Shown: one piece after another, positions 1 to 64,000 of the stretch
Layout of the letters: the number at the start of each line of letters is the position of its first letter
Position numbering within the stretch: the first letter of the stretch is position 1
Assembly (NCBI RefSeq): GCF_019797825.1
Contig: NZ_CP081855.1
Location: 1,488,001 to 1,552,000 of the forward strand
Reading direction: 5' to 3'
Source of the DNA: Limosilactobacillus panis
GTDB lineage: Bacteria > Bacillota > Bacilli > Lactobacillales > Lactobacillaceae
Length of the DNA stretch: 64,000 nt
The notes under the pieces: model-generated
Databases searched by the model: none
What the model was told of the DNA's origin: nothing
What the model saw: the letters and a program-made list of their open reading frames with translations, nothing else
Translations under genes and position numbers: made by a program

Positions 1-45
1 GATACGAACATTGCTAATCAACATTGTGGAAGGGGTGCTTTTATT

Positions 46-594
46 ATGAAGTTAAACAAGAAAGTATTAAATGGTTCGTTAGTTGTCTTACTTGCTTTAG
101 GTCTGGGTGGTTGCGCTGCCAATAGTGCAACTAGTACGCATAAGACCCACGAAGCAAGCAGTGAGCAAGTGGTTAAGCAAAGCAGCCACAAAAAGGCCAA
201 CAAGACTTCTGCCAAGACGGATGTTAAGTACGCTGCTGAAAAGAACTCGACTTCTGCTAATAGCACTTCTTTAATTGTCACCAGCAACAGCCAAGTTGCA
301 GTAAGCTCTAGCATGACGACCGCTAACCACAACGGTCAAGTTGCCACCAACAATACGGCGGCATCGACAGTTGCTCCAGCAAAGACCGCTGAAACACCTG
401 CTACTAATGTTAAACAAAACCAACCAATCCAACTGGGCTTAGGTGATGTTGCAACCTGGACCGATGCCAAGGGTGTTACCCACCACGTTGACAGTGACGG
501 GATGGACCGTTACACCACCAAGGGCAGCAGCCAGGTTCAGTACCAAGACTGGTCTGGTCAATTACCAAACAATGCTGTTGTTAGTCACCATTAA
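46..594 (+). CDS. Secreted lipoprotein with conserved C-terminal His-rich domain
   Basis: A 182-residue putative lipoprotein; the function is not known. The N-terminus has charged KLNKK, a hydrophobic stretch and a lipobox ending in Cys23 (LGGC), so it should be lipid-anchored outside the membrane. Residues about 25-125 are a Ser/Thr/Ala/Lys-rich linker. The last 54 residues form a compact conserved block with motifs LGLGDVATWTD, THHVDSDGMDR and DWSG-LP-NA. The same block ends the lipoprotein at 42928, with about 35 of 54 positions identical, while the linkers do not align. The start is set by the purine-rich GGAAGGGG about 10 bases upstream of ATG. A strong shared terminator follows. It is transcribed against the neighbouring wall-protein gene. 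Confidence 0.85.
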   Translation: MKLNKKVLNGSLVVLLALGLGGCAANSATSTHKTHEASSEQVVKQSSHKKANKTSAKTDVKYAAEKNSTSANSTSLIVTSNSQVAVSSSMTTANHNGQVATNNTAASTVAPAKTAETPATNVKQNQPIQLGLGDVATWTDAKGVTHHVDSDGMDRYTTKGSSQVQYQDWSGQLPNNAVVSHH

Positions 595-616
595 TTAAAA
601 CTAAATAATAGCATTC

Positions 617-658
617 CACAAAAGCGGGTTCCTATTTTCGTAGGAGCCCGCTTTTGTG
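617..658. terminator. Bidirectional terminator between convergent genes
   Basis: An inverted repeat of about 18 bp (cacaaaagcgggttccta against taggagcccgcttttgtg, one G-U pair) with a short TTTTCG-type loop. It lies between the plus-strand lipoprotein gene and the minus-strand CAP-domain gene and can serve both. Confidence 0.85.
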
Positions 659-660
659 CG

Positions 661-3105
661 CTATTGAATATTCATTTTACCAATTGGAAAGTCATAGTCG
701 ACGTAGTCCTGGTTAGCATTACTCGTCAGTGAGTAGCGGCTAATCAACGTGTAGTCATCACCAGGGCGGAGACCGATGACCGTCCACTGGACATTAAAGC
801 CAGACTGACCGGCAGCCGGATACTGGTTACCAACCGCCCTAGCAACATCCAGCCGTTCCAGCCCCGTTTGTTGATAAGTCAAGGTGTGGCGGCTAACCTC
901 CCTGCCCAGGGTGTTGTCGAACAAGATCAGGGTATGAACCGGGTTGACCATCCGCGTGGCGTGCCAGCCAGCCGCCGTCACCGTGTACTGACCAGCGCCA
1001 GCCGGTTGGACAGTCCATTTATCTAGGTTCCCCGCTTCATTGCCGTTCTCTAGCACCTTTGACGGGTACCAGTAGTCAGTGTACTGGCTACCGTTCCCGT
1101 TGCCATTTCCCGTGGCCGAACTCGAGTAGCGACTGATAACCACGTACTGGTGGCCGGGAACGATCTGGGCGTCCTTCAGGTCCAGACTCAGGTTGAAGCC
1201 GGACTGACCAGTACCGGTAATTCCCGGGTAAACCCGTTGGACATCGGGCCGGGCAACGTTATCGACGTTAAAGGAGGCCACCTGGCGGTTAGCTGTGCTG
1301 TCGTAGAGAATAATGAAGCGGTGCTGCTCAAATTGGGAGACCGCGTTGGCATGCCAACCGGCGATATTGAGCTTGACGCCACTAATGCTGAAGTTATCCA
1401 GGTGGCCAAGGTTAGCGTAGTTACCTTCCGTCAGTGGTGCAAAGTAGTAGTCCACCGCATTGCTGTTTCCCGCCGGGTCATCTGTATAACGGCTGAGGAC
1501 CTGGATACGCTGGTTAAAGTTCAGCTTATCAACGGCGAAGCGGACGTCAAAGCCCGACTTGGCGGCCCGGTCAACGTCCGGGTAAACATTGGCGACGTCG
1601 GCTCGGTTGACTCCATCAGTGACGAGCTGCCGGGCCACCTCCCGGCCGTTGTTGAGGACGATGATGTAGTGGTAAGGGCGGTTGGCGGCCTTGTTGGTGG
1701 CGTGCCAACCGGTCAGGTGCAGCTGACCATCAGTGACCTTCGCCTGGTCGAGGCAGGCCCGGTTAGCCTGGTCCACGGCAACCGGGGCAAACCAGTAGTC
1801 CACATAGCCCGCGTTTCCCGCGGCGTCACTACTGTAACGACTGATCAGCTGAACCGCAGTCGTGTTGGCTAAGGCATTGCCTAAGTCAATCTTGACTGAG
1901 AATCCTGAGTGGACAGCGTTATAGACGTTGTGGGCGGCCCGCACGTCTTCTCGGGTGACCGGATTAACCAGGGTCCGGCCGAGCTCGTGGCCATTCTGGT
2001 CGAGGGCGATAATGTAGTGGTAGGCCCGCCCCTGACTGGCGTTGGTAGCGTGCCAACCCGTCGCAATAATCGCCCCATCCGTTGTCAGATGAGCCCCATC
2101 AATGTAGGCGTAATTGCCGTTGTCGTTTTGGTCCCAGTTCCCGACCACCGTGCCGGCATTGCTGTAGTTATTGGCGTTGAAATCGGTCCCGGATGTCCAA
2201 ACGTAGTGCATGTCGATGTTTTCCAGCTGGAACTTGAAAGTTATCCCGTTGGCATACCGCCCGGTCCCGGTACCATAGGTCAGTGATGGGTACAGGGCCA
2301 TGGCCGTCACCGGCTGGTTGACGGTCAGGAAGTTTTGGGCATGACCGAAATTATCGGCCGCGTCGTTAAAGAGCATCCCCATCACCCCGTAGAAGATTGA
2401 CGCCCGGAGATCATCCATGGTTGTGATGGTAAAGAGCGGCACGGCGCTATTGTCCACAAAATCGCGCCCTTTGGCCTCCGCAAACGGTCGGGCCCGTAAG
2501 CCCGAAACGTTATCAATGTAGATCTGCTGGGCCGCAATGTTTTCCGACCGACCGTTTAGAATGGCAAAGTCGTGCCAGCCCCCGTTGAGCAGGGACTCGT
2601 TCTTGGCCTGGTACTGGAGGGCAACGTTACGGGTCTCATTGATGGTCCCCTCGTTTTGGACGAACGGTTCTTGACCAAACTCTGACCGGACCTTGTTCAC
2701 CAGACTGAGGCCATACTGGTTCATCTCGGCAACCTGGTCGGACGTCAGGTTGTTAACGTCGACCTTCTCCTGGGCCGCGGTGGAATCCGACTGGTAGTCG
2801 TTGCTGTACAATCCCTGCTGGGCCTGCTTTCCCAGGGCCTGAGCGGCGGCGGAACTATTGACGTTGCGGACGGCATCCAGGGTGTAGCCAGCGGGGATGT
2901 TAATGTTCTGGGTCGCCTGGACCTGACTTAAGTTATCTGAATAGAGCTGAACATAATTCGGCGTGGTGGCCGTACTTGTCTGCGTAGTCGCCGGCGTCAT
3001 CGTGGCGGTCGTGGTATCGGCCTTGACGTTTTGTCCGGCAATCACCAAACCGGCAACGGTTGTGATCGCTGCCAGTGCTGTAACATGCGCAATACTTGCT
3101 TTCAT
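661..3105 (-). CDS. Secreted CAP/PgrA-like surface exclusion domain protein with four wall repeats
   Basis: An 814-residue exported protein. Residues 1-29 form a signal peptide (cleavage near KAD). Residues about 117-300 resemble the SEC10/PgrA surface-exclusion domain, a CAP-like fold: H178, the S-E-N triplet at 187-189 and GHAQNF at 254-259 match the family pattern. Four copies of the roughly 115-residue repeat follow from about residue 330, each with a GWHAT/GWHAN motif, an R-DV motif, SGF and an SRY motif. There is no LPxTG, so the repeats themselves probably hold the protein in the wall. The start has a strong site (GAGGAGGA, 9 bases before ATG). It lies downstream of the M23 gene but behind that gene's terminator, so it may have its own promoter. 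Function in conjugation exclusion is not implied; wall binding is the safer reading. Confidence 0.8.
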   Translation of the reverse strand: MKASIAHVTALAAITTVAGLVIAGQNVKADTTTATMTPATTQTSTATTPNYVQLYSDNLSQVQATQNINIPAGYTLDAVRNVNSSAAAQALGKQAQQGLYSNDYQSDSTAAQEKVDVNNLTSDQVAEMNQYGLSLVNKVRSEFGQEPFVQNEGTINETRNVALQYQAKNESLLNGGWHDFAILNGRSENIAAQQIYIDNVSGLRARPFAEAKGRDFVDNSAVPLFTITTMDDLRASIFYGVMGMLFNDAADNFGHAQNFLTVNQPVTAMALYPSLTYGTGTGRYANGITFKFQLENIDMHYVWTSGTDFNANNYSNAGTVVGNWDQNDNGNYAYIDGAHLTTDGAIIATGWHATNASQGRAYHYIIALDQNGHELGRTLVNPVTREDVRAAHNVYNAVHSGFSVKIDLGNALANTTAVQLISRYSSDAAGNAGYVDYWFAPVAVDQANRACLDQAKVTDGQLHLTGWHATNKAANRPYHYIIVLNNGREVARQLVTDGVNRADVANVYPDVDRAAKSGFDVRFAVDKLNFNQRIQVLSRYTDDPAGNSNAVDYYFAPLTEGNYANLGHLDNFSISGVKLNIAGWHANAVSQFEQHRFIILYDSTANRQVASFNVDNVARPDVQRVYPGITGTGQSGFNLSLDLKDAQIVPGHQYVVISRYSSSATGNGNGNGSQYTDYWYPSKVLENGNEAGNLDKWTVQPAGAGQYTVTAAGWHATRMVNPVHTLILFDNTLGREVSRHTLTYQQTGLERLDVARAVGNQYPAAGQSGFNVQWTVIGLRPGDDYTLISRYSLTSNANQDYVDYDFPIGKMNIQ

Positions 3106-3154
3106 GCATTAATTCCTCCTCATTTTCATAAACTATATTTTAACCCCAATCCGC

Positions 3155-3193
3155 AAAAAAGGACCGTGACACGCACAAATGTCATGGTCCTTT
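3155..3193 (-). terminator. Terminator of the M23 wall hydrolase gene
   Basis: Arms aaaggaccgtgac and gtcatggtccttt flank a 10-base loop; on the minus strand the stem runs into six T. Confidence 0.85.
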
Positions 3194-3217
3194 AATCTGT
3201 TAGCAATATTTCGTAAC

Positions 3218-6200
3218 TTAACCCCGGTTGCGGATGACCGTCTGCGGGTTGAGCCAGGTTCCACTACCCGTGGCCTGGTTCGGGTCGGTCCAACTTGGCT
3301 GGAAGGAGTGGGCCAGGTCAACACCGTAGTTGGGACTGGTGTTGATGCCGAGGTGAAGGTGGTCAGTGTTCCGGTAACCGATGACCTGTCCCGGATAGAT
3401 GATCTGGTTCCGGTTAACGGTGATCTGGTTCCGGTTGCTGAAGGCCTCTTGGTAGACGTAGAGGTAGCGACCATCGTAGACGATGGCGTACCACCACATG
3501 ATCTGTCCCTTGTCGTCACGGCAGGTGTTGACGTCTAAGACCTTTCCACCGTGAACGGCGTGAACTGCGGAGCCAGGATGGTCATAGGCCCCGAAGTCCA
3601 GGCCGTCGTGGAAGCCATTCTTCCGTGGGTAGGAGGAGTAACCAAAGGCCTGACCTGAGGCAAAGTAACCTTCCCCATCGGCAGGGAATGGCCAGGACCA
3701 GCCATCGTTTTGTGGCAGGGCCCGGGCAATCCCGTTAGTGCCGAAGTCGTAGCAGTGACCATCGACATAGTTGATCCCGGTGTACATCTGACCGTGAAGC
3801 TGGTCGTTGTAAACCCAGAGGTCATCGGGGTTCGGTTGGTTTTCGTAACCATCGGAGAAGTAGTAGCGGTTGTTGTTGATCGTCCGCCAGCCGGTTGCCA
3901 CCTGTCCCCGGTCAGGGTCGTAGTAGACCGTCCCGCCGTTGAGGTGCTGGAAACCGGAGTTGATACTGACCATTGGGGAAACGAAATCAACGGCGTTACC
4001 GTTACCGGCGGCATCGTCGGTGTAGCGGTGGATAACTTTGATTCCCCAGTGGTTCATGGCCGCGCTAACCGGGAGCGTGGCGGCGAAGCCAGACTGGCCG
4101 GCATTACCGATCCACGGGGCCTGGCTGGCGCCCGCACCTGATGACTGGTTTGAATTGGTGTTGTTCAGGGCCCGGCGGTAGAATTCGTGCCCATCGGCCC
4201 CAATGACGATCAGGTACTGGTAAGGACGGTTGGCCGTAGCCATGGCGGCGTGCCAACCATTGATGCTGATGGTGTTGGCACTGCTGTTGTAGCTGACGGT
4301 TGCGGCCCCGGCGTTGGTTGCATAATCGCGGGTCCGGATGTCCGTGTAGTTGCTATTGCCATCGGCGGAAGCGGCCAGCCGGAGGATGAAGCTCAATTGA
4401 CCGTTCGTCAGTTGGTTGGCGGGGACGGGGATATCAACGGCAAAGCCACTATTAGCACTCTGGTAAATCTGTGGATACTTAGCCGCCACATCATTACGAC
4501 TGGCAAAGTTGATCCTGCTCCGACCGACCTCTTTCCCGTTGTACAGGGCGATGACAAAGCCGTTTGGTTGGCTCAGCCGTTGGTCACTGGCCAGCCAGCC
4601 GGTCACGTGGAGGGTATTACCGTTCTGACTGATGGAATCGACTGCGGAGGCGGACTGGTTCAGAGTTACCGGGCCAAGCCACATGTCTTGGCAAGCACCA
4701 CTGCCACCATTCCCCTGGGCGGAGTTCGAGTAGCGGCTGACAATCGAGTAGGAGTGACCAGGGGTCAGGTTAACCTGACCCAAATCGGCTTGGAAGCCGG
4801 ATTCGTCGGCGGTAACAACCTGGGGGTAGACCTTGGCAACGTCGTCACGGCTGACCGAACTAGTAACCCGCTGGGCGGCCACTTGGGTCCGGGTTGTATT
4901 ATCAAATACAATCAGGAAGTGGTAAGGCGCCGCCACCGCAAAGTCGTTGGCGTTCCAGCCGGTAACGGACAGGTGACCATTGCTGATGTTAAAGGAGTCC
5001 AGGCTCCCCTGGTTAGAGGTCGTCAGTGGCAACCACTTGTCAGTGTAGCGACCGTCCCCACCATTACCGTTGGCACTAGTCGAGTAACGAAGGACAATGG
5101 CGTACTGGTGGCCGCTGACGATATTATTACTTACCGGCAGAGTGGCGGTAAAACCAGAGTCGGCGGCGTTGTATGCAGCCAATCCCCGGGCAATTGCGGG
5201 AGTGGCTGCCGACTGCGTCTTTGCCGCGGCCACTTGACGGATGGCCGTCGTGTCAAAGAGGATGATGTAGTGGTTGGTCTCACCATAAGCCGCATCGGCC
5301 GCGTGGTAACCGTTGATGGTGAGCTGACCGTTCTCGTTCTTGATGCTGGTAATACCGGCCATGTTGGCGTTGAAGCTAATTGGTGCGAACCAGTAGTCGG
5401 TGTAGTTCTCGTTGGCGTCCTTGGTGGCGCTGTAACGGGAAATGACCCGGATCTGGCCCTCAACCATGCCCGCCTTTAACGGCATGGAAAGGGACCAGCC
5501 GGAGTTGGTGGCGTCGTACAGGTTCTCAAAGGACAGGGCAACATCAGGACGGGCAATGTTGGTGACCTGTTGCCGGGCGATTTCGTGCCCCTGGTCATCC
5601 AAGACAATGATGGTGTGGTATGGACGGCCCTCTTCACCAGAGGTGGCGTGCCAGCCGGCAAGGTTCAACTTACCGTTGGCGATTGATGCCGAATCTAGGT
5701 TGGCGCGGTTGGTGTGGTCCGCTTGAACCGGTGTAAACCAGAAGTCGACGTGGTTCCCTTCCCCACCCTTGTCATCGGAGCTGTAGCGGGAAATAACCTG
5801 CAGCTGGTCGTTGAGCCAGCGGCTATCGTTGCCAAAGTCGTGGTCAAAGGACCAGCCAGAGTTGGCGGAGTTGTAAATATTACCGTAGGCCCGGGCAACG
5901 TCGGGACGGGCAGTGGTATTTACCTTTTGCCGGTAAAGTTCGGTGTGCTGGGTTTGGTCGTAGATGATGATCCAGTGGCTTTGGTCCTGGTAACTGGCGT
6001 TGGTAGCGTTCCAACCACTGGCCTGGAAGTGGCCGTTGGCAAAGGACCAGCCGTCTAGGTGCCCTTCGTTGTTTTGGTCAAAGGTAATTGGTGCGTACCA
6101 GTAATCAGCGCCATCGTTAGCGGCCTGGTCCCCACTGTAGCGGCTGACAATTTGAAGCGAGTGGTTGACCCAGTCAGCAGAATTGATCTTAAAGGATGCG

Positions 6201-6697
6201 GACCAACCAGAGTTGCCGGCACCAGCCACGTTCGGATAGGTCTGGGCAACGTCGGGACGCTGGACTGGTTGAACGGTTTGGCGACCCAGCTCGTGGTTAG
6301 TGGTGTGATCAAGAACGATGATCGTGTGGTAAGTATGGTTCTGGGCGCTGCCGTTGGCGTTCCAGCCACTGATGTTGAGCTGGCCATTGCTGATGGTAGC
6401 TGAATCAAGGCTGGCGTAGTTGCCGCGGTCGGCGTTGGTCGTCTGAACAGGAGTAACGTTGTTTTCCTGGGCGGCGAAGGCCTGTTGCGTGGTGGCCGAA
6501 GCTGGGGCCTGGTTAGCTGTTGCCGTCGTTTGGTGAGCAGCTGAGACGGCGGTTGCCTGGTCAGCGGTTGAAGTTGGCTGAGTGGCATCGGCGTGCGCAG
6601 CCTGCTGGTACAGTGCCAATACGGTCCCGCAAACGGTCAGGGTCAAGCCCGCCATTGCAAGACGCTTTGCACGGTTCAAATGCAAATACTGTTCCAT
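3218..6697 (-). CDS. Secreted M23 (LytM-type) peptidoglycan endopeptidase with seven wall repeats
   Basis: A 1159-residue exported zinc endopeptidase predicted to cut peptide cross-links in the wall. A signal sequence ends near AHAD (residue 37), and a Thr/Ala/Gln-rich linker follows. Seven repeats of about 115 residues fill residues 90-900; repeats 4 and 7 have lost the R-P-D-V motif. Next comes a short segment like glucan/choline-binding repeats (GGTVYYD, TGWRTINNNRYYF). The M23 domain covers about 997-1159 with zinc ligands H1030 and D1034 (HDGLD) and H1113/H1115 (HLH). It is the longest protein of the seven-member repeat family here and is paralogous in its catalytic end to the gene at 37324. 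It is GC-rich compared with the glycosyltransferase genes. An extended -10 box lies upstream. Confidence 0.88.
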   Translation of the reverse strand: MEQYLHLNRAKRLAMAGLTLTVCGTVLALYQQAAHADATQPTSTADQATAVSAAHQTTATANQAPASATTQQAFAAQENNVTPVQTTNADRGNYASLDSATISNGQLNISGWNANGSAQNHTYHTIIVLDHTTNHELGRQTVQPVQRPDVAQTYPNVAGAGNSGWSASFKINSADWVNHSLQIVSRYSGDQAANDGADYWYAPITFDQNNEGHLDGWSFANGHFQASGWNATNASYQDQSHWIIIYDQTQHTELYRQKVNTTARPDVARAYGNIYNSANSGWSFDHDFGNDSRWLNDQLQVISRYSSDDKGGEGNHVDFWFTPVQADHTNRANLDSASIANGKLNLAGWHATSGEEGRPYHTIIVLDDQGHEIARQQVTNIARPDVALSFENLYDATNSGWSLSMPLKAGMVEGQIRVISRYSATKDANENYTDYWFAPISFNANMAGITSIKNENGQLTINGYHAADAAYGETNHYIILFDTTAIRQVAAAKTQSAATPAIARGLAAYNAADSGFTATLPVSNNIVSGHQYAIVLRYSTSANGNGGDGRYTDKWLPLTTSNQGSLDSFNISNGHLSVTGWNANDFAVAAPYHFLIVFDNTTRTQVAAQRVTSSVSRDDVAKVYPQVVTADESGFQADLGQVNLTPGHSYSIVSRYSNSAQGNGGSGACQDMWLGPVTLNQSASAVDSISQNGNTLHVTGWLASDQRLSQPNGFVIALYNGKEVGRSRINFASRNDVAAKYPQIYQSANSGFAVDIPVPANQLTNGQLSFILRLAASADGNSNYTDIRTRDYATNAGAATVSYNSSANTISINGWHAAMATANRPYQYLIVIGADGHEFYRRALNNTNSNQSSGAGASQAPWIGNAGQSGFAATLPVSAAMNHWGIKVIHRYTDDAAGNGNAVDFVSPMVSINSGFQHLNGGTVYYDPDRGQVATGWRTINNNRYYFSDGYENQPNPDDLWVYNDQLHGQMYTGINYVDGHCYDFGTNGIARALPQNDGWSWPFPADGEGYFASGQAFGYSSYPRKNGFHDGLDFGAYDHPGSAVHAVHGGKVLDVNTCRDDKGQIMWWYAIVYDGRYLYVYQEAFSNRNQITVNRNQIIYPGQVIGYRNTDHLHLGINTSPNYGVDLAHSFQPSWTDPNQATGSGTWLNPQTVIRNRG

Positions 6698-6736
6698 TAT
6701 GGATTCTCCCTCAAATATATAGATTCTCGGTTTCTT

Positions 6737-6745
6737 ATTATACCA
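6737..6745 (-). promoter_or_regulatory. Extended -10 promoter element for the M23 gene
   Basis: Reads TGGTATAAT on the minus strand, about 40 bases before the ATG of the M23 gene. No good -35 box is seen, which fits an extended -10 promoter. Confidence 0.5.
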
Positions 6746-6806
6746 TTCGGGTAATAAATGAATTTGTTTTTTTTAGTTTATTTATATGGCCTATAACAAT
6801 AGGTAA

Positions 6807-6854
6807 AAAATGTAGGGAAACTGCCAATTGTAAACCGGCGTTCTCCTACATTTT
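6807..6854 (-). terminator. Terminator of the disrupted DUF6056-like gene
   Basis: Long imperfect hairpin: arms aaaatgtaggg and tcctacatttt extend inward through gaaactgcc against ggcgttctc. On the minus strand it ends in TTTTTT. It lies 25 bases behind the stop codon of the 3' fragment. Confidence 0.8.
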
Positions 6855-6878
6855 AATTCTGCCCTCTACAAATATACA

Positions 6879-7445
6879 CTAACTACCCAAAATACTAATC
6901 CATAATGGGACAAGTCTTAAATTACCATTTGTTATTTGCCAATACATTACAAATACATTGATTACTGCCATGCTGATTATCAGCATATTTATATACTTAT
7001 ACTTCCGACTTTCAACTATTTTTCGTAACATGAATAGAACCATAATAACCAATACAGTTGCCATCACAGAGAAGGTTCGTGTTGCAGAAACATAATTAGT
7101 AGCGGAAAAGCCTAACGCCACTCGTGATAACAATGCCCCAAAGAAAGATGCTAATAAGATAAAGTAATTATCTAGTTTCATCTTATAACTATAGTTAAAA
7201 AGCAGTAGAGCAATGAAAATAACATAAACAATAAAAGATAATAGACATCTTTTCGAGTAAATGGTATCAGGAGTAAATAATCCTTCTTTCGGAAAGACAA
7301 ATAGTTTTGAAAGGCCTTCAGAATGTGTAATGTTAAAGATATCAAAAAGGATTGAATAGGTTCCCCATATTATTAAAGTCAAAAATGAAGTAATTACATA
7401 CGGCTTTAATAGTCTATCCTTTTTGACTTGTTTAATATAAAAGAT
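6879..7445 (-). pseudogene. 3' fragment of an IS-split DUF6056-like membrane protein
   Basis: This is the C-terminal 188 residues of a polytopic membrane protein whose 5' part is at 9000-9830. Several hydrophobic helices are visible (for example LLSFIVYVIFIALLLF and MATVLVIMVLFML). The IS4-family element at 7446-8999 interrupts the gene, leaving a 9-bp duplication (ataaaagat) on both sides. Joining the flanks with one copy of the duplication restores an uninterrupted frame (IPVIF then YIKQVKKD) and a protein of about 462 residues. That size and hydrophobic pattern suit the DUF6056 family, multi-pass proteins often found in polysaccharide clusters. The fragment has no start or ribosome site of its own and is probably not translated. 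Confidence 0.8.
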
Positions 7446-8999
7446 CTGAAACTTGAAAGCCCTGAATTGCAATGAAATCATTGTGGTTCAGGGCTTTTGG
7501 ACGAAAAAAATAAAAAACGCAAGAACTCTTACGCTATACTTTAAGTGTCAAAATCAAAGTAGAAAAGAGTCTTGCGCTATGCAAATTATAAACCATTTCA
7601 GTACTGAAAACGATTCTCAAAACATTATTTCTCACTTCTTAAGCCTAATTGGTCTAGCTAAGCTAACTCACAGGGTGAATTTTAAGCGTCACTCATTATG
7701 TTCATTGAAAATGATCGTAGCTTGGTTAATGACAGCTCATTTTGAGCGTCTTTCGATCAATCGTGCTCATCCAGATTGCCATTTTACCCCAAGAACGGCA
7801 CGGAATGTTTTGAATGATGGCCGTATTAACTGGCAGAAATTAGTCTGTTTAGTAGCGATTCAATTAATTCGCATCTTAACCCCGTTTATTGATGGTCGAC
7901 GTCGTTTGGCATTAGTGCTTGATGATACTCTGTTAGCACGTCGTTGGTCCCAAAAGACTGAATTATTAGCCAAGACCTATGACCACGATAAGCACGAGTA
8001 TGTAAATGGTTACCGTGGCTTAACTCTCGGTTGGAGTGATGGTAATACTTTTTTGCCTATTAATTTTGCTTTAATGTCAACTCACCAGCCTGCTAATCTG
8101 ATTGGATGCTTAGCGCAGATTACTGACCAACGTCAAATTGCCGGTCAAAGAAGGGCTCAAGCTCAACGCCCAATGAACCAAGTGGCTCTAGAATTGATTA
8201 GACAAGCGCAAACACTAGGCGTGTCAGCTAAATACGTCCTTTTTGATTCTTGGTACAGTTCGCCGAAGATGTTTTGGCAACTCGCTCAGCTTCAGCTTTT
8301 TGGTGTGGGTATGCTCAAACGCAGCGCAAAAGTCTATTATCGATATCGTGGTCGTCACTATAGCATTAAGGGTCTTTATCAACGTTTAGCAGCTTCTAAA
8401 ATGAATTGTCGGCATCACTATCTTTACAGCAGTGTCATTCAAGCCCAATATCATGGCCATCAGTTTCCGCTAAAAGTGGTTTTTGTATCCAAAAAGGGGC
8501 ACCGTCAGGACTACCTAGTTTTAGCGACCACTAACTTAGCTATGCGGCCAGAAGAAATCATTCAATTGTACGGACGCCGCTGGCAAATTGAGACCTATTT
8601 CAAAGCTGCTAAGCAGTATTTAGCTCTTAATCGATCACAAATTCAAAGTTACGACGGTCAATGTGGTTATATTGCCGTCACCATGATTACTTATGACTTA
8701 TTGGCTTGGCAAGAACGACTTAATACTGATGATCGCACAATTGGTGGACTCTTTTACATTATGAATCAAGCACTGCCAGATATTCGTTTTATGGACGCAT
8801 TGGTCTACTTATTTCATGAACTGGGTCGAGCTGAGCTCAGCCTAACTGATCACATTGATGACATCATTAATCGATTCATAGCTCAGTTGCCAATAACGAT
8901 CCAAAAAGCATTGAATACTGGCATCTAAAAGTCTAATTTAGGCTGAGAAAAGCCGAAGCTGACGCAGCTCCGGCTAGTTTTCGTGCTTTCAAGTTTCAG
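7446..8999 (+). mobile_element. IS4-family insertion sequence, complete
   Basis: A 1554-bp element bounded by perfect 15-bp terminal inverted repeats (ctgaaacttgaaagc at the left, gctttcaagtttcag at the right). It is flanked by 9-bp direct repeats ataaaagat at 7437-7445 and 9000-9008. It carries one transposase gene on the plus strand. A related but inactivated copy with the same ends sits at 16067-17628. Confidence 0.93.
7579..8928 (+). CDS. IS4-family transposase
   Basis: A 449-residue DDE transposase. Catalytic context is visible as LDDTLLARR, FDSWYSS and the IS4 signature Y-x2-R-x3-E-x6-K in YGRRWQIETYFKAAK. The start at 7579 (MQIINHFSTEN) is chosen because the related copy at 17496 begins with the matching MNIIRQKNTEN; longer upstream reading would run into the terminal repeat. 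No frameshift or stop is seen, so the element could still be active. Confidence 0.9.
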   Translation: MQIINHFSTENDSQNIISHFLSLIGLAKLTHRVNFKRHSLCSLKMIVAWLMTAHFERLSINRAHPDCHFTPRTARNVLNDGRINWQKLVCLVAIQLIRILTPFIDGRRRLALVLDDTLLARRWSQKTELLAKTYDHDKHEYVNGYRGLTLGWSDGNTFLPINFALMSTHQPANLIGCLAQITDQRQIAGQRRAQAQRPMNQVALELIRQAQTLGVSAKYVLFDSWYSSPKMFWQLAQLQLFGVGMLKRSAKVYYRYRGRHYSIKGLYQRLAASKMNCRHHYLYSSVIQAQYHGHQFPLKVVFVSKKGHRQDYLVLATTNLAMRPEEIIQLYGRRWQIETYFKAAKQYLALNRSQIQSYDGQCGYIAVTMITYDLLAWQERLNTDDRTIGGLFYIMNQALPDIRFMDALVYLFHELGRAELSLTDHIDDIINRFIAQLPITIQKALNTGI

Positions 9000-9830
9000 A
9001 TAAAAGATGACAGGAATTGTAACTATTAATAGCATGTAAGGTAAATTGCCAAATAATATATGTTGTACTGTTGTCATAAATCCCATATCCATCTTATTAA
9101 AGAAATTCATTTCCTTAAATTGTGGGAACCATCTTGGTATTTCTTCCAGACTTCGCTCCTTGTTCCCTGGTGACATAACAAACCACAGTAAGCTGAATAA
9201 CAGCAAAACATCTTGAGATATTATTAACTTACTAATTACTGACTTTTTTATAAATTTAGTTATGGTGTAGGTGCAAAAAATACATAACAGAACTATCAAT
9301 ACCTGTTCATTATTTGCAGCATATAAAGTTGCGAGACAAAGTAATACTTTTTCAAATTTTCTTTTAGTCGTATTTTCCCTAAAAATCGGTGTTACTACAA
9401 ACGTAGCTGCACATATTGGAAATAAATACGTTGCTGTTGTTGCAATCCATCCTGCCGTTGAATAATAGGAAAATGGAATAATCATTAAAGCAAATGCGAT
9501 AGAAATATCCAATTTAAGGTTTTCGTTTTTATTAACTATTAGGGAGATGCTGAAAAGCATTAAGAAAAAGAAGGCACCAGTTACTATAGCAAAAATAAGC
9601 TTATTATGAACTTCAAATTGATACATAAAAAAGTTCACAATCGTTCTTGAAGACCACGAAAAGTACATTGAGAAGACCTCATGCCAATCTTTATAAAAGG
9701 AATTATATAAAGATGATTTTGCCTGGTTAACCCGATCATCATAAATAACAGGAGTTAGATAGAATAAATATGCTACAAAGAGACTAATAATGCTAAAGAA
9801 TGCATACTTTTTCTTTTTATAATTTTCCAT
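9000..9830 (-). pseudogene. 5' fragment of an IS-split DUF6056-like membrane protein
   Basis: The N-terminal 274 residues of the membrane protein interrupted by the IS4-family element. Hydrophobic helices alternate with loops, and an early loop has YDDRVNQAKSSLY, as is common in the DUF6056 family. The ATG at 9830 is preferred over one nine codons upstream because GAGGAG lies 10 bases before it. Reading continues into the IS end (YLKLESTKTS and so on) and stops inside it, so a truncated membrane protein may still be made. The upstream neighbour is a 32-codon small reading frame that ends at the ribosome site. Confidence 0.8.
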
Positions 9831-9843
9831 CTTTTCTTTCTCC

Positions 9844-9942
9844 TCAAAGCTTTGCATTTATTTCAAGGATAGCTAATGCTATTACCGTAAATAACAAGAC
9901 TATTAACCAATACAGGTAAATTGATTTTTTATTTCTAAACAT
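9844..9942 (-). CDS. Small single-span membrane protein (32 aa)
   Basis: Reads MFRNKKSIYLYWLIVLL and onward to EINAKL, 32 residues: a basic start, one hydrophobic span of about 20 residues and a short polar tail. GGAG lies 6 bases before ATG. Its TGA overlaps the GAGGAG site of the DUF6056-like gene, an arrangement expected for translational coupling. No family is recognised. It could be a true small protein of the operon or only a leader peptide. Confidence 0.45.
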   Translation of the reverse strand: MFRNKKSIYLYWLIVLLFTVIALAILEINAKL

Positions 9943-10194
9943 GATTTACTCCATTTTCGATAACCTAGTATACCGATAGACAAACTTCTTAAAATAGCAA
10001 TAGCTAAAACGTTTATTCTTGGGCTATCGTTTTTCCTTTCTGTTAACGATTAATTCCAAGCCACAAATGATACTGACACTTGAATAGGTTGAACCAAAGA
10101 AGTTAATGTAATTTCCTTATTATCATAATATGAGACTACTTCCAACCGATTGTTTTAGTCATCTACTATCATTGCCATAGTTGTACTTGGAGGA

Positions 10195-11913
10195 TCAATC
10201 TGTAGCATTTTTCAACCACATTTGACATTTTTCAAAAAGTAAGGAAATCCAGGTCACAACTGATACAAGTAATAACAAATAATAGGCGATTAATGGTTTA
10301 TAACCAACTGTAATTTGATACTTGCCCTTTTTTAAGAATACTGAAATTGTTCCACGGCGTGATTCGATAATATTGGTTCTTTGACCATTTACTGTTAGTG
10401 TTGAACGATTATACATTACCGAAGGCAAATCAAGCCGCCCATTTCTAGGAATATTAACTTTATAATTAAGCTTATTTGCACTAACAGATTGGCTAAACGG
10501 AATCCGTGCTCCATTTAAATAGGCTCTTCTATTTAGAACCGAATTTGCGTTCGACAAACTTGGTAATGGCAAATAATCTGTTTCACCAAATTGTGCTCCA
10601 TAGCTAAATTGTTTATTGTATGTTTTATTGTCAATAATAACCAGTGGATTTTTCTCTTTTGGACTTAAAATTCTGTATTTGCCCTTTCTACTATGCTTAA
10701 GAACATAAATATTATGCTCAGAATTATTATTTCTGACAACAGATGGATAAGATTCTCCTGCATACACAGTGAACAAGGACAATACCACGATGCTAATGGC
10801 AATCATCTGGTGGTCTTTAAGTATTTGAATACACTTTATACATCCCAAAGCGGCAATAACAGACAATAGACAAACTGCAAAACTAGTATAACGGTATGGA
10901 AACTGAATAACCGCCAGCGGTGTATGTGTCAAATACTTCCATGGAAAGAGTGATGTAATAATTAAACTAAGTACTAGTCCAATCAAATAAACATAAAAAT
11001 CAGCTGTACCTTTCCGACACCATTTCCAACCAAATAGTACAGTCATTAAAAGGATAATACCCAAGCCACCATTACCCGACATAGGTACATTATTCAAACA
11101 TTGAATAATGTAGTCACCAGGGTTAAGTAACTGAAAAATTCCAAACGTTGGTTTTGCAAGTCCTTTATGGACATAGTCTGTAATAAACGGAACTATTTGC
11201 CATAGTGTCAATAGTAAAAATAGTAAAAGTGATTTCAATAAGTCAAAAAATACTTTAGAGTTTAATGTTCTATTAAATAAAAGCCATAAGATAAAAACTG
11301 CAAAGCATATTTCGATAGAAATTACAGTATCAACAATATGGCAGTAGAACTCCAATGCAATCCCAACCGATAATGTTTTCCATCCTTGCCCAGTAAGTAG
11401 TAAATAAAGTCCCAAAAGAACAATAGGGATAAACATATAAGCTAATCCTTCACCAATTACATAGTCAGTCAACGTAAGATGAAGGTGATAGGGAACAATA
11501 GTATATATAATGGCAAAGATCAATGAAGCGTTACAGTTTTTATTGCTATATTTATACATACAAAAGTAAGCAATAATCATGGTTGCAAGCATCTGAAGCC
11601 AAACATATATTAAATATGCTTCAATTGGTTTTAAGAAAAGCCTTAAAATAGCCCAAGGATATAGAAAAACCGACGGATAGAACAAGAAGTTTGCATTACC
11701 AACTTTACTAAAAGTATCTGTAGCAAGGAAAGTAAATAAGTGCCCTCTTCGAATATTTAAATACAATTGCTGAGCCCGAGAAGCATGAAAGCTCCAATCA
11801 TATTGAACAGCCATCTTGTTTGGAATAAAAAACGGCAATATCATTAAAATCGAAAAAATCATTAAAATCAGTATGTATATATAATTATTTTTTAAATACT
11901 TTTTTTTGGACAT
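10195..11913 (-). CDS. Large polytopic membrane protein, YfhO/GT-C-like
   Basis: A protein of about 572 residues with roughly 11-13 hydrophobic helices, a soluble stretch at about 420-550 and a final helix. Early residues have YDWSFHASRAQQLY, a conserved acidic/aromatic loop like that of GT-C fold membrane glycosyltransferases and YfhO-type proteins. It probably transfers or modifies sugars from lipid carriers outside the membrane in the polysaccharide pathway, but the exact substrate cannot be read. ATG at 11913 is chosen over an ATG nine codons upstream because GGTGAT precedes it and the upstream one has no site. It is AT-rich like the other polysaccharide genes. Confidence 0.65.
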   Translation of the reverse strand: MSKKKYLKNNYIYILILMIFSILMILPFFIPNKMAVQYDWSFHASRAQQLYLNIRRGHLFTFLATDTFSKVGNANFLFYPSVFLYPWAILRLFLKPIEAYLIYVWLQMLATMIIAYFCMYKYSNKNCNASLIFAIIYTIVPYHLHLTLTDYVIGEGLAYMFIPIVLLGLYLLLTGQGWKTLSVGIALEFYCHIVDTVISIEICFAVFILWLLFNRTLNSKVFFDLLKSLLLFLLLTLWQIVPFITDYVHKGLAKPTFGIFQLLNPGDYIIQCLNNVPMSGNGGLGIILLMTVLFGWKWCRKGTADFYVYLIGLVLSLIITSLFPWKYLTHTPLAVIQFPYRYTSFAVCLLSVIAALGCIKCIQILKDHQMIAISIVVLSLFTVYAGESYPSVVRNNNSEHNIYVLKHSRKGKYRILSPKEKNPLVIIDNKTYNKQFSYGAQFGETDYLPLPSLSNANSVLNRRAYLNGARIPFSQSVSANKLNYKVNIPRNGRLDLPSVMYNRSTLTVNGQRTNIIESRRGTISVFLKKGKYQITVGYKPLIAYYLLLLVSVVTWISLLFEKCQMWLKNATD

Positions 11914-11940
11914 ATAATCACCAATATCATAAAAATTCAA

Positions 11941-12090
11941 ATTTTTGTCAGCTTAGTTTAATAAGTATATAGAAATAAGTAAAAAAAGTTATAAGAAATA
12001 CTAATCGTGAAATAAGTAGCTGTAAAGTCATCATTTTGAGTGAGATTTAAATATTAGCTATTGATTATATAGTTTAAATTATTATCAAAT
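11941..12090. other. AT-rich intergenic region
   Basis: No gene is seen between the GT-C-like gene and the Wzy-Wzz terminator. It probably holds the promoter of the minus-strand gene at 11913, but no convincing -35/-10 pair was found. Confidence 0.4.
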
Positions 12091-12166
12091 AAAAAAACGG
12101 TATACACCCCCTACTCCCCCTACATAAACGTGGTAGTAATGAGAGTTGTAATTGGGTTATATACCG
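12091..12166 (-). terminator. Terminator of the Wzy-Wzz operon
   Basis: On the minus strand cggtata followed by taaccc pairs with ggggtg followed by tataccg across a loop of about 40 bases, and seven T follow directly. It lies about 160 bases behind the Wzz stop codon; the stretch 12167-12327 between them shows no gene. Confidence 0.6.
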
Positions 12167-12327
12167 ATTGAAGACTTAAGCATTAAAATATTAATTGATA
12201 TTTAAGTCCTCGACTACCTAAATACTTAATTAGCATTCAATAATTAAAATTTTACTTCATTAAGTTCTAATTAATTTGTTTCATCTACTAACAATTTACT
12301 AAAGGATAAACTTATTAATGATTGTTA

Positions 12328-12948
12328 TTAAACCAACTTAACCCAAGTAGTAATTGAAAATGCTACTACCATTCCTAAAAGAAAACCAACCGCTGCTCCA
12401 ATTAATGTGAATTTTTTAATTGAAGGAGTAGTGATACTTTGTGCATCATCAGCGGTGGCCTTCGCAAAAAGAGAAATCTTTCCAGCTGACGGAACCCTTT
12501 TTGGAATTTGTTTAGCTGCAGCATCAGTTACCGCATTAACAATCTTTGATGACGCTTCCGCAGTTCCAGCTTTAGCACTAACCTTTACTATTGTAGTTTG
12601 CGTTACTGGATGGGCTTTCACTATTGTACTAATCTGTTTTGCGCTGTAATCCTTCCTTATCTTTTTAGGTAGGCTTCTGTGGGCAGTCCGTGCAACGTTA
12701 TCGCTTTTAACGATTTTTGCATATGTACTACCTAAATTAATATCAGCTTGGACTTCCTCATTAGCAGAATTTCCACGATAGGAATGGCTAGTCATCAGAC
12801 TTCGAGTAGACACATAATCGGTATGCTGCTTATGTTTCGCATACAGGCCACCAATAAGGCCAAACACTAGCGTAGCAACAGCGATAACTATAATATTATG
12901 CCAAACGATTTTTGAAATATTTTTTATACTAATCTTATTATCTTGCAT
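12328..12948 (-). CDS. Wzz/YveK-type polysaccharide chain-length regulator
   Basis: About 206 residues. It has the layout of a Gram-positive polysaccharide co-polymerase modulator: short cytoplasmic start, first helix IIVIAVATLVFGLIGG, an extracellular domain of roughly 125 residues, a Pro-containing region near the second helix (TTPSIKKF) and second helix LIGAAVGFLLGMVVAFSI. ATG at 12948 is used because AAGGAG lies 9 bases before it; it overlaps the end of the polymerase gene by 11 bases, so the two are probably translated together. No tyrosine kinase or phosphatase partner is found in the window, which is unusual for this type of Wzz. Confidence 0.8.
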   Translation of the reverse strand: MQDNKISIKNISKIVWHNIIVIAVATLVFGLIGGLYAKHKQHTDYVSTRSLMTSHSYRGNSANEEVQADINLGSTYAKIVKSDNVARTAHRSLPKKIRKDYSAKQISTIVKAHPVTQTTIVKVSAKAGTAEASSKIVNAVTDAAAKQIPKRVPSAGKISLFAKATADDAQSITTPSIKKFTLIGAAVGFLLGMVVAFSITTWVKLV

Positions 12949-14149
12949 TTTTATTCTCCTTATTAAGACTACTGAAATATTCATTGGATAGCAAAGCTAA
13001 CAAGAATGGATTATAAATAATTTGAACGATATGTGGTTCAAACATAAAGCTTAATGATGAAACTAGAATTACAGCTGAGAGGATAAAAGTTTTACATACC
13101 GTGGACCTTATTGCAATAAAGGTTAGACAAAGAATTACGATAATAAAGGCCAACAACCCCCACAATAAAATTAGCCGAATATATGAAGAATCAATATAGA
13201 AATAGTTATTTTGCATGCCGCCACTAGCTAGCTTTTCTAATTTCTGTCCCTTTATACCCGCAAAAGAATGTTCAACGATTGATCTTCCTAAAAGATTTAT
13301 ATCATACTTTTCAAAAGCACGATGACCCAATTCTAATCGGTCTGAAAGTAAAGAATTTACTTTGTACATAAAATGATTAGAAGAATTATAGAAATAAGAA
13401 AGAAAGATTATAATCGTTGCTGAAATTGGAGTAGCCATCCACCAAAAGGAAGCAAGTATGTTTGACAACTTTTTCCCCCGATAGGCCCGCTGAGCAACAA
13501 CCATCACAGGTATTATAATTAGAGTTGCCAAAAAATCTAATTTAGTATTGGTGAGCCACATACAAATAAAGTCACCTATAATTATTAACAGATAATCAAG
13601 CACATTAAGCTTACCAAACTTTAAGTAACAATAGGCAAGCGCTAGGAACAAATAGTGCGCCGCAAGGACCGATGGATAAAGCATACCAAGGGAATACCTC
13701 GTTGGCCTTATTTTAGAATAATATATAAGGTTAGGAATTATTTTAACCAAAGAGAAGATCATAACCATCATTATAAAAAGGACGGTTAAGTAAAAATACC
13801 ACCGGATAATATCCCTAAAATTAACATTTTTCGCCCCGATAACAAAAGGTGAAATTATTAATAGATCAGAATATTGAGTTGTTCGCCAAACTATCAGTCC
13901 TAAAATTAGGAAAACTGAAATTACAAAAAGTTGCTTCCTTTCCCACTGATCCAACACAAAAATTTTAAACAACAGTAATGGTAATGAAATATATGTAAAT
14001 ATTCTTAACCAATGATTACTAATTGCTGGTATAAAAGTCGTTTCACTTAAAAGCGTGGGCAAACAGTAAAACAAAAAGGCAATCAGATATACTTGGCGTC
14101 CATTAATAGGATAGTCCCAAGCCTTCATCCAAAAACTATTTTTTTCCAA
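12938..14149 (-). CDS. Wzy-like polysaccharide polymerase
   Basis: A 403-residue protein with about 10-12 membrane helices and a large outer loop at about 265-320, the pattern of Wzy O-antigen/EPS polymerases. The motif DSSYIRLILLWG after that loop is typical of this class. It should join repeat units on undecaprenyl diphosphate at the outer face. The start is TTG, supported by a strong AGGAGGT seven bases upstream. It is followed directly by the overlapping Wzz gene. It lies 26 kb from Wzx, although both serve the same pathway. It is AT-rich. Confidence 0.78.
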   Translation of the reverse strand: MEKNSFWMKAWDYPINGRQVYLIAFLFYCLPTLLSETTFIPAISNHWLRIFTYISLPLLLFKIFVLDQWERKQLFVISVFLILGLIVWRTTQYSDLLIISPFVIGAKNVNFRDIIRWYFYLTVLFIMMVMIFSLVKIIPNLIYYSKIRPTRYSLGMLYPSVLAAHYLFLALAYCYLKFGKLNVLDYLLIIIGDFICMWLTNTKLDFLATLIIIPVMVVAQRAYRGKKLSNILASFWWMATPISATIIIFLSYFYNSSNHFMYKVNSLLSDRLELGHRAFEKYDINLLGRSIVEHSFAGIKGQKLEKLASGGMQNNYFYIDSSYIRLILLWGLLAFIIVILCLTFIAIRSTVCKTFILSAVILVSSLSFMFEPHIVQIIYNPFLLALLSNEYFSSLNKENKNAR

Positions 14150-14309
14150 CTTGCTACCTCCTTTCCTAGAGGAATTGATTGAGTTTACTAACTTATAACT
14201 CCTTATTACGTTTAGTAAATATCAGCTGTAAAGGTAGCTCAAAAACAGGAACATCTTAACATATAGTATTTAGTTAAAACAAGTTATTCCACAACCACCA
14301 TCAAGATAT

Positions 14310-15887
14310 TTACAGCTTAGCTGTCAGTTTAACATCTGGATACTTCTGTTTGAACCAATTCTCCGCAAATTGGTTTTCAAACAGGAACAGTGGCTGGTCA
14401 TGGATGTCCTTAACCAAAATGTTTCGTGACGAAGACATCTTTTCGTCGAGCTGTTCGGGATCAATCCAACGAGCGGTCTTGTGCCCCATTGGTTCCATCA
14501 CAACATCGGAGTTATACTCATTTTTCATCCGGAACTTGAAAATTTCAAACTGCAGTTGACCAACGGCACCTAGAATATAATCATTCGTCGTGTAGGACCG
14601 GTACAACTGAACCGCCCCTTCTTGAACCAGCTGATTAATTCCTTTATGGAAGGACTTCTGCTTCATAACATTCTTGGCCGAGACCCGCATAAACAGTTCT
14701 GGCGTAAATTGTGGCAGCTTCTCAAACTTAATATCTTTTTTACCAGTGTAAATCGAGTCACCAATCTGGAAGTTTCCAGTATCGTACAGACCGATGATAT
14801 CACCGGCACAGGCCTTTTCTACGTTTTTCCGGGTATCAGCCATGAACTCGGTAACGTTCGAAAGCCGCAACGGCTTCTTTGTCCGCTCCAGGGTAACATC
14901 CATCCCCCGGTCAAATTCACCAGAGCAGATTCGCACAAAGGCAATTCGGTCCCGGTGGCGTGGGTTCATGTTCGCCTGAATCTTAAATACAAAACCAGAG
15001 AACTCAGGATCGAGCGGCTTTACTATTTCACCGTCTTCCGTCTTGTGTTCCCCTGGTGCAGGGGCAAATTGCAGGTAGTTCTCAAGGAAGGTCCGGACAC
15101 CAAAGTTCGTTAAGGCAGAACCAAAGAATACCGGTGTTTGGTCCCCCTTGGCAATTTTCTCCCGGTCAAGTTGGTTTCCGGCAACTTCCACAAGCTCCAT
15201 TCCATCTAGGGCATCCTGCCATTCACCATCCCCAGCTAGCGGGTTATCCCCCTTGACCTTACCATCTTCATCCAGTGGAAGGTAGGGGTTCTCCGAATCG
15301 GCTGGATGGGTTAGAGCAACACGATGGTTAAAGCGGTCATAGATCCCCTTAAATTGGTGACCAGAACCAATTGGCCAGTTCATTGGGTAAGTTTCGATAC
15401 CTAATACGTCTTCAACCTCATTCAGAAGGTCCAATGGGTCCCGGGCATCCCGGTCAAACTTGTTCATGAAAGTGAAGATGGGAATCCCCCGCATCTTACA
15501 AATTTGGAAGAGCTTCTTCGTTTGGGGTTCAATCCCCTTGGCACTATCGATTACCATGACGGCCGAGTCAACGGCCATCAGAGTCCGGTAAGTATCTTCG
15601 GAAAAGTCTTCGTGCCCAGGAGTATCAAGGATGTTGATTCGCTTACCCTGGAAATCAAACTGCATAACGGAGGAAGTGACGGAAATTCCCCGCTTCTTTT
15701 CGATTTCCATCCAGTCAGACTTAGCAAAGTTACCAGTCTTCCGGGCTTTGACGGTCCCGGCTTCCCGGACAACGCCCCCGAAAAGGAGAAGCTGTTCAGT
15801 AATTGTCGTCTTACCCGCGTCTGGGTGAGAAATAATAGCGAATGTCCGCCGCTTGTTAACTGCTTCAGCAAGTTGTTTTGATGCCAT
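14310..15887 (-). CDS. prfC: Peptide chain release factor 3
   Basis: A 525-residue translational GTPase that recycles RF1/RF2 after termination. The G1 motif SHPDAGKT is at residues 20-27, the G3 motif is DTPGHEDF, and G4 is NKFD. The length matches the family. ATG at 15887 follows AAAGGA and gives the usual start ([10 protein letters not shown]); an ATG six codons earlier overlaps the ribosome site. This core gene sits inside the polysaccharide region between Wzy and an IS, probably marking the original edge of an inserted block. A 14-bp perfect palindrome lies in its promoter area. Confidence 0.97.
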
Positions 15888-15936
15888 CAAAAATTTTCCT
15901 TTCATATTTTAAATTGCGCAATATCTTTTCTATTTT

Positions 15937-15960
15937 AGTATATTCGTTGTCAACTGACAA
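15937..15960 (-). promoter_or_regulatory. prfC -10 box with adjacent 14-bp palindrome
   Basis: On the minus strand TATACT (15937-15942) lies about 50 bases before the start codon. The perfect palindrome ttgtcagttgacaa (15947-15960) covers the spacer and -35 area, where a repressor could bind. Its role is inferred from position only. Confidence 0.45.
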
Positions 15961-16000
15961 TCTACTTTCCGGCTCATTACGGTAAATAGCAAATTAAAAG

Positions 16001-16037
16001 AGGCAGTTTGTTGTAAATATTTAAGTACAAACTGCCC
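16001..16037. terminator. Terminator of the GT2/GT-C operon, now separated by an IS
   Basis: Arms aggcagtttgt and acaaactgccc with a 15-base loop; on the minus strand CTTTTAATTT follows the stem. It originally followed the membrane-protein gene now ending at 17625. The IS4-family element at 16067-17628 inserted between them. Confidence 0.7.
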
Positions 16038-16066
16038 ATTTAATATTCTTATTACTACTTACGAAT

Positions 16067-17628
16067 CTGAAACTTGAAAGTATGAAGACAGACTGATCCC
16101 TTGGTATCACAGGGCATATTTTAATTAATTTAACCATTTAGCTTGCTGTTAACAGCGAAACTAACCGTTTCGGCAAAAATGTGAAGAACTGATTCATCAT
16201 CTGAATAATTTGGGCTCTTCTTGCATAAACTTCATGATTAATAATCGTTTTTAACGAATTTAGAAGCCATACCAGTGCTTGAGACAACTCAATATCTGGC
16301 ATGGCTTCGTTCATTATAAAGAATAAATCCCCAATGGTGCGATCATCCTGATTTTGCCGTTCCTGCCAAGCTAATAGGTCATAAGTCATCATGACAATTG
16401 CTAAATGGCCACAAAGCCCGTCATAATTTTGAACTTGTGATTTGTCGAGCCGCAAGTATTGCTTGGCAACTTTAAAGTAATTCTCAATTTGCCATCTTCG
16501 GGCGTATAGTTGAATGATCGCTTGTGGCTGAAGGCCTAACTGAGTCGTTGCCAGTACTAGGTAGTCATCTTGACGGGCCCGATTAGCCACAAATACCAAG
16601 CGAAGCTTGAATTTTTGGTTCCCGACGTGCGCTTCGACAAAGCAGCTGTATTGATAAGCTTGCTTGGGTTGATATTTTGAGGCCTGCAGTCGCTTGTATA
16701 ATGCTTTAACTGAATATTGCCGTCCGCGATATTGATAGTAAATTTTGCTGGACCGTTTAAGCATGCCCACGCCGTTTAATCCCAACTTGGTTAATTCATA
16801 GAACATTTTTGGTGAGCTATACTAGCTATCAAATAACACATAGTCAGCTAGAACGCCATTTGCGAGGGCTTGCTTGACAAGTTGCAATGAAACGAGGTTC
16901 ATTTTTTGCTGTGCTTGGCGACGTCTCCGGCCAGCAATTGTTCGTTGATCGGTTGTTTTAGCTGATTTTCCAAGGACGTTTTGTGGCTTCTTGGAAGACA
17001 TTAATGCAAAGTTGATCGGTAAGAATGTATTGGCGTCACTCCAACCCAAAGTTAAAGCCCGGTATCCCTTAATATATAACTGTTTGTCATGGTCAAAGAC
17101 TCGCGCTAGTAATTCGGTTTGGGTGGCGTACTCACGGGAAAAGAGTGTATCGTCAATGATCAATGCTAACCGCCGCCGGCGGTCAATAAACGGTCGTAAA
17201 TGCTTGATTAAATGACTCCCAACTTGACAAATCAAGCGTTGCCAATTGATCCGGCCATCGTTCAAATTATTTCTGACGGTGCGACTGGTAAAGTTAGGTG
17301 TTTCATGGGCTCGATAAAGCGAGCGTCCCAGGAACTTTGTCGTGAGCAGCCATTCAATGACCTTCATCAAGCTGATTTCTGAATTCCGGCGATAATTCAC
17401 CAACTTGGTGAGTTTAGATAGACCAATGAGGGAAGTAAATTGATGAACAATATTGTGAAGCTCGTTTTCTGTATTTTTTTGTCTTATAATATTCATGACG
17501 TAAGTCTCCTTTGTATCTTGGTTTTGGTCGACTAAAGTATACAACGCAGGAGAGCTTGCGTTTATTTTTTTGCCAAAAAAGCCAATAACCACACGCTTTT
17601 GGCGTGATTATTAGCTTTCAAGTTTCAG
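16067..17628 (-). mobile_element. IS4-family insertion sequence, inactivated copy
   Basis: A 1562-bp element with the same ends as the copy at 7446 (left ctgaaacttgaaag, right gctttcaagtttcag). It is flanked by the 8-bp direct repeat ttacgaat at 16059-16066 and 17629-17636. Its transposase gene, on the minus strand, has an in-frame stop. Confidence 0.9.
16138..17496 (-). pseudogene. IS4-family transposase with nonsense mutation
   Basis: A 453-codon reading frame related to the intact transposase at 7579. The frame is interrupted by TAG at 16822-16824, exactly where the intact copy has Trp in FDSWYSS (TGG to TAG); reading continues in frame after it (YSSPKMFYELTKLG). The signature Y-x2-R-x3-E-x6-K (YARRWQIENYFKVAK) is intact downstream. 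The start is set by MNIIRQKNTEN. A single base change explains the loss, so this copy could move only with help from another transposase. Confidence 0.92.
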
Positions 17629-19106
17629 TTACGAATAATTAATCTACGCAATTTACTATTGTCCCAATCGACATATTGGTAAACAACATGCTTGTCTGAT
17701 TTAAAAAACTGATTACCAGTCTTAAACGGCATGTTGTAAATATGACTATGAATGTTATGATTACCTGCCGCATTTCTTAGTTGCCAAAGTGGACCTGCAC
17801 CTGCAATAATTAGGCCACCAACAAGGATGAGGGCATAATAAGTGTCTTTTTTCAGATATGATACTATATCTTTTATCACATAAAAGTTAATGATCATCAG
17901 TGCCGGAATACTTACTCTCATTACTAGATCATTAGCGGCACCAAACTTAAAGAACGGTAAAAAGAACAGTAATACACTAGCGAAATACAACAATTCGTTT
18001 TTCCGTTCATGCTTCAATAGTAATAACAGCCAAATAATCCATGCCCCTTGAAAAATAATGAACCCAAGCTTATGATGCCAAACATCGGTAAAGCCAAAAT
18101 GCATTGCTTCGTTAAGCGGTTTGGGCTGCAAAATATTGCAAGCAATATAGAGAAGCAGCACAACCATTAAGATTATCGATAAGATGTTTTCCGGATTGAT
18201 TACTTCACGCCATGATAAGCTTTGCCCCCGCTTTATAAGGTCAAATATCAAAGTCATCAACATCAAACATGCTAATCCCAAGAATGCAAATGTTGAGTAC
18301 AAAATGATTGGTGCTAATATTACACCCCAAACCTGATAACAATATCGATTTCTCATCCATAAACTGACAGACAATGCCGTTGGAATAAATTGCGGAAAAA
18401 CAAAGCGTAATAAAGATATGTTAGAAGTATATTGTATTCCTAACTCCCTACTAAACCATTCTCCCATATCTCTCATTTGCATGGCATCCCAAGGCACCCA
18501 ATTGCCGTAGATGCCACTTAATGGGTAGATAAAAGGAGAAAAGAATATTAATCCTAAAACAATCAGTATAAGTATCCAGCCTTTATCTTCACCAATCCAA
18601 TGATATAAAGATAAAATTAGCAGACAAATTCCTAAAACTATCCAAAGTAATAGAGAAATCTGTGCCAGGTTGAATCCCCCTAATTTACCAATTAACCCAG
18701 GAATAATGTATTCACCAATATAGTAGCTTACTACACCATATTTCCCTTTAAACTGATAGTGAACAGGCCATGAACGGTTAATAAAGTCATTAAGTAGGAC
18801 ATTATGCTTTTGCCAGTCGTACGATTGCTGAAAATAACCACCTAGTCCAGATAAAAGTGCCCAACTAATAACAATACACAGGGTAACTATTAAGAACGGC
18901 CAATGCCTTTTAAAAAGGCTACTAATTCCATTTTTCTTCCAGGAAGAACACCTCCATATCAGGTAAACACTGATAATTGCTGCTGGAAGTCCAACGATTG
19001 GATTTAACCAACTAACTGCAAATATAAGTATTGGTAAATATAAATATAATAAGTAAATCAAGTTTAAATGATTTTCATTTTTCATTTTGGTACCACCATT
19101 AATCAT
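17625..19106 (-). CDS. Polytopic GT-C-like membrane protein
   Basis: A 493-residue protein with about 12 hydrophobic helices and an acidic/aromatic outer loop early on (YDWQKHNVLLNDFINRSWP), a pattern seen in membrane glycosyltransferases using lipid-linked sugars. No named family is certain. It overlaps the upstream GT2 gene by 8 bases, so the two are likely a pair: the GT2 would load a sugar on the lipid carrier and this protein would transfer it. Its last codon and stop lie at the border of an IS4 element: the original ending read I-I-R-K then TAG, and it now reads I-I-R-N then TGA taken from the IS end. The protein is otherwise complete. A second ATG seven codons in (19085) is an alternative start. 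Confidence 0.65.
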   Translation of the reverse strand: MINGGTKMKNENHLNLIYLLYLYLPILIFAVSWLNPIVGLPAAIISVYLIWRCSSWKKNGISSLFKRHWPFLIVTLCIVISWALLSGLGGYFQQSYDWQKHNVLLNDFINRSWPVHYQFKGKYGVVSYYIGEYIIPGLIGKLGGFNLAQISLLLWIVLGICLLILSLYHWIGEDKGWILILIVLGLIFFSPFIYPLSGIYGNWVPWDAMQMRDMGEWFSRELGIQYTSNISLLRFVFPQFIPTALSVSLWMRNRYCYQVWGVILAPIILYSTFAFLGLACLMLMTLIFDLIKRGQSLSWREVINPENILSIILMVVLLLYIACNILQPKPLNEAMHFGFTDVWHHKLGFIIFQGAWIIWLLLLLKHERKNELLYFASVLLFFLPFFKFGAANDLVMRVSIPALMIINFYVIKDIVSYLKKDTYYALILVGGLIIAGAGPLWQLRNAAGNHNIHSHIYNMPFKTGNQFFKSDKHVVYQYVDWDNSKLRRLIIRN

Positions 19107-19821
19107 TCATTTGCTTCTTTAGCATTCTAAAATCACCCAAGGCTTTCCAACCAATCTTAGTAATTTTAGGAATATTAATAGAGTTTGTGCCTTCCTGACG
19201 CGCTACAAAGCTAATTGGTAAAAACTTAATTTTTTCATGATAGTACGCAAAATACGTAGTTAGCATAACATTCGGTAGGTTAAAGTCTGATGGCATCTTG
19301 GAAATGTACTTTTTCAATAACTCCACTTTCATAAGCCGATAGGGGGCATTAGAATCGGGGATTTTTACACCATAGTAAAATCGCAAAATCATGAGTAACG
19401 TCTTTTCGACCATTATTCGTTGTATACCATCTTGACGATGTACACGATTCCCAATAACAGCATCGTATTTTTTCCTTAACTGCCAAAACTGTTCAAATTC
19501 AGCTGGATTAGTTTGATTGTCAGAGTCAGTTTGAAAAACATAGTCAGCATTATTTTTTATCGCATAACGATAGCCATACAATACAGCTGAACCATGGCCC
19601 CCGTTTGCTTTTGTAAGTCCTTCCAAAAGAGGATACTGCTTTTCCGCTTCTTTAATTAATTCATATGTATTATCTTTACTACCATCATTAATAATTACTA
19701 ATCGTGAATGGCCATCTCCGCTATGACGTTCAATTACCGGATACCAGTCTTTAATTAGCCTGGCAATATTAGCCGCTTCATTATATGCTGGAATAATAAT
19801 ATACATTTCTTCAGACATCAT
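19099..19821 (-). CDS. GT2-family glycosyltransferase, dolichyl/polyprenyl-phosphate type
   Basis: A 240-residue cytoplasmic GT-A enzyme. It has IIPAYNEAANI at the start, NDGSKDNT and QTDSDNQ, which are the nucleotide and metal sites of GT2 family members like polyprenyl-phosphate sugar synthases. No C-terminal membrane segments are seen. AAGGAG lies before tandem ATG codons at 19821/19818. It overlaps the membrane-protein gene downstream and is probably its partner. Confidence 0.85.
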   Translation of the reverse strand: MMSEEMYIIIPAYNEAANIARLIKDWYPVIERHSGDGHSRLVIINDGSKDNTYELIKEAEKQYPLLEGLTKANGGHGSAVLYGYRYAIKNNADYVFQTDSDNQTNPAEFEQFWQLRKKYDAVIGNRVHRQDGIQRIMVEKTLLMILRFYYGVKIPDSNAPYRLMKVELLKKYISKMPSDFNLPNVMLTTYFAYYHEKIKFLPISFVARQEGTNSINIPKITKIGWKALGDFRMLKKQMND

Positions 19822-19933
19822 GTACTCCTTTTAACTATCAACCTGTTTAATTTTAACAGGGCAATTTTAACTTAATGTTTCCAGAAATACAATTTAAAAT
19901 TAGTTACAGAAGTTTAAAGCTATCTTATTAACG

Positions 19934-19963
19934 TTGAACAATCACCCGTTTTTTTGCTATATT
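19934..19963 (+). promoter_or_regulatory. Promoter of the LCP gene
   Basis: TTGAAC (19934-19939) and TATATT (19958-19963) are separated by 18 bases, 35 bases before the start codon. Confidence 0.55.
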
Positions 19964-19998
19964 AGTAACGTTAGAAATAAAATCGAGGTACTTTTGCT

Positions 19999-21357
19999 AT
20001 GGACAATAACAACAACGAACGCGAGTCGCGTGAAGAATACCGAAAAAGACTAGAGGAGCAAATTTATAAGAACGCTCACGATGAGGAAACGACTGAGCGT
20101 TCCCACCATGAATTTAATCATCACCATCATAAAAAGCCTAAGGCAGGCCGGCCAACCCCACCGCCAGTTCCAGAAAAACACCACTTCCACACACCAAAGT
20201 GGATGAAAGCCCTAATCTGGCTACTAATCATCCTGGTTGTCGGTGGTGGCTTCTACGAATATCACAAGGTCCACAAAATGGCCACCGGGGTCTTCAGTGA
20301 CGGTAACGGCAAAATCAGCAAGAAACTTCAACAAGGTAAGCCAGTCTCGGTTCTGGCCATGGGAACTGATGTTGGCGCCCTACACCGGGGTAATGCTGGT
20401 GGGAATACCGACTCAATCGAACTCTTCACTATTAACCCCAAGACACAACGGATTACCATGACAAGTATCCCGCGTGATACCCTAGTTCGTGTCAACACCG
20501 ATGACGGTGCGGATTACGTCAAAATTAATGCCGCCTACTCTATTGGGGGGCCAAAGCAGACAGTTAAGCAGGTCAGCGAATTACTTGACGTGCCAATTGA
20601 CTATTACGCCGTTATCAACATGGGGGTCCTCAAGAAGGTAGTTAACTCCCTTGGCGGTGTCGAGGTTGATAACCCGTTCGCCTTTACCTATGAAGGCCAC
20701 CACTTCAAGAAGGGTAAACAACACCTGAATGGTAATGAGGCCTTAAAGTACTCACGGATGCGGTACCAAGATCCAAATAACGATTACGGCCGGCAAAAGC
20801 GGCAACAACAAATCTTGTCCAGCGTCATTAAGAAGTTTAAGAAATCCGGATCCATTAGTTCTGCCAACAAAATCATGGATGCGGTTGGGGATGGTGTTAA
20901 GGCCAATATTCCAATCGATGACATTGCAACCCTGTATGGTAACTATCACAGTGCCATGAACAATGTCACGACCTACCACTTCCAAGGCCAAAACGCCATG
21001 ATTGACGGGGCTTCTTTCCAAATTGCTAGTCCAAAGGAGATCAACCGGGTTTCTAAGCTGGTTCGTAAGGAGCTTGGCCTCAAGCCAAAGAAAGTGGTTA
21101 ACCATGAAACAAAGATGTACAAGTCACAGCCAAATTACAACGGCTATAATAAGACTGACTTCATCTTGCCAGGTGGTGCCTCTTACAATGATCCCGGTAG
21201 CGGTAATGGTAGTGACTACGTAACTAGCAGTAGTCGTCACCAGTCCCAATCCTCCTCAGATGAAGATGATGAAAATAATTCATCATCACAAACCAGTCCA
21301 CGTTCTTCATACGGAACCGGGTACTATCGTTCACCGCAAACCCGTTACGATTACTAA
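19999..21357 (+). CDS. LytR-CpsA-Psr family wall-polymer ligase
   Basis: A 452-residue enzyme of the family that moves lipid-linked polymers (teichoic acid or polysaccharide) onto peptidoglycan. Residues 1-67 are cytoplasmic and His/Lys-rich, a single helix spans about 69-87, and the LCP domain covers about 115-370. Conserved residues visible include D138 (NTDSI), SIPRDT at 156-161 and the basic cluster with R253, R255, D258 and R265 (SRMRYQDPNNDYGRQ). The last 80 residues are Ser/Asn-rich and disordered. It is one of three long plus-strand genes in the surface locus, with its own promoter and terminator, and is the best candidate here for anchoring the local polysaccharide. Confidence 0.92.
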   Translation: MDNNNNERESREEYRKRLEEQIYKNAHDEETTERSHHEFNHHHHKKPKAGRPTPPPVPEKHHFHTPKWMKALIWLLIILVVGGGFYEYHKVHKMATGVFSDGNGKISKKLQQGKPVSVLAMGTDVGALHRGNAGGNTDSIELFTINPKTQRITMTSIPRDTLVRVNTDDGADYVKINAAYSIGGPKQTVKQVSELLDVPIDYYAVINMGVLKKVVNSLGGVEVDNPFAFTYEGHHFKKGKQHLNGNEALKYSRMRYQDPNNDYGRQKRQQQILSSVIKKFKKSGSISSANKIMDAVGDGVKANIPIDDIATLYGNYHSAMNNVTTYHFQGQNAMIDGASFQIASPKEINRVSKLVRKELGLKPKKVVNHETKMYKSQPNYNGYNKTDFILPGGASYNDPGSGNGSDYVTSSSRHQSQSSSDEDDENNSSSQTSPRSSYGTGYYRSPQTRYDY

Positions 21358-21368
21358 ATTGACATACT

Positions 21369-21412
21369 AAAAAGGTTCATTCAGCCAAACAACGACTGAG
21401 TGAACCTTTTTT
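21369..21412. terminator. Bidirectional terminator between the LCP and repeat-only genes
   Basis: Stem aaaaaggttcattcag against ctgagtgaaccttttt with one G-U pair and an 11-base loop; T-runs lie on both strands. Confidence 0.9.
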
Positions 21413-21432
21413 GTTACCTCTTATTGAGTTTT

Positions 21433-23832
21433 CTAAGCCTTTTTGACGAGTTGGCCGTCCTTAATCATGAAACCAGTATTAACCTGGTCATCAGCTACTA
21501 ATTCAGCTGTCGGGTTACCATCCTTAGCTTCCGTAAAACGCAGGTAAAGCTGAAGGCCTTCGTTAGTCTTCTTATCAATCTTGATACCCTTATTCAACTT
21601 GAGATTAGCATTAAAACCGGAGATTGCACTGTTGTAAATTGTTGGAAAGGCTTTAGCAACGTCAGGACGTGCCTCTAACTTCACTTCCGTCCGGCCAAGT
21701 TCTTGCCCCTTGTCGTTTACCAAGATCAAGTATGGGTGAACGTCCTTCATCGCCATTGTAGCATTGCTTGCCATCCAACCAGTAATCTGGTAACTACCAT
21801 CCTTGTTTTCAGTGAAACTATCAATATTTGAGGCGTGCTGACTAGGATTAATCTTGATAGCATCCTTAAACCAGTAGTCCGTGTATTGACTTGGGTCATT
21901 AGGATTAATTGCATACCGGCTAACTAAAGTGTAGGTTCCCGGTTTAAGCTTCAAATTATCAAAGCTAGCCGTAAAGCCAGAATTACCGGCGGTCTTAATT
22001 CCCTTAAACGCTGCAGCCACGTCCGGACGCGCGTCATTAGTAACTTGGACCCGGGATACTTCATTGTTATTGCTGCCTAAAAGAATCAACCAATGATTGG
22101 ATTCTAATTCTGACATATCGTTAGCATGCCAACCAGTGACCTGAAGTTTACCATCACTAATGTCAAAATTATCAAGGTTACCAACATTTTCTTTGTTAGG
22201 ATTGAATGTCAGGTGCCTGTTAATAAACCACCAAGTAACATTGGCACCAGTGTCTCCGTTACCCTCATTACTGGTTGAATATCGACTAATTAATGAGTAG
22301 GTATGGCCAGGCACTAGGATAACTGGATCAAAGGAGGTGTCGAAGCCAGAGTTGCCGGCGGTCTTGATTGATGGGTAGGCCTTAGCTACATCCGGACGTG
22401 CAACGTTATCAACGAGCTTTGAGGCAACCTGCTTTTTGGCTGTGTTATCCCACAAGATGAGGAAGTGATTCTGAGTAACCGTTGACCAGTCGGTAGCGTT
22501 CCAACCGGCAACATGAACACGGCCATCCTTAAGTTCAAATGTATCCAGGGAACCCTCAATCGTTGTACTCCCTTTAATTAACTTTTGAGCAGGGAACCAA
22601 TAATTAACATATTGTCCCTCACCATTCACCATATCGTTACTGTAGCGACTAATGACCTGCAAACTATCAATTAGATTAATACCCTTAAGACTGAAAGTAC
22701 CTTCGAATCCAGAATTATCAGCATTTAAGATAGTTGGATACGCTTTAGCAACATCGGTTCGCTTTATATTATCAACTTTTTGACGACTAACTTCTTTATT
22801 GGTCGTAGTATCAAATAAAATTAGCCAGTGGTATGGATAATTAAGTGATTGACTGGTAGCATTCCAACCGACAACCTTCAATTGGTTATTTGCATACGTC
22901 CCGAAACTATCTAAATGAGCCTGGTTAGCACTCGGTTTAATTTCATATAAATTAGGAAAATAAAAGTCAACAGCTGGCAATTTATCTGTAGCGTTTCCAT
23001 CTGGATCAGCAGTCCAACGTGACATGACTTGAAGTGGGTCGCCAACCTTAATCTCATTCATATTCAAAGTAATATTGACATCGAAGCCAGACTTAGTAGC
23101 ATCCCAGACATTATATGCTTTGGCAACGTCAGACCGATTACTTTGGGCGGTATCGACTTGATAACGACCTACTTCTTGACCGTTATGCAGAACGAAAATG
23201 TAGTGGTACGGTTTACCTTTGCTATCATTTGTTGCATTCCATCCAACTACATGAAGCTGGTTATTAGCAATATTCGTAACATCTAGCGAACCAAAATTAC
23301 CTTTAATACTTAAATCAGCATTCTTGTTACTCTGGTCACCTTGGTCGTCGGTTGGCTTTTTACCATTATTATCCTGCTGGTTGTTCTGGTTACCTTTATT
23401 ATCATTGTTTTGGGTACCCTTGTTGCCACTTGGCTGATTTCCCTTATCGCCTTGCTTGGTGTCCTTGCTACCTTTATTGTCATTATTTGGGGTACTCTTG
23501 TTGCCACTCGGCTGATTTTCCTTATTATCTTCTTGCTGGGCGCTTTGGTTACCCGCCGGTTGATTACTCTTGTTACTCTGTTGAGTATTATTTGTTGTCG
23601 GCTGGTCAGTCTGTCCCTGACTAGTTTGGTTATCGGTCTGATTATTAGTTGCCGCTTTATCGGTAGCAGGTGTCGTCTGCTTAGCAGCTTGGGTTGGCTG
23701 CGTAGGCTGCGCAGTATCAGCATTTGCCGATGGGCCATAAGCCATCCCTGCGGTTAAGGCAAGGGTGGCAACTGCTGCTGAAACCCACAGTTTTCCGCTC
23801 TTGTACATCTTGTAATGCTTTTTTGTTTCCAT
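21433..23832 (-). CDS. Secreted repeat-only surface protein with KxYKxGKxW signal
   Basis: A 799-residue exported protein. The signal peptide has the KxYKxGKxW motif (residues 5-16) and a hydrophobic core ending near ANAD. Residues about 40-170 are a Gln/Asn/Lys/Asp-rich linker with an internal duplication (NQPSGNK-T-NNDNKG twice). Five wall repeats follow to the end. No catalytic domain and no LPxTG are seen, so this looks like a structural or adhesive member of the family. GGAGGA lies before ATG and an extended -10 box is upstream. It follows the amidase gene but behind that gene's terminator. Confidence 0.85.
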   Translation of the reverse strand: METKKHYKMYKSGKLWVSAAVATLALTAGMAYGPSANADTAQPTQPTQAAKQTTPATDKAATNNQTDNQTSQGQTDQPTTNNTQQSNKSNQPAGNQSAQQEDNKENQPSGNKSTPNNDNKGSKDTKQGDKGNQPSGNKGTQNNDNKGNQNNQQDNNGKKPTDDQGDQSNKNADLSIKGNFGSLDVTNIANNQLHVVGWNATNDSKGKPYHYIFVLHNGQEVGRYQVDTAQSNRSDVAKAYNVWDATKSGFDVNITLNMNEIKVGDPLQVMSRWTADPDGNATDKLPAVDFYFPNLYEIKPSANQAHLDSFGTYANNQLKVVGWNATSQSLNYPYHWLILFDTTTNKEVSRQKVDNIKRTDVAKAYPTILNADNSGFEGTFSLKGINLIDSLQVISRYSNDMVNGEGQYVNYWFPAQKLIKGSTTIEGSLDTFELKDGRVHVAGWNATDWSTVTQNHFLILWDNTAKKQVASKLVDNVARPDVAKAYPSIKTAGNSGFDTSFDPVILVPGHTYSLISRYSTSNEGNGDTGANVTWWFINRHLTFNPNKENVGNLDNFDISDGKLQVTGWHANDMSELESNHWLILLGSNNNEVSRVQVTNDARPDVAAAFKGIKTAGNSGFTASFDNLKLKPGTYTLVSRYAINPNDPSQYTDYWFKDAIKINPSQHASNIDSFTENKDGSYQITGWMASNATMAMKDVHPYLILVNDKGQELGRTEVKLEARPDVAKAFPTIYNSAISGFNANLKLNKGIKIDKKTNEGLQLYLRFTEAKDGNPTAELVADDQVNTGFMIKDGQLVKKA

Positions 23833-23875
23833 GGTTATCCTCCAAAAAGTTCAATCCATTTAATTTTATATTGCC

Positions 23876-23884
23876 AGTATAACA
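23876..23884 (-). promoter_or_regulatory. Extended -10 element for the repeat-only protein
   Basis: TGTTATACT on the minus strand, 44 bases before the start codon. Confidence 0.5.
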
Positions 23885-23921
23885 TATCACCGTATCCGGT
23901 TTCACAAGAAGTGATTGGGAT

Positions 23922-23956
23922 AAAAACAAAAAGGAATCGGGAGTTCAGTCCCGATC
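23922..23956 (-). terminator. Terminator of the rml-amidase operon
   Basis: Stem atcggga/tcccgat with a six-base loop; on the minus strand CCTTTTTGTTTTT follows. It lies 18 bases behind the amidase stop codon. Confidence 0.85.
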
Positions 23957-23973
23957 TCTAATCACCTGACGAT

Positions 23974-26634
23974 TTATAGTTGCCGGTATTCGTACTTAAC
24001 GAGTTCGAAGAAATCACTCATCGTGTATGATGTACCAAAGTAACGTGAAGCACGGTTAGCCCAGTAGCCATCAGGGTCAGTATGGTCCGTCACGTGCATG
24101 TATTCAGAAACCATGTGGTGGGACCATAATGTACCACCGTACTGGCCCGTCTGACCGTTGTACCAAGCCAAGGTCGGCACAATCCCGTATTGCTTCATCT
24201 TATATGCCGTGTAGTAGGCTCCGTTGACTAATTCACGGACGAAGTTGCCAGCACCGTAAACCTCAACCTGTTCAAACTGGACGGCCCGTCCGTTAGCCGG
24301 GTATCCAGCCCCCCAGGCTTCGCGGTCCGTACTAGAGACTTCAATGATGTTGTTGCCATCAACGAAGGCGTGGACAAAGGCATTTTCGTAGTGTTGCTTT
24401 TCAAAGTTGATTTCACCGTAAATATTATCGTTTGGGTTGGCGGTTTCGTGAACTACTACCATGTCTGGTCGACCATCACTGGTCTTACTATACTTATCAG
24501 TCACTTCCGGAATTACATAATCAGTCCGAATGCTTGCGTGACCAACCTTATTCTGCAAGATATAGCGGTTGATTGCGTTAGCTGTCATATTGTATCGCAG
24601 CAAAGGTTCCGAGTAAAGATCAATACCGTTTCCATTTCCATTAACGTCATCCGTAAAGCGGTGAATTACCCGGAAGACCTTACCCTGTGCGCTTGCCGGC
24701 AGGGTTAAGCCAAGTTGATAACCCGAGTTAGCACTGTGCAGGATGTATGGTGCCGTGGCAGCCGCAGTAGCATTAGCTCGCTTGATATCCAGAACCCGTT
24801 GCCGGTAAACTTCATGGCCGTTAGCATCCAAGAAAATCAGGTACTGGTACGGTTTGTTAGCGGACTGGTCACTCGCATGCCAGCCGCTTACGTATACTGA
24901 ACGACCGTTGATCCGGATGTCATCAAACTTCCCTTGGTTTGAGGAGTAAGCAGGTAACCATTGGTCAGCAGTGTTGTTACCGTTACCGGCCGGATCGTCA
25001 GTAAAGCGGAGAACAATCTGCATGTTACCCGTAATCTCTGCTGGGTTAAACTTAACCAGCGTGTTAAAGCCGCTATTAGCACTGCTATAGATTAATGGGT
25101 ATACCTTGGCAACGTCGGGACGGCTAGTGAGCGCCAGCTTCTGACGAGCAACCTCTTGATTACCGTTCAAAATAATTACGTAGGCGTTTCCCTTACTTTG
25201 CGACTGGGAACTGGCCATCCAGCCAGTAAGCTGAAGTCCCTGATCAGTCATCTTGATTTGGTCAATCGAATAAGCCTGTTGGTTATGGTAAACAACTGGT
25301 GAAGACCAGAAGTCGGTGTATTGGCCATCACCACCGTTACCATTGGTACTGGTGGAATACCGACTCACAACCGAGTAGGAGTGACCGTCCATCAGCTTGA
25401 TTCTACCTAGGTCAAAGTTGGCATTGAATCCCGACTGTCCCGCTGTTGCGATTGACGGATAGACCTTAGCAACGTCATCCCGGGATATGCCATCAACCTT
25501 CTGGCTAGCCACCTGGCTGTTAGCGGTGTTGTCATAAATGATTACATACCGTTGGTTTTCAAACTTCGAGATATCATTGGCATGCCAGCCGGTAACGTTA
25601 AGCTTACCACTACTGAGATTAAAGCTATCTAAGTTTCCTTGATTAGCGTAGTTACCATTCGTGATTGGGGTGAAGCAATAGTCAACGTAATCACTGTTAC
25701 CATCCTTGCTGGAGGTGTAACGACTCAGTAACTGCAACTTGTGGTTAAAGTTGACTCCGTTCAGGTTAAAGGAGATGTCAAAGCCAGACTGTCCTGCCCC
25801 CTCAACACCGGGGTATACCTTGGCAACATCGGGACGATTCTGACCATTCTTAACCAACTGCCGGGCAACCTCACTGCCCGTTGTCCGGTCAAGTAGAATA
25901 ATATAGTGGTTCGGCTTATTTACCGCCAGATTGGTGGCGTTCCAGCCAGTAACCCTTAGTTGATTCTTAGTAACCGTTGCCACATCCAGATTGGCATAGT
26001 TTCGCCGGTCAATTGTGACAGGGGCAAAATAGTAGTCAGCATCATTCGTATTGCCAAGTGGGTCTGACGTATAACGACTAATCAGGGTTACTGAGCTAGT
26101 GCTTCCTATTACCTTACTGAGGTCAAAGTGGACGTTAAAGCCCGATTGGCTTGCCCCGTACACGTTATGTACCCGTTGAACATCATTGCGGGTAACTTCC
26201 TGGTTGGTGATATTCTGCCGGGCAATTTCGTGGTTGTTCTGGTTGAGGGCAATAATGTAGTGGTACGGGCGGCCCTCAGCACCATTAGTAGCGTGCCAGC
26301 CAATGGCATTAAGGCTGCCATCCGGATTAAGGCTAATACTGTCCATGTTGGCATAGTTGCCTTTGTCGTTGCGGTTATAGCTCTGACTAGCAGCCACCTG
26401 CATCTGGGTATTAGCCGTTGCCGCCTGACTATTATCCGTGTTAACCGTTGCCTGTTGCTGGGTGGTCGTGCCATCAGTATTTGTTTGCTGTGCCTGAGTC
26501 GTTGCAACCGTGGTTGGGGCGTCATCATCCGCATGGGATGTACCTTGTGAAACCCACAGCAAGAATCCACAACTCGTCATGGCCAAACCAGTCATGGCAA
26601 CCTTCTTAGCATGTTCAAAATTAATAAACTCCAT
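23974..26634 (-). CDS. Secreted N-acetylmuramoyl-L-alanine amidase (Amidase_2) with five wall repeats
   Basis: An 886-residue exported hydrolase that should cut the bond between MurNAc and the stem peptide. A signal sequence of about 37 residues shares AMTGLAMTSCGF with the C39 protein at 34708. Five repeats cover about 95-680. The Amidase_2 (PGRP-like) domain lies at about 723-886, with likely zinc/active residues H729 (VVHETA), H851 and D853 (DHTDPDGYW). The fifth repeat lacks the R-P-D-V motif. ATG at 26634 is chosen with AAGGAT upstream; a TTG just before it is less likely. Only about 24 bases separate it from rmlD, so it is probably the last gene of the rhamnose operon, tying wall hydrolysis to polysaccharide supply. 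Confidence 0.9.
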   Translation of the reverse strand: MEFINFEHAKKVAMTGLAMTSCGFLLWVSQGTSHADDDAPTTVATTQAQQTNTDGTTTQQQATVNTDNSQAATANTQMQVAASQSYNRNDKGNYANMDSISLNPDGSLNAIGWHATNGAEGRPYHYIIALNQNNHEIARQNITNQEVTRNDVQRVHNVYGASQSGFNVHFDLSKVIGSTSSVTLISRYTSDPLGNTNDADYYFAPVTIDRRNYANLDVATVTKNQLRVTGWNATNLAVNKPNHYIILLDRTTGSEVARQLVKNGQNRPDVAKVYPGVEGAGQSGFDISFNLNGVNFNHKLQLLSRYTSSKDGNSDYVDYCFTPITNGNYANQGNLDSFNLSSGKLNVTGWHANDISKFENQRYVIIYDNTANSQVASQKVDGISRDDVAKVYPSIATAGQSGFNANFDLGRIKLMDGHSYSVVSRYSTSTNGNGGDGQYTDFWSSPVVYHNQQAYSIDQIKMTDQGLQLTGWMASSQSQSKGNAYVIILNGNQEVARQKLALTSRPDVAKVYPLIYSSANSGFNTLVKFNPAEITGNMQIVLRFTDDPAGNGNNTADQWLPAYSSNQGKFDDIRINGRSVYVSGWHASDQSANKPYQYLIFLDANGHEVYRQRVLDIKRANATAAATAPYILHSANSGYQLGLTLPASAQGKVFRVIHRFTDDVNGNGNGIDLYSEPLLRYNMTANAINRYILQNKVGHASIRTDYVIPEVTDKYSKTSDGRPDMVVVHETANPNDNIYGEINFEKQHYENAFVHAFVDGNNIIEVSSTDREAWGAGYPANGRAVQFEQVEVYGAGNFVRELVNGAYYTAYKMKQYGIVPTLAWYNGQTGQYGGTLWSHHMVSEYMHVTDHTDPDGYWANRASRYFGTSYTMSDFFELVKYEYRQL

Positions 26635-26658
26635 CAATATATCCTTCCCTGAGAATCA

Positions 26659-27501
26659 TTAATCAATCGCTTTTAAGAAATCATGTAAGGCTTCTTGCCA
26701 GCTAATTGGCTGGTATCCCGCTGCCTTGACCTTGTCGAGGCTCATAATTGAGTGACGCGGTCGGTAAGCCTTTTGCGGGTATTCTGCGGAGGTAACTGGG
26801 CTTACCGTGACATCCTTATTCTTCAGGATTTCACAGGCAAAGTCATACCAGGTACAGGAACCATCGTTGGAGAGCTGGTAAGTGCCGTAAGCTATCTTGT
26901 TCTGAACGGCGAAGAGCATGAACTCAGCTAAGGTCCGGGTCCAGGTTGGTCGGCCCGTCTGATCATTGACAACCGTCAGATGGTCATGGGTCTTAGCTAG
27001 GCGAAGCATCGTGTAAACAAAGTTCTTGCCAAACTCGCCAAACACCCAGGAAGTCCGGATGATATAATACTTATCCATCGTCTCGCGGACGGCCTGCTCA
27101 CCCGCCAATTTGGCCTTGCCATACTCGTTCTTCGGGTTCGTTTTTGCATCTGTCGAGTACTCACCCGCATTCGTACCGTCGAACACATAGTCAGTACTGA
27201 TGTAAACCAAGGTGGCACCATACTGGTGGGCCGCTTGGGCGATGTTCTTGGTTCCCTCAGCATTGACCTGCCAGTTGGCTTCCTTCCCCTCGTCTTCCGC
27301 CTTATCAACTGCCGTGTAAGCGGCACAGTGGAAAACCACCTTGGGTTTAATTGCTGCAAACCGTTTTGCAACTGCTTGACGGTCAGTAATGTCGAGACCC
27401 TGCGAATCAAAGGCCTGGTAGTCAATCCCCCTCTGGTCCAGTAAGTGACGGAGTCCCGTCCCGAGCTGACCATTTGCTCCCGTGATTAGGATGTCTGCCA
27501 T
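26659..27501 (-). CDS. rmlD: dTDP-4-dehydrorhamnose reductase
   Basis: A 280-residue SDR enzyme making dTDP-L-rhamnose in the last step of the pathway. It has the nucleotide motif ITGANGQLG at the start, AAYTAVDKAE, STDYVFDG and the catalytic Y-x3-K in EYGKAKLAGE. It lies behind rmlB after a gap with a weak terminator-like hairpin. GGAGGA precedes ATG. The sugar would feed the GT2 enzymes of the local cluster. Confidence 0.96.
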   Translation of the reverse strand: MADILITGANGQLGTGLRHLLDQRGIDYQAFDSQGLDITDRQAVAKRFAAIKPKVVFHCAAYTAVDKAEDEGKEANWQVNAEGTKNIAQAAHQYGATLVYISTDYVFDGTNAGEYSTDAKTNPKNEYGKAKLAGEQAVRETMDKYYIIRTSWVFGEFGKNFVYTMLRLAKTHDHLTVVNDQTGRPTWTRTLAEFMLFAVQNKIAYGTYQLSNDGSCTWYDFACEILKNKDVTVSPVTSAEYPQKAYRPRHSIMSLDKVKAAGYQPISWQEALHDFLKAID

Positions 27502-27516
27502 TATCAGTTTTCCTCC

Positions 27517-27554
27517 TTAAAAAGGGGCCACGGCAAGCAATTACCGTTACCCCT
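27517..27554 (-). terminator. Possible internal terminator or attenuator between rmlB and rmlD
   Basis: Stem aggggccacgg against ccgttacccct with two mismatched or wobble positions; on the minus strand TTTTTAAGG follows. It could reduce expression of rmlD and the amidase relative to rmlACB. Confidence 0.5.
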
Positions 27555-27618
27555 ATTCGTTATTATCCATTGTACATCACGTTAGGTTACCGGATGTTAC
27601 AACTTCATTTTATTTATA

Positions 27619-28602
27619 TTACTTCAAAGCGGCCTTAGCCTTCAGTGGCTTCCACCATGCTTCGTTGTTCTTGTACCAGTCAATTGTCTTAACGATTCCT
27701 GTATCAAAGGTGTATTCCGGTTTCCAGCCTAACTCCTTCTCAATCTTGCTTGGGTCGATAGCGTAACGCTTGTCGTGGCCCAGGCGGTCCTTGACGTACT
27801 TGATGTGGTCTTCAGAAATTCCTAAGTTATCAACAATCAGGTGGACAATCTCGTTGTTAGTCCGTTCGTTGTGGCCACCGACGTTGTAAACTTCACCCGG
27901 CTTACCGTTCCGCAGGACCAGGTCGATTGCCTGACAGTGATCGGAAACGTAGAGCCAGTCACGAATATTTTTACCGTTGCCATAGATTGGCAGGTCCTTA
28001 CCTTCCATCCCATTGGAGGTCACCAGTGGAATCAACTTTTCCGGGAATTGGTATGGACCGTAGTTGTTAGAACAACGGGTAATGTTGACGTTGTAGCCGT
28101 AAGTCTCAAAATAGGATCGTACAATCATGTCCGCTGAAGCCTTACTTGCCGAATATGGTGAGTTTGGTTGCAGTGGGGATTCTTCCGTGAAGTAGCCCGT
28201 TGCCCCCAGGGTACCATAGACTTCGTCGGTTGATACTTGCAGGAACTTCTCAACACCTTCCTTCTTGGCAACGTCCAGCAAAGCCAGGGTCCCCTGAACA
28301 TTGGTTTCTACAAAGATGTCTGGGTGAAGGATTGAGCGGTCAACGTGTGATTCAGCCGCAAAGTTAACAATGTGGTCGATGTTGAATTCGTGGACCAGGT
28401 GGGTTACCAGTTCACGGTTGACGATATTCCCCTTAACGAAGTGGTAGTGGGGGTTATCCTTAATATCATCCAAATTGTGGATGTTCCCTGCGTAAGTCAG
28501 CAGGTCTAAGTTAATCAGGTTATCGTCAGAATGCTTCTTGAGCATGTAGTGGATGAAGTTACTACCGATAAAGCCGGCTCCACCGGTTACTAGAATATTC
28601 AT
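27619..28602 (-). CDS. rmlB: dTDP-glucose 4,6-dehydratase
   Basis: A 327-residue SDR enzyme that converts dTDP-glucose to dTDP-4-keto-6-deoxyglucose. GGAGFIGS near the start binds NAD. STDEVYG and the catalytic YSASKA are present, along with DRSI and the sugar-binding RCSNNYGP. It starts three bases behind rmlC, as expected for an rmlACBD operon. Confidence 0.97.
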   Translation of the reverse strand: MNILVTGGAGFIGSNFIHYMLKKHSDDNLINLDLLTYAGNIHNLDDIKDNPHYHFVKGNIVNRELVTHLVHEFNIDHIVNFAAESHVDRSILHPDIFVETNVQGTLALLDVAKKEGVEKFLQVSTDEVYGTLGATGYFTEESPLQPNSPYSASKASADMIVRSYFETYGYNVNITRCSNNYGPYQFPEKLIPLVTSNGMEGKDLPIYGNGKNIRDWLYVSDHCQAIDLVLRNGKPGEVYNVGGHNERTNNEIVHLIVDNLGISEDHIKYVKDRLGHDKRYAIDPSKIEKELGWKPEYTFDTGIVKTIDWYKNNEAWWKPLKAKAALK

Positions 28603-28605
28603 TAT

Positions 28606-29181
28606 TTACTTTTCCTCCCCATAAGTAAAGTTCATTTCAGCATCCTTGAAGGATGGGTGGTGTTGGTCCTTTTCGGACAGGATCAGGTGGTCAGTTGGCA
28701 TTGGCCACTTGATGTTTAAGTCAGGATCATCGTAAGCAATTCCCCGGTCAGCATCTGGTGCGTAGTAGCCGTCGACCTTGTAGGCAACGTTAACGTTTGG
28801 CGTCAGGGTAACAAAGCCGTGTGCAAAGCCCTTGGGAACCAGCAGTTGCCGGTGATTGTATTCACTTAAAATGAAGCCTTCCCACATACCATAAGCTGGT
28901 GACCCCTTCCGGATGTCGACGATGACATCGTAAATGGCCCCAGTAACGGCCCGCAGGAGCTTAGTTTGGGAGTATGGTGCTAATTGGTAGTGCATCCCCC
29001 GCAAAACACCGGGTTCTACAGATAGCGACTGGTTATCCTGGGTAAATTCAACGTTGATGCCTGCCGCCTCAAACTTGTTCTTGGTGTAGGTTTCGGTGAA
29101 GAAGCCCCGGTGGTCGCCAAAGACATCAGTTTCCACAATCTTTGCATCTGGTAACGTAGTGTCGATAACTTTTAATGACAT
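28606..29181 (-). CDS. rmlC: dTDP-4-dehydrorhamnose 3,5-epimerase
   Basis: A 191-residue cupin enzyme, third in the dTDP-L-rhamnose pathway. It shows GFFTETY, LRGMHYQ with the catalytic His, VDIRKGSP and PKGFAHGF. It lies 15 bases behind rmlA and next to rmlB. Confidence 0.97.
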   Translation of the reverse strand: MSLKVIDTTLPDAKIVETDVFGDHRGFFTETYTKNKFEAAGINVEFTQDNQSLSVEPGVLRGMHYQLAPYSQTKLLRAVTGAIYDVIVDIRKGSPAYGMWEGFILSEYNHRQLLVPKGFAHGFVTLTPNVNVAYKVDGYYAPDADRGIAYDDPDLNIKWPMPTDHLILSEKDQHHPSFKDAEMNFTYGEEK

Positions 29182-29196
29182 TTATTTCCTATCTCC

Positions 29197-30066
29197 TTAG
29201 TTTTCCTTAGCCAGCCGTAAGAGGTATTGGCCATAATCATTCTTCTTCAGTGGTTGTGCCAATTGGACAAGCTTATCCTTATCGATGTAACCCATCCGGT
29301 AGGCAATTTCCTCAATTGAGGCCACCTTAAGGTTTTGCCGCCGCTCAATCGTTGCGATGAAGTTCGCCGCTTCAAGCATCGAGTCATGAGTCCCGGTATC
29401 AAGCCAAGCATAGCCCCGGCCCATCAGCTCAACATCAAGCTTCCCCCGGCGCAGGTACTCCTTATTAACGTCAGTAATCTCAAGTTCACCCCGGGCAGAC
29501 GGCTTGATATGTTTAGCAATATCAACCACGTTATTGTCGTAGAAGTAAAGCCCCGTAACAGCATAGTTACTCTTCGGGTGGGCGGGCTTTTCCTCAATTG
29601 ACAAGGCGTGCATCTGGTCATCAAAGTCAACCACCCCAAACCGTTCTGGGTCGTTGACGTGGTAACCAAATACGGTGGCCCCTTCGGTCTTCTTAGCCGC
29701 CGCCTGGACAAGCTCGGAAAGACCGGCACCGTAGTAGATGTTATCCCCTAAAATTAAAGCAACTGAATCGTCACCAATGAAGTCAGCGCCGAGGATGAAG
29801 GCCTCCGCCAGGCCGTTAGGTTTCTCCTGCACCTTGTAGGTGAAGTGCAGACCAAGGTCTGAACCGTTTCCCAAGAGCTCCTTAAACAGAGGGGTGTATT
29901 CGGGAGTCGAGATAACTAAGATATCACGAATCCCCGCCAGCATTAAGGTTGACAATGGATAATAAACCATTGGCTTATCGTATACTGGAATCAACTGCTT
30001 GGATATTCCCCGCGTGATTGGGTACAGGCGGGTGCCAGACCCACCAGCTAAAATAATTCCTTTCAT
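29197..30066 (-). CDS. rmlA: Glucose-1-phosphate thymidylyltransferase
   Basis: A 289-residue nucleotidyltransferase producing dTDP-glucose, the first enzyme of the rhamnose branch. It has [11 protein letters not shown] near the start, [20 protein letters not shown] and [15 protein letters not shown] at 30066 is used because AAGGAGG lies nine bases before it; an upstream reading start overlaps that site. It is first of the rmlA-C-B-D-amidase set. Confidence 0.97.
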
Positions 30067-30144
30067 AGTGGCCTCCTTAAATGCCAAAATCCATGTTACA
30101 TTTTATCACACTTAGCAAGGGCCCGTGGTTAAATTCATAGATAA

Positions 30145-30183
30145 ATTAAAAAGGAAGGACGGCACAAAAGCCATTCTTCCTTA
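30145..30183 (-). terminator. Terminator of the glucosaminidase gene
   Basis: Stem aaggaaggacggc against gccattcttcctt (two G-U pairs); on the minus strand CTTTTTAATTT follows. It also separates this gene from rmlA. Confidence 0.8.
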
Positions 30184-30193
30184 CTTGTTATAA

Positions 30194-32476
30194 TTAATGA
30201 ATTGTCACTTTAACCGGGTTGAACCAGTAGTCAATCTTGTTGCCTTCACCATTTTTGGCGTCACTGTACCGGGAGATAATCCGGATTTCGTGACCGTTCA
30301 GTGAAGGGTCAAGAGTGGTTGTCATGTCAAAGCCGGACTGAGCATCGTTATAAATATTTGGGTAGACCTTTTGAACATCGTTCCGCGACAAGGAATCTAC
30401 CATCTGACGTTTGACTTCTCGGTGAGTAGTTGCGTCGTAAATAATAATAAAGTGGTATGGCTTGGCAATGCTCTGGTCAGCTGCATGCCAACCAGTAACA
30501 TGGAGCTGGTTTCCCTTAACAACGAAAGAATCCAAGTTCCCACGATTTTCAGTGAAGGTTTTTGGAGCAAACCAGTAGTCAACATAGTTTCCTTCACCAT
30601 TTTGTGAGTCACTGTAACGGGAAATTACCTGAATCTGGTCGCCCGCTAAGGCCGGGTTAAAGTTCAACTTTAAGCTGAAGCCAGACTTATTTGCACCATA
30701 AATATTGTAGACCTTGGCAACATCACCACGTGACCCGCTTTCAACAAGGTAACGACCTAATTCCGCATGCTTAGAAGCATCATAAATAATGATATAGTGG
30801 TAATTCTTGTTCATGCTTGCATCAGCTGCATGCCAACCAGTAACATGGAGCTGGTTTCCCTTAACAACGAAAGAATCCAAGTTCCCACGATTTTCAGTGA
30901 AGGTTTTTGGAGCAAACCAGTAGTCAACATAGTTTCCTTCACCATTTTGTGAGTCACTGTAACGGGAAATTACCTGAATCTGGTCGCCCGCTAAGGCCGG
31001 GTTAAAGTTCAACTTTAAGCTGAAGCCAGACTTATTTGCACCATAAATATTGTAGACCTTGGCAACATCACCACGTGACCCGCTTTCAACAAGGTAACGA
31101 CCTAATTCCGCATGCTTAGAAGCATCATAAATAATGATATAGTGGTAATTCTTGTTCATGCTTGCATCAGCTGCATGCCAACCAGTAATGTTAATTGTTC
31201 CCGTTTTAGCGTCCAAACTCATATTATCGAGAGAACCAGTATTAGCATTTAAAGATACAGAATTAAAGTATAAATCCTTGCCTCCATTTGGTTCACCATT
31301 AGTGTTATAGGTATAACGAGATACTACTTGAATACTTTTGCCCACAAGATTTGAAGAGTAAGGAACGTTAATATTGAAGCCACCCCAGCCGGAAATATCA
31401 GCATTTGGGTATGCATTTTGCACATCTTGACGGTAATCACCATTTACTTCTGTCCTGTAAAATTCATGACCGTTACCATCTAGAAGAATAATAAAGTGGT
31501 GCATTTTATTATTATACGAGTCAGATGCATGCCAGCCCCGAATATTAATTTGGCTACCAATCACTGACAGATTATCAATGTGACCAGTATTAACTTCAGC
31601 CACTTCACGGTCCCAAGCAGTTAGACCATAGCGTTCAATTACCGCATTTAAACTAACAGCGTAGTAAGGATCAGTTGCGTACCCGTCGGCTTGAATCAAA
31701 CGGGTAACAGTCCGGTAATCAGTCTGCCATAGTAAGTTATGGTAACGACTGTTAACAGCTAAGAAGCGACCATGGTCTTGGACAGACTCATTGTTGTTGG
31801 CGTAAGCCCGAAAGGCATCATTGATGTAGACACTCCGTCCACCGTAAACTTCCCGGGTTGGCATCGTGATGGAATGCCCATTGTAAGAACCTTTAATTCC
31901 AAACAAGTTGTGCCCTTGAGTAGCTAGACCAGACTGGCCCCAGCCACTTTCCAAAATTGCTTGAGCAGCGGTAACAGACGGAAGAACACCGTATTGGCGC
32001 CAACCGTTCAGGGCTCCATCATGGATACTATTTAAAAAGTTAATGTTCCAGCTAGAAAGGCCGGCAGTATTCAGAGAAGCTGCCCCATTAACCCCATTTG
32101 AAGATGAAACTGGGGTTGCGGTTACATTGTACTGGTTAGTAGAGAAACCAGGATTAGTATCAATCACCGGTTTACTATTTGCTTGTTGAACAGCTTGTTC
32201 ATTTAAACTGACGCCATCATTTGCACCAGCAACCGCCATCTGTGTGCTTGCTTGGGCAGTATTTTGCTGGTTGTTCGTACTTTGATTTAAGTTTTGGTAA
32301 TTAGTATTTTGACTAGTTGTGTTGACATTGGCAGTTAAAGCTACCTGTTGGTTAGCACTAGTAGTTGTTTGAGTGCTATCAGCTTGCGCATCGGCTTGGA
32401 AAAACATTAAAGATGCACCGAAAGTAAATAAAACAGGTAAAACGATTTTAATTCTTGATTGTTTCTTGTTCTTCAT
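30194..32476 (-). CDS. Secreted GH73 glucosaminidase with four wall repeats
   Basis: A 760-residue exported wall hydrolase. The signal peptide is residues 1-32 and an Asn/Gln/Thr-rich linker reaches about 130. The glucosaminidase (GH73) domain spans about 138-290, with the likely catalytic Glu176 in AILESGWGQSG, plus NLFGIKG and YATDPYY. Unlike the amidase, M23 and C39 members, the enzyme comes before the repeats. Four repeats follow, and two of them are copies of each other at the DNA level (345-bp exact tandem duplication). It should cut beta-1,4 links next to GlcNAc in peptidoglycan. Confidence 0.9.
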   Translation of the reverse strand: MKNKKQSRIKIVLPVLFTFGASLMFFQADAQADSTQTTTSANQQVALTANVNTTSQNTNYQNLNQSTNNQQNTAQASTQMAVAGANDGVSLNEQAVQQANSKPVIDTNPGFSTNQYNVTATPVSSSNGVNGAASLNTAGLSSWNINFLNSIHDGALNGWRQYGVLPSVTAAQAILESGWGQSGLATQGHNLFGIKGSYNGHSITMPTREVYGGRSVYINDAFRAYANNNESVQDHGRFLAVNSRYHNLLWQTDYRTVTRLIQADGYATDPYYAVSLNAVIERYGLTAWDREVAEVNTGHIDNLSVIGSQINIRGWHASDSYNNKMHHFIILLDGNGHEFYRTEVNGDYRQDVQNAYPNADISGWGGFNINVPYSSNLVGKSIQVVSRYTYNTNGEPNGGKDLYFNSVSLNANTGSLDNMSLDAKTGTINITGWHAADASMNKNYHYIIIYDASKHAELGRYLVESGSRGDVAKVYNIYGANKSGFSLKLNFNPALAGDQIQVISRYSDSQNGEGNYVDYWFAPKTFTENRGNLDSFVVKGNQLHVTGWHAADASMNKNYHYIIIYDASKHAELGRYLVESGSRGDVAKVYNIYGANKSGFSLKLNFNPALAGDQIQVISRYSDSQNGEGNYVDYWFAPKTFTENRGNLDSFVVKGNQLHVTGWHAADQSIAKPYHFIIIYDATTHREVKRQMVDSLSRNDVQKVYPNIYNDAQSGFDMTTTLDPSLNGHEIRIISRYSDAKNGEGNKIDYWFNPVKVTIH
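30477..31188 (-). repeat. Exact 345-bp tandem duplication inside the glucosaminidase gene
   Basis: Bases 30481-30825 and 30826-31170 are identical by eye, with matching bases continuing to 31188. The period of 345 bp is 115 codons, exactly one wall repeat, so the reading frame is kept. Confidence 0.95.
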
Positions 32477-32573
32477 TGTGTATTAATATTCCCTCAAATC
32501 TAACTAATAATTTAACTTAAACACCATGAATATACTAACATTCTTAAATTACAGCTAAGTTACAAGAGGTTTA

Positions 32574-32640
32574 TAAAAAGGGCCGATAATGAAATATAAA
32601 AGAAACAATCTTCCTAAAGGAATTACTAAAAATCAGCCCT
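32574..32640 (-). terminator. Probable terminator behind the GT4-GT2 genes
   Basis: gggccgat pairs with atcagccc across about 44 bases that contain further short pairing; on the minus strand five T follow. Confidence 0.5.
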
Positions 32641-32653
32641 ATTTATGTTTTTT

Positions 32654-33598
32654 CTATTTAAGAAAGTCATTATGAAAAACCACTAATAGATAACTAAAAA
32701 ATACTTTTCCTTTGGGATTCAACCGTTGAGGCACCAACTTCATTACTAACTTCAAATTATTAGATATCGAACTCTTATCTGTAAGTGCCGCATATTTATC
32801 AATATAGAGTTGCTGTTTTCCTTCTAAGGATGAAGGATACTCTCGACTAAACTCATAGGCTATATTAACAACACGCTTAACATTAGCACGTTCTTGATCT
32901 AAATGTGTTAAACGATAAATAATACGAGGAAGTGTGTTCTTTTTATTACTTCCTACCACATTGTCACTATGCTGTCGATATAGCATAGTCGCTTCATCTA
33001 GATAAACTAGTTTACCGAACGCGGACGCTAATAACCCAATCCACCAATCATGCATAAAGATGTTTTGGTAATTAATTTGGTTAAACTTAATTAATGATTT
33101 TAATTCATCATTAAATAACATTGTGCATCCCGTTACATAGTTAGTAAATAATAATGATATGAAGTCTGTACAAACCTTACTACCGTTCATTTTTCTAACC
33201 GGTGCTAAATTCTGATTAACTATCTCAACGTCTGTAAATACACATACCGGGCCAGGCTCATTTTTACTTAACTCATCAACACTATTCTTAATCTTATTCT
33301 CAAGCCAAACATCATCTTGGTCGCTAAACATATAGCAATCGGCCGTAACATTTGCTAACAGTTCCATGAAAGATTTAACAACACCAACGTTTTTTACTCT
33401 ATTCTTATTAAAAAAGACAATATTATCATAATGGTCAGTATACTTTTCGATAATATTGACAGTTCTATCTTTGGAGCCATCATCCCTAATGTACAGGACC
33501 CAATTCTTGTACGATTGATTAATAATGGACTGGATCTGCTCTTCCAAATATTTTTCACCATTATATGTCGACATTAAGACAGCAACCTTTTTATTCAT
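32654..33598 (-). CDS. GT2-family glycosyltransferase, rhamnosyltransferase-like
   Basis: A 314-residue GT-A enzyme. It has LMSTYNGEKYLEEQI, RDDGSKDRT, FSDQDDVW and HDWW, with a late YRQHSDNVVGS motif, all typical of GT2 enzymes that add rhamnose in capsule and wall rhamnan pathways. It is closely similar in layout to the GT2 at 44810, including the motifs NWxLYIRDDGS and NIVFFNK. It overlaps the GT4 gene by eight bases. Rhamnose as donor fits the adjacent rml genes but is inferred. Confidence 0.85.
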   Translation of the reverse strand: MNKKVAVLMSTYNGEKYLEEQIQSIINQSYKNWVLYIRDDGSKDRTVNIIEKYTDHYDNIVFFNKNRVKNVGVVKSFMELLANVTADCYMFSDQDDVWLENKIKNSVDELSKNEPGPVCVFTDVEIVNQNLAPVRKMNGSKVCTDFISLLFTNYVTGCTMLFNDELKSLIKFNQINYQNIFMHDWWIGLLASAFGKLVYLDEATMLYRQHSDNVVGSNKKNTLPRIIYRLTHLDQERANVKRVVNIAYEFSREYPSSLEGKQQLYIDKYAALTDKSSISNNLKLVMKLVPQRLNPKGKVFFSYLLVVFHNDFLK

Positions 33599-34682
33599 CG
33601 CTACACCTATTTTTTAATATTTCTCGAATTGAATCATTAAATCTGGCAATATACCTTTGCGGCAAAAGCTTATTAACAGATTGTTGAATCTCCCTTTGAG
33701 CTGGTAATCCACTAGGATTGTTAATAACTCTTTGCATGTACTTTGCCAGTTCCTTTGTATGCCCAAGTTGGTACATCTTGCCATTATGATCATTAATTAA
33801 CTCATTTGATCCATCTATATCTGACGCAATACAGAAGACACCATGAGACATTGCCTCAGCTATTACCATTGGATAACCTTCAAACTTTGAACACAAAACT
33901 AATGCTGAAGCTTCATTTATTTTATCCCATGGTTCATTAACAAATCCGTGGAAAGTAAAACTATCTTTAATACTTTTCTGTTGGGCATATTTCTTAATAA
34001 CTTCTGCATTAGTCTCGTCACCATAAAGCTCTAATGACCATTCGCCTTTCAGAAGACTACATGCATCTATTAAATCTTGAAGATTCTTTTGTCCATTAAG
34101 ATCAAGGCGTCCAAGGTAGATAAACCTAGTTTTACTTATTGGCCTTTTAATAACTTTCCCATTAGTGATTATTGGATTATATATTGTATATATTCTAGAT
34201 TTGTCAACACCATTTTGAATCAACTCTTCTTTAATAGAATTACTAATTGCTAAATAATAATCTGCAGCCTTTAAAAAAAGTGTCTTTACTGGTTTTCTCT
34301 TTAACGAATAATGATACCACGATACAATCTTTGTATTTAAAGACAAGCATTTAGTAATATAAAAAGACAAAAACCACATTACTGGGTTTGTTGAAATAAC
34401 AAAATCAGGTTTTTCTTTCTTCAATACCCTAAACAAGTACCCTGGTAAAAATGTCAAATAGTAAAGCGTTCTTACTATCCTTCGATCACTGATATACTTA
34501 ATATTTATTTTATCAATTGGTCTCGTCCAGTTATAATCCTGGCTTCCACCAACTGAATAAACAGATATCTCATACTCTTTAGAAACATTGACTTTGTTAT
34601 ATGCCTCAAATAAGTTATGAATAACGGTTTCTGTTCCACCTTTTCCGGTCATAAATGGAACAAAAAGTAATCCTTTTTTCAT
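33591..34682 (-). CDS. GT4-family glycosyltransferase
   Basis: A 363-residue GT-B enzyme. The N-terminal half has the Gly-rich acceptor loop GKGGTETVI. The C-terminal half has YLGRLDLNGQKN and the E-x7-E site in FEGYPMVIAEAM. It should transfer a sugar from a nucleotide donor to the growing repeat unit at the membrane. It is overlapped by the next GT2 gene and lies 25 bases behind the C39-like peptidase gene, so wall hydrolase and glycosyltransferases appear co-transcribed. Confidence 0.87.
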   Translation of the reverse strand: MKKGLLFVPFMTGKGGTETVIHNLFEAYNKVNVSKEYEISVYSVGGSQDYNWTRPIDKINIKYISDRRIVRTLYYLTFLPGYLFRVLKKEKPDFVISTNPVMWFLSFYITKCLSLNTKIVSWYHYSLKRKPVKTLFLKAADYYLAISNSIKEELIQNGVDKSRIYTIYNPIITNGKVIKRPISKTRFIYLGRLDLNGQKNLQDLIDACSLLKGEWSLELYGDETNAEVIKKYAQQKSIKDSFTFHGFVNEPWDKINEASALVLCSKFEGYPMVIAEAMSHGVFCIASDIDGSNELINDHNGKMYQLGHTKELAKYMQRVINNPSGLPAQREIQQSVNKLLPQRYIARFNDSIREILKNRCSDE

Positions 34683-34707
34683 ACCTCATATCCTCCATAC
34701 TAAGACA

Positions 34708-37263
34708 CTAGTAACTTAATGCCCGTTGACGGTCGGCGTTCCAGTGGGAATAGAATTCACCATAGGACATTGCTTCCTTCCGACCAGTCCACGGGTTGTT
34801 GTAGTCGAACCCGTTAGCGTTGTAACCAGTTAAAGCAATGGCATGGTTAACAAAACCATTCATATTGGCCATCCAAACGACAACCAGGTGCCCTTCCCGC
34901 AGCTTTTCTTGAATTGCTTGTAGGCTTGTCCCGGTCATCACCTGACTGTGGCCAACGTAGTGGTTAACCACGGGAGCAACCCCAGTTGGGAAAACCCACC
35001 AGCCGCTCGGGCTGAATGGATTACCGACGAAGCCAAAGTCACCATTGCTGCTCCGTGGCATCTCATTGGCCAGTTGAATCTTGTTGACATTGTAGCCCGC
35101 GTAGCGAAGCATCATCGTGACTGCCGTAATTTCACATCCCGTTGGCAATTCAGGAAGTTGACAAATTACCTCAGCGTTATTAAAGGCTCCCACAATGTTC
35201 CCCATTGCGTCGTAGTAGAGTGTTTTGAGACCACTGGTTTGGGCACCGGAGTTAATGGAGACGTTGCCAGAATAATAATCGATGTAGTTCCCATTACCGT
35301 TGACATCATCGGTTAGCCGGTCAATAATCCGAACAATCTTGTGCTGGGCACTATCCGGCAGAGCAAATGTTAGTTGGAAGCCGGAGTGGTCACTGTTCAG
35401 GATGTAACCAACGGCATTTCCAACGTCCGGTCGGGCCCGGTTAATATCTTGAACCTGGTGGCGAGTCAGTTCATGACCGTTTTGGTCCAGGAAAATCAGC
35501 CACTGGTAAGGTTTGCTTGCGGAGACGTTACTTGCGTGCCAACCACTTACGTAGATATTACTACCGTTAACCGTTACCTGGTCGAAGGCTCCCTGGTTAC
35601 TTGCGTAAGCGGGTGTCCACTGGTCATCCTTATTGCCTTCCCCCTTACTACCATCGCTTGAGAAGCGCAGAACAATTTGCATGTTTTGAGTGATGGTGGT
35701 TGGATCAAGCTTAACAAGAGTATTAAAGCCACTCTTCTTACTGTTATAGATTCCACTGTACACCTTGGCAACGTCTGGCCGGTCGTTCAAGGTCAACTGC
35801 TGACGGGTAATCTCCTGGTTACCATTTAAGACGATGATGTAAGGGTGACTATCCGAGCCAGAATAGTCACTGACCATCCAGCCGCTAATCTGCAACCCCT
35901 GCTTGGTCATCTTCTGACTATCGATGAAGTAGTGGTGCTGGTTTAAGACCTTCGGAGCAGACCAGAAGTCAACGTACTTTCCGTCGCCGCCGTTACCCTT
36001 ATTACTGGTGGAGTAACGACTAACGATTGAGTAGGAGTGCCCGCCGACTAGTGCATTCTGCAGGCTGAAGCTACCCGTAAAGCCAGAGTTCTTGGCAGTC
36101 TTCACGTTTGGGAAGGCCTTAGCAACGTCCTCACGGGTAACCTGTTGGGCGTTTGTCACTGCCACCTGGCTATTGGCGGTGTTGTCAAACAGAATTAGGA
36201 AGTGGTTATTTTCAAACTGGGAGACATCATTAGCGTGCCAACCGGTGACATTCACCCGACCACTGCTTAAGTCCCAGCTATCCAGACAACCCTGGTTAGA
36301 GAAGTGGCCGTTTGTGATTGGGGCAAAGTAGTAGTCAACATAGTCGCTGTTACCATCGGCGGAACCGGTGTAACGGCTCAATACCTGGAGTTGGTCGTTA
36401 AAGTTGAGGTTACCCATGGCAAAGGTGGCCGTGAAACCAGATTGACCGGCCTTGTCAACCCCAGGATAAACCCTAGCAACGTCAGAGCGACTAACAGCCT
36501 TAACTAGCTGCCGCCCCACTTCCTTACCGGTTGTCCGGTCGAGAATAATAATGTAGTGGTTATCCTTGTTGGCGGCTCGATTAGTAGCGTGCCAGCCGGA
36601 CAGTACTAACTGGTTATTCTTAACCACCGCGCTATCCAAGTTCCCGTAGTTATTATGGTCAATGGTCAGTGGAGCAAACCAGTAGTCAACACTATCACCA
36701 TTTCCCTGCTTATCAGCTGTATAACGGCTGATCAATTGAACACTATTCGTGGTTGGCAGGACTTTTGAAAGATCAAACTGAACTGCAAAGCCGGACTTTT
36801 CTGCCCCAGCCACGTTATGCTGTCGCTGAACATCCAGCCGATTAATCCCTTGGTCCGTAATATTCTGTCGGCTGATTTCCCGGTGGTTAGTTTGATCATA
36901 GGCAATAATGTAGTGATAAGGCCGAGTAGCCGAACCATTGGTAGCGTGCCAGCCACGGGCGATTAACTGTCCCTGATCATTTACAGCCTGACTATCCATA
37001 TTGGCGTAGTTTCCTTGATCGTTTGAGTTCACTTTATTCGTTGCTTGATCAGTATTCGCTGCTACCGCAGTTGTAGTTGTAGCACTTGCCTGCGTTGCCT
37101 GTTGTCCAACGTTAGTGGATTTTTCAGCAGTTACCGTTTGGTTGGTCGTTGTTACGTCAGCTTGACCATTCACCTGTGATAGCCATAGCGCAAAGCCGCA
37201 ACTAGTCATCGCCAACGTCGTCATTGCCACGTGCTTGGCATGACTAAAATCAATAATCTTCAT
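34708..37263 (-). CDS. Secreted C39-like cysteine peptidase with five wall repeats
   Basis: An 851-residue exported protein. Its signal sequence (ends near GQAD) has AMTTLAMTSCGF in common with the amidase at 23974. Five repeats cover about 75-660 in the same order as in the amidase and the M23 protein at 37324. The C-terminal domain at about 695-851 looks like peptidase C39_2 or a related papain-like fold, with C710 (LPTGCEIT), H807 (VNHAIALTGY) and N823 (YNNPW). It may trim a peptide cross-link or process a secreted protein; the substrate is unknown. The start is supported by GGGAGAG. A terminator hairpin lies only about 18 bases before the start. Confidence 0.85.
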   Translation of the reverse strand: MKIIDFSHAKHVAMTTLAMTSCGFALWLSQVNGQADVTTTNQTVTAEKSTNVGQQATQASATTTTAVAANTDQATNKVNSNDQGNYANMDSQAVNDQGQLIARGWHATNGSATRPYHYIIAYDQTNHREISRQNITDQGINRLDVQRQHNVAGAEKSGFAVQFDLSKVLPTTNSVQLISRYTADKQGNGDSVDYWFAPLTIDHNNYGNLDSAVVKNNQLVLSGWHATNRAANKDNHYIIILDRTTGKEVGRQLVKAVSRSDVARVYPGVDKAGQSGFTATFAMGNLNFNDQLQVLSRYTGSADGNSDYVDYYFAPITNGHFSNQGCLDSWDLSSGRVNVTGWHANDVSQFENNHFLILFDNTANSQVAVTNAQQVTREDVAKAFPNVKTAKNSGFTGSFSLQNALVGGHSYSIVSRYSTSNKGNGGDGKYVDFWSAPKVLNQHHYFIDSQKMTKQGLQISGWMVSDYSGSDSHPYIIVLNGNQEITRQQLTLNDRPDVAKVYSGIYNSKKSGFNTLVKLDPTTITQNMQIVLRFSSDGSKGEGNKDDQWTPAYASNQGAFDQVTVNGSNIYVSGWHASNVSASKPYQWLIFLDQNGHELTRHQVQDINRARPDVGNAVGYILNSDHSGFQLTFALPDSAQHKIVRIIDRLTDDVNGNGNYIDYYSGNVSINSGAQTSGLKTLYYDAMGNIVGAFNNAEVICQLPELPTGCEITAVTMMLRYAGYNVNKIQLANEMPRSSNGDFGFVGNPFSPSGWWVFPTGVAPVVNHYVGHSQVMTGTSLQAIQEKLREGHLVVVWMANMNGFVNHAIALTGYNANGFDYNNPWTGRKEAMSYGEFYSHWNADRQRALSY

Positions 37264-37280
37264 GATAATTTTCTCTCCCT

Positions 37281-37314
37281 AGAAAAAGAGGCCGGGTATT
37301 TATACTCGACCTCA
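37281..37314 (-). terminator. Terminator between the two wall-hydrolase genes
   Basis: Stem gaggccgggtat against actcgacctc with a short loop; on the minus strand CTTTTTCTAGGG follows. It closes the M23 gene but also forms the immediate leader of the C39 gene. Confidence 0.75.
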
Positions 37315-37323
37315 AAGACCTAT

Positions 37324-39945
37324 TTAACCATTTAAACCGTTTCGGATAATTTCAAGCGGGTTCAGCCAAGTCCCGTTATTATTAAAGGAGTTGGCTAAAT
37401 CGTAGTTGAAGTTATGGTTCTTAGTAATCCCAATGTGAACGTGCGAAGTATCCCGAGTACCAATAACGTCACCAACATTAATCTGTTGACCTGGGGTAAC
37501 GTGGATGTCACCACGACTAGCAAACGCTTCTTGGTAAACGATCAGGTAATCACCGGTATCTTCTAGAACATACCAGTCCAGACCAGCGGTATAACCAACG
37601 CTGACAATCTTACCGGAGTGAATTGCTTGAACATGGGCACCGGGGTGGTCATATGAACCGAAGTCAAGACCATCGTGGAAGCCGTTTAGACGGAATTCAC
37701 CACCAGGGTTAACACCGAACAGCTGAGCACCGGCGAAGTAACCTTCACCAACCGCTGGGAACGGCCAAGCCCATTTATCAGCATGGATAGAAACCGGTTG
37801 TGATTCAACATCAACGTAGTCTCCGTTACCATTCACATCGTTAGTAATCCGGTGGATAACCCGGACTGTGTGGTGGTCAAGACTTGTTGGAATGTTGAAG
37901 CCAAGTTGGTAACCAGATTTGCCGCTATTGGTAATTGCTGGCTCAGCACTAGCAACATCAGGACGGCTTCGGTTGATATCTAAGACTCGTTGCCGGTATA
38001 GCTCCTTACCACTTTCTGCATCGACAAAGATTAAGTATTGATAAGGCTTATTAGCAGATTGGTTGCTAGCGTGCCAACCACTGACATAAATACCATTATC
38101 ACTAACGTTAATTTGGTCAAAAGAACCAGCATTAGTAGCATAAGTAGTACTGTACTGGTCATCGTAATCACTGTTACCGTCTTCAGCACCGGAGAACCGC
38201 ATCAAGACTTGAATATTACCAGTAACTTGCGCTGGGTCAAACTTAATGGTGGTATCAAAGCCGCTCTTAAGGCTGTTGTAAACATTTGACTTTGCATTGG
38301 CAACATCAGCCCGATTATACAGGTTAACCTTTTGACGGCCAATTTCTTTACCATTTGATAATACAATGATGTAGGCATTGTTACGATTAAGGGAGAAGTC
38401 ACTGGCCATCCAACCCTTAACATGCAAACCTTCACTGGTCATTTCAATGCTATCCAAGTTATTTTCATGCTTGTTAAATGATGGTAAGCTAAACCACTTA
38501 TCAGTATACTGACCATCACCGCCGTTACCATTAGCACTCGTTGAATAACGACTTACTAACGAATAAGAGTGCCCAGATGTCAAGTTAAGGTCGCTGAGGT
38601 TGAAGCTACCCTTAAAACCTGATTGAGCAGCCGTAATAATAGATGGATAGGCTTTTGCAACATCAGGGCGACTAGTTGTACTGGGCTTAATCGCAGTAAC
38701 CTGCTTGTTTGCCGTATTATCGAACAGAATCAGGTAGTGGTTGCTTTCCAGTTTGGAAATATCATCAGCATGCCAGCCGGAAACAATTAACTGCTTACCA
38801 TTGCTGATATCAACACCATCCAGGTTTCCTTGGTTAGTGTAATTACCGTTAGTGATTGGGGTGAAGTAATAGTTAACATCATCGGCAAGTTGAGCATTAG
38901 CGTCAGCGCTGTAGCTACTGATGATTTGTAACTGGTGGTTTAAGTTGAGCTTACTCAAGTCAAAATTGACGTTAAAGCCAGATTGATCAGCATTATCAAC
39001 GTCCGGGTAGGCCTTAGCAACATCCGGCCGACTAACTGCTTTGACCGTTTGACTAGCAACGACCTGCTTGGTTGTCCGGTCGTATACCGAAATGGTGTGG
39101 TATGGCTTGTTAGCAGCCAGATTAGTAGCGTTCCAACCAGTAACCTGCAGTTGGTTATTGTTTACCGTCACACTATCAAGGTAAGCATGGTTTTCCTTAT
39201 CAAAGGTAATCGGCGCAAACCAAAAATCAGTGTAGTTCGAATTACCAGAAGTAGAAGCACTGTAGCGGCTGATAAAGCTAATTGAATCCGCATTAGCCAA
39301 GGCATCTGTGGAAAGCTTCAAATTGACGTTAAAGCCGGACTGAGCAGCTCCGTAAACGTTATGGGCCTTTTGCACATCTGGCCGGCTAACCGGATCAGTA
39401 ACTTGAGTCCGGGTAATTTCAGATTTAGTGGTGTTATCGTAAGCAATGATGTAGTGGTATGGCTTGCCTTCTGAAGAGTTAGTGGCGTTCCAACCAGAAA
39501 CTTGTAGTTGTCCGTCGTTACCCAGCTTAACAGAATCCAGGTAAGCGTAGTTGCCTTTATCATTTTGATTGTAGTTAGATTCCTGACTATTATCACTAGT
39601 CGTTGCAGTAGCGGCAGCAGTGACCGTAGTTGTCGTTACTGAAACAGCGTTATCAGTTGCCGTAGTTGCAGCACTATTTTGAGAATCTGCAGCAGAATTT
39701 GTTGCTGAAGCAGTACTGTTTGTTAAAGTAGCAGTATTATTGTCATTATCATTTGAGGTGCCATTAGCACTAGTGTTATTGACTGTTGCCGTCGTCTGGG
39801 CATCAGTCTGAGTTTGGTTAGTAGTATCAATCTGATTAGCAGAAACCTTACCGTGCATTAAGAAAAGTGCACTTCCGCAAACGGTGATTGTTGGTAAAAT
39901 TTTGCTTTTGAAATTCTTAAGGTTAAAAATAATGTTTTCCTCCAA
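37324..39945 (-). CDS. Secreted M23 endopeptidase with five wall repeats
   Basis: About 870 residues, exported. A signal sequence ending near VSAN is followed by a Thr/Ala/Asn/Ser-rich linker to about 130. Five repeats run to about 720, and the M23 domain fills the rest, with zinc ligands H757 and D761 (HDGLD) and H835/H837 (HVHIG). The boundary given uses a TTG, whose reading aligns with the related N-terminus at 6697, but that TTG overlaps the ribosome site. GGAGGA is placed 4-7 bases before two ATT codons (39933, 39930), so a rare ATT start giving a protein five or six residues shorter, depending on which ATT is used, is quite possible. The repeat order matches the proteins at 23974 and 34708. 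Confidence 0.88.
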   Translation of the reverse strand: MEENIIFNLKNFKSKILPTITVCGSALFLMHGKVSANQIDTTNQTQTDAQTTATVNNTSANGTSNDNDNNTATLTNSTASATNSAADSQNSAATTATDNAVSVTTTTVTAAATATTSDNSQESNYNQNDKGNYAYLDSVKLGNDGQLQVSGWNATNSSEGKPYHYIIAYDNTTKSEITRTQVTDPVSRPDVQKAHNVYGAAQSGFNVNLKLSTDALANADSISFISRYSASTSGNSNYTDFWFAPITFDKENHAYLDSVTVNNNQLQVTGWNATNLAANKPYHTISVYDRTTKQVVASQTVKAVSRPDVAKAYPDVDNADQSGFNVNFDLSKLNLNHQLQIISSYSADANAQLADDVNYYFTPITNGNYTNQGNLDGVDISNGKQLIVSGWHADDISKLESNHYLILFDNTANKQVTAIKPSTTSRPDVAKAYPSIITAAQSGFKGSFNLSDLNLTSGHSYSLVSRYSTSANGNGGDGQYTDKWFSLPSFNKHENNLDSIEMTSEGLHVKGWMASDFSLNRNNAYIIVLSNGKEIGRQKVNLYNRADVANAKSNVYNSLKSGFDTTIKFDPAQVTGNIQVLMRFSGAEDGNSDYDDQYSTTYATNAGSFDQINVSDNGIYVSGWHASNQSANKPYQYLIFVDAESGKELYRQRVLDINRSRPDVASAEPAITNSGKSGYQLGFNIPTSLDHHTVRVIHRITNDVNGNGDYVDVESQPVSIHADKWAWPFPAVGEGYFAGAQLFGVNPGGEFRLNGFHDGLDFGSYDHPGAHVQAIHSGKIVSVGYTAGLDWYVLEDTGDYLIVYQEAFASRGDIHVTPGQQINVGDVIGTRDTSHVHIGITKNHNFNYDLANSFNNNGTWLNPLEIIRNGLNG

Positions 39946-40021
39946 ATGTCAAACTTAGGTTGACTTATTAACACTAATAATAAAGATATACGTCCGCGAT
40001 CCAGATTGCAAATTTTAATAA

Positions 40022-40069
40022 AAAAGCTAAAAACAGCGATAAAGGCCTAAATGCCAGGCTTTTATCGCT
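40022..40069 (-). terminator. Terminator behind wzx
   Basis: Stem agcgataaaggcct against aggcttttatcgct with one G-U pair; on the minus strand GTTTTTAGCTTTTTTA follows. Confidence 0.85.
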
Positions 40070-40125
40070 ACTTTGCTAAATTTGAGTCAATATATTTTAA
40101 AATTCTTGTAACACAGCAGAAACAT

Positions 40126-41559
40126 TTACTTTTTGCTAGTGCGTTTCTTAAGTATTTTTTGTGCCTCATCAATGATAGAGGCTCTTGTGATGATAAGTCC
40201 TAACAGGTAGAGCCCTGCACCAACCACAACTTCCAGAACAAGGTTAGAAACGGTCATATTAATTGTCAGGCAAATCCGGTTGACCACAATGTACATGATA
40301 AGACCACACAAGAAGTACTTCCACTGTTCGCCAAACAGCCGGCGGCGACTAATGGTGTGCCTAATCATTACCAGTTGACTTGCCGTTACCAAGAATTCCG
40401 AGCAAACAGTAGCTACTGCTGCCCCGTTTGCTCCCCATCCTTCAATTAAGAAGAGGTTGAAGATAATGTTACTGACCGCACCAATAGTAACGGAAGTTGT
40501 ATATTCTTTAACACGGTTAATTGGCATTAAATACTGAGTACCGGTAACGTTACTCCAGGCTATCAAGACGATAATCGGCGCTTCAAGAAACATAATTCTA
40601 CCAGCGGGAATGAAGTCACCCCCAAGGAACCATGGTGCAAAACGTTCGGAGATTGCCATTAAGCCAAACATCATTGGAACGGAGATGGCGGACACAAAGT
40701 TAAAGGAAGAATACAGGCTAGAACGAACTCCCTTTACGTCTCCCTTAGCAAACTTATTAGCAACGTGGGGTAACATTACTGTCCCTGTTGCGGTGACAAC
40801 AGCTAAGACAAATTTAACTATCTTATCCGCCTGGCCAAAGTTTCCTAAAGCAGTCTGAGTTGACATTCTCCCCAGCATTAACCGGTTTAGAACTAGGTAA
40901 ACTTGTGTCGTAATTGTTGGAATAAATAACAGAAGCGCTGGGTAGAAGTGTTTAAATGGGTGCCACTTGCTAATGCTTACCCAGACGATATTACCTTTGA
41001 GGTACGGCCAGAGAGTAATGTTCCCCACTAATTGCGTTAAGCCCAAGATTGCGATGTACTTCCAAAGGTCATTAACGTTTTTAACAACCGTAAAGATTAA
41101 CACTAAGGATATCAATCGAACTAGGGTATTTCGAAGAACTGTGACCTTAAAATTCTCAAGTCCCATAAAGTACCAGGAAACATCAAGGCCAGTAGCAATA
41201 ATCCAAATTCCTTGCAAGAGGAAGTAGTACTTAAAAGTCGTACTGAAAAGAAAAACTGCCGCCAAATAAGCAACCAGCGATACAGAAATTGTTAGCACCT
41301 GGAGGGACTCCACCCCCCAAAAGGTCCGTGATCGTTCATACAAGTCATCACGGTGATAAGCGACTTCCCGATTGCCGTAGAGGGTAATCCCCATCTGTCC
41401 CATGAGGTAGAAAAAGGTAACCCAGCTGTTGGTATACTCATTAATTCCAACATCATGCGCTCCCAAGACACGTGAAATATAAGGAACCGTAATTAATGGA
41501 ATTAACATATTCAGGATTTGATATCCCGCATTATACAGATAATTCTTAATTACCTTCAT
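40126..41559 (-). CDS. Wzx-type oligosaccharide flippase
   Basis: A 477-residue membrane protein of the MOP/polysaccharide-transport superfamily, with about 12-14 helices. The start NYLYNAGYQILNMLIPLITVPYIS-like region and SRVLG motif are typical of Wzx. It should flip undecaprenyl-linked repeat units to the outer face for Wzy. It starts three bases behind glf, so the two are in one operon. Confidence 0.92.
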   Translation of the reverse strand: MKVIKNYLYNAGYQILNMLIPLITVPYISRVLGAHDVGINEYTNSWVTFFYLMGQMGITLYGNREVAYHRDDLYERSRTFWGVESLQVLTISVSLVAYLAAVFLFSTTFKYYFLLQGIWIIATGLDVSWYFMGLENFKVTVLRNTLVRLISLVLIFTVVKNVNDLWKYIAILGLTQLVGNITLWPYLKGNIVWVSISKWHPFKHFYPALLLFIPTITTQVYLVLNRLMLGRMSTQTALGNFGQADKIVKFVLAVVTATGTVMLPHVANKFAKGDVKGVRSSLYSSFNFVSAISVPMMFGLMAISERFAPWFLGGDFIPAGRIMFLEAPIIVLIAWSNVTGTQYLMPINRVKEYTTSVTIGAVSNIIFNLFLIEGWGANGAAVATVCSEFLVTASQLVMIRHTISRRRLFGEQWKYFLCGLIMYIVVNRICLTINMTVSNLVLEVVVGAGLYLLGLIITRASIIDEAQKILKKRTSKK

Positions 41560-41562
41560 AGT

Positions 41563-42681
41563 TTAATTGTCAAACTCCTTAGACACGGCCTTTAAAGCAG
41601 CAGCAATCACTTGATCCATGTTGTAGTAACGGTATTGACCAAGCCGACCGCCAAAGATAACGTTAGGCTCTTTCTTAGCTAGTTCTTGGTACTTTGTATA
41701 GAGTTGGTTATTCCGTTGATTATTAACTGGGTAGTATGGTTCATCCCCCCGGTGCCAATCGGCAGGGTATTCCCGGGTAACAATTGTCTTATTCTTATCA
41801 CCCTTGCCAAATTCAAAGTGCTTATGTTCAATCACCCGGGTGTATGGTGTCTCTGCATCCGTGTAATTAACAACCGCATTTCCTTGGTAGTTGCCAACGT
41901 TCTTCTCTTCCGTTTCAAAACGTAAGCTCCGGTATTCCAACTCACCAAGCTGGTAGTCAAAGAACTGGTCAATCGTCCCGGTGAAGACAATCCGTGGATA
42001 GTCTTTCAGGTACTCGTCTTTCTTGGTAAAGAAGTCAGCATTGGTTTCAACGTCAATCAGGTCACTATCCAACATCTTTTCGACAATTTGGGTGTAACCA
42101 CCGATTGGAATACCTTGGTAATCATCATTGAAGTAGTTGTTATCATAAGTCAGACGAACTGGCAGACGTCGAATGATGAAAGCTGGCAAGTCCGTTGCCT
42201 TTTGTCCCCACTGCTTTTCGGTATAGCCTTTGATTAGCTTTTCGTAGATGTCACGACCAATCAAAGAAATAGCTTGTTCCTCAAGGTTCTGCGGTTCCTT
42301 ACCTGCCATCTCTTGCCGTTGCTCATTAATCTTGGCCAGGGCCTCAGCAGGTGTCTTTACCCCCCACATCTTATTGAAGGTGTTCATATTAAAAGGAAGG
42401 TTGTAGATTTCGCCCTTGTAATTAGCAATCGGGCTATTAGTGTAACGGTTAAAGTTCGCAAACTGGTTAACATAGTCCCAAACTCGCTTGTTGGAAGTAT
42501 GAAAAATGTGGGCGCCATATTGGTGAACCTGGATGCCGTCCACTTCCTTGGTATAAATATTTCCCGCAACATGGGGACGCTTGTCAATTACCTTGACATG
42601 CTTGCCACGTTCGGCAGCCTCGTAAGCAAAGGTTGCACCGAACAAGCCAGTACCAACAACTAGATAATCATATTTTTTCAT
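41563..42681 (-). CDS. glf: UDP-galactopyranose mutase
   Basis: A 372-residue FAD enzyme that turns UDP-galactopyranose into UDP-galactofuranose. The FAD motif GTGLFGATFAYEAA is at residues 8-21, and HQYGAHIFHTSNK, KGYTEKQWG and GRLGQYRYYNMD are conserved in the family. Its presence means the local polymer probably contains Galf. It shares its intergenic region with the divergent lipoprotein gene and is followed by wzx. Confidence 0.96.
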   Translation of the reverse strand: MKKYDYLVVGTGLFGATFAYEAAERGKHVKVIDKRPHVAGNIYTKEVDGIQVHQYGAHIFHTSNKRVWDYVNQFANFNRYTNSPIANYKGEIYNLPFNMNTFNKMWGVKTPAEALAKINEQRQEMAGKEPQNLEEQAISLIGRDIYEKLIKGYTEKQWGQKATDLPAFIIRRLPVRLTYDNNYFNDDYQGIPIGGYTQIVEKMLDSDLIDVETNADFFTKKDEYLKDYPRIVFTGTIDQFFDYQLGELEYRSLRFETEEKNVGNYQGNAVVNYTDAETPYTRVIEHKHFEFGKGDKNKTIVTREYPADWHRGDEPYYPVNNQRNNQLYTKYQELAKKEPNVIFGGRLGQYRYYNMDQVIAAALKAVSKEFDN

Positions 42682-42718
42682 GATAAATTTCCTTCAATCA
42701 TTTCAGTTTTATACAAGT

Positions 42719-42746
42719 ATTTTACTATTGTTTTAAATATCAGCAA
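42719..42746 (-). promoter_or_regulatory. Predicted glf-wzx promoter
   Basis: On the minus strand TTGCTG and TAAAAT are separated by 16 bases, about 40 bases before the glf start. Confidence 0.45.
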
Positions 42747-42855
42747 CTCCCCTTATTTTCATTGATGGTCAAAGAGGTTAGTGTTAAAATGCATATTGAT
42801 TTGTGTCACATGTGTTTTTAATCAATTAACATTGTGGACGGATATTTCTTACAAA

Positions 42856-42891
42856 TGCTATAATTATACTATTAAACATTTCAATAGTATA
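42856..42891 (+). promoter_or_regulatory. Extended -10 box and leader inverted repeat of the lipoprotein gene
   Basis: TGCTATAAT at 42856-42864. Directly after it, tatactatt (42865-42873) and aatagtata (42883-42891) form a perfect 9-bp inverted repeat with a 9-base loop, overlapping the expected transcription start. Confidence 0.55.
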
Positions 42892-42927
42892 GTTTGCAAA
42901 TTAAAAATATAGGAGAGACATCTTAAC

Positions 42928-43416
42928 ATGAAAAAATTACAACGCTTTGTTTGCTCTGGAATTTTAGTTCTGACATTAGCGTTCGGACTAGCTGGTTGCG
43001 GATCCAACCATAACTCTTCTAAGTCGGCAACCTCAAAAGACCGGGTAACTAAGGTTACAAAGCATAAGAAGAGTCATGAGAATAAGAAGCAATCCTCTTC
43101 AAAGGCTACTAACAAGAAGTCATCAAGTTCAAGTGATAGTCAATCAGAAGAAGATAGTAGTTCATCAAGCGCTGCAAATAATAGCGTAACGACTAATAAG
43201 AGTAACAACAGTGCTACTAGTGAAAGTTCATCAATTACTAGTCACAAACAATTAGGCTTGAGTGATGTTGCCGTTTGGACTGATAAAAACGGTATCACCC
43301 ATCACGTTGATAGTGATGGGATGGACCGGCAGACTTCACCTAACCAATCTGGTACAACCTACAAAGACTGGTCCGGTAGTTTACCAAGCAATGCACAGAT
43401 TGTTCATCATAACTAA
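42928..43416 (+). CDS. Secreted lipoprotein, paralogue of the one at 46
   Basis: A 162-residue putative lipoprotein with lipobox LAGC (Cys24). A Ser/Lys/Asn-rich linker covers about 27-107. The C-terminal block has LGLSDVAVWTD, THHVDSDGMDR and DWSG-LP-NA, nearly the same as in the first lipoprotein. The function is unknown. AGGAGAG precedes ATG. It is read against the surrounding polysaccharide genes and is followed by a 19-bp perfect terminator stem and an IS30 element, so this small unit interrupts the EPS cluster. Confidence 0.85.
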   Translation: MKKLQRFVCSGILVLTLAFGLAGCGSNHNSSKSATSKDRVTKVTKHKKSHENKKQSSSKATNKKSSSSSDSQSEEDSSSSSAANNSVTTNKSNNSATSESSSITSHKQLGLSDVAVWTDKNGITHHVDSDGMDRQTSPNQSGTTYKDWSGSLPSNAQIVHHN

Positions 43417-43439
43417 TTAGCTTTTAATAATGATTATAT

Positions 43440-43486
43440 AAAAGAAAGACACAAGTTGTAAATTTAGCAACTTGTGTCTTTCTTTT
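43440..43486. terminator. Terminator of the second lipoprotein gene
   Basis: Perfect 19-bp stem aaaagaaagacacaagttg with its complement and a 9-base loop. The T-rich end lies on the plus strand. Confidence 0.9.
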
Positions 43487-43679
43487 AAAGAATATCATCT
43501 AACATACTCAACTTTAGGATTAACCCTTTGTCCCTCTTTAGTTGAATGAATTATGATATTTACACACCGGAATACAGTCAATCGGAATACAGTCAATACT
43601 GTCAGTGATAACGTTACTACCACTATTTAATCACTTATGAATAATAAAGATGTCTTATTCAGAAAATAATTGTCTTGGT

Positions 43680-44727
43680 AGATTGTAAAATTTAAGTTGA
43701 ACATTTAAGTGGACAGAAAAACCCATCAAGGTCTTTAATGGTGTTACCGCACAATCCATTAGAAAGAAGGACCTTGATGAGCACCACTATTTTATCATTC
43801 CAGAACCGTGTTGTCATTGAAACGCTTCATAATGAAGGACGTTCCTTGCGATACATCGCTAATTACTTAGGCTTTAGTAAAACCACAGTCTTTAACGAAC
43901 TTCACCGGCTAAATAGTGAGTACAAGGCTGAGCTAGCGCAAACTGACTTTGAACGCAAGGTTAGTCAACGGGGGCGGAAGTCTTCGCTCACTAAAAACCT
44001 TAAACACTTGATCGAAGAAAAGATTCAAGTCCAGAAGTGGTCCCCTGAACAAGTTGCCCATGTGGTTGGGATTGCCTACAAGACGGTCTATAACTGGATT
44101 GATCAAGGATGGCTTGATATACAGTTGCCCGATTTGCCTGATCATGGAATGCGTCGTCATCGTGCTAAAGAAAAGCGTGGTACGTTCAGTCACGGCCGCT
44201 CCATTGAGGAGCGGCCTCATAAAGTCGAAACTCGCCAGGAATTCGGCCACTTTGAAGCTGATACCGTACTTTCTGGCAAACGTAAAGGTCAAGCTGTGGC
44301 TACTTTTGTGGAGCGTAAGAGTCGCCTGACAATTGTTAAACGGCTCCATGGTCGCGACAGTCAGTCCATGACTCAAGCCGTACTTGAACTAGCTAGTCAA
44401 CTTCAAGACAAGCTCAAGACGCTTACCGTAGATCATGGTAAAGAGTTCGCTAACTACCAGGCAATTGAGCAGCGAACTGGTACTCCGGTTTATTTTGCTC
44501 ATGCTTATTCACCACATGAACGCGGCAGTAATGAGAACCGTAACCGAGTTTTACGACGCTTTATTCCCAAAGGCCAAGCCATTGAAGAGTTAAGCGATCA
44601 CAAGCTGATTCAAATCAATTGGTATCTGAATTCCCGGCCACTTAAATGTCTTAATTGGCATACACCAATCGAGATCTTCCTGCTTAATCTACGTCACTAA
44701 ATTCGTTCAAGTTATTTCTTGCAATCT
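43680..44727 (+). mobile_element. IS30-family insertion sequence
   Basis: About 1.05 kb. Imperfect terminal repeats of about 23 bp (agattgtaaaatttaag at the left, its near complement ending gcaatct at the right) enclose one transposase gene. No clear target duplication was seen, so the exact outer bases are uncertain. Confidence 0.8.
43777..44700 (+). CDS. IS30-family transposase
   Basis: A 307-residue DDE transposase. The N-terminus has a helix-turn-helix region (SLRYIANYLGFSKTTVFNEL). Catalytic context is FEADTV, VDHGKEF and ERGSNEN. ATG at 43777 is preferred because AGAAGGA precedes it; upstream ATG 43738 lacks one. It appears intact. Confidence 0.92.
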   Translation: MSTTILSFQNRVVIETLHNEGRSLRYIANYLGFSKTTVFNELHRLNSEYKAELAQTDFERKVSQRGRKSSLTKNLKHLIEEKIQVQKWSPEQVAHVVGIAYKTVYNWIDQGWLDIQLPDLPDHGMRRHRAKEKRGTFSHGRSIEERPHKVETRQEFGHFEADTVLSGKRKGQAVATFVERKSRLTIVKRLHGRDSQSMTQAVLELASQLQDKLKTLTVDHGKEFANYQAIEQRTGTPVYFAHAYSPHERGSNENRNRVLRRFIPKGQAIEELSDHKLIQINWYLNSRPLKCLNWHTPIEIFLLNLRH

Positions 44728-44809
44728 GCCTCTTAATAAAGACCGTATGTATTCTTTTTAACTACTACACAATCACAGCTACGCTACCGACTTTTATACA
44801 TATAAGTTC

Positions 44810-45778
44810 TCATGGTTTCAAGCCTAAATACAATAAGTCTTTATAAAAAAAAGTTATTAGGTAAACAAAAAATAAGCATCCACCTATTGTTCTTTCTTGG
44901 GGCGGGCACTGAATACCCAGTAATAAGTTATGCAAAAAACTACTCTTGTTAACTAACTGACTATACCTTTTTACATATTCTTTATCTTTACCACTTAGTT
45001 CCTCAATATAGTTATGAGAGAATTCGTTAATCATAGTAATGTTTTTACGCATTTGTAATCTATCATAATCATAATGAGTTAAACGATGAAAGAGCCATCC
45101 AATTGTATTTTTCTTCTGACTGCCATCAACATTATCACCGTGCTGCCTATATAACATTGTAGACTTTTTCAAATATACTAGCTTACCAAATTGAGAAGCA
45201 ATCAGTGCCACCCACCAATCGTGCATTACAACATTTTGATACCTAATGTTATCAAATTTTATCTTATTCTTTAATCCATTATTAATCATTACAGTGCAAC
45301 CAGTTACACAGTTACTAAATAAAACCTTTTGAAATGATGACCAAACTCTTTTGGGCTCAGTTACTACTTCATTTTTTAAGGTTTTATCAACAGCTGTTAA
45401 GTTTGTGTGTACACAAATTGGTAAGTTATCATATGGTTCTGACAACATTAAATGCAAAGTATCAAGAACTTTATTCTCCTTCCAATAGTCGTCCTGATCA
45501 GCAAACATATAAAAGTCAGCGTTAACTTTTTGCAGCAATTCTAAGAAAGAGTGGACAACACCATAGTTTTCAATATTGTCTTTATTAAAGAAAACAATAT
45601 TATCATATTTTTTAGAATATTCCTCTATAATCTTTACAGTCTGATCGTTAGAACCATCATCACGAATGTATAGTATCCAGTTAGAATAACTTTGGTGAAT
45701 TATCGAATCAATCTGTTGTCTTATATATAATTCGCCATTATATGTTGACATCAAGATAGCAACTTTAAAATCTTTCAA
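44810..45778 (-). CDS. GT2-family glycosyltransferase, rhamnosyltransferase-like
   Basis: A 322-residue GT-A enzyme with LMSTYNGELYI, IRDDGSNDQT, FADQDDYW, HDWW and YRQHGDNVDGS. It is a clear relative of the GT2 at 32654, with matching motifs in the same order, and may use the same donor with a different acceptor. It lies 20 bases behind the DUF4422 gene and is the last gene before the IS30 element and the lipoprotein unit. Confidence 0.85.
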   Translation of the reverse strand: MKDFKVAILMSTYNGELYIRQQIDSIIHQSYSNWILYIRDDGSNDQTVKIIEEYSKKYDNIVFFNKDNIENYGVVHSFLELLQKVNADFYMFADQDDYWKENKVLDTLHLMLSEPYDNLPICVHTNLTAVDKTLKNEVVTEPKRVWSSFQKVLFSNCVTGCTVMINNGLKNKIKFDNIRYQNVVMHDWWVALIASQFGKLVYLKKSTMLYRQHGDNVDGSQKKNTIGWLFHRLTHYDYDRLQMRKNITMINEFSHNYIEELSGKDKEYVKRYSQLVNKSSFLHNLLLGIQCPPQERTIGGCLFFVYLITFFYKDLLYLGLKP

Positions 45779-45798
45779 GGTCTCATTCTCCAGTAAAT

Positions 45799-46572
45799 TT
45801 AAACCGTCTTCTTCAGTATGTTTAAAACATAATTTCTGTTCATCTTTTCAGTTTCAAAAACTGGTAGGTACTTTACTCTAGATTTATTTTTGCAAATCCA
45901 AACATTAAGCAACCGCTCCGCTAAGAATCCATAAAGTCTCTGTTGATAGTCATCGTAGTTAGAAACATCGGTTTTCTTCTCAACAGCGAAAAGAATTTTA
46001 AACAGCCATTCACAATATAAGTTTAATTGCTCATGGGTGGTGTAAAACATATTGTAAAAAGAACCGGTTGACCTATGCTTCATAACTTCTCCAAAAGCAT
46101 CAGAATATTCTGGAGTTAAGTTACGTATCGTTGCTTCAGTAACTTCTAAATCATGAAGATTATGGTTACTTGCAAATTGATTCCAAAGAGTACCATCCCC
46201 TCCATGTTCTGGTTGAGACAGGATCCACTGATAACCATCAGATAAGATTCTGTCTAACTTTTTTACTGATATAATTTTAGTGTTATTTCTTAACAAAAGG
46301 TTCAGGTACATTATTTTCCGATTAGCGCAGTCAGAAAAAAAACGACGGTAATGAGAAATTCCTACTTTATTATCATTTGAATGTTTCCATATCCAGTACA
46401 ACCCGGTCTCTTCACAAAAATACTTATTTTTTTGAGATATATTATCTCCTATATTATCCGTTAAAAAATTATACTTATTCTTTTTATTGTAGGCTCCTAC
46501 TAATAATGGAACATAGCCTTTTTGTAAACTATGATAGTTAAAATCTTTGTGGGTAATTACATAAACAACCAT
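45799..46572 (-). CDS. DUF4422 family glycosyltransferase
   Basis: A 257-residue cytoplasmic protein of the DUF4422 family, found in capsule and EPS clusters and regarded as glycosyltransferases. It shows DNIGDNIS, ETGLYWIWKH, GISHYRRFF and the late DVSNYDDYQQRLYGFLAERLL block. It is related to the protein at 47587. The sugar it transfers cannot be read from the sequence. It is AT-rich, unlike its paralogue. Confidence 0.85.
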   Translation of the reverse strand: MVVYVITHKDFNYHSLQKGYVPLLVGAYNKKNKYNFLTDNIGDNISQKNKYFCEETGLYWIWKHSNDNKVGISHYRRFFSDCANRKIMYLNLLLRNNTKIISVKKLDRILSDGYQWILSQPEHGGDGTLWNQFASNHNLHDLEVTEATIRNLTPEYSDAFGEVMKHRSTGSFYNMFYTTHEQLNLYCEWLFKILFAVEKKTDVSNYDDYQQRLYGFLAERLLNVWICKNKSRVKYLPVFETEKMNRNYVLNILKKTV

Positions 46573-46636
46573 TTAATGTTTCCTCATTAATTATACTTAC
46601 AGCGGTTAACTTTAACTTTTGTCGTACATAACCTCA

Positions 46637-47566
46637 CTACTTTTTCTCCTTAACAATATAAATTGGCCGATGCTTGGTCTGCATATAAATTTTACCAATA
46701 TAACGGCCAACAATCCCTAAACAGAAGAGCTGGACACCACCAATAAATAACATAATACATACCAGTGAGGCCCAACCAAACGCACTGCCGTTAGGCGCAA
46801 TAAAGTGGCGCACGATTACGACAATGATACCAATTACGGCTATAAAGGCGGAAAAGCCCCCAATCCAGGTCGCAATCGCCAACGGGGCCTCGGAAAAGTC
46901 GGTAATCCCGTCAATAGCATACCTAAACAGCTTCCAGGTTGACCAATCGGTTGTTCCAGCAACCCGCTCCACGTTCTTATATGGCAGGTACTTGGTCTTA
47001 AAACCGACCCAGTTAAAGATTCCCTTAGAGAACCGGTTGTACTCCTTCAGTGAAAGAACCGCGTCGACCATTTGCCGGGTCATCATCCGGTAGTCACGTG
47101 CTCCCGAGACAATCTTAGTATCAGAAATGCGGTTGATTACATTGTAAAACTGATCACTTAAGAAAGACTTAACCTTTGCCTCACCCTTCCGGTCAGTCCG
47201 CCTCATCCCCACACAGTCGTATTCGCCAGACGAGACATAGTCATACATCTCTGGCAGGTACTTCGGTGGGTCCTGGAGGTCCACATCCATCACAACCACG
47301 TAATCACCGGTCGTTGCCTCCAGTCCGGCGTATAAGCCGGCCTCCTTACCGAAATTCCGGGAGAAGGAGACGTAGTGCACACGTTCCGGATCCCTTTCGT
47401 GGAGCTTCCGCATCTCAGTCAATGTATTGTCAGCCGAACCATCGTTGACAAACCAGTATTCAACCTCAACCGGCATTTTCTGGACAACTTTTTCCACTGC
47501 TGGATAAAACAACGGGACGGTCTCCTCTTCGTTGTAGCACGGTACGACGATCGATAACTTTGCCAC
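46637..47566 (-). CDS. GtrB-like bactoprenol glucosyltransferase (GT2)
   Basis: A 309-residue membrane-anchored GT2 enzyme. The N-terminal half has VPCYNEEETV, NDGSADNT and DVDLQDPP. Two helices lie at about 230-290 (IATWIGGFSAFIAVIGIIVV and a later hydrophobic stretch), as in GtrB/CsbB proteins that load glucose or another sugar onto undecaprenyl phosphate. A GtrA-type flippase gene lies 7 kb away at 54868 and could be its partner. Confidence 0.9.
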   Translation of the reverse strand: MAKLSIVVPCYNEEETVPLFYPAVEKVVQKMPVEVEYWFVNDGSADNTLTEMRKLHERDPERVHYVSFSRNFGKEAGLYAGLEATTGDYVVVMDVDLQDPPKYLPEMYDYVSSGEYDCVGMRRTDRKGEAKVKSFLSDQFYNVINRISDTKIVSGARDYRMMTRQMVDAVLSLKEYNRFSKGIFNWVGFKTKYLPYKNVERVAGTTDWSTWKLFRYAIDGITDFSEAPLAIATWIGGFSAFIAVIGIIVVIVRHFIAPNGSAFGWASLVCIMLFIGGVQLFCLGIVGRYIGKIYMQTKHRPIYIVKEKK

Positions 47567-47586
47567 TTCAGATTCCCCCTACTTTC

Positions 47587-48348
47587 TTAGGCATGGCCAG
47601 TAATCTTGCGTAAGATAAACTTGCCGCCCTTTTTGAACCAGTTGGTGTGTTCCATGAAGACATACTTCACCTCAACCGTTGAATACTGAGTGTTCTTATC
47701 CAGCCAGGTATCCAAGAGTAACTCACTCAGAAATCCGTATACTCGCTTCTCGTATGCCGAATAGTTGCTAATATCAGTCCGCTTTTCCACTTCTGCCAAG
47801 ACCGCAAACATCCACGTGCAGTATTCATTAAGCGGCTGTTTCTTCATTACGAACATGTTAAACATGTGCGCCCAGGTCCGCTTCACAACCTTTTCGAAGG
47901 ATGGCAGGTATTCTGGGTACTGCTCCCTAATCACCTGCCGCATCACCTCAAATGGCTCATGGTGGTGGGCATGTAAGTAGTGTGACTCATTACTTTCAAT
48001 GTAATAACGCCGCTTGGGTGGTAAAATGATATCATGATTGGTTAGTAGGGTTTCTGCCTGTTTTTTAGACAAAACGTCATCCAGGGACTTACGGTGGTTC
48101 ATACTAAGGTACCGCCGGTAATGGACAAGTCCCATGGCATCTAAATCAAGGTTCTTCCAGCCCCAGTAAATGGCCGTCAACTCATTATAAGTCGGGTTCT
48201 TGACGGAAATATTGTCGCCCGTATTGTCCCCCTGGAATGTATGGTTAACATCCGGGTGAATTTCCTTACCCACAAATACGGGTAAATAAAGGCTGTCTTT
48301 GGGCATCGCATAGTTCTTATGCGCTGCGACAAGTACTTTCACATCCAC
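47587..48348 (-). CDS. DUF4422 family glycosyltransferase
   Basis: A 253-residue protein of the DUF4422 family. Motifs DNTGDNIS, ELTAIYWGWKN, GLVHYRRYL and DISNYSAYEKRVYGFLSELLL match the protein at 45799. It is the first gene behind the priming transferase and so probably adds the second or third sugar of the repeat unit. Confidence 0.86.
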   Translation of the reverse strand: MDVKVLVAAHKNYAMPKDSLYLPVFVGKEIHPDVNHTFQGDNTGDNISVKNPTYNELTAIYWGWKNLDLDAMGLVHYRRYLSMNHRKSLDDVLSKKQAETLLTNHDIILPPKRRYYIESNESHYLHAHHHEPFEVMRQVIREQYPEYLPSFEKVVKRTWAHMFNMFVMKKQPLNEYCTWMFAVLAEVEKRTDISNYSAYEKRVYGFLSELLLDTWLDKNTQYSTVEVKYVFMEHTNWFKKGGKFILRKITGHA

Positions 48349-48369
48349 TTTCGTTTCTCCTTGTCTTAC

Positions 48370-49014
48370 TTAGTACGCACCATTTGGCACAATCATTACT
48401 TTTACCGTTTCAAACATGATCTTTAGATCGAGCCAGATTGACCGTTCTTGAATATAGGTCAGGTCAAGGCGGACCATTTCGTCAAAATCGACGTCGTTTC
48501 TGCCACCAACCTGCCACATTCCCGTGGCACCCGGCTTAACCATCAAGCGTTGCTTATCATACTCAGTATATTCAGCGACTTCACCGACCAGCGGCGGCCG
48601 GGGGCCAACGATGCTCATCGACCCGCCGACTACGTTAACTAGTTGGGGAAGCTCATCAAGGCTATATTTCCGAATAAAACGACCCACTCGTGTGATGCGT
48701 GGATCGTTCTTCATTTTAAACATTGCCCCGTTAACTTCATTTTTACTCCGCAACTTCGCCAACAATTCATCCGCATTAGTAACCATTGAACGAAATTTAA
48801 ACATTCTAAAGTGCTTACCATCCTTACCTACTCGAATCTGGGTATAAAAGATGGGGCCTTTGGGGTCATCAATCTTGATACAGATTGCAATGATCAAGAA
48901 TAATGGGCTCAAAATAACCACCGCAATTGATGAAGCGACAATGTCAAAAAGCCGTTTGATGAAGCGGTAGCCATACTGATGATTTAGTTGTTGTTCATTA
49001 ATATGAATCTTCAT
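48370..49014 (-). CDS. Undecaprenyl-phosphate sugar-1-phosphate transferase (priming enzyme)
   Basis: A 214-residue bacterial sugar transferase that starts the repeat unit on undecaprenyl phosphate. One membrane segment is at about 26-48 (IVASSIAVVILSPLFLIIA). The catalytic region has IFYTQIRVGKDGK, MFKFRSM, DPRITRVGRFIRKYSLDELPQL and GPRPPL, all hallmarks of the family. The sugar could be galactose or glucose. It heads the minus-strand EPS genes and has an extended -10 box upstream. Confidence 0.94.
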   Translation of the reverse strand: MKIHINEQQLNHQYGYRFIKRLFDIVASSIAVVILSPLFLIIAICIKIDDPKGPIFYTQIRVGKDGKHFRMFKFRSMVTNADELLAKLRSKNEVNGAMFKMKNDPRITRVGRFIRKYSLDELPQLVNVVGGSMSIVGPRPPLVGEVAEYTEYDKQRLMVKPGATGMWQVGGRNDVDFDEMVRLDLTYIQERSIWLDLKIMFETVKVMIVPNGAY

Positions 49015-49052
49015 TTTCTTTTCTCTTTAAACCTTAGTAATATATCTTACCT

Positions 49053-49061
49053 ATAATACCA
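49053..49061 (-). promoter_or_regulatory. Extended -10 element before the priming transferase
   Basis: TGGTATTAT on the minus strand, about 40 bases before the start codon, just behind recX. It may be the main promoter of the EPS genes from 49014 downward. Confidence 0.5.
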
Positions 49062-49073
49062 GTATTCTCTTCG

Positions 49074-49874
49074 TTAGGAAAGTCCCTCCTGTTTTTCACT
49101 CAGCCAGTGCTGCACGGCATCCAGGTCAAAGCCCTTCCGGTACATTGCCTGCTTGAACCGCCGCTCCCGATCCAATCCAGTGTAGCGACGATAGCGGCGC
49201 CAGACCTTCTCCGCCTGGCTAGCTAAGAGGTCCGCCTGGTGGTCGGGGTCCGCTGCGGGCTCAACCTGGTCCTTGATCTGGTCAAATAGGTCACTGGAGT
49301 AACCCTTAGTCATCAGCCCCTGCCGGACTTTCTGTTCCCGGCGGAAAGTTGGTTGGTTACGGTACCGCTTGAATAACTTTTTAGCAAGCTTACTAGCATT
49401 TTCTACTTGCTGGGCGTTGGTGAAGTTGGCCAGGGCCGCGTCAATGTCATTTTCCCCAACCTTTTTCATACGAAGATGCCGGCGGATGACACCGGGGCCC
49501 TTCAGGCTAGTGGTCATCATCGTTTGGACATAGGATAGTGCGTACTGGTGGTCATCCACCAGGCGGTGTTCCCGGAGCTTGGCCATGATGGGGTCCACAA
49601 ATTCCGGTGGTGTCTCAAGGTCATGGAGCTTTTTTTCGACCTCGCTCTCGCTCCGCATCTGATAGGATAAGTAGTCGAGAATCTTTGCGTAGGCCTGGGC
49701 CTGTTGGTCGGCAGTTGTGACCCGCCTGATAAGGTCCTGATCGACTTCCATCCCCTTCATCAAACGGAACTTCACTAAGACGCTCTCCGCCACGGGAAAG
49801 GCGTACTTGCCATCTACATAGACATTATAGCGACCACGCCGCTTCTGTGCTGTAATTTTAGAAATCTTCGCCAT
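49074..49874 (-). CDS. recX: Recombination regulator RecX
   Basis: A 266-residue protein that modulates RecA. Three helical RecX repeats are seen, with YLSYQMRSESEVEKKL, LVDDHQYALSYV and KGPGVIRRHL. The length suits lactobacillar RecX. It marks the core side of the EPS cluster boundary. Confidence 0.93.
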   Translation of the reverse strand: MAKISKITAQKRRGRYNVYVDGKYAFPVAESVLVKFRLMKGMEVDQDLIRRVTTADQQAQAYAKILDYLSYQMRSESEVEKKLHDLETPPEFVDPIMAKLREHRLVDDHQYALSYVQTMMTTSLKGPGVIRRHLRMKKVGENDIDAALANFTNAQQVENASKLAKKLFKRYRNQPTFRREQKVRQGLMTKGYSSDLFDQIKDQVEPAADPDHQADLLASQAEKVWRRYRRYTGLDRERRFKQAMYRKGFDLDAVQHWLSEKQEGLS

Positions 49875-49973
49875 TTTTTAAGATTCACCCTTCATTTTTT
49901 CCGTTCTGAATCGTTTATATAAGTGTAAGCAGTGGCCACTACTTATGAAAAACACAATAAAGGAGTGCTCAAC

Positions 49974-50189
49974 ATGAGTATGGAACGTCAATTTAAGTCT
50001 GCCAAAGTCCAGTTAACATTAGTCGGAGATAAGCATCCCAAGGGCATCAAGCGCCTCTTCAACAACGTCTCCCAAAATGTCTCTGGTGAACAGCTGGCAA
50101 TTGTTGGCTCTGCCATCGAAAGCCTGACCGGCGAAAAGTGCACCGCCACTAACATCATCACTACTGACCAGTTCATCACCGCTGAATAA
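49974..50189 (+). CDS. DUF1659-like small protein
   Basis: A 71-residue protein (MSMERQFKSAKVQL and so on) resembling the DUF1659 family of Firmicutes: beta-rich start, then a helix region with NNVSQNVSGEQLAIVGSAIES. Start is set by AAAGGAG before ATG. The next gene encodes a DUF2922-like protein, the usual neighbour. The function is unknown. Confidence 0.8.
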   Translation: MSMERQFKSAKVQLTLVGDKHPKGIKRLFNNVSQNVSGEQLAIVGSAIESLTGEKCTATNIITTDQFITAE

Positions 50190-50213
50190 ACTTAAAGAAA
50201 GGAACTTTCTCAA

Positions 50214-50459
50214 ATGCGAACTCTTAATTTAACTTTCAAGGGCAACCTTGGTAAAAAGCACCTCTTAAAGCTCAGCTACGCTAGTGAAAACCTCTCCGCC
50301 GATGCCGTCCGCCAGGCAATGGACCAAATTGCTAACGCCCACGCCTTCAGTAAGGGCGACGAGGAGGACATCTACGCCAAGCCAATCGCCGCCAAGTACG
50401 TTGATACCGTCTCCACCGTCCTCTTTAACGACGAAAAGAAAGAAGCACCAGCTGCTTAG
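50214..50459 (+). CDS. DUF2922-like small protein
   Basis: An 81-residue protein with the layout of DUF2922: LNLTFKGNLGKKHLLKLSYA, then a helix and a short VDTVSTVLF strand. It lies 24 bases behind the DUF1659-like gene; the two are commonly paired, suggesting a joint but unknown role. Confidence 0.8.
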   Translation: MRTLNLTFKGNLGKKHLLKLSYASENLSADAVRQAMDQIANAHAFSKGDEEDIYAKPIAAKYVDTVSTVLFNDEKKEAPAA

Positions 50460-50488
50460 CAAAGCATGGTACCACCTATAAGATAAGT

Positions 50489-50533
50489 TGGGCGCCAACG
50501 TTCGGGATTTCCCCGCGTTGGGGCCCATTTTTA
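50489..50533 (+). terminator. Terminator behind the DUF1659/DUF2922 pair
   Basis: tgggcgccaacg pairs with cgttggggccca and is followed by TTTTTATTT. It overlaps the end of the convergent YihY gene. Confidence 0.8.
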
Positions 50534-51424
50534 TTTGCGTTTTCGCCGTTCCTCGCGGTCAATGATTTGCCAGAAGTGTTCCCGTTCGCGCAGGACCCCT
50601 TCGTGAGCTTCCTGGAGAGTAGCGTTTAGCACCGCCCCAAGCATTATGACGTAGCCGGACAGGTCCAGCCAGATCATCATCGCGATGAAGGCCCCAATCG
50701 TCTTGTAGGAAATCACACTGTGACGGAAGAAGACCGTGTAGTAGGAAAAGAGCCGGGACAATCCCATCCACAAAAGGGCGGCCAAAAGCGCCCCGGCCGC
50801 AGCATAGCGGAGGTGAACCTTAGCGTTGGGCACGAAGTAGTACAACAGGGTCAACGCTAAAAAGAGGACCGCAAAGGTAACCGGCCACCGCAGTGAGCTA
50901 AATAGGTAGATGTAACTCCGGTTAAAGCGCAGAAACGGCTGGATACTCTTTAAGATCTGTTCACCAAATCCGTAAAGGAGGACGATGATGAAAATAACGG
51001 CGAGGACAACGATCATCCAGATAAAGGAAACCACCCGGTTAATCACCGGGTTCTGGTTGCGGGCCACCCCATAGGTCAGGTTAACTGACCGCTGGAAGGC
51101 CGCAATCCCCTGACTGGTCGACCAGAGAGCAATCAAGGCCCCAGTCGTCAGTAAGCCCCCACTCCCCCGGCGGAGGAAGTCAAAAATCAGGGGCCGGATA
51201 AACTCATAGACTGACGTGGGAACCGCTGATTGGAGGTAGGCCAAGACCGTATTGGCATCCAGCCCCATCATTGGTAGGAGGTTTCCAATCACCAGGACGG
51301 CTGGGAAAATCGATAATAAGGTATAGTAGGCCAACATGGCCGCCGAACTCGATATCTGGGCCATGGTGAAGTGCCGCATCAAGAGCAGCACGAAGTTCTT
51401 AAATTTCCCCGGTTCCTTACTCAT
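50531..51424 (-). CDS. YihY/BrkB family membrane protein
   Basis: A 297-residue protein with six hydrophobic helices. The start has MAQISSSAAMLAYYTLLSIFPAVL, WSTSQGIAAFQRSVN follows, and the fifth region has LLYYFVPNAKVHLRYAAAG, all typical of the family once called ribonuclease BN. A transport or envelope role is likelier than RNase activity. Confidence 0.92.
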   Translation of the reverse strand: MSKEPGKFKNFVLLLMRHFTMAQISSSAAMLAYYTLLSIFPAVLVIGNLLPMMGLDANTVLAYLQSAVPTSVYEFIRPLIFDFLRRGSGGLLTTGALIALWSTSQGIAAFQRSVNLTYGVARNQNPVINRVVSFIWMIVVLAVIFIIVLLYGFGEQILKSIQPFLRFNRSYIYLFSSLRWPVTFAVLFLALTLLYYFVPNAKVHLRYAAAGALLAALLWMGLSRLFSYYTVFFRHSVISYKTIGAFIAMMIWLDLSGYVIMLGAVLNATLQEAHEGVLREREHFWQIIDREERRKRK

Positions 51425-51493
51425 GGTATTCTCCCTTTAATAGTATAGGGACATTATAGCAAATAATAATGGGTAGTGGACGATAATACAAAG

Positions 51494-51529
51494 AAACGCG
51501 GCTAACGAAAATGAACGTCAGTCGCGTTT
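51494..51529 (-). terminator. Probable terminator of the YjeM-type permease gene
   Basis: aaacgcg pairs with cgcgttt across about 22 bases; the minus strand continues TTTCTTTG. Confidence 0.5.
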
Positions 51530-51541
51530 TGATTTAATAAA

Positions 51542-53047
51542 TTATTTATTAGCACGCCGCTTCTTGGCCGCAATCTGGTAGAAGACCAGGGCCACAATCG
51601 CAAAGAAGATTGGTCCGGCGAGTGTCCAGAAGGCGGTTTGGTAATCTTTCTCCAGCAGTGGTTGCATGAAGGTGAAGATGATCCCACAAGCCAGGATCAG
51701 TTCCACAAAGACAACCAAGACGTTCGTCCAGAACCGGTTCTTAAAGATTACAAATGGCCGGTCGAGGTTCTTTTTGGCCTTAAAGAATGGGAAGGCGCCA
51801 ATCAGGAAGATGTATGGGAAACAGGTTGAAACGTTGGCCATATCAGTCAAGATCAGGTAGAATTTTTGGGCAGCCGATCCTCCAAAGGCAACCAGGAAGA
51901 CGATAACACAAACGACAATTGCTTGCAGCCACATGGCGTTAGCCGGCATGTCGGCCTTGTTGAGCTTGGTCAGCTTCTTTGGCCACAAATCTGGGTTAGA
52001 CCCAATGATGAAGGCCTTAATTGGTGAGTACATCAAGATAAAGAGGGCGCCCAAGAAGCCTAGCGTCTGTGCCAAGGCAACAATCCGGGTCATGATTACC
52101 CCGAAAGTCAGTGCCGCCGCGTGGGACCAACCGAGTGATGTCCCCATCGTAACGCCCAGGTAGTTAAAGACCACGTAAGTAACGTTTCCTAGGTTAACAC
52201 TACTCTTGGTTAAATCATGCTGGTAATTTACGGACCACCCTAGCATGAAGATCATCAAAACATAGGCACCAATCGTGAATACACTGGCGATAATCAAGCC
52301 GCGTGGGAAAGTCTTTTCTGGGTTCTTCATGCTATCAGTAACGGAACCCAATGATTCCATCCCCCCGTAAGCAAAGATCGCGTAGGCGACAAATGAAATA
52401 ATGGCAATTGGACTCTGGAACTGGGGATTCGGTGAAGTGATGAAGGAACTAACACCGTGGATTGGTTCCTTCAAGACCCCCTTATCAGCAATCAGAACGA
52501 TGAAACTGACAACGACGAAGATAATATTAACGGCAATGGTGAAGATTCCACCAAGTGAACCAACCTTGGCGATGGAGTTCATCCCCCGCGAGCTCAGGAA
52601 GGTAACGACCAGGATCATGATGATCCCTAACACCCCGATGAACTGCGTCGAAGTCAGTCCAAAAGCGTGCCACTGTTGGGTAGTATCCTTACCAAAAATC
52701 AGTGCGGAGAAGGTGATCCAAATCCGTGAAGCTGTCGAAACCATCCAGACGATCCAGGATGCCAACCAAACGAAGGTCCCCATGAAGGCAATCCGTTCAC
52801 CGACGGAACCCGCCAACCAGGAGTAGATCCCTCCTTTGGCATCCTTAAATGTCGAACCATATTCAGCCATCATTAAGCCGCATGGGAAGAAGAAACAAAT
52901 CCCCGCCAGTGCGTACCAGATAATACTACCGTAGCCCATTTGTAAGTAGGCGTTTGAAACATTACCAAAACCGAAGATAGCGGTAATGATCATCGTGACC
53001 AAGCCAAAGGTAGTAATAATTTTTTTATTACCACTCTGTTCTTCCAA
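51542..53047 (-). CDS. yjeM: APC-superfamily amino acid permease, YjeM type
   Basis: A 501-residue membrane transporter with 12 helices. ITAIFGFGNVSNAY, FAYGGMESLG, SVNLGNVTYV and PYIFLIGAFPFFKAKKNLD-like segments match the YjeM group of the glutamate/GABA antiporter family. The start is TTG with GGAGGA eight bases upstream. The substrate is unproven. The long AT-rich region upstream suggests regulation. Confidence 0.85.
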   Translation of the reverse strand: MEEQSGNKKIITTFGLVTMIITAIFGFGNVSNAYLQMGYGSIIWYALAGICFFFPCGLMMAEYGSTFKDAKGGIYSWLAGSVGERIAFMGTFVWLASWIVWMVSTASRIWITFSALIFGKDTTQQWHAFGLTSTQFIGVLGIIMILVVTFLSSRGMNSIAKVGSLGGIFTIAVNIIFVVVSFIVLIADKGVLKEPIHGVSSFITSPNPQFQSPIAIISFVAYAIFAYGGMESLGSVTDSMKNPEKTFPRGLIIASVFTIGAYVLMIFMLGWSVNYQHDLTKSSVNLGNVTYVVFNYLGVTMGTSLGWSHAAALTFGVIMTRIVALAQTLGFLGALFILMYSPIKAFIIGSNPDLWPKKLTKLNKADMPANAMWLQAIVVCVIVFLVAFGGSAAQKFYLILTDMANVSTCFPYIFLIGAFPFFKAKKNLDRPFVIFKNRFWTNVLVVFVELILACGIIFTFMQPLLEKDYQTAFWTLAGPIFFAIVALVFYQIAAKKRRANK

Positions 53048-53417
53048 TATCCTATTCCTCCATAAATACTCATAATCTTAAATAAAATTAAGAAATTATT
53101 TAATAAAATAAGTATAGTTCACTTTTTGAATATTTGAAGAGTTTACAGGCCTTTTTAATCAAACTCTAATCAAAATATGCAATTATTTTCGCTAAAATAT
53201 TCATTTATGATACAAAGTAGCGCGATTATTCAGCTTTTGTGCGTATAAAGATGCATTCACATGGTTTGCATATTTATCGGTGCAAAATGACAATTTAGGC
53301 AGATTAGGTAACATAATAATGAGAATTGATAATATTTGCTTAATTATTATAAGCAAATTTATTGAATAACTTTATTTTGTTAAGTGAGTAATAGCGTTTA
53401 AAACAAGGTTTAAAATA
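53048..53417. other. AT-rich intergenic region with inverted repeat
   Basis: No gene is seen. TATACT with a TTCAAA about 16 bases earlier lies upstream of the permease. A perfect 8-bp inverted repeat tttgctta/taagcaaa is at 53335-53357. Confidence 0.5.
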
Positions 53418-53444
53418 CAAAAACCCCAGCCAACAGCTGAGGTT
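53418..53444 (-). terminator. Terminator of map
   Basis: Stem aaccccagc/gctgaggtt with a five-base loop; on the minus strand TTTTTGTATTTT follows. Confidence 0.85.
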
Positions 53445-53451
53445 GAAATCA

Positions 53452-54306
53452 TTACTTAAATTGTTCGGCAACTTCCCGGGCAATCTTGCCGTAGTGGTCT
53501 AGGTACTTGGCGTAGTTGTCGTCATAGATGTACTTAGCATCCGCTTCGGGGTCTTGAGAAGTCAGAATCTTTGGTCCCTTGTCGGTAACGACTAAGGTGT
53601 GTTCGTATTGGCAGCTCCAACCACCATCGGCCGTCTTAGCTAACCAGCCACTTGGGTCACTGGTGTCGGCTTCCCAGGTCCCGGTATTAATCATTGGTTC
53701 AACAGTGATGGTCATGCCCTTCTTCAGGCGCAAGCCTTGACCGTGTTCCCCGTAGTGCGGAACCATGGGATCTTCGTGCATCGTTGGTTGGATACCGTGC
53801 CCGACAAACTCCCGGACATCACCATAACCATTTTCGTCTTCGGTGTAGTGTTGGATAACGGCGCCAATGTCCCCAATCCGGTTGCCGGGAACACACTGGT
53901 CAATTCCCATGAAGAGCGCTTTCTTGGTAACATCCATCAGCTTCTTGATTTCTGGCTTTACTTCGCCCACTGCGTAAGACCAGCAAGAGTCACTAAAGAA
54001 GCCATCCACGCTGACCACGGTATCGACCTTAACCAAATCCCCCTTCTTCAACATAAGGTTTTTGCGGGGGAAACCGTGGCAAATTTCGTCGTTAACACTG
54101 ACACAGGTAGCGTACTTGTATCCTTCAAAGCCAATTTGTTCGGCCTTGGCACCGGCAGCCTTGAAGTACTTGCGGGCAAATTCTTCAATCTTCCAGCTGG
54201 AAATTCCGGGCTTAATAAACTCGCGAATTCCGAGGTGCATGCCGGCAAGGGCCGCACCAGATTTTTCCATCGCTTCAATTTCACGTGGCGATTTTAATGT
54301 AATCAT
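53452..54306 (-). CDS. map: Type I methionine aminopeptidase
   Basis: A 284-residue metallopeptidase that removes the initial Met. Metal ligands are seen in VKVDTVVSVDGFFSDSC (Asp pair), GHGIQPTMHE and VEPMINTG, with the late Glu in CQYEHTLVV. ATG at 54306 is used because AAAGGAGA lies nine bases before it. An insert near SDPSGWLAKTADGGWS is common in lactobacillar enzymes. Confidence 0.96.
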   Translation of the reverse strand: MITLKSPREIEAMEKSGAALAGMHLGIREFIKPGISSWKIEEFARKYFKAAGAKAEQIGFEGYKYATCVSVNDEICHGFPRKNLMLKKGDLVKVDTVVSVDGFFSDSCWSYAVGEVKPEIKKLMDVTKKALFMGIDQCVPGNRIGDIGAVIQHYTEDENGYGDVREFVGHGIQPTMHEDPMVPHYGEHGQGLRLKKGMTITVEPMINTGTWEADTSDPSGWLAKTADGGWSCQYEHTLVVTDKGPKILTSQDPEADAKYIYDDNYAKYLDHYGKIAREVAEQFK

Positions 54307-54340
54307 TCTCGGATCTCCTTTTTGACATTCTATCGTTATT

Positions 54341-54385
54341 AGTATACCACTTGTCACCGCTAAAACACCCAAACCATGCTATACT
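54341..54385. promoter_or_regulatory. Divergent promoters of map and the flavodoxin gene
   Basis: Minus strand TGGTATACT (-10 part at 54341-54346) and plus strand TGCTATACT (54377-54385), both extended -10 boxes about 35 bases from the respective start codons. Confidence 0.6.
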
Positions 54386-54416
54386 AAAAAAGATCAATAA
54401 TTTGGAGGCATATATA

Positions 54417-54875
54417 ATGAAAGCACTCGTAATTTACGCAACCATCACTGGTAACAACAAGGATGTCGCCGACCTGATCGCCGAATCCTTGGAAGACGAC
54501 CACGACGTCGATGTTGAAACCACCGAAATCTCCTTAGCCGACCCGGCGGACTTCGAAGACGTCGATATCTGTGTTGTCTGCCCTTACACCTACGACGAAG
54601 GGGCCCTGCCTGACGAGGGGATGGACTTTTTCGATGACCTGCAAGAAGAAGAACTGGACGGTAAGGTTTACGGTGTTGCCGGCTCCGGGGACACCTTCTA
54701 CGGTGACGACTTCTGCAAGGCGGTTGACGAATTCGGCAAAGTCTTCGACGGCACTGGGGCAACTAAGGGTAGCGAAAACGTCCACATCAACCTGGCCCCC
54801 GACAGTGAAGACGTCAAGAAGCTGGACAAATTCACGGCGGAACTTGTTAAAAAGGCGGAAGAACTGAATGCTTAA
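54417..54875 (+). CDS. Flavodoxin
   Basis: A 152-residue acidic FMN protein. The phosphate loop ATITGNNKDVA is at residues 9-19. CPYTYDEGALPD and GVAGSGDTFYG form the other FMN loops. TTGGAGG precedes ATG. Its last eight bases overlap the gtrA-like gene. Confidence 0.93.
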   Translation: MKALVIYATITGNNKDVADLIAESLEDDHDVDVETTEISLADPADFEDVDICVVCPYTYDEGALPDEGMDFFDDLQEEELDGKVYGVAGSGDTFYGDDFCKAVDEFGKVFDGTGATKGSENVHINLAPDSEDVKKLDKFTAELVKKAEELNA

Positions 54876-55305
54876 AGAACTGTGGGACAAGTACAAGTCA
54901 ATCGTCGCCTACCTCTTCTGGGGTGTGGTGACGACGATTGTCAACCTGGCCACCTTCCAGATTCTCAGTTCCGGGATTCATTGGAATTACGAAGTTGCCA
55001 CAGTCATCGCCTGGTTTGTGTCTGTTTTGGTTGCCTACTTCACCAATAAGGTCTGGGTATTTGGTTCCCACTACACCACTGTCAGCGACTTTATCGCTGA
55101 GATTTTCCGCTTTTTCTTTTACCGGGCCCTGACTTTAGTCATCGACATCGTTATTACCTTTGTTGGAATCTCCGGGCTCGGTTTTAAGGACCCACTTGGC
55201 CAGTTCATCGTCAAGGTCATCGACAACGTCATCGTTATTGTCGCTAACTATATCTTCTCGAAGTGGCTCATCTTTAACAATAATAAGAAAATTGAAAACA
55301 AGTAA
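54868..55305 (+). CDS. GtrA-like membrane protein
   Basis: A 145-residue protein with four helices of the GtrA family (YLFWGVVTTIVNLATFQIL, FTNKVWVF and NYIFSKWLIF motifs). GtrA proteins are thought to flip undecaprenyl-phosphate sugars. It overlaps the flavodoxin gene by eight bases, so it is co-translated. It may serve the GtrB-like enzyme at 46637. Confidence 0.9.
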   Translation: MLKELWDKYKSIVAYLFWGVVTTIVNLATFQILSSGIHWNYEVATVIAWFVSVLVAYFTNKVWVFGSHYTTVSDFIAEIFRFFFYRALTLVIDIVITFVGISGLGFKDPLGQFIVKVIDNVIVIVANYIFSKWLIFNNNKKIENK

Positions 55306-55318
55306 CCTGCAAAGTAAA

Positions 55319-55358
55319 CAAGGCCCAAGCCCGGGGTATTCTCCCCTGCTTGAGCCTT
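55319..55358 (+). terminator. Terminator behind gtrA
   Basis: aaggcccaagc pairs with gcttgagcctt, with an inner cgggg/cccc pairing. The T-run after it is weak. Confidence 0.6.
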
Positions 55359-55362
55359 ACTT

Positions 55363-56496
55363 CTATTTCTGAGCTAGATAATTCTGAATAATCTGTAAGA
55401 TTTTTTCACTGGCGTGCCCATTGCCAAAGGGATTATCCGCTTCCGCCATACGCTTGTACTTCCGGTGGTTATTGAGCAGTTCAAAGACCGCCTGCTGGAT
55501 GCTGGTCGGGTCCGTTCCAACAACCTTAACGGCCCCCACATCAACCGCCTCCTGCCGCTCCGTCTTTTCCCGCAGGAGTAGGACCGGGGTGTGCAAGGCG
55601 GGTGCTTCTTCCTGGATGCTTCCCGAATCGGTAATGATCAACGTTCCCCGGGCCGCCAGCCGCAGGAAGGTCGAGTGATTCAGCGGCTTGGTCAGGTGGA
55701 TCCGGGCATGCTTACCGAGGACCTCTTCGGCCATCGCCACGACCTCCGGATCCGGAAAGACCGGGTAGATTAGTTCAACGTTGGGATTGGTCTCCACAAT
55801 ATCACGCACCGTGTGAAAAACCTGACGCATCGGTTCACCAAAGTATTCGGGGCGCTCCATCGTCAGAATGATTAAGTGGTGGTCCGTTGGAATCTCCGGA
55901 AACAAGGCTGACATGTTATCGTCACCAGCCAAGGTCTGCTTTACCATGTCGATTACCGTGTTCCCGGTCACGTAAATCTGTTTAGCCGGATGGTGTTCCA
56001 ACAGGAGGTTATCACGGGCGTGGGTTGTCGGCGCAAAGTAAAGGTCGGCTAAGTCGTCAGTCAACCGTCGATGCATCTCGTCCGGAAACGGTAACCGCTT
56101 ATCATGGGTCCGCAGTCCCGCTTCAATATGGCCAATTGGTAGGCGGTGATAGAAGCCCACCAGGCTGGCAGCTAAGCTGGTGGATGCATCCCCGACTACC
56201 AAGAGCATATCTGGCTGGCCAGCATTGACGACGTTATTCAGATTGTGCAACAGGAAGCTCAGTCCCTCAACCGGGTCGGCCGTTTGGTTGGCCTCCCGGG
56301 CCAGATCAAAGTCTGACTTGATCTTCAGGTAGTCCAACGTCTGTTGGAGAACCTCCTGCTGGCTTTGCTGCATGGTCGTTACCACCAGCGGTTGCCAGGT
56401 ATCCAAATCAGTCCGCACCAACTTGATTACCGGTGCCAATTTTAATGCTTCAGCCCGGGTTCCGAAGAGGAACATGATTCGATACGGTGGTTGCAC
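55363..56496 (-). CDS. wecB: UDP-N-acetylglucosamine 2-epimerase (non-hydrolysing)
   Basis: A 377-residue GT-B-like enzyme that converts UDP-GlcNAc to UDP-ManNAc. FGTRAEALKLAPVI at the start, GDASTSLAASL, GHIEAGLRT and TDSGSIQEEAP are family motifs. GTG start with AAAGGAG before it. The product would feed wall teichoic acid or polysaccharide linkage units. Confidence 0.95.
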   Translation of the reverse strand: MQPPYRIMFLFGTRAEALKLAPVIKLVRTDLDTWQPLVVTTMQQSQQEVLQQTLDYLKIKSDFDLAREANQTADPVEGLSFLLHNLNNVVNAGQPDMLLVVGDASTSLAASLVGFYHRLPIGHIEAGLRTHDKRLPFPDEMHRRLTDDLADLYFAPTTHARDNLLLEHHPAKQIYVTGNTVIDMVKQTLAGDDNMSALFPEIPTDHHLIILTMERPEYFGEPMRQVFHTVRDIVETNPNVELIYPVFPDPEVVAMAEEVLGKHARIHLTKPLNHSTFLRLAARGTLIITDSGSIQEEAPALHTPVLLLREKTERQEAVDVGAVKVVGTDPTSIQQAVFELLNNHRKYKRMAEADNPFGNGHASEKILQIIQNYLAQK

Positions 56497-56550
56497 TTAG
56501 CTCGCTCCTTTCGATAAAATTCATTATTATTGTACACCTAATATTTCCGT

Positions 56551-56590
56551 AAAATAAAAGCAACCCGGGAACTCCTTCGCCAGGCTGCTA
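56551..56590 (-). terminator. Terminator behind tRNA-Arg
   Basis: Imperfect stem agcaacccgg against ccaggctgct; on the minus strand GCTTTTATTTTA follows. Confidence 0.5.
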
Positions 56591-56600
56591 ATTAAAATGA

Positions 56601-56673
56601 TGATCCCATCCGGGCTTGAACCGGAATCGACCGCTTAGGAGGCGGATGCACTATCCAATTATGCTATGGGACC
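56601..56673 (-). tRNA. tRNA-Arg (anticodon CCT)
   Basis: 73 bases on the minus strand. Acceptor ggtccca pairs with tgggatc, the D stem is gcat/gtgc, the anticodon loop is ctcctaa, and the T arm is tccgg-ttcaagc-ccgga. CCA is not encoded. Confidence 0.95.
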
Positions 56674-56729
56674 AAGCAAAGAATATTATCGCATTTACCT
56701 CGGTGAAGGTAAAGCAATAATGTCCTTTT

Positions 56730-58034
56730 TTATTTTAAATTTTGGCGACGGTGCTTCAGACGAATGCCCTTATTTTTGCGGTTCTTTTTGTGGCGGTGCT
56801 TCTTGGGCTTGGAAAAGCCTGCAAAAGTCTTATCCACCGACTTCTTCAACCGCGGCTCACCCGTCAGTTGCTTCTTCTGCAGGCGGTGGTCAGCCTTCTT
56901 GACGTAGGGAACCACCCGCTCACCAGCAACCGGCTTTTGGTCGGTCAGGTGGTCTTCGCTAATGTAGAAGTGCTTAATGTCCACGTCGAGGTCCTTGACA
57001 AGTTTACGCAGGTCACGGATATCATGATCATCTCCGAGGTTAATGACCATGCCCCGTTCACCCTGCCGGCCGGTCCGTCCTGCCCGGTGAACGTAGGTAT
57101 TGGTTGCAGTTGGCAAATCAAAGTTCACCACCCCGGGCAGCTTTGGAATGTCTAGCCCCCGGGCCGCCAGATCGGTGGTTAAGAGCAGCTTAATTTGGCG
57201 CTTACGGAACATTCGCATCGCCTTTTCCCGCTCGGTTTGCCGTTGGCGCCCACCGAGGATGCCGACATTAACGTGCTCGTGTTTTAACCGGCTGGCCGCG
57301 TAATGGAGTGTCCGGGTGCTGTTGAAGAAAACCAGGGCCCGGAAGTCCTTCATGCTGGCCAAACGCCGGAGGGTCGCCGTCTTCTGGACATTCGTCCGGG
57401 CGGCGAGATAGACGTGACGGACGGGACCCCGCGAATGGTCAGACTCACGAACATCGAAGGTCACGATGTCGCGACCAAACATCACATTCAACTGGTTGAG
57501 GACCGGTGACATGGTAGCTGAGAAGAAAGCCAGCTGGGTGGACAGCGGGGTCGCCCGCTCAATGTCCTCAACGACTGCTAAGGTATCATCTTGAAGGAGG
57601 TCATCCGCTTCGTCAATCACCATTGTCTGGAGGTGACCAAGCTTCAGGTGGTGGTTATCCAGCATGTGTAAAACCCGGCCGGGCGTTCCGACGACGACAT
57701 CGGGATGCTTGTGTAGGTGCATCACCTGTCGACGGAGGTTCGCACCACCGGTCAAGGACTGGACCTTAACACCGATAATGGTCCCCCACTCCCGCATCAC
57801 TCGGGCGGTCTGGAGGGCCAGTTCTTGTGATGGTGCGAGGACCAGAATCTGGGTGCCAGAGCCCGGCATCACCTTGGGTAAAAGCGGCAAAGTGAAGGCC
57901 AGGGTCTTACCGGAACCGGTCGGGGCAATCCCCAGGACTGATTTATCGGTCTGGAGAGCCTTTTCAACCGCCGACTGGATTGCCGTTGGTTGTTTGTACA
58001 GCTTATCAAAATGTTCCTTAAATTGTTCAATCAA
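56730..58034 (-). CDS. DEAD-box RNA helicase
   Basis: A 434-residue helicase. Motif I is APTGSGKT (37-44), DEAD is at 141-144, SAT is at 172-174, and HRAGRTGR comes later. The tail of about 60 residues is Lys/Arg-rich (KKHRHKKNRKNKG), fitting RNA binding. It probably aids ribosome assembly or cold growth, like Csh proteins. Confidence 0.93.
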   Translation of the reverse strand: MIEQFKEHFDKLYKQPTAIQSAVEKALQTDKSVLGIAPTGSGKTLAFTLPLLPKVMPGSGTQILVLAPSQELALQTARVMREWGTIIGVKVQSLTGGANLRRQVMHLHKHPDVVVGTPGRVLHMLDNHHLKLGHLQTMVIDEADDLLQDDTLAVVEDIERATPLSTQLAFFSATMSPVLNQLNVMFGRDIVTFDVRESDHSRGPVRHVYLAARTNVQKTATLRRLASMKDFRALVFFNSTRTLHYAASRLKHEHVNVGILGGRQRQTEREKAMRMFRKRQIKLLLTTDLAARGLDIPKLPGVVNFDLPTATNTYVHRAGRTGRQGERGMVINLGDDHDIRDLRKLVKDLDVDIKHFYISEDHLTDQKPVAGERVVPYVKKADHRLQKKQLTGEPRLKKSVDKTFAGFSKPKKHRHKKNRKNKGIRLKHRRQNLK

Positions 58035-58045
58035 ACATTATCATC

Positions 58046-59065
58046 CTATTCTTGATCATTGTCTGCTGGAAATACCAAATTTGCTGACTGCCGGAGGGAG
58101 TACATGACGGAGTTAACCGTCCGGGCTAGATCCATCCAGTGCTGGTACTTCTTCATTTCGGCCGGATCATCCGGATTGGTGAAGAGGTCGGCAAAGTCAT
58201 TCATTTCATCGGTCATGGAGTTTTCTTCAACCGGGACGTCCAGCGGGTGAGCATTCTTGTCGGCATCATAGTAAACAACCTTCTTGGTGTTGAAGATACT
58301 GTCAAAAACCAGGGTATCCTTTAGTCCATAAACTTCTGATGACAGGTGCGAATTGGCAGTCTTACCGAAGTTTAGGGTAACGGAGAACTTATCGTAGTCG
58401 AGGATCGCAACCCCCTTGGCGTCAACACCTGTCTTAGCGAGGGTTGGGTAGTATACGACCGTGCTTGGTTCGCCGAAGAGTGTCACCGCACCGTAGACGG
58501 CGTAGACTCCCAAGTCCATCAGCGCCCCACCGGCAAAGTCGAGAGTGAAGATATTTGGATATGGCTTATCACCAGCTAAGACCTTGTCGTAACGGGATGA
58601 GTACTTCATCACTGTAATTGTGGCTCCTTGGCAGTGATCTTGCTTCATCTCAGCAACCTTCTCAGCCGCCTTCTTATAAAGGGGCGTGTGGATGTGCCGC
58701 GCAGCTTCAACTAAGCGGGCCTTCGGGTGGGCAGCAAGGAGGGATTCAATGGCGCTAAATTCGTCAGGATTAGCAAACGATGGCTTTTCAACGATGATGA
58801 ACTTATCGTTTTCAATGGCCTTACGAACTTGTGAGTAGTGCAGACTGTTTGGTGAAGCAACGTAGACCACATCAAAGTCTCCTTCACTAAAGAACTTGTC
58901 AAGGTCATCGTAGAATTCCGTGGCCCCATAAGGCTTGCCGTATTCCTTGGCCCGGTCCATCGTCCGTGAATAAACGGTCGTCAGCTTATACTTACCAGTA
59001 GTCTTAGCGGCATCTAACATTTGATCAGTAATAATGTGAGTTCCGATAATTCCTAACTTGAGCAT
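58046..59065 (-). CDS. Gfo/Idh/MocA family oxidoreductase
   Basis: A 339-residue NAD(P) enzyme. The Rossmann start is GIIGTHIITDQML, with VYVASPNSLHY and the catalytic EKPSFAN. FAGGALMDLGVYAVYGA is the family's middle motif. The substrate, probably a sugar or polyol, cannot be read. It sits 11 bases before the helicase gene and probably shares its transcript. Confidence 0.9.
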   Translation of the reverse strand: MLKLGIIGTHIITDQMLDAAKTTGKYKLTTVYSRTMDRAKEYGKPYGATEFYDDLDKFFSEGDFDVVYVASPNSLHYSQVRKAIENDKFIIVEKPSFANPDEFSAIESLLAAHPKARLVEAARHIHTPLYKKAAEKVAEMKQDHCQGATITVMKYSSRYDKVLAGDKPYPNIFTLDFAGGALMDLGVYAVYGAVTLFGEPSTVVYYPTLAKTGVDAKGVAILDYDKFSVTLNFGKTANSHLSSEVYGLKDTLVFDSIFNTKKVVYYDADKNAHPLDVPVEENSMTDEMNDFADLFTNPDDPAEMKKYQHWMDLARTVNSVMYSLRQSANLVFPADNDQE

Positions 59066-59169
59066 AATGCAATTCTCTCCTTTAATATAAATACGATTGT
59101 TACAACTAATTTTACCAATTATTGCGGCTTTTTAACAGAATTGAAATCTTCCCATAACACAAATGTGTG

Positions 59170-59175
59170 TATAAT
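59170..59175 (+). promoter_or_regulatory. -10 box before the DUF4828 gene
   Basis: TATAAT; the nearest TTGAAA (59141-59146) is 23 bases upstream, too far for a standard pair. Confidence 0.4.
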
Positions 59176-59229
59176 AAGCATGGAAGTTAAATGACTTATC
59201 ACATACTTAATTGAGGAGATCGATGGAAT

Positions 59230-59592
59230 ATGAAGAAAAAGGGAATGTTACTTTTCGGCGCGGGACTTATGGCTGGACTCAGCAGTACCTTCGGGTTCAG
59301 CCGCGCAAAGAAGAGTAGCACGACAACAGCGCTACCAATTTTTTACACTGGTACTTGGCAATATTATGACAAGGAACGTAATCGATTCCATAAAATCACC
59401 ATTTCTCCTGAACTTAAATTGGGCATCGACAATCAGATAATTCCGGCCACTGTTCAACAAATTAAGAATGACAAATTAGTATTCCTTGATAAGTTTGGTT
59501 ACCACATTACGATTCGAGCCAATGAACAACGGCCAGTTTCCCTTTCCGATGAAGCTGACGACCAGGTTTACACAATTCAACCAGTTCAATAA
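59230..59592 (+). CDS. DUF4828 family protein
   Basis: A 120-residue protein of the DUF4828 family of lactobacilli. A hydrophobic start ([18 protein letters not shown]) suggests a signal or membrane anchor. The core has [29 protein letters not shown] and [11 protein letters not shown]. The function is unknown. Confidence 0.88.
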
Positions 59593-59600
59593 TTATTGGA

Positions 59601-59627
59601 GCGCTGCAACACAGCGTTTTTTTATTT
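59601..59627 (+). terminator. Terminator of the DUF4828 gene
   Basis: cgctg-caaca-cagcg hairpin followed by TTTTTTTATTTT. Confidence 0.8.
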
Positions 59628-59633
59628 TAAAAT

Positions 59634-60209
59634 TTATTTGTCATAGGTGCGGTGGTGGGGAGCCTGGTAGTCATTCATGAATTTAATAATCGTGCCCAGG
59701 TCATCCCCAAAGTACAGACTCTTCAGGTATTCCTTCTCTAAAAAGCCCGCCTTAGTCATCTCAACCAGCTGCTTTTTTAAATTATCGTAGTAACCACGGT
59801 AATTATAAAAGGCAACTGGTTTTTTATTATCACCAAGCGTTACCCAGGAGGCCGCCTGGCTGATTTCTTCCAGGGTCCCTACGCCGCCGGGAAAGGCCAG
59901 CATCCCATCCGCCAGGCTCATCATCTTTTCCTTGCGGATGTCCATGTTGGCAACGATCTGCCGGTCCGTGACCCCGTCTAAGGTCACGCCACGGTCGTAT
60001 AGTTCTTGGGTAATCACGCTGTGGACCAGACCGCCATTCAGGAGGGTCCCCCGGGCAATTGCCCCCATCAGGCCATGACGGCCACCACCATAAACCAGGT
60101 CAATCTGGTGGGCTGCTAGCCACTCACCGAGCCTCTCCGCCTCAACCATGTAATGCTTATCCTTGCCTTCTAAGGCTCCACAGTAAACTGCTAGCTTGTT
60201 AATTGTCAT
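59634..60209 (-). CDS. LOG family protein
   Basis: A 191-residue Rossmann-fold protein of the LOG (lysine decarboxylase-like) family, nucleoside monophosphate phosphoribohydrolases. VYGGGRHGLMGAIA and the motif PGGVGTLEE are present. It overlaps the preceding dehydrogenase gene by 11 bases. Confidence 0.93.
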   Translation of the reverse strand: MTINKLAVYCGALEGKDKHYMVEAERLGEWLAAHQIDLVYGGGRHGLMGAIARGTLLNGGLVHSVITQELYDRGVTLDGVTDRQIVANMDIRKEKMMSLADGMLAFPGGVGTLEEISQAASWVTLGDNKKPVAFYNYRGYYDNLKKQLVEMTKAGFLEKEYLKSLYFGDDLGTIIKFMNDYQAPHHRTYDK

Positions 60210-61140
60210 CTGCTTTCCCCTCTTTGCTTAATTCTTGAAGTGTCGCCAACTGCTGTTTGATATCAGCTGCAGCGGTCTTAACAGCCATCTCTTCGACCGG
60301 GTACAACTTGAGCAGCAACAGGTTCCCCACACCCTGACGCCCAATTAGTGCCGGAAAACTTACGTAGGTCGAATACTGCGGCTGGAAAATGGCTACCGGC
60401 AAGCCTAACTGCTCATCGGTAAAGATGGCCCGGATAATCCGCCGGGCCCAGGCAACCGCTGCACTGGCGTTGTAACCCAGTCCCTTTAAGGTGTACCAAC
60501 CACTGAGGTCAGCCTGAACCTTGAGCTGACTCTCGTCCAGCCGGTGACCATTGATGGATTCATCAATCCCCTGGCCGTTAACCCGGACGGTAGACCAGGC
60601 AAAACTTTGCCGACCGTTATGCTGACCATAGACGAAGCCGGTCACGTTGGCCACAGACAAGTGGGCAGCATGAGCAACCGCCCGGCGCATCCGGGCGGTA
60701 TCCAGAACCGTTCCCAGGCCAATTACCTGCTTAGGCGGGAGGAGTAATTCCTCCTGGAGGAAGGCGGTGATGGATTCGTTCGGGTCAGTTAGGTTGAGGA
60801 CGATTCCCTTAAAGCCACTCGCTTTGATTTTCGGGGCAATCTTTCTTACTGCCTGACCACTAGTAGTCAGCTCGGCCATCGGCTGTTCTCTAGCTAAGGC
60901 ACTCTTACCGACCGCCACAACAACAACTTGAGCCCCACCAAGCGCCGCATAGTCCTGGATGGTGATTTTCGGATGATAGGCACTGGCGGTAGCCGCGTCT
61001 GCTAGGTCGGTTTGCACTGCTAGGGCACGGTCATCATCCTGGTCGATTAGGACCAACTCATCTGCTTCGCCAGTAACTACCTGTTCATTTGCCAGGAGGC
61101 GCCCCACGTGGCCTAATCCAATAATTCCAATTTTTCTCAT
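60199..61140 (-). CDS. L-2-hydroxyisocaproate dehydrogenase-like enzyme
   Basis: A 313-residue member of the lactate/malate dehydrogenase family. GIIGLGHVG binds NAD, and NLTDPNE, GTVLDTARMRR and GQHNGRQ contain the catalytic Asn, Asp/Arg and His. The altered His loop resembles L-HicDH rather than lactate dehydrogenase. It likely reduces branched 2-oxo acids. It is in one transcript with the LOG gene. Confidence 0.9.
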   Translation of the reverse strand: MRKIGIIGLGHVGRLLANEQVVTGEADELVLIDQDDDRALAVQTDLADAATASAYHPKITIQDYAALGGAQVVVVAVGKSALAREQPMAELTTSGQAVRKIAPKIKASGFKGIVLNLTDPNESITAFLQEELLLPPKQVIGLGTVLDTARMRRAVAHAAHLSVANVTGFVYGQHNGRQSFAWSTVRVNGQGIDESINGHRLDESQLKVQADLSGWYTLKGLGYNASAAVAWARRIIRAIFTDEQLGLPVAIFQPQYSTYVSFPALIGRQGVGNLLLLKLYPVEEMAVKTAAADIKQQLATLQELSKEGKADDN

Positions 61141-61165
61141 ACCTGCACCTCGCTAATTACAAAGG

Positions 61166-61194
61166 AGAGGCTGACGCTCTCTACGCCAACCTCT
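61166..61194 (-). terminator. Probable terminator of the glutamate-cysteine ligase gene
   Basis: agaggctgacg pairs with cgccaacctct with G-U pairs. The IS982 element now separates it from that gene. Confidence 0.5.
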
Positions 61195-61210
61195 ACTTAT
61201 TTATTTTAAG

Positions 61211-62188
61211 ACGCGTGGTGCTAGTGAAACTTTTCTAGACAATACTCCATATTAGATGCTAAAATTGCCACTTCTAACCGTTCTTGAAAGCCTGCTAAAC
61301 TTCGCGCACGATTATTTTCGGCATTATAGTATTTTAATAACGAAAAGTCGGTCTCAATCGTTCGGCGAATTGCTTTTAGGATTCGTGAATTATGCTTCTT
61401 AGCGCCAGCCATGTTTTGACGAAATGGAGTCCAAAGCTCATAGCCATCACTAACTAGGTCGGTATGAAGCTGACGGCTAACATAGCCAACATCTGCTAAT
61501 AAAAAGTGCTCAAGTGGCATAGTGTTTAAGATTAATTCTTCGGCGACCTTACTATCATGGACAGAAGCTTTAGTAACGATGTAGTTGAGCAAGTAACCAT
61601 CACTACTAACAATCATGTGGACTTTAAACCCATAGTAATACTGTTTTTTCGTAGCGTTATAGCCAATATCAGTACTTCCCCGAAAAATCTTGGCTCGATA
61701 ATTGCGAACTGGATGACAAACTGGTACTGGAAAGCTATCAATAATTAGGAATTGTCCATGTAAATCAACATCTTGGTTTAGCTTTCGCCTAATTAAACTG
61801 AGTAACGGTAGTAATTGGCGAGTGCGACGGTTGAAACGTGACCGAGAAATGGAGCTCACCAAGATCATACAAAAGCGTCGTTGCGATTCGATTCCTAACT
61901 GAGTTTGGCAAATCAGAAGGGCTATTAGGGTACTATCATCAACTTTAACTTGGTTGATGTTCGGTCGTTGAACGAGCTTTTTAGGTGCATAAAGCTTATA
62001 CCAGCGATGGCAGGTACGGTTTAATTGAGCAAAATTAACTTGTAAATGATGGCAATAGTGGTTAGACTTAAGAAGGTTCAACATGATTAAGGCTCTTTTC
62101 TATTTAAGTTTTGTATCACTTAATAGTCTAACCATGTTGGGCTTTTTTTGTAAAATCAAACATACTAATGAGTACTAGCACCACGCGT
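61211..62188 (-). mobile_element. IS982-family insertion sequence
   Basis: A 978-bp element with perfect terminal repeats (acgcgtggtgctagt and its complement) and an 8-bp target duplication attttaag at 61203-61210 and 62189-62196. Confidence 0.93.
61221..62084 (-). CDS. IS982-family transposase
   Basis: A 287-residue DDE transposase. LIIDSFPVPVCHPVRNYRAK, YYGFKVHM and LLADVGYVSRQL are family motifs. The gene appears intact, with its stop 10 bases from the IS end. Confidence 0.92.
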   Translation of the reverse strand: MLNLLKSNHYCHHLQVNFAQLNRTCHRWYKLYAPKKLVQRPNINQVKVDDSTLIALLICQTQLGIESQRRFCMILVSSISRSRFNRRTRQLLPLLSLIRRKLNQDVDLHGQFLIIDSFPVPVCHPVRNYRAKIFRGSTDIGYNATKKQYYYGFKVHMIVSSDGYLLNYIVTKASVHDSKVAEELILNTMPLEHFLLADVGYVSRQLHTDLVSDGYELWTPFRQNMAGAKKHNSRILKAIRRTIETDFSLLKYYNAENNRARSLAGFQERLEVAILASNMEYCLEKFH

Positions 62189-62200
62189 ATTTTAAGATAT

Positions 62201-63736
62201 TTATTCTTGTGGTTCCTGCAGTTTCTGGGCCTCAGGAAAGGCGCTTAAAACGAATTCACGGGGGCCCTTACTAAAGTCGAGGGGTTCTTCCGCCTGGTAC
62301 ATTTCCTTATGGCCCCCAACATAGAGGGTAACCATATCCGGCTGCAATTCAAACTGAACCCCCAGCTCGATTGCCGCCCGCAACAGGCGTTGGACGTCAT
62401 CCGAATAGTCCTTGCTGATGGCCTGGAGCGGGTGCTGGTAGTTGATATTGTTGGTGTACCGGTCATTGGCAATCTTCAAGCCGAAAGACAGAAGGTTACC
62501 ATTTTCGATTCGATCAGCCAGTTGACCACTGATGGTCAGGGTCGGATCCTCCACCCGCCGCTTGACAAAGGTCAACGCCAGTTTGTACTCCCGCGGGGCA
62601 TTGAACTCTTCCACAAAGGCCTGGAGCTCGTCAATCAGCTTGTTAGCGGCATCCTTCATCCAGCCGGTCTCATCCGTTGGCTTCTGTAGGGCAACCTCGT
62701 TATTAAGCTCACGCGCTTTGGTCAGACGTGTCGTCAAGTCATCCGGAAGGGGTGAGACAATGGCGTCCAACAAGAGGAGCTCCAAGAAGTTCAGGGTATC
62801 ATCACTGATTCCCGTCCGGGAGAGCGGGTCGAGGTCAAAATTGCGGAATTCGAGATAGTCGATTCCGGCTGCCATTACTCCCCGCAAGTCGCGCATATTC
62901 TGATCATGATGACGTAGACGAACAGGCCCGAAGAATTCTTTGAGGCTGTAGAAGGTCCCGTTGTCGACGTACTCCTGCAGCTGGTCAACGTGCTCTTCTA
63001 GAGAGTTGTAGGTAATCCGTTCACTAGCTTTGTTATCGTCCCCGTACTCGCTGGCCCGAATACTCCGAACCGGAAGCTCAATGTTGTCCGGAAAGCTCTG
63101 CGGCATGTCCTCAGCAACCGGGCTGGCCCCATACAGGTAGGTGAACAGCCACTGGTAAAGATAATAGGCCTGGGCGAGTTTGAAGTAGAGGTGGTTACGG
63201 AAGTCAACTTCATTGCCGTACTCGTCAATATAAAAGCGCTGGTAGAGCGTTGATACAAGGTCGCTATCCAGACCAAAGTTGATATGGACATCGCCCATGA
63301 TTTCCTTGGCAACCCCATATTTATTTCCCAGGTAATCATGGTTAGCCTGGGCCCATGGCTTGGTGTAGGCATCCTTTAAGTAGTCCATGTCGTGTTGGTA
63401 AACCGGCGCGGGGGCCATGCTAAGTGGCCACAGGCGCTCATCGCTGTGGAGCTGCTCGATCATAATCTGTTCCAGCATCTTCAAGTGAGTTACCGCATGC
63501 CGGCTTCCCACTACCGGTGGTGTCTCAAAGTCAATCATGTCATCGGTAAACCCTGAATTCAGGTAAATGTTGTATTGACGCGACCGTAGATTAGCCGGAT
63601 ATGGGTACCGACTGGCCCGGCCGTTCGTCAAGACACGATGCTTTTTAGCTTCTAAGCCGAACTGACAGGCAAACATTTTGGCGTTCAGTTCGGGCTCTTT
63701 CAAAGCTGACTTGATTTGGTCATATTTATCAGCCAT
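62201..63736 (-). CDS. gshA: Glutamate-cysteine ligase
   Basis: A 511-residue enzyme of the glutamate-cysteine ligase group. FGLEAKKHRVL, IDFETPP, LSMAPAP and GDVHINF are family motifs. It should make gamma-glutamylcysteine for thiol protection. GGGAGG precedes ATG. An IS982 element lies about 12 bases behind the stop codon. Confidence 0.85.
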   Translation of the reverse strand: MADKYDQIKSALKEPELNAKMFACQFGLEAKKHRVLTNGRASRYPYPANLRSRQYNIYLNSGFTDDMIDFETPPVVGSRHAVTHLKMLEQIMIEQLHSDERLWPLSMAPAPVYQHDMDYLKDAYTKPWAQANHDYLGNKYGVAKEIMGDVHINFGLDSDLVSTLYQRFYIDEYGNEVDFRNHLYFKLAQAYYLYQWLFTYLYGASPVAEDMPQSFPDNIELPVRSIRASEYGDDNKASERITYNSLEEHVDQLQEYVDNGTFYSLKEFFGPVRLRHHDQNMRDLRGVMAAGIDYLEFRNFDLDPLSRTGISDDTLNFLELLLLDAIVSPLPDDLTTRLTKARELNNEVALQKPTDETGWMKDAANKLIDELQAFVEEFNAPREYKLALTFVKRRVEDPTLTISGQLADRIENGNLLSFGLKIANDRYTNNINYQHPLQAISKDYSDDVQRLLRAAIELGVQFELQPDMVTLYVGGHKEMYQAEEPLDFSKGPREFVLSAFPEAQKLQEPQE

Positions 63737-63874
63737 CTAGCATCCTCCCAATCATAATATATCATTCTCACTCTAACACTTTTGGAACATAATGGACAAT
63801 CTTTTTAGAGACAATGTTAATAAATTATTTTACTAGATGTCTGTATTAGTCTTTGAAAGTGCCGGCAAAGGATC

Positions 63875-64000
63875 CTACAAGTCCAGAATTTGCACGGGGT
63901 TTCCCCATTCCTTAACGAGCTTGAGGAGACGGTCGACGGGAATGACCACCGTTTTAGTGTTGTCGTTGGGGTGGCAGCCAATTGGTAGACCACTGTGAAT
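63875..64000 (-). CDS. YbaK/ProX-type editing protein, 3' end only
   Basis: The last 41 codons (SGLPIGCHPNDNTKTVVIPV and on to QILDL then TAG) match the C-terminal end of YbaK/prolyl-tRNA deacylase-like proteins, where a H-x-x-N-T block is followed by a helix and a V-x-DL end. The gene continues past the window edge. Confidence 0.6.
   Translation of the reverse strand: MHSGLPIGCHPNDNTKTVVIPVDRLLKLVKEWGNPVQILDL

Follow-up and report, generated by a model that had tools for sequence, protein, structure and literature searches.

A repeat shared by wall enzymes of a Limosilactobacillus polysaccharide locus: a candidate wall-address module

Seven proteins built from one repeat lie among polysaccharide genes in the window, the whole stretch of 64,000 nucleotides of Limosilactobacillus panis that was analysed here. 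What could one repeat do on several different enzymes of such a locus? According to the original prediction, it binds the polysaccharide made there. The reading favoured below, with a probability of about 60%, is that the repeat is a carbohydrate-reading wall-retention module, matched to the locus polysaccharide and used throughout the genome as an address label.

The repeat family and its locus

Searched against the seven window proteins only, a profile made from 27 of their GW-anchored units finds exactly 35 repeats (4, 7, 5, 5, 4, 5 and 5 in the genes at 661, 3218, 21433, 23974, 30194, 34708 and 37324), none with a domain E-value above 2.3e-24. The prediction of one family of about 35 copies in seven secreted proteins is thereby confirmed, including the counts per gene. 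The repeats are 107–119 residues long (median 114), and neighbours are separated by 1–14 residues. Positions G20 and G74 are invariant; D7, W21, A23, I36, R57, D59, V60, S73 and R95 are conserved in at least 90%. The arrays have no Pfam family match at E 0.01, nor does any NCBIfam model cover the repeats. Identification as a GW/SH3, LysM or choline-binding domain was rejected, since the arrays lack such a Pfam match.

The family, first regarded as one that could not be named with certainty, does have a name. The designation "RDV" reportedly originated with Kralj in 2004. Judged by profile, the window repeat belongs to the RDV repeats known from Lactobacillus GH70 glucansucrases, also described as the GH70 FnIII-like domain (PMC11299179). 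The GH70 protein of the window's own genome (G000:C1:1457759-1459534) carries five RDV repeats (E 5.1e-44 to 2.9e-30), and the GH70 and window repeats share RxDV, SGF, R[YF]S, GW and D, forming one family by profile. The consensus given in PMC11299179, R(P/N/S/T/Q)DV-x11-12-(S/A)G(Y/F)-x17-22-R(Y/F)S, strictly fits 7 of the 35 window repeats and 28 after loosening by the author's own pattern; the strict form is present four times in the GH70 protein of this genome itself. GW lies inside the first 30 residues in 34/35 window repeats. The two sets differ in GW-to-RxDV spacing (34–38 in 31 of 32 window repeats measured; about 50 in the account of PMC11299179) and in their bearers, which are glucansucrases/GtfB enzymes for GH70 repeats and mainly peptidoglycan enzymes in the window. 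PMC11299179 (2024) models the repeat as FnIII-like, describes the conserved D, GW, RxDV and SGF residues as a surface cluster and leaves the role open. PMC5216370 says that the variable N-terminus of Lactobacillus GtfB is believed to help attach it to the cell wall.

Repeats at the same position in the proteins 23974, 34708 and 37324 are on average 57% identical, and those at different positions 33%, so that whole five-repeat arrays were probably copied between these genes. Repeats 2 and 3 of 30194 differ very little, by their sequence a recent duplication; the counterpart in the close relative G030 has three repeats.

All seven RDV genes are on the minus strand (Table 1). Each protein has a hydrophobic N-terminus (by eye), and the LPxTG motif is absent from all seven. 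Five kinds of wall-active domain had been proposed for them. SEC10/PgrA, M23 (3218 and 37324), Amidase_2, glucosaminidase and C39-like domains were found; in 21433, Pfam and NCBIfam recognise the KxYKxGKxW signal peptide and no catalytic domain. The M23 match of 3218 (22.4 bits) is under the Pfam cut-off of 28.7 bits, and the domain is 53% identical to the M23 of 37324. Protein 3218 also contains one choline-binding-like repeat (3857-3955, residues 915-947) between the RDV array and M23; its Choline_bind_3 match (19.2 bits, under cut-off) lies outside the array and is the sole choline-binding match in the seven proteins.

Table 1. Repeat-bearing and polysaccharide genes of the window
Feature	Position	Strand	Basis and content
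SEC10/PgrA-domain protein, 814 aa	661..3105	-	TIGR04320 E 7.4e-43; 4 RDV repeats 685-2118
M23 peptidase-like protein, 1159 aa	3218..6697	-	7 RDV repeats 3968-6424; M23 3344-3613
Wzz-type chain-length protein and protein with ~10 TM segments	12328..14149	-	PF02706, TIGR01006 (TIGR01006 under cut-off); hydropathy
LytR-CpsA-Psr (LCP) protein	19999..21357	+	PF03816 E 2.1e-48
KxYKxGKxW-signal protein, 799 aa	21433..23832	-	PF19258 E 4e-15; 5 RDV repeats 21508-23301
Amidase_2 protein, 887 aa	23974..26637	-	PF01510 E 2e-9, amidase 24073-24474; 5 RDV repeats 24601-26361
rmlD, rmlB, rmlC, rmlA (dTDP-L-rhamnose synthesis)	26659..30087	-	Pfam
Glucosaminidase, 760 aa	30194..32476	-	PF01832 E 3.2e-36, catalytic domain 31625-32011; 4 RDV repeats 30209-31594
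GT2 glycosyltransferase, between RDV genes	32654-33598	-	Pfam
GT4 glycosyltransferase, between RDV genes	33591-34682	-	Pfam
C39-like peptidase, 851 aa	34708..37263	-	PF13529 E 1.5e-24; 5 RDV repeats 35257-37014
M23 peptidase, 873 aa	37324..39945	-	PF01551 E 1.4e-7, M23 37414-37680; 5 RDV repeats 37789-39555
Wzx-type flippase and UDP-galactopyranose mutase (glf)	40126..42681	-	PF01943, PF03275
Two GT2, two DUF4422, one Bac_transf priming transferase	44810..49014	-	Pfam

Interleaving of these wall enzymes with polysaccharide genes, as first described, holds by Pfam and NCBIfam domains, with rml, glycosyltransferase, wzx and glf genes among the RDV genes. The gap between the end of rmlD and the start of the amidase gene is 21 bp; between the end of the C39 gene and the start of the GT4 gene it is 25 bp. 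The protein with about ten TM segments may be Wzy-like, by TM number and place only. Proteins of the LCP family ligate glycopolymers to peptidoglycan, and the presence of one in the locus fits a wall-linked glycan.

A transposase gene (7453-8928, plus strand) lies between the minus-strand pieces 6879-7481 and 8925-9857 (DUF6056), which look like one membrane gene split by an IS. Transposase genes inside the polysaccharide region are located at 16138-17592 (DDE type, Pfam) and 43738-44700 (IS30-like, by look only). Two similar small lipoprotein-like genes on the plus strand (46-594 and 42928-43416) flank the RDV/polysaccharide region; relatives of the latter adjoin glf in G029, G030 and G021.

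Distribution of the repeat outside the locus

The repeat is spread more widely than the locus, both in this genome and outside the genus. Profile search of the window's genome (G000) yields 66 RDV matches, 31 of them outside the window, where the partners are NlpC/P60 (twice), a beta-lactamase-like domain, YkuD L,D-transpeptidase, GH70 and GH25; in three further RDV proteins or ORFs of this genome no catalytic domain was recognised. The GH25 gene (two RDV repeats) adjoins holin and phage tail-type genes and therefore probably encodes a prophage endolysin. Two ORFs that overlap in different frames (L027:5961-8391, G000:C1 about 1652-1654k) share one RDV array upstream of PG_binding_1 and NlpC/P60; a frameshift has probably split this gene. 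A 114-aa ORF on the 46.6-kb contig C2 of the same genome (L028:6932-7276) is almost only one RDV repeat.

Plasmids and phages also carry the repeat. L. reuteri plasmid pLRI02 has a holin and a GH25 with two RDV repeats. Plasmid pLRI01 of L. reuteri I5007 has, near recombinases, a gene of about 463 aa that is largely four RDV repeats (L192:4031-5422); similar genes on other L. reuteri plasmids are annotated as BspA family. In a phage collection, 38 records match the RDV profile at E 1e-3, all of them from Enterococcus; the matched genes are mostly annotated as lysis genes, with three hypothetical and one beta-lactamase regulator. Three Enterococcus phage endolysins that were fetched have two RDV repeats each, which points to wall binding. 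The C-terminal domain of EfAmi1, an E. faecium prophage amidase (PDB 8c4d, PMC10167349), matches the RDV profile over 109 residues (E 1.2e-12). As in the window protein 23974, it is fused to Amidase_2; unlike the window proteins, EfAmi1 has a single copy, and the similarity is remote. In PMC10167349, this domain is reported as unresolved in the crystal, called unclassified and considered probably a carbohydrate-binding module. Side chains of enterococcal rhamnopolysaccharide matter for adsorption of phage Idefix, according to PMC6356687.

Among 251 sampled Lactobacillaceae genomes, 17 match RDV: four Limosilactobacillus and 13 from six other genera. Ten non-Limosilactobacillus proteins from nine of these 13 genomes were scanned, eight of which carry Amidase_2, glucosaminidase or GH25 (seven genomes, four genera). 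The RDV partners are mostly wall enzymes, inside and outside Limosilactobacillus. A phage Dit-type tail protein from another Lactobacillaceae genus (L081:5254-7815, G090), which weakly matches a Dit carbohydrate-binding domain, holds one RDV repeat as well, so the repeat may also serve phage adsorption. Another match outside the genus, of 85 residues, stands in frame before a phosphoketolase lacking its start in a fragmented genome and is perhaps due to a chimeric contig.

Binding modules and polysaccharide genes across the genus

Among 50 Limosilactobacillus genomes, RDV occurs in 24, of which 18 have 13–93 copies ("RDV-rich", a threshold of 13 chosen after the counts were known) and six have 1–7; the other 26 have none. 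In RDV-poor G034, an ORF for a translation-factor-type GTPase is directly followed by one with three repeats (L102:5614-8586); a mobile element may carry them. In the first RDV-less loci to be read (G033, G013, G047 and G041), the interval from RF3 (prfC) to glf encodes homologues of the window's enzymes whose repeats are different, while the glucosaminidase, M23 and amidase domains are 62–73% identical to those of the window. The enzymes of G041 and G047 carry choline-binding-type (CB) repeats, and those of G033 and G013 a 43–44-residue repeat (T3); other species have T4 (about 24 residues) or T5 (about 40 residues), which form two further classes. The non-RDV modules of these four sequence classes are choline-binding-like, and their bearers are homologous to RDV bearers (glucosaminidase, M23, amidase, GH25, GH70). 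The choline-binding-type repeat (PF01473/PF19127) matches the G041 and G047 proteins, E reaching 5.6e-81 and 4.6e-81 in G047; T4 proteins carry PF19127, which cannot separate CB, T4 and T5. T3 matches the Pfam choline-binding repeat weakly. A T3 profile finds dextransucrase chain 7dt1 with E 2.5e-28 and the autolysin 2bml of pneumococcus with E 0.0012; T3 is predicted to be a beta-hairpin solenoid (pLDDT about 81–90 for the module, 59 for the whole model), and the model finds choline- and glucan-binding domains in Foldseek.

GH70 homologues swap modules likewise, being 67–96% identical over the aligned part (37% in G016), and GH25 homologues show the same exchange (50 places located, 30 fetched). 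GH25 endolysins more than 60% identical to the prophage-like one (eight places including it) all have two RDV repeats and all come from RDV-rich genomes. For M23, 26 of 42 places were examined. The 79 glucosaminidase places were sorted by the author into 33 of locus type, all examined, and 46 second copies elsewhere in the genomes; 20 of the latter were fetched and none has RDV, CB or T3, so that not all wall enzymes join the module scheme. The second glucosaminidase of the window's genome presumably carries LysM.

Within a genome, one module prevails. At least 10 matches are found for RDV in 18 of the 50 genomes, for PF19127 in 19, for T3 in 8 and for none in 8. Two modules reach this number in three genomes (G016, G025, G046), while shuffles average 12.8 and 0 of 20,000 are as low. 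In six enzyme families (112 proteins, 42 genomes; GH70, C39 and Ami2 members partly met via the locus or the module), 151 of 152 within-genome pairs share their module, without relatedness correction; 5000 shuffles give a mean of 57.5 and a maximum of 86, and the sole discordant pair is in G016. When every fetched protein with a module is counted (182 proteins), 442 of 476 pairs are concordant, and discordance is confined to G004, G016, G025, G034, G037, G046 and G047; as the "other" proteins of this set include regions picked for holding a module, the six-family figure is fairer. The concordance families were built by BLAST at E 1e-8, with duplicates and segments under 60 module residues dropped; the count covers module-bearing proteins only, and there is cross-reaction between the profiles for CB and T5 (purity as low as 0.5). 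Among the exceptions, G016 mixes two solenoid modules and G046 has 11 T3 matches. G025, with T5 on its locus M23 and GH25 and RDV on other genes (L139, L185, L186, L210), may be caught mid-exchange or may be an assembly mixture.

The module state is nearly independent of relatedness: on an EF-G tree it changes at least 17 times over 38 typed genomes, close to the average of 20.6 (16–23) for shuffled labels. This tree of one gene has 41 leaves and several weak nodes; G016 was coded as T3 and G025 as T5 or RDV, G044 was left out (bad branch), G009 and G046 were kept with gaps, and 8 of the 50 genomes, without a listed EF-G match, are outside it. G033 (T3) and G034 (T4) are 99.4% identical in EF-G and 95.4% in the second glucosaminidase, whereas their locus glucosaminidase domains are 54.9% identical; those of same-module pairs reach 91.3% (G033/G037, both T3) and 98.6% (G034/G004, both T4). 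In these sequence comparisons the domain tracks the module and not the species, indicating that exchange moves whole genes; pure in-place domain swapping between species was rejected on the same pairs. By source labels taken as given, L. reuteri proteins carry T3 (P0123, P0205) or T4 (P0245, P0250) and L. reuteri records carry RDV, which suggests that the module varies among strains of this species.

Profile matches next to EPS genes in Limosilactobacillus would, by the original prediction, support it, and they are found: in 15 of 17 RDV-rich genomes having rmlC, the nearest listed RDV match is within 12.2 kb of it (1.0–2.8 kb in 14, 12.2 kb in one); in G019 and G025, all RDV matches among those listed are on contigs other than that of rmlC. 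The rmlC gene is present in 17/18 RDV-rich and 11/32 other genomes (Fisher p 2.8e-5, ignoring relatedness; a partial rmlC of G004 scored as absent), and at completeness of at least 90% in 16/17 and 10/24 (p 7.5e-4, ignoring relatedness). The RDV-rich genome without rmlC, G010, also lacks glf, so its polysaccharide locus may be unassembled. Full-length rmlC is also present in 8 of 26 RDV-free genomes, so rhamnose in itself does not set RDV users apart. In six of these eight (G027 and G032 were left out), where RF3 and glf share a contig, rmlC is never within 20 kb of the RF3-glf interval.

Proposed role and competing explanations

Kindred enzymes carry another block in other species, and a genome nearly always keeps to a single kind; probably, then, the block reads the bacterium's own sugar coat. 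As a wall-retention module, RDV would be a beta-sandwich of the FnIII/Ig-like type, about 115 residues long and in most cases arrayed in 2–7 copies. After export, such arrays of weak carbohydrate-binding sites would keep the enzymes on wall polysaccharide and could stand in for covalent anchors in the seven proteins lacking LPxTG. Their target would most likely be the rhamnose-containing wall polysaccharide encoded among the RDV genes (rmlABCD, glycosyltransferases, wzx, glf, LCP). The loci of congeners would differ in the glycan made, and where another glycan is made, homologous enzymes would bear another module. On replacement of the polysaccharide locus, enzymes with the old module would lose their address, and selection for exchange of the set could follow; phage endolysins would read the same address. 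The repeat very probably binds the wall. That the locus polysaccharide is its ligand, as the original prediction had it, is somewhat more likely than not, and rhamnose as a part of the epitope is proposed tentatively, at slightly under even odds. That polysaccharide loci and one-module enzyme sets are often exchanged as wholes, with prophage endolysins following the same code, is an evenly balanced proposition.

The main rival is linkage drag: the locus and adjacent enzyme genes could be exchanged as one block, with the repeat binding a general ligand (peptidoglycan or teichoic acid, for example). Exchange of EPS loci is common, and the locus glucosaminidase follows the module in G033 and G034 despite their near-identical EF-G; as genes move whole, part of the module concordance may arise in this way. 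This explanation is nevertheless judged unlikely, because dispersed genes agree too (RDV proteins of G000 at 284-288k, 974k and 990k; T3 matches of G033 at 911k and 1159k) and so do the GH25 endolysins related to the prophage-like one, while a general ligand gives no call for module exclusivity. The locus polysaccharide is favoured as the ligand over this rival.

The repeat could instead bind alpha-glucan from the cell's own GH70 enzymes, and not a wall polysaccharide, and serve retention in the matrix, as RDV is best described in GH70 enzymes and T3 is akin to glucan/choline-binding solenoids. The occurrence of RDV in Enterococcus phage endolysins, and of amidase, GH25 or glucosaminidase partners in most of the proteins scanned from other Lactobacillaceae, makes this very unlikely. 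Highly improbable is a role as rigid spacers distancing catalytic domains from the membrane. FnIII domains are frequently mere spacers, the fold here would be FnIII-like, and SAXS of GTF180 indicates an extended N-terminus (PMC4919382). Against spacers stand the varying order of the seven proteins, with arrays that precede the catalytic domain in some and follow it in others, replacement of the array by choline-binding-like modules in homologues, and the conserved residues, which PMC11299179 places in a surface cluster.

The carbohydrate-reading wall module favoured here is known in kind. In S. pneumoniae, choline-binding proteins and phage lysins attach without a covalent bond, through repeats that fit a wall polymer and are common to many wall enzymes, and the RDV system would be analogous, its repeats being likewise shared by wall enzymes and phage lysins. 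The RDV fold would differ from the pneumococcal one, which T3 of RDV-less species resembles, and pneumococcus is known to use one module whereas Limosilactobacillus congeners differ in theirs. New, judged by the papers listed in searches of the open-licence PMC literature, are the GH70 RDV repeat as a module of wall enzymes and endolysins, recognised by sequence, and the coordinated exchange of modules across congeners; none of the papers listed reports module exchange in Limosilactobacillus.

A domain whose function the GH70 literature left open thus receives a testable role and is joined with the unclassified domain of an enterococcal endolysin. Close relatives with homologous enzymes, differing in binding modules and polysaccharide loci, provide a natural experiment. 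Should the matching hold true, the wall glycan type, the lysins active on a strain and the wall genes that can be productively transferred would be predictable from the module type, which could be of use for probiotic Limosilactobacillus and cell-surface display. If the exchange as wholes is true, it would amount to a switching akin to that of serotypes, with a joint change of surface polymer, wall enzymes and compatibility with phages.
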